Below, piece by piece: positions 1 to 64,000 of a stretch of 64,000 bases of DNA. The DNA comes from Odiellus spinosus (Eukaryota; Arthropoda; Arachnida; Opiliones; Phalangiidae): contig OY987230.1 in the NCBI GenBank assembly GCA_963920705.1, positions 21,167,320 through 21,231,319 of the forward strand. The letters run 5' to 3'. The translations under genes were made by a program, and so were the position numbers. The notes under the pieces were generated by a model. It was not told where the DNA came from, searched no databases, and saw nothing but the letters and a program-made list of their open reading frames with translations. How positions within the stretch are numbered: the stretch's first letter is position 1; every line of letters starts with the position of its first letter.

Positions 1-29
1 TACCGAAATTTCGCAATAAAAGTAACAGT

Positions 30-448
30 GATCAGGAAAATCTTCATCTTTTATAGGAAAAATAGGGAAATTCAGGAGAATTACAGGAAAAAAATAAAGG
101 AAAAATAACGCTAAAATTATAGGAAAATATATGAGAAAAAAACATTAAAATGATAGGAAAATATATAAGAAAAAACATTAAAATGATAGGAAAATATATG
201 AGAAAAATAATAAAATTATGGGAAAATATATAAGAAAAAACCCTAAAATTATAGGAAAATATACGAGAAAAAATACTAAAATTATAGGAAATATATGAGA
301 AAAACACTAAAATTATAGGAAAATATATGAGAGTAAAACAATAAAAGTATAGGAAAATTGATGAGAAAAAACAATAAAAGTATAGGAAAATTGATGAGAA
401 AAACAATAAAATTATAGGAAAATTTATGAGAAAAAAACTAAAATGATA
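30..448. repeat. 33-bp tandem array at window left edge
   Basis: About 11 imperfect head-to-tail units of roughly 33 bp, each built on ATTATAGGAAAATATATGAG followed by an A-run and a CA(A/T)TAAA tail. Units vary by 1-4 nt in the A-runs. The minus-strand reading frame through it (Phe/Tyr/Ile-rich repeats) is a by-product of the periodicity and not a protein. Confidence 0.9.
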
Positions 449-2040
449 GAAAATAATGGCTCTCTTGAACTGACATTGCTAACGTGAGCGGCAAAAAATA
501 TATTTGCGCTGGTTACGAAAATGAGACCGACATCCTCTTTCCTACCCCTCTATCGTAAAAAAAGGTCGTGAACGCTGACGCCAACTCACTAAAACCAGAA
601 TAACTTCCGCTACTACTTTGATTTTCCCATCAATTTTTAATTCAATTTTCAAAAAGTTTCTAAATAATGCGAATGAAACCCGATAGTCTATTGGTTGGGG
701 ACTGAAAGTTTTGAATAAAGAGTTCGGAGGCTCAAAAGGGATTTATTTCCAAGCACATACTTAAGGCTTAAATGACGTCATTCCCTTATAACGTATACCT
801 TAATTCAGCTTCGAAAGGTGAACGAAAAAACCTTACGGAGGATAATATGACAGGTATAGAAAAAAGATAAGATTGAGAAAGGAAAAAAAAATTGCTTGAA
901 GTTTATGCAAATTATGGGTTATTATATATTTCAGACACTTTTTTGACAAGTCCATTATAGACCGTGCCCCAGATAACGCCCCCGCCCAACTTTAGGAGAT
1001 TTATCAAATAAAGTTGGGAGTTTTTTTACCCATGATTATTATAATAGAAAAAGTACCAAAAATATCTAATAAGCTCAACAATATAAGCTTAAGCAAAAAT
1101 TAAATATCTTAAAAGGCCAGATTTTAAAATTGAAGCTATAATTTACAAATTAAAATACTACACGCTAATAATTTCTGTAATTATTTATAGAAATTGAACT
1201 GTAAAAATTAGGGTAACTTCTTAGATTCTTTTAGAACTCGGGGTTTGGTTAAGATAATTTCTGTTTGATTTATCTTTAATCATATTTTGAAATTATTCAC
1301 GGGAAGTCTATGATAAATGCAATGTAATCGTGAATAATTAACCGATTATTTTTTATGATTAACTGATTAACCAAATATTTGTGGATTATCTTGTTCAAAC
1401 CCCGACCTCTTCAATGCAGGCCGAAGATATCAATTTTTTAAATGAGGTTGTTTGATTTTTAATTTATGATAAAACTATGAAGTTTCAACTCCTACAAATT
1501 AATCCTCCATGTCCCTAGCTGTCCCATTTTTCCACTAAGTGTAAAAAAGTGACTAATAATGGAAGGTGGAAGCTTGTGGAAAGAAAGACACGAAATTAAA
1601 GGAGAAAAACTCAAAGACAAAAAAAAGAAGTGATATTTCAATAAGGGTGGAGCAGAGGTCGTTTATATAAATTATATACATAAAGGTTTTATAGTTTCAT
1701 ACTATAATGGCTTTAAGAATACGTTTAAGCCTTGGCTGAAATATGTTCCTAATATTTTTTTGTTTACGGCCTGAGGGAAGATGATTAAACTATTAGTCTA
1801 TTAAAAAGAGTATTGAAGACGCGTCGTTATATGGTCTAAAGGTTTTTGAACTTTTAATCACTCTAGAGTCTAGACAATTAATGATTTGAGTCATTTCCGT
1901 AAATAAATATGTTAGGATTTACTTAAAAACGTAGGGTCATTAATTTTTAACTTTCAGTTACTTAATAGCTCATTTAAAAGCGCGCGTTATCGTGTGGAAA
2001 GAAATCTAACCGCGAGTGTAATCAAAAGTTGATAATTTAT
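449..2040. other. Intergenic, no gene seen
   Basis: AT-rich DNA without a convincing exon. At 960-1030 there is a small imperfect inverted repeat around a CCCAACTTTA motif. Nothing else is recognisable. Confidence 0.5.
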
Positions 2041-2500
2041 TCCATTTCATATTTTTTCAGATATTTTATTTTCGGCAGTTCTAAATTCAGGTAATAGACA
2101 GTTAAATGTATGTTGGGTTTATCCGAAGATAAACAAGATTCAAACTTATCTATTAACAAGTTATTCGTATTAAAAAGTAAAACAATGGATAAGAAAAACC
2201 GCGTTTCTTAAAAATCTTTTAAAATAAAAGAAATAAATTCAAATTCACTTGCAATCCAAAGAAATTCAATTAATGAAAATATAAAACCAATCTTTTAGGT
2301 TTAAGTTTAACTATTTTAGATAAAAAATGGATGTTTTAAATCGTTCTTATCCGAACGTATAACTCGGATAAGTTGTCAATTTCGGATAAAAACAGATACG
2401 AGAATTTATTTATTACTTTCGGATAAGATAAATGGAATGATAGTCTATTCTATTTTCAAGCAAACCGATAATATCTGAATAAAATTCAGTAGATATATTC
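2041..2500 (+). repeat. Dispersed repeat family R1, copy 1
   Basis: Resembles 6291-6850 on the same strand and 16240-16440 on the opposite strand. Shared blocks include a TTTTTTCAGATATTTTATT-like block, a GTTGGGTTTATCCGAAGA-like block and repeated TTCGGATAA motifs. This copy lacks the MITE that interrupts copy 2, so it serves as the empty-site reference. It is diverged and probably an old element; the class is not recognised. Confidence 0.6.
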
Positions 2501-2742
2501 TGAATTAATAAAAATGAAACAAAATCCTAGTAATGTTAATTTTAATTAAAACCAGTAATTAAAGGGGAAAACGCGGTAAAATTGTAGATTATTTAACTAA
2601 TGAGAAGCAAATTAGAACTCGGTATATGTCCATTAATTTAATTTTTAAAATAGGTGAAGATTGTGAAAAGGATTAAAAGAATATTAAGCTATTCAATCTC
2701 GTCTTTTCAAAACTTCTCGATAAACCATGCATAAAAGAATTA

Positions 2743-3093
2743 CCGATACCAGAAGCCGATGAAACCCTCCTTTGAAGTCTATTACTCCCGGGTCTTGTCT
2801 ACCCCTCTCTGTATGGGTTATTCTCAAAAGGCGCGATCCGTACGCCTCCTAACGGTAGATGTTTTCGGAGCGGGAGCTCGTCGAGCGAATATCTCTAGCA
2901 ACCTTGGAGTTCGTCCAAAAAACGTCGTCGTTTGTGGAGAGAGAGAATTTCCAATTTTCCGTAGACAGGGGGGATGAAGTAGGACCCCTTCTAACTCGTA
3001 AAATTGGGAATTTTACCCATACAGAGAGGAGCGCTATATGGAACATTGGAGTAGTAGACTTCAAAGGAGGGTTTCATCGGCTTCTGCCGATAC
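2743..3093. mobile_element. 337-bp MITE (family M337), copy 1, with 7-bp TSD
   Basis: The element is 2750-3086 (337 bp), with 32-bp perfect terminal inverted repeats starting CAGAAGCCGATGAAACCCTC. It is flanked by the target duplication CCGATAC (2743-2749 and 3087-3093). No transposase is encoded. The short overlapping frames in it (for example the one starting MKPSFEVYY) recur in each copy because the DNA recurs, so it is read as non-autonomous. Superfamily not assigned. Confidence 0.95.
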
Positions 3094-3472
3094 TTTTAGT
3101 TCGGCTTTGATTTTTTGATATGGACTGTGGCTACTTCTCCGCGTTTTTAAACCTAATTACGACGCGCGTAACTTTGAATAGAATTTTACAGCTCGTTCTC
3201 AATATAAAGAAAGTTAAAAAGCGGACCTTTCTAAAGAAAACTCACTCCTAAGATAAAAAAAAGACCTCTTATCGCATTTTCCGTTACATTCTAGATAAAA
3301 TTTATTCGCGAAGGATTTACATAAACGCTTAAAGTTAAGGCGGATTAATACGTCATGTTAAACCCAAAGGAGATAAAAGTAGTTCTATAAATAAGGATGT
3401 AAGATTAGATTTTCTCCGCTAGGAGCGCAACTGCGATTGAGATCCAATAAGCGGACGACACGCGCAGTATGC

Positions 3473-3777
3473 TTAAAGGGAGAATGAAACTGATTTTTTT
3501 AACTATTCCTTATCCTTTAAATAAGCTTAATCCACCAGTATTAAAATTTACACAAATATTAAACTAGGATAAAATAGGGAATCCTGAATATCTTCGCAAT
3601 GAAGGGTAATCGACCAATCAGCAAAGGCGAGATCTCCAATAGCTGACCCTTCAATGCGAAATTAAGAATCAAGCCTATTTTCCGGGTAAGTTTTAAATTT
3701 ATTTCTGCTTTTGTATTTTTTTTTACAGGCGGACTAAGCCTATTTGATCGATAGGTTAGGTTTCATTCTCCCTTTAA
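3473..3777. mobile_element. TTAA MITE (AGGGAGAATG family)
   Basis: Element 3477-3773 lies between TTAA duplications (3473-3476, 3774-3777). The termini are AGGGAGAATGAAAC and its reverse complement. The interior is partly palindromic, with a CCAATCAGC/TAGCTGACCC core near 3610-3650. TTAA targets are typical of the piggyBac and Kolobok superfamilies; which one applies cannot be decided without a transposase. Confidence 0.88.
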
Positions 3778-3996
3778 ATGATCCTCTAGCGCTAGTTGTT
3801 GCTCTCTGTAGATGCGAAAATATTAAATTACATCCCTTTGGCAGCGGGAAAAATGATATCGGGTCATATATGCATGAGAAAAAAAAATAAAAAAAATGGG
3901 ACTGAAAGGGGATTAAAATATAAACAATATGGTGTCGTATTTATGCACCTTTTGTTTTCAGTAAGACAGGGCTAAGCCCCTTGGCCACCGTTTATC

Positions 3997-4373
3997 TTAA
4001 AGGGAAACTAGGAGCTAAAAATAGAACAGCTTTTGAATTTATTTTTGAAATCACCATGCCAAAATTAATTAATTGGTAAAATTTAAAAAATTTAAATAAA
4101 TATAAATTCGGGGTAATCATATTATTTGAGCCTTCAACAGCGCTCGTAATGTCCTAATATTAAAAGAATAGGCCATCAAACGAGGGCATATTCTTTTAAT
4201 GTTAAGACATTACAAGCGTCGTTGAAGGCTGAAATAATTTGATTGGCCGGAATTTATATTTACTATTTTACTTTAATAGAAATTTTACCAAAGTCTAGAA
4301 ATTAATTTAAACACGATGGTTCCGAAAATAAATTCAAAAGCTGTTCCATTTTTAACTCCAAGTTTCCCTTTTA
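3997..4373. mobile_element. TTAA foldback MITE (AGGGAAACT family)
   Basis: Element ~4001-4369 is an inverted repeat over nearly its whole length. The left end is AGGGAAACTAGGAGCTAAAA and the right end is its near reverse complement; the arms meet around 4160-4190. The left flank is TTAA, the right TTTA. A second member lies at 50349-50658, and a fragment near 55105-55135. The ends differ after AGGGA from the AGGGAGAATG group, so it is kept as a separate family. Confidence 0.82.
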
Positions 4374-4400
4374 GTAATTAACGTTTTTCAAACGCGTCTG

Positions 4401-4583
4401 TTAAGCCACGTTCACACTAGAGACTTTGAAATTGATTCAAACCGCTTAAAAACGTTTTCGCGAGAGTTGAAAGAACAGAAAACCAGCTACAGTTAAAACT
4501 AAAGCTACTTGAATGCTTGTTAATCTACATTTATTTTACGCGTGAACTTAACGTTTTAAGTTTATAGTGTGAACGCGTCTTAA
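4401..4583. mobile_element. TTAA MITE with CGTTCACACTA ends
   Basis: Element 4405-4579 is flanked by TTAA. Left end GCCACGTTCACACTA, right end TAGTGTGAACGCGTC. The related motif CGCTAGTGTGAACG occurs alone at about 50092-50105 as a probable one-ended fragment. No coding capacity. Confidence 0.75.
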
Positions 4584-5259
4584 GTTCCCTAAATTCCACC
4601 GTTACTTCGACTAAGGCGAACGCGTAAGAATGCGTGAATGTAAGGGAAGAAAAAAAAATCAATATCGAAGCTGAGGAAAATCAGGAGGTTTTTGGTGTTA
4701 TATAAAGGAAAAAGTATCGAAAAGTATATAATGACAGGCCTAAATGTCAGTCTATCGGAAGTATTAGGAGGGTCTTGCCATCATTGGTTGGTTTTGGTCT
4801 ATTCGTTTTGTCCCCCTTCCCCTATTCTTTTTCCTAAGGGTGATGGGAAAGACAAATGATTCTGGTAAGTAATAGAGCCTTGTCAAACATAGAGTCGGCG
4901 CCTTTAAAAAGCCATTTTTCACGACGCTGTACGGAGTCTGACGAGAGATCCGATATATATGTATCCAACAGATTTTGGTTTCCAGGGAACTAGGAGGGAA
5001 GATAAACTTCACATCTGATCAAATACCGCCAAAACTTGGTTTTTACTTTTTTTTATTCCAAGATTCGTTCGCGTTAAATAGGGTCTTTTCAAGAATATCA
5101 CGGATTTGAATAACTTTTATAAAATTTGGAACAAGATAAAAAACTCAATAATTTCTAAAATAGGGAAAATATATTCAAATTTTAATTATTCATTATTGAT
5201 TTATCTAAATTAAAAGTTTGAAAATTATGGGTTTACAAAATTGGATGAAAATGGAACAA
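4584..5259. other. Intergenic, no gene seen
   Basis: No exon or element is recognised. The 82-codon minus frame at 4764-5012 has no recognisable domain, no splice context and no repeat support, so it is treated as chance. Confidence 0.45.
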
Positions 5260-5309
5260 ATAATGCCGAGAAAAATATGAAATCTTGACTATTTTGGTCA
5301 TACTTTGGA

Positions 5310-5440
5310 AATAATAAAGTTTTCGCGCGGTTTTTTTTCGTAAAAGTACTTAATCCATAAAGTCTACGACCTTTCGGACGAAAATTATGGTTAATTACAT
5401 TCTAGAAATGTCATGTATGGAGGAAAAACACATTTTTGAC
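5310..5440. repeat. Dispersed repeat family R2, copy 1
   Basis: The block TTTCGCGCGGT..TTTTTTCGTAAAAGTACTTAAT and the following ACCTTTCG segment recur at 45588-45660. Weaker versions (AAAAGTACTT, ACTTAATTCAGATA) occur near 58340 and 58980. Class not identified. Confidence 0.6.
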
Positions 5441-5459
5441 ATTTTAATTTCGAAGTTTC

Positions 5460-5901
5460 TTAAAGGGAGGATGCAACCTAACAACAAGTGATTTTTTATC
5501 GATTCTTTATTGTTTAAATAGGCCTAATCCACTACTGAAAATATTTACAAACAAATATTAAACTGGAAATAAATTTAAAACTTACCTTGAAAATAGGCTT
5601 AGTGGGATTCATGGAGGTCCTGTTTTCCTCGCGTGTAAGGTCTAGCGACCAATCGCGCGCGACGTAAGTCTCGTGGAGATCTCGCGTGAACGACGGGCCT
5701 TCGCTCATTGGTCGCTAGACCTTACACGGACGCGATTCAGGATCTCCATGAATCCCGCTAAACCTATTTTCTGGGTAAGTTTTAAATTTATTTCTAGTTT
5801 AATATTTGTATTGTAAACTTTTTATCGATGGATTAGGCCTATTTACACGATAAGGAATCGATAAAAAAATCACTTGCAATTAGGTTGCATTCTCCCTTTA
5901 A
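5460..5901. mobile_element. 434-bp palindromic TTAA MITE
   Basis: Element 5464-5897 lies between TTAA duplications. Its ends are AGGGAGGATGCAACCTAA and the reverse complement of AGGGAGAATGCAACCTAA. An inner stem pairs GTGTAAGGTCTAGCGACCAA (near 5632) with its reverse complement near 5718-5737. Subterminal AATAGGCCTAATCC-type sequence is shared with the elements at 17178, 37573 and 55671. Confidence 0.9.
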
Positions 5902-6023
5902 GGACGCGTCAGAATCATTTTTTTTTCGTAAATAAATGCGAACATTGCCAAATATACAGGGTATTAGAAATAGCTAATCTTTGACTAAATCGAGGTTGGC
6001 TACAAGCCTGCAAGGTGGATAAG

Positions 6024-6032
6024 TTGGGGGGG
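6024..6032. repeat. G homopolymer tract
   Basis: A run of G in otherwise AT-rich intergenic DNA; likely length-polymorphic. Confidence 0.6.
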
Positions 6033-6290
6033 GGGAGGGTGGGTGGAAGACCCGGGAAAGAAAAACTACACGATTTTACACTTTAACGGTATTTGATATT
6101 TTCTTTCTCTACCTTTTGACTTTTTCTCGAATCCTGATGCAACCTTAATAGAATCACAGAGTTTACCTTTCAGCCTCAATAGTTCGTTTTTACTTTCACC
6201 CCTCCCACTTTTTTGCTATTTAAAGGGATAAGGAAATGCTTTTATATTTGATACTAAGGGTATAAGTGCTCGGAATTGGATCAAACCATT

Positions 6291-6850
6291 ATGTTCTGTT
6301 ATTCATATTTTTTCAGATATTTTATATAATAAAATAAATATATGTTTCAAATTGTTCTTATTAGAATTAAATAACTCGGATAGTTTTCTAGGATAAGTTT
6401 CTATTTTCGGATAAAAGGGATAAGATTATTATTTTTACTTTATCTTCGGATAATTTAAGTGGAATGATAGACTAGTTTTAACAAGAATCCATTCAGGTTC
6501 CATAAGAATATGGGAGGGCCGCGATTCAATAACTATCCTCCCAAACTTTGTAGCAAAAGTTCGTCCGCTTCGAATCGATTTTTCAAGTAAATCGCTCCAG
6601 ACATCTATTATTAACCCGCGCCACTAACGACCTTGACATAATATTTTGGGTAATAAAAATGGAGCCGACCGAAAAAAGATCTTAGCGTACAAATGTTGCG
6701 AAAATTGCGGACGAACTTTTGTTACAAAGTTTGGGAGGATGGTACCAGAGGCTAAAGCTATGCTCCCATATTCTTATGGAACCTGAATGGATTCTTGGTT
6801 TTAAGGAAACATAATATCTGTATACAGTTTAGTAGATCTATCCAATTAAC
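6291..6850 (+). repeat. Dispersed repeat family R1, copy 2 (split by a MITE)
   Basis: Collinear with 2041-2500 on both sides of a 316-bp insertion. The left part ends in TGGAATGATAGACTAGTTTTAA, the right part resumes ACATAATATCTG. In copy 1 the equivalent stretch is continuous. A TTAAAGGGATAAGG at 6220 and a CATCCTCCCTTTAA at 7047-7060 may be the ends of one larger TTAA element around this region; this is uncertain. Confidence 0.6.
6475..6804. mobile_element. 316-bp MITE (family M316) with 7-bp TSD
   Basis: Element 6482-6797. The terminal inverted repeats are 35 bp and identical, starting CAAGAATCCATTCAGGTTCC. The target duplication is GTTTTAA (6475-6481, 6798-6804). A second, internal inverted repeat of about 32 bp (CCTCCCAAACTTTGTA..) is separated from the first by short spacers, giving a two-stem foldback. 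Non-coding. Confidence 0.93.
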
Positions 6851-7060
6851 GAGCACTACGCTAAACATTCGAACCAGTATAAAATCTACAAGACATTTGA
6901 TTCATTTTTGGAATCAAAGCTAAGAATCTGTCGAAAATGCCTCACGATTCGGAGCCAATCAAAGAAAAGTCCCTAGATATATCGTAGTTTTTAAATTGTT
7001 AAGCCTATCTTGGAATTATTCTTAAGTAATTTAAATGATATAATTTCATCCTCCCTTTAA

Positions 7061-8434
7061 CAAGAAGAAAGGGAAATTCCTTATTGATTTAAAATTTAAG
7101 GAAAGAATAGGGTTTTTAGAAAGAAAAAAAATGATTTTTTTTTTTTTTTGGATATTTTTAAATTGAAATATTTTCCGTTTCAATTTAAATTATTTAGAAG
7201 ATACAAAGAGAATCAATTTAACTTTACAGCATGTACGAAGGTAGCCTTTTACGTTATCTCTAAGGAAACGAAATCTTTGAAATATTAGTAGCGCTGGCTT
7301 TGTTAATTTGGTTCCAAGAGAAAGAAATTTGTGAGAGCCAATAAAATATTAAAAGAAGATTAATCTAAATTAGTTAAGAAGTTTTAAAAGGTTGTTAAAA
7401 TATTTAATGGAGAAAAAGTATCTAGTATTTATTTAAAGTGAAGCAATCACGGATTTAAAGAGTTTTTGGGGGTCCTTGTAAGGAATTTTTTGTTATAACG
7501 AGGCGAGAAAACAACAGAGCATCATTTTAGGATATCACTTTATATACTTATGAGCGTAATATGCAAATTTAAACATAAATAAGCTTGGTTTTTATCGATT
7601 TTCTTTCAACTAAAGTATTCCATAAATTCTAAAATAAAAATAAAATAAAAAGAACTTGGAAAAGTGCTCGAATTGAAGAGAGAAGAAATAGGGAAATCGA
7701 GCTAGGCGATGATAAATGTATAAAAATGAGAGAAAATATAAAAAAAATATAGAAAATACGTCTAGAAATGCCTAAAATAAATTTTGCAAACTAAATCCTA
7801 AATCCTATTTAAAACCGGGCTTATTTTCCCACTTCACTTAAATCTATTTTTCAATATTATGAAGGAAAAAAATGGAATAAGCGGTGAAAAGATATTTAAA
7901 CATAAAGAGGCGCACTCACGAGAAAGTGGAAATTGCACTAAAGTTAAGAGGATTTATGGAGATAAAGGGTTAGTACGCGCTCTTAAATATAATTGGATTG
8001 ATTTATACTGCAAATATATCTATTCTGATTTAACAATCCTGAGTTCAAAACTACGCAAAAATATAAATATATAGGATTATTAATAAATCTTCAATTAAAT
8101 ATAAAAAAATCAATAAAGACAACGCGATTTGCAACCTGATTGGCTAATATTTAAAAATGTAAAATATTTAAATGTGATGTTACCAATTTGAAAAAGGGCT
8201 TGGACCAGAAAGTGTCCGTTATGTTTTTAAATTAAACTAATAATTATAATAATTTTTTTTAATTTGTATATTAAGTATAAATTGGCAAACATGTAATTTA
8301 TTAATTACTTTTGAACACGAAGTATGTTCGATTAAATTTTTGCCAAACTTAATTCTATACAAAAACCTTTTTTAAATCGAAATTCTCGTAGATACCGTTA
8401 AAGTGAGACTAAAACAATTGATTTTTTATCAATG
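7061..8434. other. Intergenic, no gene seen
   Basis: AT-rich. The 71-codon plus frame at 7859-8074 has no recognisable motif and no splice partner, so it is not annotated. A poly-T tract lies at about 7135-7149. Confidence 0.45.
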
Positions 8435-8862
8435 CTACTACCAGAGGTATATAATAGCCCCCTTCGGGGGGAAGTATGAAAGCCCCTATCCTACCAATGC
8501 TAAAAATCACGAACAACAAGAGCCCGCTGCTATCTAGGCCACTAGTTCGCGCTGGACTTCTCAATGTCGCTACTCTAGTAAATGGTCTTTGTATAAACAA
8601 GACGGCTCGATTTGTGTTTAGAACTTCCTGTCTCGGGAGTCAGGCTGTCTGTTAAAATGGAGTCGAAGGTTGACTTCAGCTCGCGAGTTCCGGAAGTGTG
8701 CGTAGGGAAAATTTAGTGAGGTTCAAAATGGTGTAACTATTTTTTGGGAGTAAAGCGGTGTGTCGATCCGCCGCGATTTACGCCGGGCACTTGTTGTTCG
8801 TCGATTTTGCCTACCTTTCATACTTCCCCCCGAAGGGGGTTATTATATACCTCTGCTACTAC
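8435..8862. mobile_element. 414-bp MITE (family M414) with 7-bp TSD and UUCG-like terminal hairpins
   Basis: Element 8442-8855, with terminal inverted repeats of ~41 bp and one mismatch, starting CAGAGGTATATAATA. The target duplication is CTACTAC (8435-8441, 8856-8862). Each terminal repeat itself contains CCCCCTTCGGGGG, a self-complementary C(TTCG)G mini-hairpin. The interior has no transposase frame. CAGAGG ends resemble hAT termini, but hAT elements normally duplicate 8 bp, not 7. Confidence 0.93.
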
Positions 8863-9950
8863 TAAATATCGTAAAAAGATGAGACGTCTTGTGATTGGAG
8901 GAAGGCCTTTAAATTGATTTAATACTTAAACCTAAATATTTAAATTTATTTTGCACAATTTTGAGACACATTCTGAATGTTTTACTACACGCAAATAGGT
9001 CTAATTTTTGGTAGATGATTAAATAATCAATTGATCTCCACTCTTCCATTAAAATATATCAATAAAAATTTATCTTCGTAATATAATTAACCCTTAATTA
9101 GTAGTGTCTAATTTGCAACGATGGGTAGTTATATTATAATATTAAATTTCGAGTATATCGAGTATTTGACAGATTCAAAATTAACCTATAATTGATCTTC
9201 ATATTATCTCAAAGATCTTCATTCTCACAGAGGCGAAATTTTGCACTGTTTACTGGATAAATATTATAACGAGCTACAAATCTCTGATGCTATTAAAGTT
9301 TGAGGTTTAGCCGAGGATATCTATAGCGGCTAGTTGTCATGTTCAGAACACCTCGATTAATACCACCCGGATTATCAACAGTTTCGCGTCTATATACTAA
9401 GCTAAACATTAGTTACACGGGTAGAGTGTTGATATTACTAATCAGGTAAATAATTCAATATAGTCAAATTGACTAGTTAGCCCTCCAGATTTCGATTAAT
9501 TTTAGTAGTCAAATGCGAGACTAGTGGATTATGAAGTCAGAGAACATTCCTACCCGTAGATAAAGTCGACATTTGCATATACACAGGCAATGGCGAACAA
9601 AAACTACGTCATTGTTCAAATTGGGGTAACTTAACCAACAAGTAAAGCCACAAGATTCGCTTTAGAAGTCATTTTCGATCTTATTTTCTAATCAATTTGA
9701 AATTAATTCCGTGAATCTAGAGGGCAGTGGGATTAAAATCCGGGGAAATATAAGAGCTTAATCAGCCCGCAGCGGCGGTTTCTCGGAGAAAGTTAGAATT
9801 TCTACCCTATTTACCTAATTTATCTCTAGATCGAGCTTTCCCTCTCGATTCTCGCGGGGTTTAATGAGACTAACGATTAAGGTTTTAAAGTATCGCAAAA
9901 TGGCTTTGCAATTGGCGTCTTTAGAAAACTGACTTAGAAAAGATTAATAT
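8863..9950. other. Intergenic, no gene seen
   Basis: No exon, RNA gene or clear element is recognised in this stretch. Confidence 0.4.
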
Positions 9951-9975
9951 TTAAAGGGATAATGAAGTAAAAGAC
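9951..9975 (+). repeat. Left end of a TTAA element (AGGGATAATGAAG)
   Basis: TTAA plus AGGGATAATGAAG matches the terminus of the TTAA MITE group. A right-hand partner end is at 13313-13330. If the two belong together, the element is ~3.4 kb and carries the 153-bp array; otherwise both are solo ends of fragments. Confidence 0.5.
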
Positions 9976-11103
9976 ATTTTCTAATTTTTGTAATAAAAAA
10001 GTAGCAAATAATTGCGAATTAAGCCTAATTATCGATGTTTAAAATTAAAATTTAACACTGTTGTATGCAACAGGGGTTAAAACTCGAGATCCAAAAGCTC
10101 TTGGCGAGAAAACGGTAGAATATTTTTCAGTGAAATTATTTATGGACGATTTTTAGACAATACTAACCTCATTTCAATAGGTTTAAATGAAATCCAAATC
10201 AGCTGCGTATTATTCATTTGCCAGACTTAAGTTTAACCACCACAAAAACCAAACATTAATGTTTATTTAAAATTTATAAATTTAAAAATTAGCTTTATTT
10301 CTTACGTTGACGTTATAAAAACCAAATTAGTTAATTAAAAAAAATCGTGTATTGAAAATGACGAAAATGGTCATTATCTATGTTATATTTGTCTTGGCAT
10401 AATAACTATAACATTAGTCCTAAAGCTAGAAGAACCTTTTCCAAAGGCTAAATTATAAAACAGGCCGCGCTATGATCGTAAAAACGTCGTCGAGACTCGA
10501 GGCTAGATATAATAACGGAAAAACCTGGTTTTCCAGGAGCTTAATGATGGCAAGCTCGTGAGATATACCTCGCTTTATTCTTCCGATTCCAAGCAAAAGG
10601 GGGGTTTCTTCGAGCTTAAATTTCTACGACGGCTTTTATCCCCTTTCCAACAAATACTACTTCATTAGCTCTAATCTTTCGAACGCGCCTTAGCCTTACC
10701 TACAATCATTAATCTGTGGAAAGCTCTAATGGTTATGACTGGCGGTCATTTGGAAACGTGCGTGGCGCGAGATCCAAAGCGGAAAAAGAATCAATTAGGG
10801 AAAGAAGCGCGCGAAACTTTTCCCGCCTTTTTCTATATAAGTCTATATCGTGTCTATTTCACAGTCGATTTGACAACGCGTGCGATGCTGAGCTACACGT
10901 TCTCTAACATTATTCGTGCAAGGATATAAAGTAAAGCATTCCTCGGCAGTGATGCCGAATCAAGGTTAAATTTAACGCGTAATAAAACGCGTTCGACTCT
11001 TTTAAGTAAATGAGTAAAAAAACCTGTAAGGTATTAGCTGGCCAATATTTTATTTTAATTCTGCCCCCATCATTCATTATTGTCTCAATTACGTCGAATA
11101 TCA
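9976..11103. other. Intergenic, no gene seen
   Basis: Contains two overlapping plus frames at 10716-10929 in different registers over the same bases. Neither resembles a known protein and both look like chance. Nothing else is recognised. Confidence 0.4.
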
Positions 11104-13098
11104 TATAGGTATATCGCGGGTGGGTTAGAATAATTGTTGTAAATGTGATTCGGTTAAGACCAGCAATGTAGAAACCATTTTCCAATCTCTCCTCATTGAA
11201 AAACAGTCAATAATTAATTGAAATTAACCAAAGTAGGAAATAAGACTAATTAAAACCTCTTTCTACGAATGGGTGCCTTGGAATAATTGTTTTAAATGTG
11301 ATTGGGTTAAGACCAGCAATGTAGAAACCATTTTCCAATCTCTCCAAATTGAAAAACAGTCACTAATTAATTAGAATTAACCAAAGTAGGAAATAGGACA
11401 AATTAAAACCTCTTTCTATGAATGGGTGCCTTGGAATAATTGTTGTAAATATGATTGGGTTAAGACCAGCAATGTAGAAACCATTTTCCAATCTCTCCAA
11501 ATTGAAAAACAGTCACTAATTAATTAGAATTAACCAAAGTAGGAAATAAGACTAATTAAAACCTCTTTCTACGAATGGGTGCCTTGGAATAATTGTTTTA
11601 AATGTGATTGGGTTAAGACCAGCAATGTAGAAACCATTTTCCAATCTCTCCAAATTGAAAAACAGTCACTAATTAATTAGAATTAACCAAAGTAGGAAAT
11701 AGGACAAATTAAAACCTCTTTCTATGAATGGGTGCCTTGGAATAATTGTTGTAAATATGATTGGGTTAAGACCAGCAATGTAGAAACCATTTTCCAATCT
11801 CTCCAAATTGAAAAACAGTCACTAATTAATTAGAATTAACCAAAGTAGGAAATAGGACTAATTAAAACCTCTTTCTATGAATGGGTGCCTTGGAATAATT
11901 GTTGTAAATATGATTGGGTTAAGACCAGCAATGTAGAAACCATTTTCCAACCTCTCCAAATTGAAAAACAGTCAATAATTAATTGAAATTAACCAAAGTA
12001 GGAAATAAGACTAATTAAAACCTCTTTCTACGAATGGGTGCCTCGGAATAATTGTTGTAAATGTGATTCGGTTAAGACCAGCAATGTAGAAACCATTTTC
12101 CAATCTCTCCAAATTGAAAAACAGTCACTAATTAATTAGAATTAACCAAAGTAGGAAATAGGACTAATTAAAACCTCTTTCTACGAATGGGTGCCTTGGA
12201 ATAATTGTTGTAAATATGATTGGGTTATTAAGACCAGCAATGTAGAAACCATTTTCCAATCTCTCCAAATTGAAAAACAGTCACTAATTAATTAGAATTA
12301 ACCAAAGTAAGAAATAGGACTAATTAAAACCTCTTTCTATGAATGGGTGCCTTGGAATAATTGTTGTATATATGATTGGGTTAAGACCAGCAATGTAGAA
12401 ACCATTTTCCAATCTCTCCAAATTGAAAAACAGTCACTAATTAATTAGAATTAACCAAAGTAGGAGATAGGACTAATTAAAACCTCTTTCTACGAATGGG
12501 TGCCTTGGAATAATTGTTGTAAATGTGATTCGGTTAAGACCAGCAATGTAGAAACCATTTTCCAATCTCTCCAAATTGAAAAACAGTCACTAATGAATTA
12601 GAATTAACCAAAGTAGGAAATGGGACTAATTAAAACCTCTTTCTATGAATGGGTGCCTTGGAATAATTGTTGTAAATATGATTGGGTTAAGACCAGCAAT
12701 GTAGAAACCATTTTTCAATCTCTCCAAATTGAAAAACAGTCGCTAATTAATTAGAATTAACCAAAGTAGGAAATAGGACTAATTAAAACCTCTTTCTATG
12801 AATGGGTGCGTTGGAAAAATTGTTTTTAAGTGTGATTCGGTTAAGACCAGCAATGTAGAAACCATTTTCCAATCTCTCCTCATTGAAAAACAGTCACTAA
12901 TTAATTGGAAATAGGACAAATTAAAACCTCTTTCTATAAATGGGTGCCTTGGAATAATTGTTGTAAATATGATTGGGTTAAGACCAGCAATGTAGAAACC
13001 ATTTTCCAATCTCTCCAAATTGAAAAACAGTCACTAATTAATTAGAATTAACCAAAGTAGGAAATATGACTAATTAAAACCTCTTTCTACGAATGCGT
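11104..13098. repeat. 153-bp satellite array, ~13 units
   Basis: The marker CAGCAATGTAGAAACC recurs with starts at 11161, 11314, 11467, 11620, 11773, 11926, 12079, 12235, 12388, 12541, 12694, 12848 and 12985. The period is 153 bp almost throughout, with one unit of 156 (an inserted TTA), one of 154 and one of 137 (internal deletion). Units are very similar. In the first part, two variants (GTTTTAAATGTG and GTTGTAAATATG) alternate, giving a 306-bp higher-order period. The unit has an AT-rich CACTAATTAATTAG core. Although 153 is a multiple of 3, no long frame runs through, so it is read as a satellite or expanded minisatellite. Confidence 0.96.
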
Positions 13099-13312
13099 GA
13101 GTTGTTAATAGGCCTAGTTTTAGATATCTGTATCATTTAAAATGAAATATATTTAACCAAGAATTTTGTTTTAATTGGATATACAATAAATTTATAGAAA
13201 GGTATCAGCTTATTCCTGAACAGTAATATATCGATGTGCAAATAATTAAATTCGTGGTAGTTTGGCTTGAATGTTTTAAGTCTAACGAATGGATAAAAAG
13301 CCTATTGGTTGG

Positions 13313-13330
13313 AATTCATTCTCCCTTTAA
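13313..13330 (-). repeat. Right end of a TTAA element
   Basis: ATTCATTCTCCCTTTAA is the reverse-complement terminus of the AGGGAGAATGAA family, next to TTAA (13327-13330). See the possible left partner at 9951. Confidence 0.6.
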
Positions 13331-13875
13331 ATTGCAGTCACAATCACTTAGGTAACGTAACAAAAGAAAAGAATTAAGATGAAAAGAAAGTTTATTTTTT
13401 TAGATACTTAATGATTGGGGGATGAGTGGGGTAGAATCCCCGTTATTAACGAGCTGGGGTGGGGGTTTAATTGAAACGTAATGATTAACAAATGGAAGTC
13501 CCTCTCTCCCCTCCATCCAACTAACTTCTCCTTAGTGGAAAGTAATTAATAAATTATTTTGGCTACTAGTACTGAAAAAAAAAAAAAAAAAAAAAAAAAA
13601 AAGCCTATCTGGTTGGCGCAATTTAAAGATATAATATTTATATATGGTAACCAAGGTGTCTCCCAAGAGCATTCTGTTAAAGAATTTAATTTATCTTCTC
13701 AGATAAATTGATAGCGATTTATTAGTAAAAGACCCTCGATACGTATCGCGTTTTTTTCGAGCTTCGGTGCGCGAGGGTTAAAACATTTTTACAGGCGTCT
13801 CGTAGGAAAAGCGTTGGTAGCTTCACCCTGGCGAGTTAGCTTCTCTCTGAGCATTAAAGAGTCATACTACGAATT
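13331..13875. other. Intergenic with a poly-A tract
   Basis: Holds an A homopolymer of about 28 nt near 13576-13602, followed by AGCCTATCTGGTTGG. No gene is seen. Confidence 0.55.
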
Positions 13876-14590
13876 CTGTGGCAACCCTGATTGGATGTTT
13901 CTCAGAAATTTTCTGGCCCATATTGTCTACATTTGAATATTCCTTGCCATATATTGCTGAGTTGCCACAGTTTTTACAGATTCAAATTCTCTGAATTTTC
14001 CAGGTTTTTCCCTGACCTTTTCCAACGATTTTCCCTGACCGTTTCAGCTAATACTACCCAATTTTTAACCTTTTATTTATTATTCAAATCTTTTCTGCAG
14101 ATAATGATTGTAATTTCCTGGCTTCTTGAAAGATCTTTAAATTCCCTGACTTTTTAAAATATGTTTAAATTCCCTGACTTTTTAAAATATGTTTAAATTC
14201 CCTGACTTTTTAAAATATGTTTAAATTCCCCGACTTTTTAAAATATGTTTAAATTCCCTGACTTTTTAAAATATGTTTAAATTCCCTGACTTTTTAAAAT
14301 ATGTTTAAATTCCCTGACTTTTTAAAATATGTTTAAATTCCCTGACTTTTTAAAATATGTTTAAATTCCCTGACTTTTTAAAATATCTTAAAATTCCCTA
14401 ACTTTTTTGGTTAATTTTCAAATTCCCTAACTTTTTTGGTTAATTTTCAAATTCCCTAACTTTTTTGGTTAATTTTCAAATTCCCTAACTTTTTTGGTTA
14501 ATTTTCAAATTCCCTAACTTTTTTGGTTAATTTTCAAATTCCCTGACTATTCCATGATTTCCCTGTTTTCCCTGATCTGTGGCAACCCTG
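13876..14590. mobile_element. TTGCCACAG/GGCAACCCTG element carrying minisatellites, copy 1
   Basis: Bounded by GGCAACCCTG at 13880-13889 and again at 14581-14590, with GAGTTGCCACAG at 13959. The interior has CCAGGTTTTTCCCTGACC, then ~9 copies of a 28-bp unit (TTTAAATTCCCTGACTTTTT..) at 14131-14390, then ~5 copies of a 29-bp unit (AAATTCCCTAAC..TTGG..) at 14391-14540. Shares an internal stretch of about 55 bp beginning CTGCAGATAATGATTGTAAT with the copy at 20941. CAGGGTTGCC ends resemble hAT-type termini (inference). Confidence 0.8.
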
Positions 14591-15402
14591 TATTGGCTAA
14601 CGTTTAACATTCCCTGACATACATTGAATACATTTAAACAGTTATAGACATACGTTTCGCTATCTGAAACTGGGGTTAAAAGAAGGGGTCATTGAATGGT
14701 TAAAAAAGTTATAAAAAAGAATGACCCAGTTAAAAGAAATATAATCATCGTAAATTGAAACTATACAATCAAAATTGAAACGAGAAGTGCACTATTACTA
14801 TAACTACTTTGTATCAGTCGAAATTTACACAAGCGAATACACTACGGCGGATGAATAAGCGACATTAACTCTCTATTGAAGAAAGAAAAGTGGCATTTTC
14901 CACCTACAGGTTATTATGAAAATTGAGGCCCAAAATTTATAGTCTCTATAATAAAATAACATTATTCTATTACAAGCTTTTCTTCTACCCAACCTTTCAC
15001 TTTATTACATCTAATACAATAAACGGAGAAGAATATAAAAAGAAAAAAGGAGAAAAAATCTTCCGAATCCGATTCAAAAAAGGAAATATTTTAAGTGTAG
15101 TAAAAAATACGGAAATAGAAAACTTTCCTCCTTCTTTTCACAAAATCGAAGGAAAAAATATAAAAATCTTTAACCCGGCATGGAGATTTCACTAAACTTT
15201 GCTTAGCTCGACAAAATAGGCTTATTTAAAACTTCTACCCGACATTTCAAGAAGCCATTGAAGGACTCAAGAACTTGGAGCCAAGATATAATTCTAAAAC
15301 CTTATTAGCAAAAAGGTTTTTTTTGGTGGGTCTATGGATTATATATTTAACTTTTTCACGATATTAAATACCTAATTTACAAAATTTTCTGCATAGGTTG
15401 AA
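14591..15402. other. Intergenic, no gene seen
   Basis: The 90-codon plus frame at 14923-15195 is Lys/Ile/Phe-rich and unlike any family I know; with no splice signals at its edges I do not call it a gene. Confidence 0.4.
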
Positions 15403-15559
15403 TACCCTTTTCAGACGAGGTGTAACTAGCCGGTTTAATCAGATTTAATCGAGGTTTAATCACAATTAAACTAGGTTTATTGAACTGAGAAGGCTAATTA
15501 AAACATCGGTTAAATCTGATTATAAACCACGGTTAATTACGCCTCGTCTGAAAAGGGTA
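15403..15559. mobile_element. TA-flanked mini-MITE (CCCTTTTCAGACGAGG ends), copy 1
   Basis: Element 15405-15557 (153 bp) lies between TA dinucleotides. The ends are CCCTTTTCAGACGAGGTG and the near-perfect reverse complement. Interior TTTAATCAGATTTAAT-type repeats fold back. TA targets fit Tc1/mariner. A diverged second copy is at 48336-48464. Confidence 0.85.
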
Positions 15560-16239
15560 TAAGGGATATTTAAAAATTGCCAAAAAAATATAAAAATTTA
15601 GATTTCAAAGCAAGATGACGTAGGATATGGGAAAAAGTGATTATCGATAAGTTTAAAATAAAAGGGTAGCCTGACTTTCTGGATTCTGGATTAAGTAATC
15701 ACGAAAGAGTCAAGACGTCTCATAACGCGTGAGAATTAACGAATTAATTTATAAAATGGCAACGATTGATGACGTCGTATCGTGAAAATTCAGTGTTTCT
15801 AAAAATATGGATGATGCCTATCTCAGGGAATTAATAAATGATCAACGATATAAAACCTGAATTTCTATAGAAATTGTAATAGAACGAGCGAAATAATGCA
15901 AATATTGACTTAGTATAAAGTCGGCATATTATGTTGTCATTGCAATTTTCATTTTAAATATTATATAGGTTATGCAAACAAAATACGAGAATTTACCAGA
16001 GATTTAAATATATAGTTATAAAGGTCATTTAAATAATAAATTAACTTAAAATTTACAATCCAATCGACCAGAAGGAATATGAACAAGATAATGTCATTAA
16101 AATATGATATATCAAAAAACACCCCGAGGTGGATGTCATATTTTCATCTCTGGGTACCTGTACTAGATAATTATTATGAATAATTAATTCTATTCGTCAA
16201 AAATAATAATTTGGTTCATTTTCTATGAATTGTAAAATT
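15560..16239. other. Intergenic, no gene seen
   Basis: AT-rich with no recognisable feature. Confidence 0.4.
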
Positions 16240-16440
16240 ACGAATCATTTCTTTAACCCCAATTTAAAAAAATGAGAATTTTCTTATCCAAAGTATACGT
16301 TTTATTATTAGTAACTAGTTAATAGATTCAAACTTGTTTTTCTTCGAATTAACCCAACATAAATTTAACTTCTATCTTAATTTATATATTGCATTTTTTT
16401 AATGACAAACAATTAACATAATAATAAAATATCTGAAACA
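16240..16440 (-). repeat. Dispersed repeat family R1, copy 3 (inverted)
   Basis: The minus strand reads like 2041-2180: a GTTGGGTTAATTCGAAGA segment followed by an AACAAGTTTGAATCTATTAA segment. Diverged but collinear. Confidence 0.6.
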
Positions 16441-17170
16441 AAAGATTCCGAGCTGTACTCTAGAGTACCTCTAAATATCTTTAATTAAAACGTCTAATAG
16501 CAATCTTCAATAATTCAATATTAACTTACGGTTTACTTTGAAACACCGAAGTTCCGAGATTCCCAAGAATACAGTTTATTAAATAAACTCGATTTTTCCG
16601 ATGGGAATATTATAACCTGGTTGTCAAAACCAATTTTTCCCAAACCGCCACTTATATCTGTTAATAATATAACAAAAGTTTCCGAACTTTGTCAGGGGAA
16701 GGATAGTCGATGTTAGTCGGTCGTGTCCCGGTGGCTATCTCAATTTATCTCTGGACGCGGGGTCTAGTTGTCTCTCTCGACTAAGCAACCTGTTGTCGCT
16801 GACTCGCTTCCGTCAGAGCGCCTAATATCTCTTCCTTAGCACTCTGGCTAGCCGCTTCCCCGTTAAACACCGCTTTCCCTTCTAACCCTAGCGAGAATCA
16901 GCCTCGAAAAGTTTTCCCCTCAAATACTGGTACATGCGCGTTCTGAGGTTCATAGTTACACGCCGAGGTATAGAAAATTCTAGCCTCTCCTTTTAGTATT
17001 TTTACTCTGGACAAACTCTTAAGGGTCAATCGTTCGAACGCCTCGCCTAGAGACGAAAAGCTGATGTATTAGAGATAAACAAACGCCTGATTTTTTAGCT
17101 AATATTACATTGCTCATTGTTTACGAAAACTTTTTATATAAAAATTGTTTATAGGGTTTTTTTAATATAA
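16441..17170. other. Intergenic, locally GC-richer patch
   Basis: 16690-17050 is more GC-rich and CpG-containing than its surroundings. I find no open exon, splice pair or RNA fold there. It could be a regulatory patch or an unrecognised old repeat. Confidence 0.35.
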
Positions 17171-17173
17171 TTT

Positions 17174-17760
17174 ATAAAGGGAGGGTCAAGTAACGAAACT
17201 AATTGTTTTTATTTGATTGCGAATAAAGCTAAGAGAAATTTAAAATCAACAAAAATTGTAAAAATATGAATTCAGCTAAGTCTATTTTGATTGTAAGTTT
17301 TAATTTTATTTCTAGTTTAATATTTGTTTGTACTTTTTTTTACTGTTGGATTAGGTATATTCAGAAGCCGATGAAACCCTCCTTTGAAGTCTATTACTCC
17401 CGGATCTTGTCTACCCCTCTCTGTATGGGTTATTCTCAAAAGGCGCGATTCGTACGCCTCCTAACGGTAGATGTTTTCGGAGCGGGAGTTCGTCGAGCGA
17501 ATATCTCTAGCAGCCTTGGAGTTCGTCCAAAAAACGTCGTCGTTTGTGGAGAGAGAGAATTTTCAATTTTCCGTAGACAGGGGGGATGAAGTAGGACCCC
17601 TTCTAACTCGTAAAATTGGGAATTTTACCCATATAGAGAGGAGCGCTATATGGAACATTGGAGTAGTAGACTTCAAAGGAGGGTTTCATCGGCTTCTGGT
17701 ATATTTAAACGATGGGAAATCGATAAAAAAAATTGTTGTTAGGTTGCATTCTCCCTTTAA
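17174..17760. mobile_element. TTAA-family MITE interrupted by an M337 element
   Basis: The host element is 17178-17756, with ends AGGGAGGGTCAAG and GCATTCTCCCT. The right flank is TTAA (17757-17760), the left flank ATAA. Removing the nested 337-bp element and one 7-bp duplication leaves ~235 bp with the subterminal TCTAGTTTAATATTTGT and TTAGGT..ATTTAAACGAT sequence seen in sister copies. The insertion shows that M337 moved after this MITE was in place. Confidence 0.85.
17355..17705. mobile_element. 337-bp MITE (M337), copy 2, nested
   Basis: Element 17362-17698 is exactly 337 bp. The target duplication is GTATATT (17355-17361, 17699-17705). Very few substitutions versus copies 1 and 4. The apparent 107-codon frame starting at 17266 runs from the host MITE into this element and is not a gene. 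Confidence 0.95.
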
Positions 17761-17771
17761 TAGAAAAAATT

Positions 17772-17861
17772 TACGAGACGTTTCGAGCCGAGGCCATTTT
17801 TCAGTCGATCGTTAGGATTAACGATCGACTGAAGAAGGGCTTCAGCTCGAAACATCTCGTA
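17772..17861. repeat. 43-bp stem, 4-nt loop hairpin
   Basis: Arms 17772-17814 and 17819-17861 pair over 43 positions with five non-Watson-Crick pairs; two of these would be G-U wobbles in a plus-strand transcript. The loop is GGAT. Starts TACGAGACGTTTCGAGC. It lies just right of the TTAA MITE. It could be a microRNA-precursor-like fold or a small foldback element; no mature product can be inferred. Confidence 0.75.
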
Positions 17862-18537
17862 GATAACGTTTTTCTATATATACCATGTCGTTTTCTCTGT
17901 AAAACATAATTTCTACTGTAACCAAACGGACAATTTGAAACTTTCGGACAAAGAATTTTTACAGCTAACCTATAAAATTTACAATCTGACCTTTTCAAAA
18001 TGGTTAGTAAGGGTTTTAAAGTCTCTAGTCATAAGATTTCACCGCGCTGACCAAAAAACCAAGTATCCAGTTTGACCGGAGAAACCCCTTTTAGAGTAAC
18101 TACCCGAATGTCGTAAAATCGCTATACAACCACTGGGAGTCTGATAAAAATCTAATAACTTACGAGGCTTAAGTTGGACCAATTTTAGGGGATATATCGT
18201 GTATAAGTTTTAAGACCTTTCCTCGAACTATAATTGGACAGCGGAGCTTTAATACGACTCAGCATCGGGCCTAAAGTCAATATACCTAAAATAACACTCT
18301 AATTTGCTTGGAATACTCTTACCGAGATAGAACGCGCGTTATGTATACAATTAAGAGAGAATATACGTCAGCACTTACATTATTACAAAGGTAAGCTTAA
18401 CAGGATTGCGTGGTGAACGAAGGATAAGTCTCGTCTAAACAAATATTTCGCCAACTTGAGTAGTTCGAGTCTGGTTACTCTGGTAAAACTGATCTCTTCA
18501 GAAATTGAAAAGTTCACGAGGTTGTTTTTGCATGGAC
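17862..18537. other. Intergenic, no gene seen
   Basis: No exon or repeat recognised. Confidence 0.4.
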
Positions 18538-18776
18538 GTGACGTCGGTTTTACTTTTCAAGGTGCTCTCAATAGAATAATCAAAGAAATGAGTTTTCCTA
18601 ATGAGGAAAATGCATCTAAATTATTCCAAATTGAAAAATTGCAACAGAATTTGACTAAACAGATTAAATAAAATAATCTAAAATCAACAAAAGGTCGTGG
18701 AATTCATGTTATTTCATTTGGTATATTTAGTCAAATTTTGTTGGATCATTTTTTTCTAAAGTAAAACCGACGTCAC
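18538..18776. mobile_element. Possible small MITE with 19-bp perfect inverted repeats
   Basis: GTGACGTCGGTTTTACTTT at 18538-18556 is exactly inverted at 18758-18776. The ~200 bp between have no coding signature; the 71-codon plus frame across its left part begins at a non-ATG codon and overlaps the inverted repeat. No clear target duplication, so the element status is tentative. Confidence 0.55.
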
Positions 18777-18959
18777 GCGTACGTAACAACAGCCTCCTGA
18801 ATGTTTCCTTCAATTTCTAAAGATTAAATTCTCGAGCTTGACTAGAGATCAATTTGAGAAGGCCCGAATTAAGTCAGTCTAAATTATAATTTTCTTGATT
18901 TTAAATGCTTTATCTACTCTAATTTACCCCTTTAAAAATGAACCTCACGGACACAGCCT

Positions 18960-19035
18960 TGCTTTGATTGTACAATTGTTACGGTCAACATCGTCTGCTA
19001 AGCTATAAAAAGAAGGCGATTATAAAGGGGGTTTA
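18960..19035 (+). repeat. Dispersed repeat family R3, copy 1
   Basis: TGTACAATTGTTA..TCAACATCGTCTGCTAAGCTATAAAAAGAAGGCGA closely matches 54008-54080. Class unknown. Confidence 0.6.
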
Positions 19036-19694
19036 GAACACGTGCTTAAAACAAATCCCATCTTAATATTTTTAGTTTGGAAATCAGTTGGTTAAAACAT
19101 TCCTTTTTATCATTGAGAAAAAGCGAGCCCAACTAACCAATCATCGCCCCGAATTCTTTGACGCAAAGAAAACATCCAAAGTCGCTTTAGAAGCGTCTTT
19201 TTAACTATTTTTTCCCAAATGTTTGGAAATAACAAATGCTTTCCAAAAAACCCTCGAAAATAAGAATACAAGCTGGAGATGGAAGTCAAATAATTTAAGT
19301 GTGTCTACGGCGCGTGTGATAATATTTTTCTGGCAAGATCCTAAAACTCAAAACCTTTACTTTAGCAAACAAAGAGAATCTCGCAACACGGAAAAAAATT
19401 GCGGTTTTTTCTCCGCGTTGATGTATTATTTCGTTACAAAAAAAAAATGATTTTGGCGTTATATTGTTCCGTTTTTTAGGAACGCGTCTCTACAATTCAT
19501 TTTAGTTGGAAGACAATTATATTGTTGTTCATCGCGTTGTAGTAGTAGCAATAAGAACCTGGGAATAGCCTATGGTAACATGCACGCGTTCTTTATAGCC
19601 AAAATTCGTCTGCTATTCGCTTTCTAATCTCATTAAAAATTGCTATATAGAGCGCATTCTGGCCTTTAATTTTTGCTCCACATGTGGTCCATAA
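19036..19694. other. Intergenic, no gene seen
   Basis: No recognisable features; the 75-codon plus frame at 19223-19450 has no motif or splice support. Confidence 0.4.
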
Positions 19695-20332
19695 TTATTT
19701 GCAGAAGCCGATGAAACCCTCCTTTGAAGTCTATTACTCCCGGGTCTTTTCTACCCCTCTCTGTATGGGCAAGAAGGATCAGATAAGGAGAGGAAAAGTG
19801 GGGCTGCGTTGAGTTAGAGAGAGAAGAGCCAACCTCACACTCGGGTGGAAGGGGGGATAGGAAATTCTCGAGGTAAACTGTTGTCACGTGGTCGCTAGCT
19901 AGCGCGTCTCATAAAGGATTCGTTTTACCCACGTGACAACATTTTACCACGAAACGTCTATACCCCCGTTCTCCCAGAGTGGGAGTTTAGGCCGACGCAG
20001 TAGGAACCGCGCCGTCCCCACATTTCCTCTCCTTATCTGATCCTTCTTGGTATGGCTTATTCTCAAAAGGCGCGATTCGTACGCCTCCTAACGGTAGATG
20101 TTTTCGGAGCGGGAGCTCGTCGAGCGAATATCTCTAGCAGCCTTGGAGTTCGTCCAAAAAACGTCGTCGTTTGTGGAGAGAGAGAATTTCCAATTTTCCG
20201 TAGACAGGGGGGATGAAGTAGGACCCCTTCTAACTCATAAAATTGTGAATTTTACCCATACAGAGAGGAGCGCTATATCGAACATTAGAGTAGTAGACTT
20301 CAAAGGAGGGTTTCATCGGCTTCTGTTATTTG
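19695..20332. mobile_element. 337-bp MITE (M337), copy 3, split by an M291 element
   Basis: Outer element 19702-20325, target duplication TTATTTG (19695-19701, 20326-20332). It is interrupted by a 280-bp element at 19770-20049 plus its 7-bp duplication. 624 minus 280 minus 7 equals 337, exactly the length of the three other copies. Confidence 0.95.
19763..20056. mobile_element. 280-bp MITE (family M291), copy 1, nested in M337
   Basis: Element 19770-20049. Ends CAAGAAGGATCAGATAAGG and its reverse complement. Target duplication GTATGGG/GTATGGC (19763-19769, 20050-20056; one mismatch). The interior contains TTGTCACGTGG and CCACGTGACAAC inverted arms. Copy 2 at 51331 lies in the opposite orientation. 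Confidence 0.93.
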
Positions 20333-20940
20333 TAATATTATCGGGAGATAATAGGAGAATTGAGACGCCTTAGTTGAGAAATAGGAAACTTTCAACCAAC
20401 TACCAATGCTCCAAAATGAACAACCAGACAGGAATTTTAAAAATGATTGGTGAATTATATTTTAACCAGCTCACGCTTAAGTCTATATCAAAAAGAATAT
20501 TTAACGAATTGAAGAGAATTGGCAACTTCGTCTCTTACTATCATGCAGGGTGTGGCTGTAATTATGGACTTCACCAACTTGAGAATATATATTTATATAC
20601 ATTTTTTTGAAGAAAGGTCCCGAAAGGCAAACAGTGTTTGGGAAAATTGCGTAAAAAAGCTGTCTACGAGTACCCTTATACTTATGACTGCCACTTTCAG
20701 GCACGTTTTTAAATGTTTCTATTGATTCTCAGCTTTAAGACGGGAAATTTCTATAGAAACTCTAGCTTACTTTTATTTCTATTGATTTCAATGGAAAAGT
20801 CTCGCGTAAAAAAACATAAATTAAAAGAAAAACTTAATACTACTAAATCTAAATTAAATTTGCCAATAAATAATTTTCAAAGATTATTAAAACTACTTCT
20901 AAATAAGGTGTGTTTTTTATCCTGACGTCAAAATTAAAAA
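20333..20940. other. Intergenic, no gene seen
   Basis: Several short overlapping frames (20374-20925) on both strands are unrelated to known proteins and lack splice pairing. Not annotated. Confidence 0.4.
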
Positions 20941-21512
20941 CAGGGTTGCCACAGTTATTTCAGATTCAAATTCCCGCATTTTTCCAGGTTTTTCCCGGAC
21001 CTTTTCCAACGATATTCCCTGATCGTTGGGTGGCTTATAAAAGATCTTAAACTTGTCTGTATTAGTGTTTTTTCCTCAGACGATGCATTTTTCATAAAAA
21101 GAGCTACAAATTTTGCAATTGCGTTCGCCAAACCTTTTGCAGGCATATCTTTGTTCTAGTCTGCAGATAATGATTGTAATTTCCTGGCTTCTTGAAAGAT
21201 CTTTAAATTCCCTGACTTTTTAAAATATCTTAAAATTCCCTGACTTTTTAAAATATCTTAAAATTCCCTGACTTTTTAAAATATCTTAAAATTCCCCGAC
21301 TTTTTAAAATATCTCAAAATTCCCTGAACTTTTAAAATCTTAAAATTCCCTGAATTTTTAAAATATCTTAAAATTCCCTGAATTTTTAAAATATCTTAAA
21401 ATTCCCTGAATTTTTAAAATATCTTAAAATTCCCTGAATTTTCCCTGACTTTTTTGGTTCATTTTCAAATTCCCTGACGTTTCCCTGCTTTCCCTGACCA
21501 ATGGCAACCCTG
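20941..21512. mobile_element. CAGGGTTGCCACAG/GGCAACCCTG element carrying a minisatellite, copy 2
   Basis: Terminal inverted repeat CAGGGTTGCCA at 20941 with GGCAACCCTG at 21503-21512. The interior has CCAGGTTTTTCCCGGACC, then ~8 units of 28 bp (TTAAAATTCCCTGACTTTTT..) at 21205-21430. A minus frame at 20955-21146 (starts MPAKGLANAIAKF) lies between terminus and minisatellite; it may be a remnant of captured or transposase coding sequence, but I recognise no domain. TSD not clean (TAAAAA/TAAAAC). Confidence 0.8.
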
Positions 21513-22965
21513 TAAAACCATCAAACTAAAGGGAAAATCTGCTTCTGTTATATGTCCGTTAACTCGAGTTAGGACACAGATAACGTGATTATATATTGCA
21601 GACTTTGGTAATGCTAAAAGTCGCGCGTGAAACAAAAAATCCTGACCTCACACGCAACCTTTCCCTTTTTTTGTTTGTAGCTCTATATTTGAGATTTGTC
21701 CTTCATGTTTAATATCGCCAGGGAAAATATACAAAAATATGGGTGTAACCCAGATGCGAAAAGGGCTACGGTTAATAGATACAAGACTTAATTAATTTTG
21801 CCTAAATTATTATTATTATATAAATCGTCAGCCAAAAAAATGAGATTCCACCATATGTTACCGTATAACATAGATTCAACTAAAAATGAAAATAAATAAC
21901 CATAGAAAAACTGGTTTTTCAATAGGAATTTAAGTTCCTTTCATGGTTGCAACTTATTAACGAATTCTTCTTGTAGAAAGCGAATTAGGCTTACGAGAAA
22001 ATTTTTGGAAACCATTATACTTATTGCCTGGATACGAGTAATTTCGACGCGAGCTACGTCCAATTTTATTTACGACTAATGGTCAGTAATTAGGTAAAAC
22101 GCGTGTTTTAAACGTAAGGTCATTATGGAGATTTCGGCGTAATGTACATTAGGTCTTAGGTTTTCCCGACCAAATTGATTTCTAATATTATAGATATAGG
22201 CGATCTCAAGACTAATTTAAAAATTATTCTCCCTAAGAATAACCAATAAGCGTTTGATCGTAGCGTTTTCAAAGGAAAGATAATTTATATGTCAAATTAA
22301 ATTTAAAGCTTATACCTTTGGACGTTCAGCAATCATCTCTAATTTGGAATGAAAAAGATCTTGAATTCGGTAAAGAAAACTGAAATTAAAATTGAAAAAA
22401 AAAGCGGCAGACAAATTAATAAAAATTAAAGCCTATAATAAAAGAATGATCTACGTCATAAAACCTGAAAATAAACAAAAAAGAAAATTATCGAGTGTTG
22501 GTTAAACGTGAAAATAACGCAATACCAACCTTTTAATCCATGAACGACCTTTATCTTGAAAACTCGATCATTTTGCGCGCGAATCTACGTGTTTAACCGC
22601 GAAAATTAGTTACTTACTCGACCCCGATGTCATAATTATAATGACAAAGAGGTCAAGGGTTAGTAAACCTTAAACATTAATCCTAAAGTATGCAGGCGAA
22701 GGGGGCTAACCGCGACCTGGGTAGTGCCGCCTGGTAAGCTTATCTCTAGGGTGTAGTTAGTAAACTTAATTATTGAAGCCAAAAAAACCTTCCGAGTTCC
22801 CTCAACTTAACGTCAAATTTGACCGCGATTGTTATAGTACTAAAGCTACGAGCAACGTCCACGTTAGGGACGCAACTCGACCTCGGAAGTAAAAAAACCC
22901 GACCAATTTGGGGGTTATTTTTAAGTCCCACGAAGAACTAGAATTAAGCACTTGGAAAAGAAAAT
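21513..22965. other. Intergenic, no gene seen
   Basis: AT-rich to 22620, then more GC-rich. No exon recognised. Confidence 0.4.
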
Positions 22966-23044
22966 GATACCGCTCGCTCAAGTCATTCGTGACCAACGCG
23001 TCGCGACCCTAGTTTGGTCACGAAACCATATCGCGCTCGGTATC
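22966..23044. repeat. Interrupted stem: nested inverted repeats
   Basis: TTCGTGACCAA (22986-22996) pairs with TTGGTCACGAA (23014-23024), and outside it GATACCG (22966-22972) pairs with CGGTATC (23038-23044). The intervening segments have CGCTCG repeats. Could be a cruciform, a structured RNA or an old foldback core. Confidence 0.55.
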
Positions 23045-23059
23045 CTATAATGAGCGGGC

Positions 23060-23340
23060 CTAATTAGGGCAGTCTCCAGGTTTAAGATCTCCCGCGCAAT
23101 CGATTGAACTCAAGCGTTGCGCCCTTTCTCTTGGATCCCCCGCGGCAGTCACCTTGAAACGCAAAGAACATTACACTTTGACCCTAACAAGGAAGCTAGC
23201 CTCCACCGCGTTTTGCCCAAAAATGGCGGCCTCTTCGCCCGCCATTAGTGGACAAACCCCCAAACCACAGTTAAACAGTTTTACACATAACCGAAATAGG
23301 AGTTAACCTATTCGGCAAAAACACCACTGAAGAATCCAGC
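23060..23340 (+). promoter_or_regulatory. GC-rich candidate promoter with YY1-like sites
   Basis: A CpG-containing island in AT-rich DNA. It contains AAAATGGCGGCC (ATG at 23223-23225) and an inverted GGCGGGC/GCCCGCCAT pair a few bases on. AAAATGGCGGC is the YY1-type motif often found just downstream of metazoan start sites (established knowledge). The ATG opens a 27-codon frame (MAASSPAISGQ..) that ends without a good splice donor, so I cannot attach a gene. Confidence 0.35.
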
Positions 23341-24772
23341 GATGGTTGAAAATGATGATGAGAAAGGGCGAGAATGAATATTAAACCTTAAAAAAAATAT
23401 CCTCAAGACTGCCATTCATAAAATAATTAGAGGGAAACCCTACTTAAAAGTAAAAACAGAAAAAGGTGACTCTACAAGTACCTATCACTAATCCCAAGAG
23501 GCTCGTATTAATTTTAATTTTAAGTTACGTTAATTTTTATTTATTGTTAATTTACTGTGAAATTAAAATCTAGGTCTAAGAGCCTCAAAAGTAGGATACA
23601 TTTCGTCGCTGCCGACGTTAATTTTAAGCTAAAGAGTCACCAACAAACCAAATTTGACCTTCAGGTCTAAAACTTTAGCTTACATTACGAAGGTCTGGAA
23701 GTTCTCGTTGCAAGGACATCATAAGATCATCTCCAAAAGACTGCAATCAACCATGATGAGGTAATGTGATAATTATTGAATGAAAGTGGAACTGTAGATT
23801 AATTAGGCACATCTGGATTAGCCGTGGCTTTATGGACTAAGAATCAGGCATCCTGTTTCAAATAAAAAAATAAAAAATAGACGATCTTGAGAATAAAAAT
23901 CCAAGATTGGAAATATTTCTCTTCAAGTTTTTTATTTCATCGGCTGAAGGGTGGAGAAACAGCCCACAGAAACAGCAGAGAGAAAAGGAGAGCGAAATTT
24001 TTTTAGGAACCTTGAGTAATCCATGCTTGAGTCGAGCAGGAGAAGTATGCAAATTCTAAATTTGATTTAAAATCTCGATTCTTCCACGGTTCTTATTATA
24101 GAAAACATTCGCTTACTTTCAATTATTAACAATTTAGCTTAAATAGCTGGATTTGCACCGCCTCTTTCCCACAAATCCAAATCATAATATAATTACAATT
24201 ACGACAAATTAAATAATATTCCGTTACTCCGACAGAATAGCTTAAAATATACTTCCTCGAATACATTTTTATAAAATAAAACTGATCTTAATTAAAGATG
24301 AGAATTGATTTACCTTACACGAATCCTTAAATCCTTCGAAATTACGAATAGCGATAATAACCCATAGAGAAAGCCTGCATTGGAATTTTTAACTAACAAG
24401 AACGGTGGAATAATCTATTTCGACTTATTTACCGTTTCGCGAATCGCGATTAATTTTAAAGGTTACATTCGTAATAAACATTAAAAACAATCGTTGGGCA
24501 CTTAAAATCGCAAAATTGTAACCATTTTTGGACGAGAGGAGCGGAGCTGCGGCCGTTAGGCTTAACACCGTTTTTGAAATCAGTAAAAAAAGGCTTAGCT
24601 TTTGGCCACGGCGCGTGACCCGGAAATGAACCGAGAATGGAAAATGGAAATAACTTTGGATTTTCATGAAAATGAGTTATTTTACAGCAAATTTAAATAC
24701 TGATAATTAATCTATGGAAAATTAATAAGTAATTTTAACGATAAGCCAAAAACCTAGGCAAAATGGTGCCAT
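23341..24772. other. Intergenic, no gene seen
   Basis: No supported exon. Short minus frames at 23858-24052 and 24425-24667 have no recognisable content. Confidence 0.4.
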
Positions 24773-24825
24773 AAGGAAACGCAATCCACTTTCATTTATA
24801 CAATGAAAGTGGATTGCGTTTCCTT
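24773..24825. repeat. Perfect 24-bp stem, 5-nt loop hairpin
   Basis: Left arm 24773-24796 (AAGGAAACGCAATCCACTTT..) is exactly inverted at 24802-24825; the loop is TATAC. No mismatches. Not part of a recognised element, no flanking duplication noted. Confidence 0.9.
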
Positions 24826-27000
24826 AAACAATAAGGATAAGATTTCAGTTGGCCTAAATTAAAAATAGGTCTTCCACATTCTGCTATAAAATAATTGCGC
24901 AAATAAAGCTGTAATTTTAAAATTGAAAATGATATTAAATTAGTAATTATTTACGTTTTTATGATGGAGTGTAGGAATTTTCTAGATCAGTGATGTCCGA
25001 TGAAAATGGCGTCTTGTGACTCTTGTCAGTAATTTGTGCAAATTAAGAGCACGTTGTTTTTCGACCTAGGCTCCTAACTACCGGCTTCTTTCCTAAGCCT
25101 CGGCCAAATCTTAAAAGTTACGTTAAGCCGTTAATCACTAATTACATTGACAATCTTTTACGTTAATTTCATCAAAAATAGCTTTAACATTATTATTATA
25201 TTAATTTTAAACTAACAATACTTAAAAATTATATAGAAAGGTTTACTATAAACGGAGTACAAAATTACGACCCGCTGACATTCGTAACCATGATCGGTCT
25301 GTCTGAATATGAATTCAGCCAATCCGAAGCTTCGGTTCGGGTCACGTGACGAAAGCCATCCAATGAACGAAAAGAAGACAAAAAATATGATTTCTGGAAT
25401 TTTCTTAAGCCTAAGCCTATAGAAAAAAAATAATAAAATCGTTAATAAAATATCTAAATGTTTATTAATATCATAATATGATCTAAAAACACTTAAAAAT
25501 TAGTTTTAAACACAAATACATTCCTCTTAAAGGGTTTTTGGGGACGGGGGAGTAAAATAATAAGCATTTTTGAATAAATTAGATACTGAATTTATGATGG
25601 GGTATAATATATTTATATTCACCGTATAGACGCATGCGAGGTAGTGTTTCTCGATACTGTTATCGTAGATTCGGGCAATGTCTTTCCATATATATTTTTA
25701 CCGGTAATAGCTAATAACACATTGTTTTTGGTTTTAATGGGTGGACTATGGAATGTGTTGAATTCTTATCTTATTTTTTTGTTGCATAAAGGCTCAATAG
25801 TTTGCTAGAGTCAGTTTCTCGCTATCTCACAAAGCAATGGTAACGTACATTTTGCCTGGGAAAATGAAGCGACATTTAACGCTTAACGAGTAAATTAAAG
25901 TTTACCAGGGGTATTTGTTTTAACAAAGTTAAAAACTATTATCGTATTTAAAAAAAAAAATACGAGAATTATGGAAAAAGAGCTCCATTTCTTTGCATAA
26001 AGATTCGATAAAGGCTGTTACCCTAATTCATTTTATATAGAATAAACTGATTATCAATAAATTTGAACGAAACTACGCACTATTTCGTAACAATTACACA
26101 AGATAAACTTAAAGAAAAAACCATAAAAGCTTACTTGATAAGCGTCAACACGTTTTTTTTGGTTTTTTTTCTTCAAAAACTGGGATTTACGAATATGTTC
26201 CCGATATATTCACAAATCTTTTTTGGTATTTAATTAAATATTTGAGTTTTTTATTTTACGTTAACTTGTTTTTCAGTTGTTTCTACTCAGAATTCACTAT
26301 GTCATGATTAATATACAATTAATATAAGATATATATTATGGTATTTATCGCAAATGGCGGTCATTGAATCAATTGAGGGGTTGGAACTTTTCGATAAAGA
26401 TTCGACTAGACTATTTCAAAGAGTTATTTGTTTCGATTACTTTTTTTACGAGTTGTTTCATAAATCTTAATTCAATTTTAAATATCAAGTTTTCTTTCCA
26501 ATAATTACAATTTTGTGGTCGAAGAATCTCATTATTTAATAATTTGGAACATATGTTCGTCATTTAAATATTAATTTATTTTATTTAATTTTAAATTAAT
26601 TTCGCGGGAAATATTTTAAATATCTTCCATCAATGGTTGATAATGATTTTATTCGTATTTTGACAAACTGATATTTTAGAATATCTTGTTGCGAGTAAAT
26701 AGAGTTTGAGCTAAAACATAAGAAAAAATTTCACGAAATAAAAACCTTTAAGTTATTTTTATTAAATATTGTAAGTTTGTAAACTTTGCGTTGTTTTTTG
26801 TTTAAATTAGTGTTGGCCAATTTCATAATGTATTTGATACCGATATCAAGGTTTAACTGATATTGATATGCCAAAAATTAATAAATTAACTAATTTTTTT
26901 TGAATTACTAACCAAATTTCGGGTTTCGATAGATTTTACAAACGCACCCACCCGTGAAAAAAATGCTAATAATAATAATAATTATTTTTCTAAACGTAGC
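24826..27000. other. Intergenic, no gene seen
   Basis: Strongly AT-rich; no exon, RNA gene or clear transposon seen. Confidence 0.4.
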
Positions 27001-27006
27001 AAGCAA

Positions 27007-27100
27007 CCACGGAGGCATAGTCTATCTAGGGTCATGGGTGGGATTTTGAACCCACAACCTTACACCTCAGCAGCTCTATGATTTGAGCTACTGAGGTGTT
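27007..27100 (-). mobile_element. tRNA-derived SINE fragment, copy 1
   Basis: The minus strand reads TAGCTCAAATCATAGAGC (D-arm/A-box-like) followed ~25 nt later by GTGGGTTCAAAATCCCAC (perfect T-arm with a B-box-like core), then CATGACCC. The acceptor halves do not pair, so it is not a functional tRNA. A second, shorter relative with TTCGAATTCCACC and TTGACCC lies at 61320-61390. Confidence 0.7.
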
Positions 27101-27117
27101 GGAATACTTCGAGCAGT

Positions 27118-27300
27118 TAAATTAAGCTTAAGGAGTAGTTAAATTAGGTTTAAGTAGTTCATTTAGGGTTAATGAGGAGTTAAATTATGCTTAAGGAATT
27201 AAATTAGGCTTAAGGAGTAGAAAATTAGGCTTAAGGAGTAGAAAATTAGGCTTAAAGAGTAGAAAATTAGGCTTAAGGAGTAGAAAATTTGGCTTAAGGA
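27118..27300. repeat. 21-bp TTAGGCTTAAGGAGTAGAAAA tandem repeat
   Basis: About 8 imperfect units, most regular at 27200-27300. The core word TTAGGCTTAA also builds small arrays inside AF10 introns at 29342-29465 and 29990-30140. Confidence 0.8.
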
Positions 27301-28049
27301 ATATAGTTTTTTATAAGTGTTAAAATAAATTAGGCTTAACAAGTTTTACAATAAAAGTAAGTATGGATTGTTTAGAGAAACGTATATATCGGTAAAACCA
27401 TGATATCGGTAACAAGTTGAAATCGTGTAAATAAAAAATTATGATACGTTAATAACATTATACTGTTATAGTAATAAAAATAAAAAGTGGTGTATTATAC
27501 ATAAAAACAGTTTTTAAAACTTTGAAAGACGAAAACAAAAATGATATTTGTTTTTTTTACGAAATGAAACTAAATTTTCGAGGGTTTATTCTACCTTTTT
27601 TTTATATTTTTTTGGTCCAGCCGATACGAACCGCGACATTCGTACATCAATTTCCAAAACGTTCATCACTTGGTCCGGATTTAACACTATTTGTGAATCT
27701 TCAATGTACACGAATTAAAAATTTTAGAAATTATTCCAAAACTAACTAACGAACGTGTAAGTTTTCAATCCATTCATATTAGTTTTTGATTTGGCGAGCG
27801 ACGTTATAATTATTTTCCATCGCGCTACCGAATGATAAAAGTTTTCTTCGTAAATCAAACAAGTTTAAAAACCAACGTTGCAATTTCACCGTTTAATAAA
27901 AGTTTTTAAGCGAAAAGTTAACGTTGGTATTTTTTTGTACAAATGTTTTTTTTTTTTTTTCATTTCGATGGAAAAACGATTAAAAACCAAAGAAGCTAAC
28001 GTTTTTTGCGACCCAAACGTGTAAGTTTGAGTCGCAATGTCTTTGAGGG
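27301..28049. other. 3' flank of AF10, probable 3' UTR
   Basis: Downstream of the AF10 stop on the minus strand. Poly-A signal words (TTTATT on plus) occur, for example near 27586. The plus frame at 27522-27749 is antisense here and not called. Confidence 0.4.
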
Positions 28050-31000
28050 TCATCTTTCTTCAGAAACTCTTTCCGCTGGGCTGTTGCGAGATGGTGGCGC
28101 AGAAGGGGGAGTGGGAGCCATAGAAACTGGCATAGCGTTCCCGCAAAGAGGGTTTATCGAAGAAGTTGGACTTGGGGTACTATAAGGTGGAGATATTGTT
28201 TGATATCCCGTTAAGGTAGCCTTAATAATACGCAAAACACATTAGATAGAATCAAACAGAGGACAGAATAGAGCCACCTAAGGTTATATATCATTATTAA
28301 CTTACTTGTAGTCTTTGAGAAGCAATGGTTTCGGCAGTGCTTAGATTAGAATAACCCACAGGTTGACCGCTGGAGTTTGATAAAAGAGAAGGGTTTGCCA
28401 CCAGATCCAAAGTAGACGTAACATTGGCTCCTAAATAACCTTGCGGTTGTCCAATCATGACAGAGGAAGGGTTAGCGTTGGCCATGAAAGAACCTTGACC
28501 CTGTTAAGTTAAAAACTCTGGTAAATTAGATGTCAGAGCTCCCATCAATATACAAAAAATATAATAGGGAAAAAGAGACTTCCCTAACTTAAATTCGAGA
28601 AGGGACCCAAGATATTTTACTTACAAAAATTCTAATTTATCTAGACTTACTTGATGCAAACCCGGTCTGGAAGCTACCATTCCTTGATGAGAAGGACTCG
28701 CACCCGCTAAATGATTAGGAATAGGACTAGGTGTTGTCGGAAGACCATTGGAATTCAAACCGGGACTAATACCGGGTCCAGGGCTTTTTACGTAATTCGA
28801 ATCCTGACGTTCAAATAAAACTCATTGAAGAGATTATTAAATATAAATTGAGAAACTTACAACTTGCGGACTATGAGAGACGCCATTTTCAATCGGAATT
28901 CCAAAATTAACGAGCCGTGGAGTACGAGAACCATCAGGAGATGTTCCCGAAGAAGGAGTGTGATGACTTTGATGATTGTGATAATTATTTCCGGTGCTTG
29001 GTAAAGCTAAACGAGCGTTGACGGCTAAAAGATGATCGCGTCTAGCGGCTAAGTTATTAACATGCTCTTCTAATTTTTGGTTCTCCGTTTGAAGTTGATG
29101 TAAACAAGAAAGTAACGCGGCAACTGGAAGTGATAATAATAATAAAAAATTTACAATTTAGAAAATTTGATCAAGAATAGTTTAGTTTATTTACTATCGA
29201 AATGTTGCGATTGATCCATCAAAAATTGAGACCCTTGTTCCCATTGACGTTCCAAAAGTTGTTCCAAAGTTTGCGGAAAAGGTGGAGGACTAAAAATTAT
29301 TGAAAATTAAGATAATCAAATTAAAAAATAATTAGCAGTTAGAACAAAGCTTATGGATTTTTTTAAATTAAGCTTAACAAGTTTTAAAATAAATTAGTCT
29401 TAACAAGTGTTAAAATTAATTAGGCTTAACAAGTGTTAAAATTAATTAGGCTTAACAAGTTTTACTTAATAAATAATTTGACTTACGCGGAACTATCAGC
29501 AACTTTTCCGGTCAGTGATCGACTTGGGCTAAAATTTGAAGGTTTAGGAACAGGAACTAGATTAGAAGGCAGGCAATTCATCATAGAAGTCCCAAGGTTC
29601 GAATCTTTTACAGGACTACTTCCTATTCATTTAAAAAAAAACAGACATGAAATTAGTACGATGATTATAGTTTTGCCGATATTCATTTCATTAAAAAGAC
29701 AAAAACCAACCCGTACTGGAAAAGCTTTCGTTCATCATACTATTCATTTCACTGGGAGTTTGAGGTTGATGTAAAAGCCCCGTTGGTGACATAAAACCAT
29801 TTACGGAAACGCTGGGTTGATTCAGAGCCGCCGCTGTGACAGCCGCAGCTGTGGCCACTGATCTAGAACGCAGCGTACGAAACAAAGTAAATGTAAACTA
29901 CGAGACATTGCAAAAAAACTTCTATAGTTGTTAGTACACTAAATTACTTCCGCATTAGACATGTTTTAAATTAAGCTTGATTAGTTTTCAAATTAAAATA
30001 GGCTTAACAAGTTTTTTGGCTAAGGAGTTTTAAATTAGGCTTAAGGAATATTTACAAGTATTTTAAAATAAATTAGGCTTAATTTTGTAAATAAATTAGG
30101 CTTAAAATGTTTCAAAATAAATTAGGGTTCACAAGTTTCAAAATAAATTAACACTGTTAAACTAAATTACTCCCGCATGAGACTTAGCAATATTAGAGTA
30201 TTAATATTTTTATCGCACTCTAAAGATGATAAACGCAATAAGAGTTATTAAACTTAAAAGTGTAAAATAAATAAGAATGGTAATGTACGCCCTAATCATT
30301 CTTGAAATATTAACTCACCGATAATATGTATGATCAGTTTCGGAAGCCATAAATGTACCACTAATACCGCTATTCCTAATTTTCAAATAAAGTTTTCGAG
30401 TAAATAATAAAAACAAATATTTCAAATTATAAAAACAAATTTAAAACGCAAATTAATTAATTAGTTAAACTATGTAATTTAAGTTTCAAGAAATTAAATT
30501 AAAAACAATCAAGATGAAATAATATTTAAGGGAGAATGAAGTCTGATGTTTCTTAATTTATTTTGTAAAGTTATTTCATTAAAAACATTTACGAGTTGAA
30601 GGTTTTTACTCAACACAGTATAATTTAAACGTCACTGGCACCATCTATTTACAAGCAAATGGGGAGAGATTCACGAGGCACGGGTTCCTTTAAAGGGAGT
30701 TTAAGTTCAGACTAAAGGTACAGCTTAACATTCCCGCCGTTACATGTAACAAATGTACCGTAAAACTGGAACAAGTTATGTCAAAAAACAAGACATGAAG
30801 AACATTAGGAAGACGATTTTTCGTTTAGTTTTATATTCTCTTTAATTAGACTTATTTCAATGCGGTTAGACTTCATTCTCCCTTTAAACGCTAGTTTAAT
30901 CAAATCATATCATAAAATTTTGAAATAATATTTAGAAACAGGTTTACTTTTTATAGAAACGACAGTAGACCTGCTCGCCAATTAAGTTTAAATTTGTAAG

Positions 31001-33864
31001 TTGAACTACGTGATTGAGATTAAAATTTTCAAGGCATAAATTTTAATTTAAAATAGCAGTAATATTTTTTATTTATATTGAATTAATTTAATTGGCGAAG
31101 AAATAAAACTAGTTGTAGATAAAAAAAACCTAATCAATTCCATATATTTATTAAAATAGATATCAAATTTTTATTATTTATATTGCATGAAAAGTTAAAT
31201 TGGAGTCGCAATTCAAATATTGGCCATCCCGAATTAAAAATGAAATGAATTATAAAAAGATTAACTTACAAAACGTTATTAGGAGGTGCGGTTGCTGATA
31301 ACTTGACCTTATGTCTCTTTTTCTTGGCCCCAATTTGTAATTTTGGCATTTGATCAGCTGCTTCCTTTTCTATCTTTAATTTTGACCTTTCAAAATTAAA
31401 ATGACAAAATAATCATGAAAAGTTTCAAGTTTTTGTAAACTTTAAAGGGATGATGAAGAGGAGTAACTCCGTTTTCAAAGCCTAACTCAATTTTAAATAA
31501 TTTGAGCCCACTCTTAACTCTTAATCAATTAAAAATATCATATTACTCTTTTTCATTAAAGTTTTAAATAGATAAATGACAAAATTTTACCTGTTTCCGG
31601 TAGTTTTACGATGTTTTTTCCTTTCAATTTTATCATTTGGTAATGATTTTGGCCTTTTAATCGGCACAACAGTAGCCGTAGAGGGTGAAGACTCCGTTGT
31701 ATTTTCTTTACCCGTCCCATTGACAATTGTTTCGTACATGGCGCAAAAGGAAGGCATGGGAGTAGCGGCGCCTCCAATCGCGGCCACTGTTGAATCCGAA
31801 ATGGGCGCCATCACGGGTGTAGCGGATAATGACGAAGAAGAAGAAGGAGAAGACGCGGAAGAAGAAACCGGAGACTGCGATCCGGGGTTAATGGCTGAAC
31901 CTTCGTTATTGTTTATCGTGGGATTATTTCGAACGTTAAGTTCCAAAGAAGATTTCTTCCTCTTTTGACGTTTATTTTCAGCCGCAAAAACTGGACTGCC
32001 ACTTTGAGTTATTACAGTTTCCGTAAAATTAGCCGTAGTAAATTTTCCAGCTACCGAATCATTTCCGTCATTTTTCAAACAATTACTCGCGACTAATTCC
32101 GTGGTATTGCTTCCGCTATTACTTTCTCCTGCCACCGCGATTGAAGCTACCGTTTCTGTTGAAAGGTTCGAAGATCGACCGCCGTTATTCGAAGAAACTC
32201 CGCCAATTCCACTTAATTGAGGAATTAAACTAGAAGCGCTTCCCGCGGAAGACGACGTCGAGGAATGATGAGGAACTTTGCCTTTCTTTTCCGCTCTAGT
32301 TCGGCTTCTTTCTTTCGTTTCTGGTTTACCCATGGCCGCTTTTTCCGGACTAGGTTCGGGAGTAGCGTTATCCGCCGGAATAGGTTTGAAAGCTGGAATA
32401 GCTTTGATATTCCCGTCTTTCTTCTGCAAATAGTTTAAGAACTAAGTCTTGGCAATGTTCTGAATAAGAAATAAGCTATGACGAGGTTCTGAATAAGGCC
32501 TAAACCTTGGCGTAGTCCTGAATAAGAACCAAGCCACGGCGAGGTTCTGAATTAGAACAAGGTTGTTGAGTTTCTAATTAAAACTTACGTTTAACTTCAT
32601 ACTGACTAATTTTTGATAATGATACTGACAATATCCGCAATACTTGACGTTATCAGTGTAGTGACCGGCTTCTTCGCATAAAAGTCCAGCCGCTTGCGCA
32701 CTTTATAAATATATTAAAGTTTTATTAAATAATAAAGGGAGAGAAAAAAATGGAAATCCAGCAAATAACTTACGACAGATCAGTTTCCCTTCATACAATA
32801 GGTTAAATAACCAAAACTTACCATGTAACGTGAAAATATTGCTTGCAGCCACTTTTATTGCACTGCATACAAGCCCCAACAACCGCTTTACTATCAGTTC
32901 CTTGTTCCTCGCATAAATAACAATTCTAAAACCAAATTAATAGCATTATCTTAAAGCATTTGAACTTAAAAAAACAATAAATTCAAAACTCACTTTGTTG
33001 AATCTATCTTGAGGAATCAACTGCAATATAATTGGCTCCATTGTGGTAACATTTCCAAAGCGAACTTCCGGAATATACAGAGCGCATACCACATGGGCCC
33101 AACCTTAGTTTCATTGAGGAAAACTTAGTTTTTGTCAACAAGATTTTAACCGCGATTAAAATTTAAATATCATTTATCATCTTACCTCCGTTATCAGTAC
33201 GTTTCAAAGCTCCGTCTTTAGAGGGGCACAGTTCGCACCTCTGTATCACCGATAAGAGAAAAGAGGCAAATTATACTATTAAAACAAGGCCTAATAAAAA
33301 ACAAGTATGTAGTGATGTGAAAAAAAGAAACAAAAAATGAAACAATGTGTAGGAAGAAAAGAATGAATTTACTCGGAAAAGTTGATAAAAGGGAAGAGTA
33401 ACATCGTTAAATGTTTATAGTCACGCAAAACGGCAAAAGTAGGCCTAACACGAATCAGGGAAAAATAAGAGATGAATACTTTACTTTTGATTTTAACGAC
33501 ATGGCACGTTTTACTCTAGGTGATGTTTGTCTTCCCTTTAAACTGGTGGGTTATTTTTAAAAGCGTTAACGAAATGGGAAAATGATAAAAACGATTCTCA
33601 CCACTCTAGCTGACCTCGCTTGAGACTCGCACTTTCGACAAAACCAAGGTCCAGTCGGAACTTGAACTATACCATAACACGCTGTGGTAGGAGACGATAA
33701 AGATTAGGAAGAGAGGACTTACGAAGACGTTAAGGTATAAATAAACGAGGTATACCTTGGTGAACCGCTACGTTACAGCCTTGCCCGTCACAATAAACGA
33801 GTGGATTTTCAGCCCAACCCCTCTCATCTGAACACACGCAGCAACCTCCAACCATCTCCTTCAT
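28050..33864 (-). CDS. MLLT10: AF10/MLLT10-type PHD-finger protein (complete, 16 exons)
   Basis: Exons (minus, 5' to 3'): 33864-33756, 33681-33602, 33240-33186, 33103-32994, 32925-32822, 32700-32589, 32423-31591, 31386-31270, 30375-30319, 29862-29711, 29622-29487, 29289-29195, 29123-28861, 28803-28651, 28500-28306, 28220-28050. All phases join; total 2742 nt, 913 residues (human AF10 is ~1070). The start, MKEMVGGCCVCSDERGWAEN, is the conserved family start. Residues ~8-55 are PHD1; ~64-185 the zinc knuckle plus extended PHD2 (RCELCPSKDGALKRTDNGG, GWAHVVCALYIPEV, CGYCQYHYQKL). In vertebrates this PZP module reads unmodified H3K27. Exon 7 is a long Ser/Thr-rich linker with basic NLS-like patches (KRQKRKK, KKKRHK). 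Residues ~630-697 are the octapeptide motif-leucine zipper (LEQLLERQWEQGSQFLMDQ, then a CLHQLQTENQKLEEH zipper), the DOT1L-binding part of AF10/AF17. The tail is Pro/Ser-rich. The donor of exon 10 (GTTGGT) is weak. Could be called AF17/MLLT6 equally, since invertebrates have one gene for both. Nuclear by homology. Confidence 0.95.
29342..29465. repeat. Small TTAGGCTTAACAAG tandem array in an AF10 intron
   Basis: About four ~27-bp imperfect units (TTAAAATTAATTAGGCTTAACAAG type) in the intron between exons 12 and 11. Confidence 0.75.
29960..30165. repeat. Second TTAGGCTTAACAAG array in an AF10 intron
   Basis: Imperfect ~30-bp units with AAATTAGGCTTAA / AAATAAATTAGGGTT cores in the intron between exons 10 and 9. 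Confidence 0.7.
30526..30887. mobile_element. TTAA MITE in the largest AF10 intron
   Basis: Element ~30530-30883, flanked by TTAA. Ends GGGAGAATGAAGTCTGA and AGACTTCATTCTCCCT. It accounts for about 40% of the 894-nt intron between exons 9 and 8. A lone AGGGATGATGAAGAGG end sits at ~31446 in the next intron. Confidence 0.85.
32447..32580. repeat. ~35-bp imperfect tandem repeat in an AF10 intron
   Basis: Four diverged units containing GAGGTTCTGAATAAG and CCAAGCCACGGCG variants, between exons 7 and 6. Confidence 0.65.
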
Positions 33865-35343
33865 CTTTATCTCCCAAAAAGCCTTTGACGAAACCAAGAC
33901 TGGTGGAATTCGTCTCTTCGCAAACGGTAATCACCTTCACATTTTTAATAACAAAAAGCGATATAAAACCAGTCATTACACCCACCAACATAGGGGTATC
34001 GATTAAAACGAAATCGATGCGTTTTCGCGTTACGAATTGGTAAATGCCAAAAAGCAAAAAACGCGGGAAACATACATTTCGCATCTTTAATCAAAGATAT
34101 CATTTCCGCTCACATTGCGCGGCGCCCATGATTTTTTTCCTTCTGGCCGATGGCTTCCCCGGGCAACGGCCGAGAGAGATTTCTTCCCGCCGCTTTCCCT
34201 CCCGGGACGATTTCGGCGGGGTTTCGCTGTAGAGTGCCCCAATGGCGTCCTGACCTCTCGCTAGGCCTACTTCAATTCTAGTATCAAGTTAAAGCCGCAT
34301 TTTAATAAGAAATCGCGACTAAGTCCACTTAGACGCGACAGATACCCGCCAATTTGATTAAACTCACCATTTGTTTCTTAATTGATTTTCTAATTAATTA
34401 AACCGAGAATTAGACAAAATTAAAACGGGCCTCTAGCATCACCCCGTACTATGATTACCGACGAGGACCGTTTTCGAAAATCGATTTTCCTTTATTGCCA
34501 CTAGATGTCGTTTTCGCTAGGAGATAAGTCACGTGTTTCGTAATTATATTAGTAAAAGTTTCCCGCCAGTTTTGAAACTGGTCTGATTGTAGAGGTCTTG
34601 AATCTTAATCATTACCTTGAATGAACAAACGAAACGAAACCAAATAAAAACTAAATTAGTTTGGATTAAATAAACTGTCGAGCTAGTTTTTTCCGCGTTT
34701 TATAATATTTTTTCTCTCATTGACCCAAGAGTCGCTTCTTACTAGGAAAAAAGACACGTGACTTGTAAAAGTTTTCCCGCCTATTTTTAAAACAAACAAC
34801 TGATTTAAGAGGGCCTGGCCTTAGTATAAACTTTTGTTTTCTAAATTAATTCGGCTTATATAAATTATCGCGTATGTTTTTCCGCGTCCAAATTTAGCCA
34901 AAGACCATTCTAAAATAAAATTAGGTTAAATCAATTTTATAATAAAAAAAATTAGGTTATACCGGCTGCTGCCATCTCCTGCTGATCCTATTTTAGAAAA
35001 GCAGACGTCACCATTGGATGAGTTTTCCATCACTTTTCCCATCTTTGATCTATCAAGCGTAACGCGGAAGTAATCTTAACAATTATAGGTTTTTATGACA
35101 GTTTTTACGTGTTTTTCTTCACGCCTATCAAGTATTTATAAAATTTGAAACCGTGTCTTCCAAACAATGGGTAAAAAAAGTTTGTTTTCACGTTTTCCGA
35201 ACCAAACTAGGAAGCCAATGTTTGACATTCTATCCATAGGCCTGTGCCATATTGATTCCCAAAGTTCTGATCTTCCAGGATTCTCCCCTAACTATTAATT
35301 ATTTCCCTTAATTAAAATTTAATTTACGTAAACACGAAGCCCA
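33865..35343. promoter_or_regulatory. Shared 5' region of AF10 (minus) and DNAJC1 (plus)
   Basis: 1.48 kb separate the two start codons, which point away from each other. The stretch 34100-34240 is the most GC- and CpG-rich of the neighbourhood (GCGCGGCGCCC, CCCCGGGCAACGGCCG, TTTCGGCGGGGTTTCG) and is the best candidate for a bidirectional promoter. Untranslated first exons cannot be placed from sequence. Short frames at 33801-34232 are antisense or chance. Confidence 0.55.
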
Positions 35344-37421
35344 ATGGCTAAAGTTAATAGTGTCTCCGCGTACGTGTTTATCCTAATGGGTCTAGTTTTA
35401 CTGCGCGATCAAGCTAAAGCTTGGACGACCGAAGATTTGGAACTTTTTGATTTAGTAGAAGAAGTTAATCAAAATTTTTACGATTTACTGGGTTTGGACC
35501 AGGTAATTATTTCAATCCCTTAATATTTATTAAAATCTAAATTCTCTTACGGTAAAATTATCTTTCATAAGAGTGCCACATCGGGTGAAGTCAAAAAGGC
35601 TTACCGCAAACTATCTCTACAATTACATCCAGATAAAAATAAAGAAGAGGGTGCTGAAGAGAAATTCAGACACGTAAATAAAATTAATTAAAATTACCTA
35701 GGTGTACTTGAGTCTAATTTGCGCTTTTTCACCTAGATCGTAGCCGTTAGTGACGTATTAAAAGATGAAGCTCGTAGAAAACAGTATGTTGAGTATAAAA
35801 TAATGAAGTTAAAGTATTTTTTAACTCTTTTTCTTTCAACGCAGGTACGATGAAATCCTCATCAACGGGCTTCCAGATTGGAGAATGCCTATTTATTATT
35901 ATAGAAGAGTTCGAAAAATGGGTCTTACCGAAATGTTCATCTTCTTATTCTTACTTTTAACGACGGGACAGTATATCGTAGCTTGGTCTATGTATTGGGA
36001 GAAAAAATATGAAATTGTAAGTTAAATATATTAAAATTTAATTCTAAATTCTAATCCAAATCGTTTCAACAGGAAGAAGTTTTAACATCAAGATTTAAAT
36101 CTAAAAAAAAGAAAAAAGGTGGAAAAATAGTAGAAGATAATTGCGACGATATTATCGCCGATACCGTTAATCAAATTCCAAAACCAAGGTAATTATGATT
36201 AAGTTAATTTATTAAATAATAAATTAACTCCTTTTTTTTTCCTCCGTAGCATCTACGATCTTTTTCCGGTTACTTTAACCAAGTTATTAATTAGTAGTTC
36301 CATATATTTTGCCCAAAACTGGCGAGAATTTCTGAAAAAGAAAGAACCAGAAATTGAAGAATCTTCCGAAGACGAAATAATTGAAGGTACACGATAATAA
36401 AATAGGATAAATTTACATCGTTTTCAAATCTTTAAATTTTAGACAGAGTAAGGAAACCACGTAAAAGAGTCAAACCCGATCTTCCAGAGTTTTGCGATCT
36501 ACAAATGACGAATAATTCTCTCTGCAATAATAAAGAGAATCATTTAGAACCAATACGTGAAGAAGTAATTTAATATTTCGTACAATTTCTAACTGAAAAC
36601 CAGTTTTTTCAGCGATTTTGGTCCTTTATTAGATTGTTTTATGATTTTTTAAACTTTAATATTATTTTAGAGCGAAGTTATTTATTTAACGGAAGAATGG
36701 AACGAACGAGACACTTTAGCTCTCGTTAAAGCCATGAATAAATTTCCAGGTGGAACGATGGATAGATGGGAGAAAATATCGGCCATGATTAGGCGACCAG
36801 TGTCAGAAGTCACTTCCAAAGCTAAAAGTTTAAAATCATCTTCGTTAGTGACCAACGTTCCAACTTCATTACAAGGTAAAAATATTTCTAAGATAGATGG
36901 CGCTCTTAATTAACCCTCCAAAAATTACCATGCTGAGTTCCAGTTAACCAATCGTAATTGTTATTAAAACATTTTCCAGGAGTAACTGGTAACGACGATT
37001 TCAATGAATTTGTTCAATCACCGTTAACGTCAAACGATGCGTCGAATATTGACGAAAATCGTAACAGTAAAAAATTAAAGAAACTTAAAGGAAATGCTGA
37101 AAAAATTTTAACGCCGCAAATTGCTATTTCTTCCGCTAATGGCACGTTACAAGAAACTAAACGAGAGAACGACGCCATTTGGAGTCAAACGCAACAACGC
37201 GCTTTGGAGAATGCCTTGCAAAAATTTCCCAAAGGAACTGAACAGAGATGGGATCGCATCGCTGAAGAAATTCCTGGAAAAACTAAAGTATTAAACGATT
37301 TCATTTTAATTTCAAATGAGAATAAGAGAATTAAAACACCTTTTCTTTTCTTTAGGAGGAATGTATTATTCGATACAAAATGTTGGTCGAGATCGTAAAG
37401 AAAAAGAAATCAGTGTCTTGA
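35344..37421 (+). CDS. DNAJC1: DnaJ homologue subfamily C member 1 (complete, 10 exons)
   Basis: Exons: 35344-35502, 35572-35673, 35737-35783, 35845-36016, 36073-36188, 36250-36386, 36443-36564, 36671-36875, 36980-37287, 37356-37421. All phases join; 1434 nt, 477 residues (human 554). Residues 1-26 are a signal peptide. The J domain spans ~45-108 with HPD at 72-74 ([17 protein letters not shown]). [17 protein letters not shown] (111-127) is the family linker. A membrane segment spans ~132-154, then a Lys-rich cytosolic patch. SANT1 is ~291-341 ([12 protein letters not shown]) and SANT2 ~418-473 ([12 protein letters not shown] .. [14 protein letters not shown]). In vertebrates this ER-membrane co-chaperone stimulates BiP/HSPA5 with its lumenal J domain and contacts ribosomes or nuclear partners through the other end. 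Introns are 56-106 nt. AATAAA words follow the stop at 37445 and ~37475. Head-to-head with AF10, tail-to-tail with eEF1B. Confidence 0.95.
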
Positions 37422-38360
37422 CAATAATTTATCGTTTTAAAATTAATAAAATGGAGGAATTTAACAAGATGAAATAAAGAAACTTTTTATTATCTCTTTG
37501 GTTTTAACTTAAGATATTAGAATTTGGATTGAAAACTCAACGCTTTTAAAGTTTTAAATTAATAATATTTAAGGAAGAATGCAGCTAGACGAGTGATTTT
37601 CTATTGCTTCCTTATGTTTTAAATAGGCCTAATCTGCTATTAAAAAAAACTAAAAATATTAAGCTAGAAATCAATTTTAACTTCTAAAAGTAAGTTAAAT
37701 ATCATGTAGTTGGACCATAGCCAATCACATTATTCGTAGCTGACCCATTAATTACATATTTTCATTTGTTAAACTTTCCAGGATTAGGCCAATTTAAAAA
37801 TAAAGAGAAAACACTTAGATTACGTTATCACTTTAAATTGATTGTTTATTTTAAATGATTATTGTTAAGCCTAATCAATGCAAATTATTATATAATTTCA
37901 CAGATGGGAAGTGTGAGAACATTTTTTAACTTTGAAAGTAGACTGAAAATGATTCCAATCACGTTTTGTTTATTCTGTAAAAAAACTACGATTCAGTGAC
38001 CTACAACTTTGTCAAAAGATGAGAATTCACTCTTCTTATATTCTTGCTAAGCCTAATTTCTGATTTAGACTTAGAACTGGAAAGTATTAGGCCTATTTCA
38101 ACAATAAGTAATCGATAGAAAATTACTTCGTCAAGCTTTTTTTTCCCTTTAAATTAAAAGTAATTTGTTTTATTTCATCTTCCCCAGATAATAATTATTA
38201 ATATTCATGTATTAATTAAAAGGATACAATTTCCAAACCGTTGTATCATTTGTATGACTTATTTAATCGTACAAAAAATATGAATAAAGAACTACGCTGG
38301 AAAAAGAGTAGCTTTATAATCGCAAAAAGTGACTTTATTTTAAATTACGCGTCTGTTGCT
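37422..38360. other. Convergent 3' region of DNAJC1 and eEF1B
   Basis: Holds both 3' UTRs. It contains a diverged TTAA element, ~37573 (GGAAGAATGCAGC) to 38148 (TTTTCCCTTTAA), with AATAGGCCTAATCTG subterminal sequence like the sister MITEs. The plus frame at 38241-38462 is antisense to the eEF1B last exon. Confidence 0.55.
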
Positions 38361-39448
38361 TTAAATCTTTTGGAAAGCAGCAATATCAACCGATTGAACA
38401 AAATCCTCAAAGTTTTGAATTTCTTCGGTCAACCAATCAATGCTGACCTATTATTTAAATAATTAATGAAATTAGTCGAAATGAAGGAGTTGGATTAGAG
38501 AATTTAGTACCTTTTCATCTTCAACTACGCAAACAATTTGTAACTTTTTGATTCCGTAAGCTAAAGGAACCAATTTAGAAATTCCCCATAAAAGACCGTC
38601 GCAACTGATGGTTCGAACTTGTCTTTCCATCTCAGCCATATCTGTTTCATCGTCCCACGGTTTTACGTCCAAGATCACGTTCGATTTGGCAATAGTACCC
38701 GGTTCTAAATTAAGTACGAAACTCGGGTTAGATTTCTCACACTTATAATTTTACAAACAAATGCCTACTTTTGGATTTTTTATCAGCGTAAGCCTTTAGT
38801 CTCTCCTCCCTCAATTTCTCAGCTTCAGAATCCTTCGATAAAATTGTCTTATAAGCTTCTAGTCAATTGTTATTGTATTATAAGTTTTAATACCGCTTCT
38901 TCGTCAGAACCGAATAGATCGATATCATCGTCATCATCGGCTGCCTTTTTCGCTTGAGCACTAGCGCCAGCTGAAGTGTATTCGCTCTTAGCTACTCCTG
39001 GGAATCTGCGCGCCGATAGTTCGATAATTAAATAATAGTTAATGGTTCGAATGACTGAGAAACCTACTTGGATTTATCATTGCCATAGGATGAGATGTGA
39101 TTGTACCAACGTAGAGCATGAGGGTGCGCGTTTGGTGCTCCGGATAAAGAATTAAAAACAGCCGTATCATTTTGAGATGGCTGATACCTATTTATAAAGC
39201 GTAGATATCAGTATTTATCTTAAGTTCTTCTTAAGACTCAATATGGCGTCTTAAGATTCAATATGGCAGCGTTTTAAGAAGAGGGTTAACACTTACGAGG
39301 CTTAAATGTGTACCGTTTGATTTTAGTCTTTAAATAAAATAAAACTAATAATAAAGGAATATAATTACCCTTCAATGTAACTACGATCCGCCAAATAATC
39401 GTTTAAGGCTTTTAAACCAGCGGCTGATTTTAAATCTCCGAAACCCAT
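38361..39448 (-). CDS. EEF1B2: Translation elongation factor 1 beta (eEF1B alpha subunit, complete, 6 exons)
   Basis: Exons (minus, 5' to 3'): 39448-39369, 39187-39068, 39005-38894, 38832-38769, 38704-38511, 38447-38361. Phases join; 657 nt, 218 residues (human 225). The start [20 protein letters not shown] is the family N-terminus; residues 1-~65 form the GST-like domain that docks eEF1B gamma ([11 protein letters not shown]). An acidic linker [15 protein letters not shown] at 90-104 includes the casein-kinase-2-type serine (S100). Residues ~131-218 are the guanine-exchange domain ([31 protein letters not shown]), ending [13 protein letters not shown]; the near-terminal lysine matches the catalytic-site lysine of yeast eEF1B alpha. 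It catalyses GDP/GTP exchange on eEF1A in the cytosol. Exon 4 could use an acceptor 15 nt upstream in frame, but that intron would be only 46 nt, so the downstream site was chosen. Confidence 0.96.
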
Positions 39449-39525
39449 GGTATAAATTTAAGAGAAAATTAAAGACGAAGTTTCCAGCTTCCACAATACC
39501 GGCAAAAGAGACAGACTTGAGGAAA
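39449..39525 (-). promoter_or_regulatory. eEF1B 5' UTR with 5'-TOP-like tract
   Basis: On the minus strand CTCTTTTGCCGG (39510-39499) lies ~60 nt before the ATG. A start at C39510 would give the pyrimidine-first leader typical of translation-factor mRNAs. The start site itself is inferred. Confidence 0.35.
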
Positions 39526-40766
39526 ACGTGGCTTCTTATCTGTCCATTTTGATTGGCCAATTTAAAGCATGTGACATAAATGCCGAGACCATGGAGGAAA
39601 TATCCCTAGATCAGCAACGGTTAATTCAGTTACATAATATCTAAAAAAAAAAGTTTGTTAATTCAAGTCTCTAAGATATTTCGGCTCCACTGTTTTTGAG
39701 AATTTAAAAAATGTGAGAAAGCTCTTCTTTTCAACGAAGTTTTCTTACTAATTTGTCTTCAAGATAAAAGTTTCTAAAGCCAAAAAGTCATAACTTCAGT
39801 TACAACTTTATTTTAGAATTCTCGGTGAAAGATACTATTTTTGCAAATTATATTCTTATAAACAGTATTAGAGCTTAAATGTTTAAAATATTATTTAGAT
39901 AATCAAATTATAATAAAATATACGGAAATTTAAAGACATATCTTGCCATATTAGTTTTTCAAAAAGTAATGTTTTCAAGGAAATGGATTATACAACGATT
40001 TTGCACCAATAAATTTTAATAAATACACGAATAAATTAAAAAGGATTGTCTAATTTATAATAAAATGCAATTTCCAAAACCGAAATTAGCACGGCGTTGT
40101 GTTTTTCGCTAAGAAAATCGTGATATTTCCACCAAAAAAAAGAGGGGTTAAAACTTAAAAACAGAAAAACGGTCGTTTAACTTTTTTTCCCACGGATTTA
40201 TTCCTCGCCCAAAAACGACGCGAACACCTGTCGAATAATTCACGGATTGATGTATCGCGCACGAAATCATTAGCATATCTATAGTGGAAATTAACCCGAG
40301 AATTCAACGTTCCCTTTTATCATACATCAAGAGATAAAGGTTAGGTCTTGGGAAATCTCACGGTGATTCTGACTTGGCCAGAACTCTTTTTCTTCTAGTA
40401 TTTCTCTTATAAAACGGGTAAACCACGCTACGTTTAGAAGAAACAAAGGAAGAAAATTCATTAAAGATTAGCCATAACGTCATAGGGGGACCAGTCCCGA
40501 AATATTTACGCACGAAACCCTAATTTTTTAATCATTTCGCGTGTACTCTAACCACGCGATTTTTTTAAATTTCGAAAAAAAAAAACAAAAAAAACCCACG
40601 AATCTCCTATTATATTTGAAACTTTAAACTTCGAAATTAGTTTGATGATAACGATAGGTTGTATTCTAGATTTTCCAAGTTTGATCATAAGGTCAAACTC
40701 GAGAGAAAATAAAAACCAACTAGTCCTACACTACGGATCTTAGTTTTCAATTAGTAGTTTAAATAT
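39526..40766. other. Intergenic, no gene seen
   Basis: AT-rich; upstream of eEF1B. No exon or element recognised. Confidence 0.4.
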
Positions 40767-41485
40767 AAGTATTATTATTAATGAGACCGATACTTCATGG
40801 TTTGATACTCCAAAACTTTAATTTTTTGGGAAGCTTTCGATCGTCACAAGCGATCCTTTTCAACCCTTTCAACCAACTAAATTTTTTACAAAAATGTACG
40901 TTTTACAGAAATATTTTCTTGGAGTAAATCAAAAACCATATGAGGTCTCTTTTCTTCAATGCTTACTACTTCTTTTTTTTAGGGTGGAGGAAACTATTCA
41001 TGTCCCCCCAACCTTTTACGTTTACGTTGCCTGCGTCTAAATTCAAACCGCCCCTTTCACGTATAAATAGACTCTCCTTAAAGGTTCGGCGAAACCAATT
41101 TTTTTCTTTACACACCACAGACGCATTGTCCCATTCAATTGCGTGGCCCGATTTTGAGGTCCACATATGTTTAGCTAAACCATTAGATAAGTTTGCCTCT
41201 TTTACACACTTTTTATGTTCGCCTAATCTAATGTCTAAACTCCTCTTCGTTTCACCCACGTAGCTCTGACCACACGTACAACCCACTTCATAAACAACGC
41301 CTCTCGTCCCTTTAATTTCTTGTTTTGGTTTATTCCTTATTAAAAGCGAACCTAATGAACCTGAACTACTAAACACTAAATCCAATCCTAACGCCTTACA
41401 TTGTCGATTACTTTTCTCCGAAACACCTTTTACATAGGGTATCAAACCATGAAGTATCGGTCTCATTAATAATAATACTTATATT
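40767..41485 (-). pseudogene. Penelope-like retroelement, 5'-truncated: RT tail plus GIY-YIG endonuclease
   Basis: The minus frame 41466-40966 (166 residues) is the C-terminal part of a Penelope-type polyprotein: the post-RT segment (IPYVKGVSEKSNRQ, GSLLIRNKP), then a GIY-YIG nuclease. GIY-YIG hallmarks visible: GVVYEVGC, a CxC pair, YVGETKRSLDIRLGEH, GLAKHMWTSKSGH, WFRRTFKESLFIRE. In complete elements this domain nicks the target and the RT copies onto it; here the RT core is missing, so the copy is dead or a fragment. The segment encoding MRPILHGLI at the truncation (41468-41438, minus) is repeated inverted at 40778-40806 (plus), with the upstream ATATAAGTATTATTATTA. Penelope elements often carry such partial, inverted extra ends. 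Confidence 0.88.
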
Positions 41486-44070
41486 TATATCTCACCATGG
41501 TTAATAATTTTAAAATTAAAAATTAGTAGTTTAGTTGGCACGGACTAATTCTACTAGAAACTAATATTTCCTAACCCCAATAATTAAAGATTATCATTGA
41601 ACACCAATACACGTGCATTGAAAAGATGCGCTCCAATAGGAAATCAGGACAGCTTTAACATAAGTTTTACGTAAAAACATACGTGTAGGCAGCTGGTCGT
41701 TGCTAGCTCGAAACCACACCAAAGACGTTCATCTTGATGATTTGGCTACGCGCACTACATAGGGATATTATCATATACTTGATTTTATCGCGTACTTTAG
41801 CTTCATTATTGTACTTATGGTCATATTTAGAACTCTTAGAGTACTTTCGGACGCGTGTTTTATGACAAATATCGTATATCAGAGATATATGTTACAGATT
41901 AGAGTGGAAATTCCTCACACAAATCGTGGGCGACATTGTCACTTCGAATATCGTCAAGATAGAGGGGGTCCTCTAGAAATCGGAAGACGGTATTTTTTTG
42001 TAGAATCTTTTTCCAAAGAAATATAGCCTGAAACATTTAAACGCGGCTTCGGGCGATTGTCGACCAAATGGCCAATTAAAACACACCAAAATCGTTTAAT
42101 ATTTTCCCAATCTATAATTACTTTTCAACCCAACCGGGCAACCAGCGGGTAAATTTACAAGACCGAGTATCGATGTAAGTGGGTACCAGTAGCTGGTTAC
42201 GTCAGCCCCACTATCATTAAAGGGAGCGTGAGCCTTGTATCACCTAATTCTTAACCTTTTCACGTGGTACCAATTATTACGTCCTATTAACAAATATACG
42301 TGTAATTATTAGTTTTCATTAAATCGGAGAATATACGTTTCTTAAGGGCAGTTGACACTGGTTACTTATGGACGTAGTCTTAAGGAATGTAACTATTAAT
42401 GGCAATTAACCCAGCAGTAAAGGACATATATCTTCGAAACGTGGACGTGATGGAATCACGTTAAAGATTCCATGATTTAATTTAAGATAATTACAATTTT
42501 TCCTCGGGGCCGTCGCATGCCCAAAATTTTACATAGGACCATGCTTACCTCCCCTCCATCAAACGTCTGGCGGAATTTTTAAGTACGACAACACCATTAA
42601 TTAATTGGCACCATAAAAGTTAGGTAAGACTAATCAAATTTTAGGTAGGACGCTTCTCACGTCTTCAGAGCCGTATTAAGCGTCCCCTAATATTAAAATC
42701 GATTCAACATTCACTGCGCCATTCACTGGGAAAGGCTTTAACTCAGATAGTCCCTAACAGCGTTAGATGTAGCCCCATAATTATAACATAGAGCAGTTTA
42801 ACTATGAGTGGCACCAATTGCTACCAGAATCCTCCAGGTTCACAAGCTACGTTAGGCCCGGGTCTTACGATTGTGGCGACATCATACTAGGCCTTGGAAT
42901 CGATTTAAACCGTTTCAAAACGATTCGCAAGAGTCGTGTGAACGGGAAACCGTATTTTCTCGAATCGATTTGATTCGTTTTCTAGAAACTGCTTCGGGAA
43001 CCAGTTTCATACCGATTCGGCTGGTTTCAACAACCGATAGATCAAGCTACGATAAATCGATTTATAACGATAATGCGTGAACGGATGACGCTTTAAACGA
43101 TTCCTCGCGATTTGAATATCGGTTTGATCTAACCATTTCAAATCGATTAAGAAATGCTCTATTAAACTAGTACTCCCTCCTCCAAGTCCAGACGATTGGC
43201 TTGAATATACAAGATTCTAAAAACCGTGGTAAATGACGCTTTCGAAGTGTTATAATAATATAAATTTTTAAAAATGTTTTCCGGATTGAACAGGGAGCTT
43301 TCACTCTCCCTTTACCTGATTAACAGGTAGCACAGGAAGACTTAAATACTTTCTTAATAACACATTTATACCGTATCATTTCTGACATAAAAACTACTAA
43401 CCACTGTAATTATCGAAAACGCATACAGGATCTCCCAAGTCCTCTAATTCTATAATCTATCAATATTATATACGTTATAAGTTTGTAATTATTTTAGCTA
43501 CCGAATATTATATACTTGCTCGCAACCTGGAAAGAGACGCGAAACGCCGAGGGAACAAAACTATTCTATACGGGAAATTGAGATCATTCCAAGTTCGCGA
43601 AAAAGCGTATCCCAAGTTGGGAATGTTTAACATCACGCAATAGTTTACTTTATGGTATATCGGGGGGAAAAAAACGTAATTACTAGGTATTACAAAAATA
43701 TATTTAGCAATTCTTGAATATTAAATTTATTTTAAATGAAATTCTTCTGTTTTAGATAAGTTGACGACGTTATTAAACCGAACTCGGACGAATACGCAAT
43801 GTTTTAAATCATAGAGAAAAAAGTCTATTCGCACTAACTCCTAAGAAAGAATATAATATTTAAAAAAATAATGGATTAAAACTTGAAATCCAATTCTCAA
43901 ATACCAGATAAGTATAATTACGTTTAATTTGAGCCTAGATTTTAACAATTACGTATCGGGAGAATAACGAATGGTAAAAATACGATTCAAGCATCTGATT
44001 ATCTTTCATTATTCTTAAAAAGTAGTGAAATTATCGCCAAGAGAAATTTTAATGATCTAAAACAAATGCA
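41486..44070. other. Intergenic with solo TTAA-element ends
   Basis: No gene. TTAAAGGGAGCGTGAGCC (42217) and TTTCACTCTCCCTTTAC (43298-43314) could be the ends of one ~1.1-kb element or unrelated fragments. 42895-43150 is rich in AAATCGATTTGA/CGATTTG words, like 50040-50090, and may be an old MITE interior. Short plus frames at 41817 and 42871 are not supported. Confidence 0.45.
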
Positions 44071-44309
44071 TTAAAGGGATAATGAAGACGACTAAAAAGT
44101 TAAGGCAGGTTCGCTTTTCCAAGAAAATATTATATTAAATTCATTCTTATATCCGTTTCTCTGTCACTCGAAGCCTCTAAAGGTGGAGGGTTAAACTAAA
44201 AGCTTGATTTAAGCACGATTCTTGGCCAAAATAATCTTAAGTGAAAACGCGCCTTTATTTCTAATCGATTGGGAACCCTTAAGTTTGAAGTTCACTTACA
44301 ATTAAATAA

Positions 44310-44762
44310 AGGGAGAGTGAAGAGAAAAATCAAGTGTATTTTTTTCCATTTTAATATTATTAAAAATAAAACTTTCTTTCGCGGGAAATGAATTGCGCCA
44401 AAAATCGGAAAAGATTCTGATTTCGGCATTCAATTGAAAGGAGAACCTCCAACCAATCAAAATACTCTCAACCTCTGTCCTTTGGCAACACGCGCAACGA
44501 GATTTAGCGCGTGATTCCAAGAGTGTATACCGCGGCACGTGTCGCGGATATTTGATTAAACAAAAGATAAGGGGCATCTTTTGATTAGTCGGATGTTCTC
44601 CTTTTATTTTTTTAATGCCAATTAAAATTAGAAGCTTTCCTTTCTTTTTTCTACAACTCAGACAAGTACACTTCATGAATGTTTTACTACGCAAACGTGT
44701 CTTAATTTTAGAAGCAGATTCAATAAACAAAAGCACATTATATTCCTCTGATCGTCCTCCCT
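44310..44762. mobile_element. TTAA-group MITE, AGGGAGAGTGAAGAG subfamily, copy 1
   Basis: Ends AGGGAGAGTGAAGAG and GTCCTCCCT. The interior shares GGCATTCAATTGAAAGGAGA..CCAATCAAAA with 47423, 49736 and 58021. The 144-codon minus frame at 44302-44736 lies wholly inside the element; it has no transposase motif and sister copies do not keep it open. Another AGGGATAATGAAG end sits at 44077. Confidence 0.7.
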
Positions 44763-45587
44763 TTCACGAAAGCAAATATCAAATTTGTTAAGTGTAAATT
44801 AACGAGATATTTTAACAGCTTCTAATCAATTAAAATTAACACTTGACTAGTCTTCGTTATCCCTTTACGGATATCGTAGAATATTGAACTACCATTTAAC
44901 ACAATTTAACGAGTCTTTGATATAAAATTTGGAATCATTTTCAAATTCCCGCGTTTTAATGATCATATCACGACTTCTGTCACATTCATTTTAAATATAC
45001 GAAGATTTTAAATATAAGTTTTAACATACTTAAATTCGCAATAATGTTCATTTCGAAATCCAGCTATTAATATAAATACTTTGAACTGATAATTGTCAGC
45101 TTAATTCGGAAGTTCAGTCTAGAAGACGTACAAGTTACGATTTTAAAACGAGTTTTTTTAAATTTTGGACAATTAAAAGGTGATTAAGAACATGATCAAA
45201 CCTCACCAAATGTATCGAGATGATTCCCATTTGAAAAATGTACTTCGTAATTATAGTTAACCCGAGCGATAATTTAATTTTTAGATTTCTTAGACCCTAA
45301 AACACGATATTTATTAAAATATGTATCCAAATGACTTTAAACACGGTATTTAAATAAATACTTTAAAATTTCACCATTTTGAATTCGCTCCGCGAGAAGT
45401 ACACGCTCCGCCAATGAAAAAGGAGCCGCCAATGTTCCCATAAAAATTAAATAACTACCACTTTTAGCAAATTAGGATTTAATAGATGAAAATGAAAATT
45501 AGCTTACTAAATTAAAATTCCACGCAACTACGATCGTTTGGCTATTGTATTCTCGCGCGTTCTGGCACTGATTAGGTCGCTTTCGCG
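44763..45587. other. Intergenic, no gene seen
   Basis: AT-rich without recognisable features. Confidence 0.4.
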
Positions 45588-45665
45588 CGGTCTTTTTCGT
45601 AAAAGTACTTAATTCAGATAGTTATATACCTTTCGAATTAAATTATTCTAGAAACAAACTATTCC
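45588..45665. repeat. Dispersed repeat family R2, copy 2
   Basis: TTTCGCGCGGTCTTTTTCGT followed by AAAAGTACTTAATTCAGATA and ACCTTTCG, matching 5310-5440. Confidence 0.6.
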
Positions 45666-46143
45666 CTGACATTTGTACGAACCCAGAATATTTTAATTTA
45701 TAAAATAAAATGAATGGTTTTAAGTTTTCAAAGAATTACAAATGGATTCTCGATTCCTTCCTGTATTTAAGTTTTTATAAAAAATGAAAATTTTCAAAGA
45801 AAAAATTTGTTTCATATGAAAAAAAAAACCACGTAGAAAAATCATTAACATCTCTGTTAAATATAGGTTTCAAAGCTTAAATTATCTTTCATTAATTAGA
45901 TTCTATACTATGATCTTAAATATTTTTACAATCTTGGAAGGAACAAACTAGAAACGTTACCGCGGAGGGATATTTTAACGCGCCTGTATAAGAATTAATT
46001 TTCTTTCAAGAGTGAATGTCGAAGGGGCAGTATAAATGGAAGAATCATTAAATTGTAAAAGCATTTTTGGGGTCTTTAACATCAAATATATAATAATTTT
46101 CATAATACGTCCATGATAATATTACGACTTATTAGGAAGTAAT

Positions 46144-46338
46144 CATCACCTCTGTCTGGCTCGAGTGATTTGAACTCTTCCTCGATATTTTGAGTCGGGA
46201 GAGAGGGAATGAATTTGGGCGGGCCGCGCTTGGCTATATTGGAATTTCCCGAAGAGTGGCGCTTCCGATTTCATTACATGCCGACTGCGGCCGCTAGAGT
46301 GTCTCGAATAAGAATCTGCCGGTACATTTACCCGGATA
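46144..46338. repeat. ~190-bp well-conserved repeat (R4), copy 1
   Basis: Matches 56935-57118 in inverted orientation over its whole length, with long identical runs (CTCTTCCTCGATATTTTGAG, AGAGTGGCGCTTCCGATTTC, GGCCGCTAGAGTGTCTCGAA). The frames in the two copies differ, so it is non-coding. One strand contains GAGTTCAAATCACTC, a T-arm-like inverted repeat, so a SINE origin is possible. Confidence 0.75.
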
Positions 46339-46694
46339 TTAGATATTTGCAAAAATATTAGAAAGCTTCTTGATATTCTGTGAGGGGTCTATTTGAATTA
46401 CACTTCCATAAGTGGCGCCGCCACCCGGAAAAAATTGGAACTAACGTGAGATTTGTCGAGGGCTTTCGTAAAAAACGAATAAAAATCAAGATTGGCACGA
46501 GCGGAAATTTTTAAAATCGCGGAACAATATTTTGCGTCTTAAGAATAATCAATTTGATTCAAAATAAACTCTTTAAATTCTGTTAATTAATTGAAAGTAG
46601 GATGTTACGGGTTTTACCGTAAAATAACAATTAAATTTAAGCGTGTAATGATTACGGGCGAGTAGTCGATGTTCTCACGAACCAACGATTACCT

Positions 46695-47045
46695 ATAGTA
46701 TCAGAAGTAGATGAAACCCTCCTTTGAAGTCTATTACTACCGGGTCTTGTCTACCCCTCTCTGTATGGGTTATTCTCAAAAGGCGCGATCCGTACGCCTC
46801 CTAACGGTAGATGTTTTCGGAGCGGGAGTTCGTCGAGCGAATATCTCTAGCAGCCTTGGAGTTCGTCCTAAAAACGTCGTCGTTTGTGGAGAGAGAGAAT
46901 TTCCAATTTTCCGTAGACAGGGGGGATGAAGTAGGACCCCTTCTAACTCGTAAAATTGTGAATTTTACCCATACAGAGAGGAGCGCTATATGGAGCATTG
47001 GAGTAGTAGACTTCAAAGGAGGGTTTCATCGGCTTCTGATAGTAT
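46695..47045. mobile_element. 337-bp MITE (M337), copy 4
   Basis: Element 46702-47038, 337 bp. Target duplication ATAGTAT (46695-46701, 47039-47045). The left end has two substitutions (CAGAAGTAGATG), otherwise nearly identical to copy 1. Confidence 0.95.
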
Positions 47046-47418
47046 TCATTTTTAAATGAAAAAAGGGGAAAAATAAATTCAAATTATCATTAACCGTATC
47101 GAAACGGCGTAAAAACATTCACCCCGGCATCTTAAAGGTCCATCTAACTATCAAAAAACGACCAATCCTTAAAGCGAACGGTATTATAAGTTACCGTAGA
47201 TAAATGTTTTAAATAAAACTCCCATTTTAAACACGCAAATATATTTTTCTCCCAAAATATCCGTCAATGATAACCGCGTAATCCCTATCTTCATTATATA
47301 AGTTCGCACTTAAAAGTTCGTTACCCGAAATGAAATTTTACTTCACATCTCTAATCTTTTTTTTTTTTAGATTCTCGCGCAAAACCGTAAATAGACGGTC
47401 ATTGGAACGATTCAACAA

Positions 47419-47662
47419 TTAAAGGTAGGGTGAAGAATAAAACGAAAAGATTTTTAATTGAATACACTTATCTGAATTGCACAAAGATTTTGGGTAATTC
47501 AATTAAAAGGAGAACCTTTGACCAATCAAAAGACGTCCCTGTACATTTGATTTAATAAAATCCCCGCGACACGCGCTGCGACATTCACTCTTTGAAACGC
47601 GCTAAATCTTGATTATTTTCAACTGCGCACAATCGTGCGCGTACTCTTCATCCTCCCTTTAA
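47419..47662. mobile_element. TTAA MITE, AGGGAGAGTGAAGAG subfamily, copy 2
   Basis: Element 47423-47658, TTAA at both sides. Ends AGGTAGGGTGAAGAAT and CTCTTCATCCTCCCT. The interior AATTCAATTAAAAGGAGAACC is shared with copies 1 and 4. Confidence 0.8.
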
Positions 47663-48333
47663 CGAGTTTCCAGCCAATAACGCGCCTTTTAAGCTTATTC
47701 TGAAACGTCTTCCTGCCGGTTTAAATCGAGCGCTTCTCAGATGATTCGTATATTTTAATACAAAGAATTCATCAAGTTAATCGAACTTGATCCGGGATCG
47801 ATAGCTTAGTGGACTTTTAAAAATTGAAAATCATCTGATTTTAGACTCATTTCGAAGTTTATAATTATATTTACTAGATATGTTGTTACGTAATAACCAA
47901 AACCTCTATTTAGATTTAAATTTCACCTTTTTAATCTCTCGTATCGTAATTTACGAAATAAAGGCAATGCTAATTTGAATATATTATATTTTAAGTTAAC
48001 TTTCGCGAGTCTATTATAAAAATAGCGTATTTTAGGCTCGTGCGAACGGGACTGAGTGAAAATAGGGATTTTGCTAATTAAGGGGCTCAGCGGAACGTCG
48101 TGTTTCATCTTAAGAGAGAGGCGCTAGCTGCTTCGTTATTGTTGAACAAACTAACTCCGAGCTAGCATTTTACGTTATGGCTTTTAATTTAATCACATTT
48201 TCAAGCTGGGCCTGCGTATGGGCGCCCACGATCAAGAGGTAAATCAGGGGAGGACCAACAAAGTGAAAATAATTATATACATTCAGAAGGAGATAAGAGA
48301 AGTGAGCGTCTTTCTAACTCTTTAGTCGCCTCA
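47663..48333. other. Intergenic, no gene seen
   Basis: No supported exon; the minus frame 47923-48108 is unrecognised. Confidence 0.4.
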
Positions 48334-48466
48334 TACCTTCTTCAGACGAAGCGTAATTAGACGTGGCTTGATCACATTTAACTGAGGTTTACGTATCCTT
48401 CACAGTTCAATAAACCTCGGTTAAATCTGATTAAATCGGCTAGTTACACCTCGTCTGAAAAGAGTA
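48334..48466. mobile_element. TA-flanked mini-MITE (TTCAGACGA ends), copy 2
   Basis: Element 48336-48464 between TA dinucleotides. Ends CCTTCTTCAGACGAAGCG and ACACCTCGTCTGAAAAGAG; related to 15405-15557 but more diverged at the left end. Confidence 0.75.
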
Positions 48467-49731
48467 GTTGAAACGTGTCAACCAAAGGGCACAAGTTCTT
48501 ACTTTTGGGCCGTTGGAGGACGCTTGTGAAACTGGCCAGTTTTCCTTTATTAAGGTGTCAAGTAGTTAATAGTTCAAAGCCTAGATCAGCGTCTCCCTTC
48601 TATCATTATCTTCTTCTCATACAGAGTTGACTTTGTGTAAAGTGGGTTGCCAAGTTTTCAGAGAAAGAAGAGAGAAAGATGAGAGCCCGAAATCGTGTGA
48701 CCAGTAATTAACGAGAAAGAGGTTTAAGAGGAAGTAAATATTTCTTCGTGGCGCGCTATAAAATAAACACCTGCTGGTGGATGGATGCGTGCTAGAAGAA
48801 AAGGGAGACATGGCGTTGCTGCGTGTGGAGTCCAATTTGCGCAAGATAGATGGATGAATAGGCATGAATAATTTACATTCCATATAAAATGGGTAGGGAC
48901 GCTACATATGTGGAGAAACGCGCGGTTATGGTCGAGATTCTCTTTGAACAAATTTTGGGGGACCCACGAAATAATTAACGATGCAAAAATGATTTTAAAA
49001 CCTTAATTTTTGAAGAGACGTACCAAATACAACAATATCAGCATTATTATTATTTGTATTAAAGGTATCACGTAAGGCTCAAAGTTAATAACGAAGTTAC
49101 GAGCTAAACTTTATCATTTTAGGTATTATTTGACGGCGAGTTAAGTTCTTTGAAATCTAAATCAACACGAAACTAAATCACGAAATAGTTAAGCCTAATT
49201 TCAGAAAAATAATCACCGAAAATCATCTTGTACGATCACGGATTCACGGTTGCCACGAATATCGTGTAGCTAAGAGTTTTACGCCTTTTAAAGTAGCCCG
49301 TATTTCACGAGTTTAGTTTTAAAAACTTGACTCCGATTTCGTCCACAAAATTGAATACCCTACAATAGAATATAGAAATTTTCAAATATCACGCTAACAG
49401 ATATCGAGAGCTCGACTGAAAAGCGTGAATTATTTCGTGGTTTATTGAAAATTAAATATAACTAACAAAGGTGCCGTATAAAATATTTCTGTAAAAAATA
49501 ATTTAAAGTAAAATTATGCAAAATTATTTTCACGATAACGTCATGAAACTAGCGCGCGTGAACCTGCAATTTTTCGCCAATTTTAAGTTTTGCACCTGCC
49601 TCAATATTCAAGTTTTTTTTTTTTCCAAGTGATTCTGTCTCTAGTAGTTTTTTTGAAGGTTTATGTATTTTATATTTCTTTCTTTAATAAACCTATTTTA
49701 CAAATTTTGTACCTCCGAGGTTGACGCGTAT
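48467..49731. other. Intergenic, no gene seen
   Basis: Overlapping minus frames at 48617-48951 in two registers indicate chance openness. No element recognised. Confidence 0.4.
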
Positions 49732-50040
49732 TTAAAGGGAGTGTGAAGAAGAAAAATAAGCGTTTTATATCTATTCGACTATTAACGACTCATAATTATG
49801 CAAAAAAATTGAATATATTCAGATTTTGGCATTCAAATAACAGAGAGCCTTCGACTAATTAAAAGACTTGTACCTTTGTCTTCGTAAAATATCCGCGACA
49901 AGCGCTGTTGTACGCGCACGATTCTGCGCGAGAAACGTATCAAGAATGAGCTAGAATTCAGAGGACACTTTCTGAATGGTTTACTACGCGAACGTTTCTT
50001 ATTTTTAGAAGCAAAAATCAATAAAAATTAAAACGATTTA
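49732..50040. mobile_element. TTAA MITE, AGGGAGAGTGAAGAG subfamily, copy 3 (one end)
   Basis: TTAA plus AGGGAGTGTGAAGAAG at 49732, with the subfamily interior (GGCATTCAAATAACAGAGAGCC, GACTAATTAAAAGAC). No right terminus found; 3' truncated. The 62-codon minus frame is inside it. Confidence 0.6.
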
Positions 50041-50344
50041 GAGTTGATTTGAATATCGATTTGATTTTATCGTTTCAAATCGATTTGGATACGCTAGTGT
50101 GAACGTAGCTTTAGTCACGCGTATTATATTGAATCATTAGCATTTTTTCCGAACTTAAAATCGCATTTGGATCTCGTATCAGTGTTACTTTATTATTATT
50201 ATTATTTTTATTTTATTTTTTACAACAAGCTCTTCCTCCGCAAAACTTGAATTTGATCTTATCCTATCGGGCGTTGAAGTTTTTGAACTGAAATTAATAT
50301 ACTTTATATCTCTACATGTTTAAATGTTTATTAAAATTTAATGA

Positions 50345-50662
50345 TTAAAGGGAAACTTAGAGCTAGAAATTTTATTTATTTTCGGAATCACCATGACGAA
50401 GAACGTATTAGAGTTTTTTCCGAATTTTTAGACACGTTTTTGGAGTTTAAATTAATTAAATTAAAATTTGAAAAATGGTAAATATAAATTCGAACCAATC
50501 ATAGCGCTTGTAATGTCATAACATTTAAAGAATAGGCTTTCGTTTGATGCCTAAACCTTGTCCAAAAAAGTGTCAAAATATTTTTAAAAAATTTCGAATA
50601 CGTTCTTTGGTACGGTTATTCCGAAAATAAAATAAAAAAAATAGCTTCAAGTTTCCTTTTAA
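50345..50662. mobile_element. TTAA foldback MITE (AGGGAAACT family), copy 2
   Basis: Element 50349-50658 between TTAA sites. Ends AGGGAAACTTAGAGCTAGAA and AGCTTCAAGTTTCCTT. Inner CATAGCGCTTGTAATGTCATAA corresponds to the core of the copy at 4001-4369. Confidence 0.75.
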
Positions 50663-51323
50663 ATCAAAATATCAAAATCTTCGAGTGGGCGCATGTCGAA
50701 TATATATAGATATATTTATATATATTTTTTTTTGGCAGTCGATGAAATTTTTGAAAAGCCATTAAACTTTTAAACTTTATATAAAAGATAATGAGGGAAT
50801 TGACGTCATAGCAATTTCTTTTTTTTGCCTAAAGCTCTACATTTGAAAAGAACTAACTTTCAAAGGGAACGTATGTAGGCTATATTTGAAAGTTTTTTTT
50901 CCTATTAATTAAGTCAATGTCGTCTGCTTATTCGATTTCTTATTATTACTATTGAGGCTTCAAAGGTAATATATAATATTTATTTATGAATTCCAGATTT
51001 AGTCTAATTAAAAATAATCATAGCGTTGCGTTTAATCATGATTTAATCGAACCAAAGGTAAGTTTTGTACGGAACATTGAACTATTCCTTTAAAAATCTT
51101 TAACGATCATTTTGAAACACGAATTTAACAGGAATAATTGGCAGTCGAGTTATAGCTGTTTTTCAAATGCAATGAGAAAGATCATTTTTCACCATAATGT
51201 ATAAAAATTCCTGTATTTTTAGCCTTACTTAACTCCTACCAAGGGGTGGGTCTTGGTTATTATATTTTCCGTAGATGTAATACGTTTGGAGACGACCATG
51301 ATCGTGTAATGTAAAAGGATGCA
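50663..51323. other. Intergenic, no gene seen
   Basis: AT-rich with a TATATA-rich stretch at 50700-50735. No gene. Confidence 0.4.
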
Positions 51324-51628
51324 GTAATATCAAGAAGGATCAGACAAGGAGAGGAAAAGTGGGGACGGCGCAGTTCCTACTGCGTCGGCCTAAACTCCCA
51401 CTCTGGGAGAACGGGGGTAGAGATGTTTCGTGGTAAAATGTTGTCACGTGGGTAAAACGGATCCTTTATCAGCTTCGTAGTAGCCAACGACGCTAGTGAC
51501 CACGTGACAACAGTTTACATCGAGAATTTCCTATCCCCCTTTCCACCCGAGTGGGAGGTTGGCTTTTCTCTCTCTAACTCAACGCAGCCCTACTTTTCCT
51601 CTCCTTGTCTGATCCTTCTTGGTAATAT
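51324..51628. mobile_element. 291-bp MITE (M291), copy 2
   Basis: Element 51331-51621, target duplication GTAATAT (51324-51330, 51622-51628). Terminal inverted repeat starts CAAGAAGGATCAGACAAGG. The interior runs in the opposite orientation to the copy nested at 19770, and includes CACGTGG/CCACGTG arms around a variable centre. Confidence 0.95.
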
Positions 51629-53141
51629 TCAACCATCGTTTTAGTTCGTATCCGAATTTCGTGTTACTTTGCTTATACGTACATCTCGTACGAAGGATTC
51701 AACACTGGGCTTTTAACCAATTGCAAGATGAGGTTCAGGTTAGGAATTATACTAAAGGGAGAATTAAGTTCGAAATTTGAAAAACTTTTATTTCGGGTAA
51801 TATTTACGATCAAATAGTTTTTCAATTTCAATGTTAACCCAATAGTATACCTCATGAAGCCCACGAAATCTTTTCGAGGTGTCCCTTTCTTCTAGAATTA
51901 CCCATCTTGCTTTTTCTCCTAAATCATCCCCCCCGTACTTGTAGCGTGGGTCTCTATCGGTGTCTACGAGTAGTACTTTTTCCACTATGAAACTTGAAAA
52001 CGAGTGTATTACTCCGAGGTAGTATTAATCGTTATTTGAATTTAAGAAAGAAGCCTTTTTCCCGGGGCACGATCCAAGTTTAACAAATAGAAAACTGACA
52101 AGACGATATTTTCATATTTCTTATCCAATACGCAACGCCGCCAAAGGTAGTCCCTATGGCTAAGAAGCCATAGCGCGGCGCTATCGTGGATTGTATTCGC
52201 TCGATCGAAAAAAGGAATGGGATGAGAAACCTTGCCAGGTGTCCGAGGTCACCTGACCGCGACTGATTCTAAACTAGAGCCTGTTCGCGTTGGAGGATCG
52301 CAGTTTCGGAATAACCTAAAAATATCTAATCTCGAAAACTAAAAGAAATTAAATTAGGCCTTGGACTCGCGTTAGGCTTAATCAATATTTGAAATAATTT
52401 GAAATAAAAAGCGCGTGACACGAGTCTCGCGATAATAGGCTGAAAAGTGCGCGAAATAAATAAAATTAAATTCAAAACTCGGCGCGTGTTTTGAGTTTGC
52501 AACGAAGTTTATCATAACGCATCCCCATTGGAATATCTCGAGTCTGAAGACATCCAGCTTAATCCAGCTTAATCAAGTGATTGGAGGATTTTAGAGCCAA
52601 TAATTGGAAAGACTAATGCGAACTAAGCCACTTTAAATCCCGCACTTGACTCGGAAGAAGAGGGAATAAGAAAAAAAAATCAGGAATTCGAGAGATCACG
52701 GAACACGAGCGTTTTAGAAACGTTTATTCGGGGGGAAGCTGGATTTTACAGCCCCGTTCTTAGCGTAAATATTGGAAGGACCATCCGAAAAAAAGGGGGC
52801 AGGGAAGGGAGAATCGGGTAACAAAAAAGGCGAGTTACCTAGAGTGGCTGCGAATTTTAAAACGGGTATTCACTGTGGGCGAAACTCCGAACAAACCAGC
52901 GCTCTCGGAGAAGATAAAAAAAAAAAAGAAACTCAAGACTTATTTTCCTCTAAGAATTTCAAATCTTTTTTGGATAGGAGCGAGGAATGACCGGCGGCGT
53001 CAATGAGAGCTTGATTACTTTTAATTAACGTTAAAGAAAATCCTACTTTTAATTAACGTAAGAGGAGAGGAGAAAATTTTTTAAAGACTTTCCTGCAAAG
53101 GCGCTCAAATTATATAATTATATTAACACAGTTCGAAACTG
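51629..53141. other. Upstream region of the ABCG gene
   Basis: Contains a solo TTAAAGGGAGAATTAAG-like end (~51753) and GC-richer DNA at 52100-52900. The plus frame at 52772-52990 (Lys/Gly-rich, MEGPSEKKGAGKG..) shows no domain and may simply be leader sequence. The ABCG transcription start could lie here. Confidence 0.4.
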
Positions 53142-56100
53142 ATGGATATTGACACGGACACCGAATCGCTTTTGGGAGACTCGGTAAGATAATCATATTA
53201 ATTTTAAACTTTTTTTTTTTCATACCGTTTATTGAAAGTAAATTATACTAATTTTGTAGAATTAAGATTAATCACTAACTATTATCCATCTAAAATTGTT
53301 GCCTTTATAAAATAATTACCCTTCTAAAATAACTGCCTAAAAATAATAAGAAATGACATTATTTTTACGCGACATAGTAATACGTGTTCGCGGTTTTCTA
53401 AATTTAAACGCGCGCATATTCAATCGGACTCATTTTAATTGCCAAATAAATTATATGTAGGCTTAAGTAATGGTAATACGTGCTCGTGGTTCGTCCGCTA
53501 ATTAGACGCGGATTCAAGCAGATTGATTTTCGCCCGCGTGGCAAGTGAGATTCCCGAAAAAGAGCCACCCAATTCGTGGTTAGAATGTCCCGATTTCTTG
53601 AAAAACTTTTCATTCACGATCTTTATCTTTTTATTTGATGTTTATTCGAGGGGTTAATCACTCTCGTATTACCTCTACACAGATTAAGGATTACCCGTAA
53701 TCATTTTAGCACTGTCAAAGGCAGGGATTTTAAAGATTACGCGTAATCCGGCGTAATCGCTGTCAAAGGTACAGCGATTACTACGATCGAGTGACTGGCT
53801 ACTCGTGTTTCTAAGTTCAAAATTAAACAGTTAAACCTAGTTTCAATCAATTTTTTAAGCCTAATTACAAGATTTCTAGCTTAATTAATTTATGATATCA
53901 GCTTTTCCGTCACTCGAAGCCTGATAACGCGCGGGTTTGCGGAAAAGTTGATTGAAAACGCGCCTTAAAGGCCCTATCTCCTCAGACATTTGCCCCTTTA
54001 AAATGCCTAAATTTGACTGTACAATTTGTTATTTTCAACGTCGTCTGCTAAGCTAGAAAAGAAGTCGACTTTAAAGGAATAGAAACTCTCTCGCGCCCTT
54101 GGCTTTCGGTGTATAAGGAAAACATGCAGACGCGATTTAAGTTAAGAATTTGGCTAATCTTTTCCGATACAATAGCTTCTGATTGGTTATTTAAACGTGT
54201 CCAATAGATTTCTTTTCCATTCGAATGGATTCGAAAATTCTCTAACGAGAAAATAGATTCTACGACCTCCGGCGCCATACTTGGTAATACCGAGAATTTA
54301 TTCCCATCTGTGAATACGCGACTCTATACATAAACGAAACCTTGGGATTGTTTTCGTTTGTTTTTGAAAACTTAACTGTTAACTGGATATATAGTGAACG
54401 ATATAGTTAGCTAACTAACTTGGAAATAAATCTGAACTTCTACAAAAAAACATATTCAGAACTACGTATGTCGAGAAAAAACTTAGGGGTCTTAAAGGGA
54501 GAATGAAAGGCCGAAACAAGCTAATTTTAATCGATTAAGAATGCTAAAATAATGAGAAAAACAATAATATAACTCACCAAAAATATTTCCTTATTTTATA
54601 ATCAATTTCCAAAGTTCCGATGCTAAGCCTAGGCTGCCTAGCTCGGTGAACTAGGCTAGCACGACCCGTATTTTATTTTAATATTCGCGGCTATTCTTGT
54701 CGCCAATCACGTGCGAGTACGCGTATTTTAAAAATACGCGTACTCGCTCGTGATTGGCGACTAGATCAGACGGGAATATTAAAAAAAAAAATACGGCTCG
54801 TGCTCGCCTAGTTCGCCGAGCTAGGCAGCCAAGGCTTAGCATCCGCAAGTTTCGGAACTTTGGAAATTGATTATAAAATAAATTTTATTTAAATATTTTT
54901 GGTGAGTTATATTATTGTTTTTCTCATAATTTTAGCATTCTTAATCGATTAAAAATAGGTTGTTTCGGCCTTTCATTCTCCCTTTAATTATTAATTAATC
55001 CATTCTCTGCTAATATACTGGCGAAAAAAGCCTTTTTTAGAGTATGAAGTAGATGGTTCGTTTAAATGGATCACAGTCTCTGATAACAATTAGTTATTTT
55101 TTAAGGAAAACTTAGCTCCAAGTTTCCATTTAATTAAATTTAAATAAATTATATTAAACTGATATAGAATTTTGTTCTAACATAAATGTAGATATAAAGG
55201 GAATTTTTCCGCATTATATAAACACTATACATACACAGGTAGTTACCTACAGCTGTTGACGAGAAAAACCAAAAAAAAAAAACTCATCCGTTAGAATTAT
55301 ATTATAGAGAGTTATATTCGAAGCTTTAGGATCGACGCTATCAAGCGACAATTTAGTTATAAATGTGTCGCTGTATCTAAGTTAAATAAGAAAAGTTAAA
55401 AACGGAAAAACCCGACTTCTATACGTCGCCATGAAAGGAAAGTTTAAATTAAATCGAGAAAGTATTTCTCTGTCGATCCGGGAGAGATATTCGGCTTTAA
55501 ATAATTATAGCACGTTTAATCTCACGGATAACGAACAACTCGGAAATTCAAATAACTCTCTTAGGGTAATGTATTCAATTTTTGTAACACCAACATTTCG
55601 GGATGGAAAATGACCTCACAGTAATTTTGAGGTATTCATAAAATGACCTGGATATGAATTTCTATGATTAGAGAGAGAAAGCAACCTAATAACAAGTGAT
55701 TTTGAATCGAATTATTAATTAAACTTAAAAATAGGCTTAGCTGGATTCATGGAGATTCTGAATTTCTACATTTGACGAGTAAGTGACCAATGAAGGCCCG
55801 TCGAGACTTCCAAGAACATTCGATTGGAAGTTGACCCACCAACGCGAAGCAAATCAGGTGATCTCCATGAATTCAGCTAAGCCTATTTTTAGGGTTAGTT
55901 TTAAATTTATTTCTAGTTTAATATTTTCCAGTAAAAAAATTACTAGTAGTTTAGGCCTAGTTAAACGATAAGGAGTCGATTGCATTCTCCCTTTAAAATT
56001 CTTATTTCTGAATGAACAAACCCCTACATGTCTACTCGTGGAAAAAAAGCAAATGTTTTCACGATAACGCTTGACCAATTAAGTTTTGCAATTGAATGAT

Positions 56101-56573
56101 TGATTGCAAAGTGATTCAGACATGATAAATTAAAATAATACGTCCTTAACGACGCCAAACACAAATAGATATTGAAAAGTAGCTTCGTAGACGATTTAAA
56201 ATGTTAAACTTAAACCTCTTTTAGCAAAAATTTTCTATTTTGATCCAAAAAAAATTAAATTATAAATTAATATTTTGTTAATTTTATCAGAGCAAACCGT
56301 AAATTACATTAACCTGTTAATTTAGGACCTAAATTACTAATTTCGAGCTCTACGTAGAGATGGCGCAACTTTAAATTAATCCTAGCTCTGGTTAGATCCA
56401 CTTTAAATTTTATCAGTTCAGGAGAACTAAAATTATTGAAACTTTGAAATCGTATATAAGCGAGTAATAAATTTTGTAAAATTTTCGAGGAGTCCAACAT
56501 TTCCAAGCGACAAATTAAACGGCATTTTAAGGATCGGAAGCATTTACCGAATTAAAGGCGCCCCGATCGACGC

Positions 56574-56607
<34 letters not shown>

Positions 56608-59600
56608 TAAATTAATTCAAACTTGGATTTAAAACGTGCTACGTCGATTCCCGTTTAAATTTTATCGAAAAGTTCGACTATAGAATTAATAAAATTATCG
56701 AAACCTCGAGGCCGTATGTAGTCTTGTAATAAAATTAAGTACCTCCCAAATGAATCTCCAAACGAATTTGGGGCGAAATGAGCCGACCAAATATGTCCCA
56801 AGCTTGTTATAATTTATTAACGTTTTAACGGACATCATCTCGCAACAGCTACGTTTCGAATTCGTTCAAATCAACTCGTCAAGCCAAAAGTCTATGACTT
56901 CACTTCATAAAAGTAGCTTAATACTATCAGCAAAGGTCCGGATTCTGATTCGAGACACTCTAGCGGCCACAGTTGGTGTAAATAATGAAATCGGAAGCGC
57001 CACTCTACGGAGAAATTCCGGAGTTGGGGGAGTTGCCCGCCTAATTTCCGTCCCTCTTTCCCGACTCAAAATATCGAGGAAGAGTCTAAATTACTCGAGT
57101 CAGACAGGGGTGATGACTTTTTTAGTCTATTTTTAAGTGATGGGCTTTGAGATAAATAACCATTAGTAGAGCGTTGTTTACTTTTATGGAATTAAGTCAT
57201 AGACTTTTGGTCAAGCTAATAATTATGAAGTTATTTTGGGCAAAAGACCCGTGTAACTGACCCCTAACTTTCGCAGTTTAACCTTTCCAAAACGGTTAAA
57301 AACTGTCTCCACGCGACACAAAGTGAGGCTCCCAATGAGTAGCATTTAACAAATTACCACAAAAGTAAATATGAATATTTTATGATCCCCATTTTGAAAT
57401 ATAAATTATCATTTTGATTATTTTACTAGAGCAAACCTTAAATTACCATAACCCGGTAATTTAACGCGGAAATTACCAGGATAAAATTCTATTCACCCAT
57501 ATTTAATAATTGTACTTTACAATGTTAATAAGTTACTTTAATTAATAAATTATGTTTATGTCGACTCCTGGAGGGTAGAAAATTTTGAACAAGGGATAAT
57601 CTGAAAGATTAATAATGACAGGAAGCTATAAATGTACTTTCAAAGATTTCTAAAGAATCCTTATAGATCATGGATATTAGTATTACACGTAATTTAATAT
57701 AGCCCCTAAGGTTTTTTGTGGGGGGGGGGGGGGAATAAAAGAAAGAGGAGCCTATGAATACGCTCGAATTACACCAGGATTACGCTTCCGCTGGTATACG
57801 CGTGTGATGAATATATATCGCCTCATATAATAATTACTTTTATTCCGACAACCAACTTCCGCGTGATGTACGAGTAACTTGTGGCCCCAAAAATAACAAT
57901 CTAACACTAATTATAATTGCATTATTTTAATTGTTTCGTTAATTATAAAGGTTAAAGTGACGACGGAACTTATTTCTTACGAAAATCAAATGAAGTTAGC
58001 ATTTATGGAAAGAGTGTTAAAGGGAGGGTGAAGAGGAAAATGAAGTGATTTTTTTTCTTATTGATTGAACTGCTTTTAAAAATTTGGAAAGCGAATGATT
58101 ATGGCATTTAACTAAAATGAATACCTTCGACTAATCAAAACAAGCCCCATCTTTGATATAAAGTGAGGCAGACACGGATTTCTCAAGAACTACAAATGGG
58201 AATTGAGTAGCATTTTCGTAAAGTTTGTTAAAAAACGATTCACAGAAAAAAAAAAACACCGAGCCAATAAAATTACATAAATTTTTAAAATATAACGTCA
58301 TCAGTTGATTCTTAAGCGTTCTGGCATGAGTGATAAGGTAAAAGTACTTCACCCAGAAAGTCAACTAACTTCGTCATATATTGGAAAAAAAATTATCTTT
58401 ATATTCTTGACATTTTCATTTTGAAGCCTCAAAACCCAATTGAGGTAGAAAATTATAATATGGCCTTTAAAAAAGTTTGATAAAACTAAAAATATAATAC
58501 ATAGGCATTATAAAAAAAAATGGAGAGAACCTCACACGGCTTTCACACTTTCAACAGCGATAATTATTGTTTTTGATTATTTTCAATCTCGCACAATTGT
58601 GCGCGTATAACAGCGCGTATCCCGGATATTTTAAGAAACCTAAGGTACAAGGGGGAGTCTTTTGATTCATCGGAGGTTCTCCTTTTTAATTAAATGCCAT
58701 AATTTGAGTCTTATATTTTATAATTAGAATTAATAAAAAAAATCACTTCATATTCCATTTCACTCTCCCTTTAAAAAAAGATACATATACGTATGTCACA
58801 GAAAATTACAGGGCTCAACATAAAAATAAATATATTCTAAAATGGCAGCTTTGAAATAATAGGAAAATAAAAACATCACGGCCTTCTACGACATATGCCG
58901 GCGATTACGTGGGAAATGGATAATGTTTTCGTGAAAATATTAGGATTTCATATATATTTTTATTTCAATTGCTAAAAAAATACTTAATTCAGATATTCAT
59001 ACCTTTAATTTTAAACTTACACCTAAATTAATTACGTTTATAATTAAATTTATAATTTTTTCACCATTTTAATTTTCATATTTCTTAAAAAGGCGTCATA
59101 CGAAAGGTGTGAATGTTTTTAGTAGTATATAATGAATTAATTAATATAATTCATATAAAACTTTGATATTAAACTTATTTAAAAATTTAAATTTTATTTA
59201 AAGGTTCTAAAACCACGAAGTATCGGTCTTTTAAATTTGTTTTTTTAAATATTTAAATTATTCTGAAGCTCCTAACATTATTGAAGGTTAAAGATCCATT
59301 AGAAGGAATTTATATTCAAAAGAAGACACTTCCTTTCAAATATTTTTTAAAATTGACAACGTATCGAAGGTATTAGTTCTTCCTCGGGTCATTAATGACC
59401 CCAAGATGAAGTAGAAGCCTCAAAACATTGCCAATTTTCATTTAAAAAAAATTACGAACGTTAATGACCTCCGTATTGAATTGATTAATTTTTTTTTTAT
59501 TTTTTTTTTTATGGAATTTTATCAGAAATGACTTCCTGGAAACATAATATCTTATAATTTACAAGATCTCGTACGTGTTTCATTAAATGTAAACGTTCAT

Positions 59601-62222
59601 GCAACATTTGAAAACCCAAATTCAAAATTTTTCCAGGTTTTACCATTGAGGAATTTACCCCGCAGGTGCTCCAAATTGTTTTGCAAATGATAAAAACTAT
59701 AATTTTTGTTATTGAGGTCTTAGTATCATGAAATCTATGTTCAAGTACACGTATTACCATTAAATCCCCTAGTTTCCCTGATTTATGAAAAATATTTAAG
59801 AGTTTCCCTGATATTGTCCTGTCGGAATTCATTCTACCTTTAATTATAATCACAACCTGAGTTCTCATACACCGATAGAGTATTACTTAGAAACAAAATT
59901 GCATAGAATGTTGTATACAGCTGCGACGAAAACCTTTACCGCGTGGTACTGGTATTCCAACTATAGATAAGAAGACCCAGCTATCAAAACAAGGTCGTCC
60001 CTAGGGCCACGGTACTTACGCAACTTCAACACTGGCTTTCGAGGTTGTGGAGTTAAGTGGTTTTAGCTCTAATTAAGCGGGGAACTTAATTAATTTAAAT
60101 CTAATAATGTAGTTTACACGCTGCGTTTTAAAAATAAAATATAGATGGTATACAAAGACTCGACCAAAACCAGCACGCTTGGGTCACACGTTGTGCATAT
60201 AAAATAGAAGAAATATTTTGCGTAGGCTCCGTAAAGGCGGCGGAGATGGGCATTAACCCTATAGTGAATAAAAACCACACGAAAATAATGGAAAACAAAC
60301 TTTGTACAACGTTACAACCTTGACTGAATTAATATTGAAAAATAAGTTCAACCTTTATCAGGTTTTAAGACTAGTACTAGCAGACGAAACAATACTTGGA
60401 AAGGTTTGATTTCCCAGATCACCTTTCGGTTGGAAAATATAAAACTAATTTCCAACTGTACAAATGTTACCATCCTCTAACGTTAACCCTTTTTTTATTT
60501 ATTTTTGATATAAGAATGATAATGGATTGGATAATCCGGCGCTAGAATCCATCGAAGGAGATAGGCCAACTTTGGACGTTTATTCGTTACCAATTACTGA
60601 CGAAAATGGACTTATGGGATACAATAGTAAAACCTTTGCCGGAAGAACAGCCTTGCAAACACAAGGTTTAATTCTATCCTGGCACAACATATCCGTACAA
60701 GTTCGGACGAACGAGGACAAAAAATGTTGCCGAAAATCCAGTGGAGAAGTTAGGATCAAGAAACTGCTCAAAGATGGTTAGTACAATAATCTACCATTAG
60801 AGAGTTAGACAAATTGAACTAAGAACGCGTACGCGTACGTGTAGTCGTGTAGTTAAATTTTACAATCCGTGGGTCACGTGATAAGATTAATTTTAAGCGC
60901 TAAAATGTCTAAAATTTGTGGAAATATTAGTTTATTCGGATACTGAAAATAAATAAAGCTTTTGTTGTTTTTGGAACATTTATAATCTAAAATAATTCGA
61001 GTTGTATTTATTTGTATATTATACAGTCAGTGGATTAGCGGAACCTGGTCATTTATTGGCTATTATGGGGGCCAGTGGAGCTGGAAAGACCACATTATTG
61101 AATATCTTAACCGGGAGGTCGTTGGAAAATTTGGAAGTTCAAGGAGAGGTCAGGGTCAACGGACACAATTTGGGTCGAGGAATTACTCGTATGTCCGCTT
61201 ACGTGCAACAAGATGACCTCTTCATCGGGACTCTAACCGTCAAGGAACATCTCATTTTTCAAGTAAGAATAAGATAAATCACGGGTCTATGTAAGAAATA
61301 CATCAGTTTCAAATTGTTTTATGGGTCAAGGGTGGAATTCGAACTTTCCGCTACTAGCGGCTACTCTATCATTTTTGTTATCGGAGGCTAAATCAAATTT
61401 AGTCAGATATATCTAAATTATGTAATGAATTTGGCAATAGATAGCTCTTAAATTTGGCCATAGATAGCTCTTAAATTTGGCCATAGATAGGTCTTAAATT
61501 TGGCCATAGATAGGTCTTACATTTGGTCATAGATAGGTCTTAAATTTGGCCATAGATAGGTCTTAAATTTGGCCATAGATAGGTCTTAAATTTGGCCATA
61601 GATAGGTCTTAAATTTGGCCATAGATAGGTCTTAAATTTGGCCATAGATAGGTCTTAAATTTGGCCATAGATAGGTCTTAAATTTGGCCATAGATAGGTC
61701 TTAAATTTGGCCATAGATAGGTCTTAAATTTGGCAATAGATAGGTCTTAAATTTGGTCATAGATAGGTCTTAAATTTGGTCATAGATAGGTCTTACATTT
61801 GGTCATAGATAGGTCCTAAATTTGGCCATAGATAGGTCCTAAATTTGGCCATAGATAGGTCTTAAATTTGGCCATAGATAGGTCTTAAATTTGGCCATAG
61901 ATAGGTCTTAAATTTGGCCATAGATAGGTCTTAAATTTGGCCATAGATAGGTCTTAAATTTGGCCATAGATAGGTCCTAAATTTGGCCATAGATAGGTCC
62001 TAAATTTGGCCATAGATAGGTCCTAAATTTGGCCATAGATAGGTCTTAAATTTGGCCATAAATAAGTCTGGAATTTCCCCAGAGATAGGTCTGGAATTTC
62101 TCCCCCCAAAAGACCTTTCCTAATTTGATTTATTTTGATTATCGTTTCAGGCAATTCTTCGAATGGACCGACATTTGAAATACAAGGAACGCTTAATGCG
62201 CGTGGACGACGTTCTGCACGAG
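53142..62222 (+). CDS. White-type ABCG half-transporter, 5' part (runs off window)
   Basis: Supported coding exons: 60515-60776, 61027-61262, 62151-62222, phases joining. A probable first coding exon is 53142-53183 ([14 protein letters not shown], donor GTAAGA, phase 0), which fits the phase-0 acceptor at 60515 after a 7.3-kb intron. The middle exons encode [13 protein letters not shown], then [19 protein letters not shown] with Walker [10 protein letters not shown], then the Q-loop region [19 protein letters not shown]. The last exon, [20 protein letters not shown], leads towards the signature motif. That motif, Walker B and the six membrane helices lie beyond 64000. Closest by motif to the white/ABCG1 branch; white pairs with scarlet or brown to load pigment precursors in insects, ABCG1 moves sterols, so the substrate is not assigned. 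The frame of exon 60515 opens with NDNGLDNP, so a start there at TTG is not credible. Confidence 0.85.
54008..54080 (+). repeat. Dispersed repeat family R3, copy 2
   Basis: TGTACAATTTGTTA..TCAACGTCGTCTGCTAAGCTAGAAAAGAAG matches 18960-19035. Confidence 0.6.
54492..54987. mobile_element. 488-bp near-perfect palindromic TTAA MITE
   Basis: Element 54496-54983 between TTAA sites. Ends AGGGAGAATGAAAGGCCGAAAC and exact reverse complement. The arms stay complementary almost to the centre (ACGCGTATTTTAAAAATACGCGT near 54718-54745), including an inner GCCTAGCTCGG/CCGAGCTAGGC pair. It sits in ABCG intron 1. Confidence 0.92.
55431..55565 (+). CDS. Candidate alternative first coding exon in ABCG intron 1
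   Basis: ATG in good context (TCGCCATGA) opens 45 codons ([20 protein letters not shown]..) ending CTTAGG at a GTAATG donor, phase 0, compatible with the ABCG exon at 60515. If used it would replace [14 protein letters not shown] with a longer N-terminus from an internal promoter. No domain is recognised and the frame continues only 16 codons past the donor, so it may be chance. Confidence 0.3.
55667..55996. mobile_element. Diverged TTAA MITE in ABCG intron 1
   Basis: Right end GATTGCATTCTCCCTTTAA (TTAA 55993-55996); left end degenerate (GAGAGAGAAAGCAACCTAA near 55671). Shares CAACCTAATAACAAGTGATTT and ATGAATTCAGCTAAGCCTATT with the elements at 5464 and 17178. Confidence 0.75.
56577..56606. 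repeat. Poly-T tract
   Basis: About 29 consecutive T in ABCG intron 1, following a diverged stretch. Could be the poly-A tail of a minus-strand retroposed copy. Confidence 0.75.
56935..57120. repeat. ~190-bp well-conserved repeat (R4), copy 2 (inverted)
   Basis: Reverse complement of 46144-46338 with about four-fifths identity by eye. The 80-codon plus frame here is not preserved in the other copy. Confidence 0.75.
57719..57733. repeat. Poly-G tract
   Basis: A run of about 14 G in ABCG intron 1. Confidence 0.7.
58017..58774. mobile_element. 750-bp TTAA MITE, AGGGAGAGTGAAGAG subfamily, copy 4
   Basis: Element 58021-58770 between TTAA duplications. Terminal inverted repeats of ~40 bp: AGGGAGGGTGAAGAGG.. 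against AGGGAGAGTGAAATGG.. reversed, then ATGAAGTGATTTTTTTT in both. The longest member of the subfamily here; the minus frame 58131-58364 inside has no transposase motif. The interior near 58340 carries R2-like AAAAGTACTT. Confidence 0.88.
58775..60514. other. Rest of ABCG intron 1, no gene seen
   Basis: AT-rich. The 119-codon minus frame 59509-59868 ([17 protein letters not shown]..) is the longest unexplained frame here; it overlaps GTTTCCCTGATTT/GTTTCCCTGATATT words like the CCCTGA elements, so I suspect repeat-derived sequence. A polypyrimidine tract (CCTTTTTTTATTTATTTTTG) precedes the acceptor at 60514. Confidence 0.4.
61320..61392 (-). mobile_element. tRNA-derived SINE fragment, copy 2
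   Basis: In ABCG intron. The minus strand reads AATGATAGAGTAGCC, then AAGTTCGAATTCCACC (B-box-like) and CTTGACCC, matching the tail of the copy at 27007-27100. Confidence 0.55.
61427..62100. repeat. 23-bp minisatellite, ~28 units, in ABCG intron
   Basis: Unit TCTTAAATTTGGCCATAGATAGG, nearly perfect. Variants GGTCAT, GGCAAT and TCCTAAA occur in short runs, showing local unit duplication. It fills most of the 888-nt intron and ends ~50 bp before the acceptor at 62150. The apparent minus frame at 62023-62319 starts in it and is spurious. Confidence 0.97.
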
Positions 62223-62546
62223 GTATGTCTGCTATTTTAATTAAGTGAGAAGCGTGTTTAAATCCCCGTTTCAAGAATATCTTCGATATATTAAACTTAT
62301 TCGATGACGTATCATACAAGAAGCTCTAAAAAAATTGAAGGGTTATAAAATTTGATTTGTGACCACCGGAGACATCGGCAAAACTTCGATCCACCCAGAT
62401 ATAGATAAGAGCTTGAATGGGAAACACCCTAAATTGATATCCGGTAATTAAGAAAATCAAACTTCGCTTAAATTTAATCAAACTGGTTCTCCGGTAAAAT
62501 TTATACTTAAGTTTAACTAAATACATTTTTATCCTTTTAAGCGAAT
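62223..62546. other. ABCG intron downstream of the last visible exon
   Basis: Begins at donor GTATGT. No further ABCG exon seen. Confidence 0.4.
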
Positions 62547-62840
62547 TTAAAGAAAGAATGAAGGGAATTTCAATCAATTCCTTATCCTTAAAATAGGATT
62601 ATTTTTATTTTGATTCGTGGGATTTCTTCGCGCTGATGGATCAGGAACCAATGAACAAAGGCCAGTCGTTAAGGCGTGACTTCCAATATAACATTCGATT
62701 GGTTAATGACCCTTCAATTCGAAGAGATTTAGGATCTCCATTTTTCGAGTTAGTTTTAAACTCTGTAATTTTTTTAACCGATGGATTAGGTTCATTTAAA
62801 CGATAAGGAATGGATTAAAAATCATTCGTTATCCCTTTAA
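62547..62840. mobile_element. TTAA MITE in ABCG downstream intron
   Basis: Element 62551-62836, TTAA flanks. Ends AGAAAGAATGAAGGG and CATTCGTTATCCCT; subterminal CGATGGATTAGGTTCATTTAAACGATAAGG is shared with the family. Confidence 0.8.
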
Positions 62841-64000
62841 ACGAATTTATTCAATTTAATTAGGATAAAATCAATCCTAAGGATATTTCTAGTTTATCGA
62901 ATGAATTACGACTTATTGAATTATTTGTACGTATATAAAAATCGTTATGCAAGATCTCGAGTATATATATAGTCTTCTAAAAAACTTGAAAGGTTGTAAA
63001 ACTAAAGATTTGTGACCGCTGTTATTTATCGAAGGGGTTATCGGGGTTAAATGCCAGTTTGGTTTTCGTAAAACTGGAAACACCCTAGTAACTAACTACT
63101 AAATTAAGCTAATATTTAAGAAAGTGTGCCTTAGTGTCTGAAACAAAATCTTCTACGCGCACGCAGTCTATATCTAAACGGTTTCACCTTTATGTTCAAC
63201 ACGATTCGCTCTATCTATTATACCCATTTTACCCCTGAGTCAATTATTTAAAGGGATACGAGACTCTTATAACAAGTTATTTTTAAACGATTTGGACTGC
63301 TATAATACTAGAAAAAATTGTATCAAAACTCATCAATGATTGCGAGGTAATTTATAGTTAATTATTAAAAGATGCGAAGTAGACTCGCTAAGCCTAAATC
63401 CATTTAAAATAAAATTATTTAGAATGTAAAAATTCTCGACTTTAACAGTCGAAAATGATTGATAAGAAATTATTTCCAGAGTCTATAGTATCCCTTAAAA
63501 AAGAATAATCACGTTTTATATAAACTTCGAAATTAGCACGTAATTATCACAACCACCTTAAAAATTGTAAAACGCTTAAATTTAAAAATATAGTTTCTTT
63601 CGAAAATATGTATTTTCTTTAAAGCGAAATGACGTAAAAACGTTACAGATCTGGTAATAAATTAACGATAAAAATCGGAAAATTGCTTTAAAATTTGGCT
63701 ACCACTTTGGTAATGGCGGTTTTTCAAAATTATGCAAAAATAAAATTAAAATTACCCTAATTAAGCGCAATGTACGCCTAAGGCTAGCGGGTATCTCCAA
63801 AGAAAATATACAACGCGAGGAGAACGAATGATTTAAGTAGTGACCTCGTACAAGCGTTTCTTTTATCCCCAAGCGCATTGCGTGTTCAAGAAGGTGAATT
63901 AAATAACTATTATAAATGACCCTTCACGCATTTTTTCTCTTTCTTCGCGCATTTATGACTTTTTAATCAAAAAATCATCCCCGTAGCTAAGGGAGTTACC
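62841..64000. other. Probable ABCG intron, no exon seen
   Basis: I searched for the signature LSGG-type and Walker B exons and found none. One more TTAAAGGGATACGAG end lies at ~63249. Confidence 0.4.

Follow-up and report, generated by a model that had tools for sequence, protein, structure and literature searches.

Which transposase moves a set of short elements that are unrelated inside and nevertheless share CA-starting termini and 7-bp target duplications? The question arises from a 64,000-nucleotide stretch of Odiellus spinosus DNA (the window), in which eight such insertions from four families (M337, M291, M316 and M414) had been predicted. All eight were recovered at the predicted duplications, seven of them with an exact 7-bp repeat and the nested M291 copy with agreement at 6 of 7 positions (Table 1). 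Furthermore, the window holds a fifth family, M325, which the original prediction missed. Taken together, the sequences make it very probable that these insertions are P-superfamily MITEs, which would be moved in trans by the P transposase of full-length elements elsewhere in the genome.

Table 1. Insertions of the five MITE families in the window, with flanking target duplications (TSD).
Element	Position	Position including TSD	Strand	TSD	Remarks
M337	2750-3086	2743-3093	+	CCGATAC	TSD at 2743-2749 and 3087-3093
M316	6482-6797	6475-6804	+	GTTTTAA	
M414	8442-8855	8435-8862	+	CTACTAC	
M337	17362-17698	17355-17705	+	GTATATT	
M337	19702-20325	19695-20332	+	TTATTTG	624 bp = 337 + 280 + 7; M291 nested at 19770-20049
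M291	19770-20049	19763-20056	-	GTATGGG/GTATGGC (6/7)	nested in M337; 280 bp, 90% identical to M291 51331-51621
M325 relative	46143-46316		-		diverged, partial; 82% to M325 positions 57-232; neither end retained
M337	46702-47038	46695-47045	+	ATAGTAT	
M291	51331-51621	51324-51628	+	GTAATAT	
M325	56885-57209	56878-57216	+	GTCAAGC	terminus CAAAAGTCTATGACTT

The window was scanned for 14-bp TIRs (at most 2 mismatches) spanning 100-2000 bp and flanked by an exact duplication. At 7 bp the scan returned 8 matches, namely seven of the eight predicted insertions and M325, and every one of them started with CA and had terminal inverted repeats with CA...TG ends. Other duplication lengths gave 11 matches at 6 bp (1 with CA), 3 at 8 bp (0 with CA) and 0 at 9 bp. 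Twenty Markov-1 simulated windows, pooled, yielded 4 matches at 7 bp and 0 with CA; a chance origin of the combined pattern is thus rejected, given 8 CA matches in the real window. The three uninterrupted M337 copies in the window have a single GTATGGG at the position of the nested M291, and hence they give its empty site.

The predicted combination of CA ends and 7-bp duplications also held beyond the window, where 8-bp or variable duplications had been named as the refuting outcome. The tally comprises 50 distinct insertions, those of the window and others from the rest of the genome (443 Mb). Of these, 40 had an exact 7-bp duplication, 6 matched at 6 of 7 positions and 4 at five or fewer; the genome copies came mostly from the top of similarity lists, which favours young copies. 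By family, exact 7-bp duplications were found in 13/17 (M337), 12/13 (M291), 6/7 (M316), 8/12 (M414) and 1/1 (M325). An exact 8-bp duplication occurred in none of the 50, and hAT elements, which make 8 bp, are therefore rejected; the 7- or 8-bp duplication of the P superfamily accommodates the tally. Five M325-type left ends (L108-L112) were left out of it. A scan of the ~363 bp read there gave no matching right end, diverged right ends were seen by eye in L108 (flanks 5/7) and L112 (flanks 2/7), and these M325 copies are diverged and rearranged, without a usable duplication.

The families are 291-414 bp long, bounded by TIRs (39 bp in M337, 41 bp in M414, about 90 bp in M316) and of high copy number, as befits MITEs; an internal-deletion origin is shown for M291 alone. 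The terminal 20-mer of M316 matched the genome 2,946 + 2,942 times (reversed control, 0 + 1), and the M325 terminus 379 + 395 times (control, 0 + 0). That the interiors are unrelated, as predicted, was borne out in 9 of 10 family pairs, whose local score did not exceed the best of 60 shuffles; the exception, M337-M325, scored 25, where its shuffles reached at most 24.

The link to the P superfamily comes from locus L068 (G000:C2:22244300-22252200), which contains an element of 5,857 bp at 1037-6893. Reverse-complemented M291 aligns with its two halves at opposite ends of this element, positions 7-157 to L068 1054-1204 (85%) and positions 159-291 to 6761-6893 (90%), leaving a single M291 base between the blocks. 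The stretch enclosed by these ends contains a THAP exon (PF05485, 1.6e-10) and a transposase frame of 786 aa (PF21787, 2.9e-24; PF21788, 1.6e-14); compared with the solved structure of the Drosophila P transposase (6p5a), this frame gives a match at 9.8e-8. M291-type ends thus flank a P-superfamily transposase with its THAP domain, RNase H-like catalytic domain and GTP-binding insertion. The left block stops exactly where L068 is broken by a nested element (1205-1446; 242 bp, 8-bp duplication); past it, the P end matches M291 for two bases more, so that the halves meet, by eye and without significance. By these alignments, M291 arose from a P element of the L068 kind through loss of the middle part.

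Two M291-like copies might instead flank a P transposase gene by coincidence, and there are reasons to ask. The left tip of L068 is damaged by an 11-bp insertion (seen by eye), its own duplication has decayed to 4/7, a P locus elsewhere has another full M291-like MITE in its neighbourhood (L070 7163-7435), and in a second copy of the L068 family (L091/L092) M291 ends are absent at the expected places. We nevertheless regard coincidence as very unlikely, as each flank matches mainly the expected M291 half and runs inward to the same point (157-159), the flanks are oriented as one element, and the nearest relative, L035, has clean ends and a similar size (about 5.3 kb vs 5.9 kb). An apparent 7-bp duplication in L068, CTTCTTG, was discarded as an artefact of the damaged tip. 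The M291 family is also very young: its best-scored 40 copies are at least 99% identical, and a transposase source has presumably been active recently. As a separate observation, two short CA-starting elements near P loci have 8-bp duplications (L068 1205-1446 and L073 716-1254); thus, CA with a short duplication is not diagnostic by itself.

P transposases abound in this genome. A PF21787 profile search gave 386 first-look candidates, of which 150 were scored, with at least 150 matches, all above the cut-off; the same search in control genomes gave 0/14. Eight P elements could be delimited by TIR and duplication, and seven of them have 7 bp (L039, L041, L043, L067, L071, L072 and L035, the last with L086/L087), one 8 bp (L046). 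Their termini differ: five start with CA (L035, L039, L043, L046, L072), L041 and L067 with CG, and L071 with CT. Both flanks were read at 19 P loci, and ten of these gave no accepted duplication (L040, L042, L044, L045, L069, L070, L036, L014, L017, L085), nor did L068; L045 offered weak candidates of 8 bp (TGACGTCA) and 9 bp (AGAGAGAAA), each with 3 TIR mismatches. The original prediction had called a strict 7-bp duplication unusual, with 8 bp in hAT and most P elements. That such a length points away from P elements is not supported, for 7 bp is made by the P-superfamily elements 1360 and Galileo as well as by seven of the eight delimited here; it is a known trait of the superfamily, neither anomalous nor new.

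In a midpoint-rooted transposase tree of 26 rows, the M291 parent pairs with L035. The pair belongs to a supported group of 11 rows, in which the four elements that could be delimited (L035, L039, L071, L072) all have 7 bp. Another group holds the 7-bp elements L041, L043 and L067, and the 8-bp L046 falls in a third; the ends of L014 and L017, two more members of that third group, were looked for and not found, so 8 bp there rests on one element. One could read this as a radiation of transposases with a 7-bp strand-transfer spacing in at least two groups and an 8-bp one in another, the 7-bp ones cross-mobilising MITEs with unrelated ends through hardly more than the CA tip and a shared TA-N-TA target preference. 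We hold this extended reading to be unlikely. If true, duplication length would be characteristic of whole groups, and a single genome would suffice to map it onto the transposase.

The insertion sites carry a signature of their own. In 35 MITE sites, not symmetrised and with the duplication as positions 1-7, the counts were 21 for T at -2, 26 for T2, 20 for A3, 21 for T5, 28 for A6 and 29 for A10, a palindromic motif that extends past the duplication, as in the P superfamily. Such motifs are reported to be usual for other TIR elements too (PMC3276498). The preference is common to the three families with at least 8 sites: M337 (n = 13; T2 9, A6 8, A10 11), M291 (n = 12; T2 9, A6 11, A10 8) and M414 (n = 8; T2 6, A6 8, A10 8). 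After symmetrising, the 7 P-element sites, a small sample, are nearer GTYNRAC and the MITE sites RTANTAY. These data also bear on Dada-type transposons, which make 6-7 bp duplications and which the original prediction had hinted at. Beyond duplication length nothing speaks for them. The accounts of Dada used here describe it without TIRs and inserting inside multicopy small-RNA genes, whereas our families have clear TIRs, their targets are dispersed and AT-rich, and the M291 parent encodes a P transposase. We give a Dada source practically no credence.

For M337, M316, M414 and M325, no parent was found in the loci scanned for MITE ends (L009-L046, L067-L072, ends around L035/L036, one end each of L093-L097, and L091/L092). 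The predicted transposase between the ends of a long element was therefore found for M291 and for none of the other four in these loci. Besides L068 and the L070 MITE, the scans yielded two fragments. A 118-bp M337-like left end (L067 6262) was rejected as a parent start, since the following 12 kb (L073, L085, L090) had no M337 right end; what they held was a fragment of a THAP domain and another P transposase, one of the L045 family. Similarly, a 39-bp M325-like right end (L046 1320) had no second end upstream (L074). In L093-L097, the nearest relatives of the L068 transposase, MITE ends were absent where expected at the one end read of each.

Could at least one of these four families then be moved by another superfamily with 7-bp duplications, with only M291 belonging to P? 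Their parents were not found in the scanned loci, their interiors are unrelated to M291, and M325 has one insertion with an exact duplication. Yet the CA...TG ends are common to the families, most copies read have an exact 7-bp duplication, the T2 and A6 preference recurs in M337, M291 and M414 separately, and several diverse P elements here make 7 bp. On balance, we find a second superfamily unlikely. The agent is most likely a P-superfamily transposase; transposases of the 7-bp type may also move M337, M316, M414 and M325, and these families are probably shrunken P elements too. The proposal of one or closely related transposases is thus supported in part, at superfamily level (ends, 7 bp, target preference in three families, M291 transposase); that a single transposase would serve all families goes beyond these data, as the P elements are diverse, with different termini, and only M291 has yielded a parent.

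P-superfamily elements move by GTP-dependent cut-and-paste with a 17-nt staggered donor cleavage, and the Drosophila P element starts with CA. In our scheme, a THAP-domain, RNase H-fold transposase would be supplied by full-length P elements at other genomic sites. Acting in trans, it would bind the MITE ends, cut the element out and insert it by joining to the target at two points 7 bp apart, gap repair then leaving the duplication. The shared 7-bp signature is now assigned to an identified transposon group, and for the young M291 family the type of transposase is known. A genome that mixes 7-bp and 8-bp P groups with abundant young MITEs is suited to asking what in the transposase sets strand-transfer spacing and how far a non-parent transposase can move a MITE.

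A close precedent is the genome of Anopheles gambiae, where ten P-MITE families are reported to be linked to P subfamilies (6 of the 9 present), with the ends of full-length P elements and a middle that is not P, as here (PMC1562414). In contrast to our families, those make 8-bp duplications and are given as 5 to 310 copies each (PMC1562414), against 5,888 matches, not copies, of the M316 terminal 20-mer here. The Drosophila P element and zebrafish Pdre2, whose TIR starts CATACC, likewise have a P-superfamily transposase and internally deleted copies, with 8 bp instead of 7 (PMC7776569, PMC10983969). The 7-bp length matches 1360/Hoppel of Drosophila, for which it is reported as modal (274 of 279 insertions); its motif GTTNAAC resembles the GTTAAAC of our P element L072, although sequence and host differ and the MITE motif here is NTANTAN (PMC3276498). 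Galileo of Drosophila, with long, internally repetitive TIRs in its description as opposed to tens of bp here, is reported to make mostly 7-bp duplications, with three 8-bp copies, and its consensus GTANTAC/GTATTAC is similar to the NTANTAN core of our MITEs (PMC4168063).

The window was scanned for elements of 100-2000 bp with 14-bp terminal inverted repeats (TIRs; at most two mismatches) and an exact 7-bp target duplication (TSD). All eight matches start with CA, against 0/4 of the matches that 20 simulated windows with the window's dinucleotide make-up gave in total. The shared signature of CA ends and 7-bp TSDs, as the original prediction had it, is real. Seven of its eight insertions are among these matches; the remaining match is M325, a family absent from its list. 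Its eighth insertion, an M291 nested within M337, has flanks differing at one base. Since GTATGGG is present once at the nesting point in three uninterrupted M337 copies of the window, this TSD is 7 bp long and has since changed at a single base, and all the named insertions are genuine. The interiors, described as unrelated, had no mutual similarity above shuffles among the five families (M337, M291, M316, M414, M325), save the marginal M337-M325 pair.

Features of the window and of other O. spinosus loci (L handles: stretches read around P transposase matches or MITE copies)
Feature	Position	Size or unit	TSD or flanks
M325, window scan	56885-57209		GTCAAGC
M291 nested within M337	19770-20049		GTATGGG / GTATGGC
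Tandem array	11001-13124	153 bp	
Tandem array	14033-14580	28-29 bp	
Tandem array	61281-62224	23 bp	
Complementary arms	40760-41487	two of 49 bp around 630 bp	
Frame (-)	40969-41478	170 aa	
Foldback-like block	54492-54987		
Inverted-repeat family, three places	5492-5868, 17266-17361, 55860-55935		
Frame with Myb-like stretch	36958-37395		
Short element	L042 1106-1359		CGCAGAG
Short element	L044 88-817		GTTCATG
Nested element	L068 1205-1446	242 bp	CTCATAAA (8 bp)
Second P transposase	L085 1594-4433 (G000:C1:518300-522800)		
P element	L039	5,670 bp	GTCTGTC
P element	L041	3,777 bp	TTTGAAG
P element	L043	4,140 bp	ATCCGAC
P element	L067	4,581 bp	GTTTATA
P element	L071	5,318 bp	GTAGAAT
P element	L072	4,609 bp	GTTAAAC
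P element	L035	~5.3 kb	CCCTGCT
P element	L046	5,207 bp	CGCCAACC (8 bp)

Besides these insertions, the window holds other repeats and frames. The 49-bp arms are 100% complementary, and one is overlapped by the 170-aa frame, which matched no Pfam family and which, by motif, we take to resemble the GIY-YIG endonuclease end of a retroelement. Three inverted-repeat pairs, nested and 97%, 92% and 88% complementary, make up the foldback-like block, and a stretch in L046 appears by eye related to the three-place family. The Myb-like stretch scored 21 bits, under the Pfam cut-off of 24.4; its frame is perhaps, we assume, an exon of a DNAJC2/ZRF1-like host gene.

The 7-bp length held in copies of M337, M291, M414 and M316 read elsewhere in the assembly (443 Mb, 286 contigs). 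Among 50 distinct insertions from window and genome, in which young copies are over-represented because genome copies came mostly from the top of similarity lists, the TSD was exact at 7 bp in 40, matched at 6/7 in six and at 5/7 or less in four; an exact 8-bp duplication, the outcome against which the original prediction was set, occurred in 0/50. Five M325-type left ends read elsewhere yielded no countable insertion. The 40 best-scored copies were 99-100% (M291), 98-100% (M414), 97-100% (M316) and mostly 92-97% (M337, whose query was part of a nested copy) identical to the query. The terminal 20-mer of M316 had 5,888 matches at two or fewer mismatches (reversed control, 1), and a 31-mer of M325 had 774 (control, 0). 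The short elements in L042 and L044 have CA ends and good TIRs and are unlike the five families.

For the P-superfamily transposase domain PF21787, 386 first-look candidates were found in the genome and 150 scored, giving at least 150 matches, all above cut-off, against none in 14 control genomes; contigs C1, C2 and C45 carry many of the matches listed. Nineteen P loci were examined (14 long stretches, the ends of L035, L036, L014 and L017, and the L085 transposase). Inverted repeats plus duplication delimited eight, seven of them with a 7-bp TSD; this approach gave no boundaries at ten, including L045, with weak candidates at 8 and 9 bp. THAP, RNase H and GTP-binding domains were found in the proteins tested, some frames lacking one or more. 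The L085 transposase belongs to the L045 family and lies ~10 kb from the L067 element.

The boundaries of L068 were set separately, by its M291 ends. Here a P transposase is flanked by two ends corresponding to the halves of M291: its reverse complement aligns at 7-157 with the left end (1054-1204, 85%) and at 159-291 with the right end (6761-6893, 90%). Exactly at the M291 junction, L068 carries the nested element with CAGGGAC ends, presumably hAT-like from its CAGGG tip and 8-bp scar; this interruption accounts for the single M291 base between the aligned halves. Past it, the left end continues by eye with two matching bases, so that the halves meet; by score, this stretch does not exceed shuffles. 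Enclosed by the two ends are a THAP exon and a frame of 786 aa; the frame carries P transposase domains and matches the solved Drosophila P transposase 6p5a (9.8e-8). Judged from these alignments, M291 is a P element with an internal deletion. L068 itself is old, since its flanks match at 4/7 and its left tip has, by eye, an 11-bp insertion.

Its closest relative beyond its own family, L035 (55-69% identical), has CA ends and a clean 7-bp TSD. In a 26-row tree, midpoint-rooted for drawing, in which L043 is represented by a 364-aa fragment and certain further rows have long branches, the two form a fully supported pair within a supported group of 11 rows; all four of its delimited members have 7-bp TSDs. 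L041, L043 and L067, also all 7-bp, form a separate group, and L046 falls in a third.

The five families are best explained as P-superfamily MITEs, a membership that the sequence of L068 establishes for M291 and that is probable for M337, M316, M414 and M325. The proposed shared kind of transposase survives at superfamily level, a result that does not extend to a single enzyme for all families. Mobilisation by a Dada-type element fails, the parent of M291 coding for a P transposase.

Among 35 MITE insertions whose duplications are exact (not symmetrised; TSD at positions 1-7), the target favoured T at -2 (21), T2 (26), A3 (20), T5 (21), A6 (28) and A10 (29). T2 and A6 were prominent in three families taken singly (M337, 9 and 8 of 13; M291, 9 and 11 of 12; M414, 6 and 8 of 8). 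The seven P-element sites, symmetrised, lean to GTYNRAC; coming from seven families, they give only a hint that the sampled P elements are not those serving the MITEs.

A 7-bp TSD had been considered unusual for P elements. This view does not hold, given seven of the eight elements delimited here and, in the available text of the respective reports, 1360 (7 bp in 274/279 insertions, where the P element has 8 bp; PMC3276498) and Galileo (mostly 7 bp; PMC4168063). Thus, 7 bp is not foreign to P elements. Among the titles and abstract openings listed by searches of open-access papers, a scope distinct from Repbase-type records, none reported 7-bp P-MITEs outside Drosophila; two of the papers listed, PMC12730594 and PMC3169594, mention a 7-bp TSD. 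TIR elements usually have target palindromes extending past the duplication, according to excerpts of PMC3276498. The MITEs' NTANTAN core is similar to GTANTAC, the motif given for Galileo (PMC4168063, in part), and GTYNRAC is similar to the GTTNAAC of 1360. In contrast to the 7-bp families of O. spinosus, the P-derived MITEs described for Anopheles gambiae in the accessible portion of PMC1562414 have 8-bp duplications.
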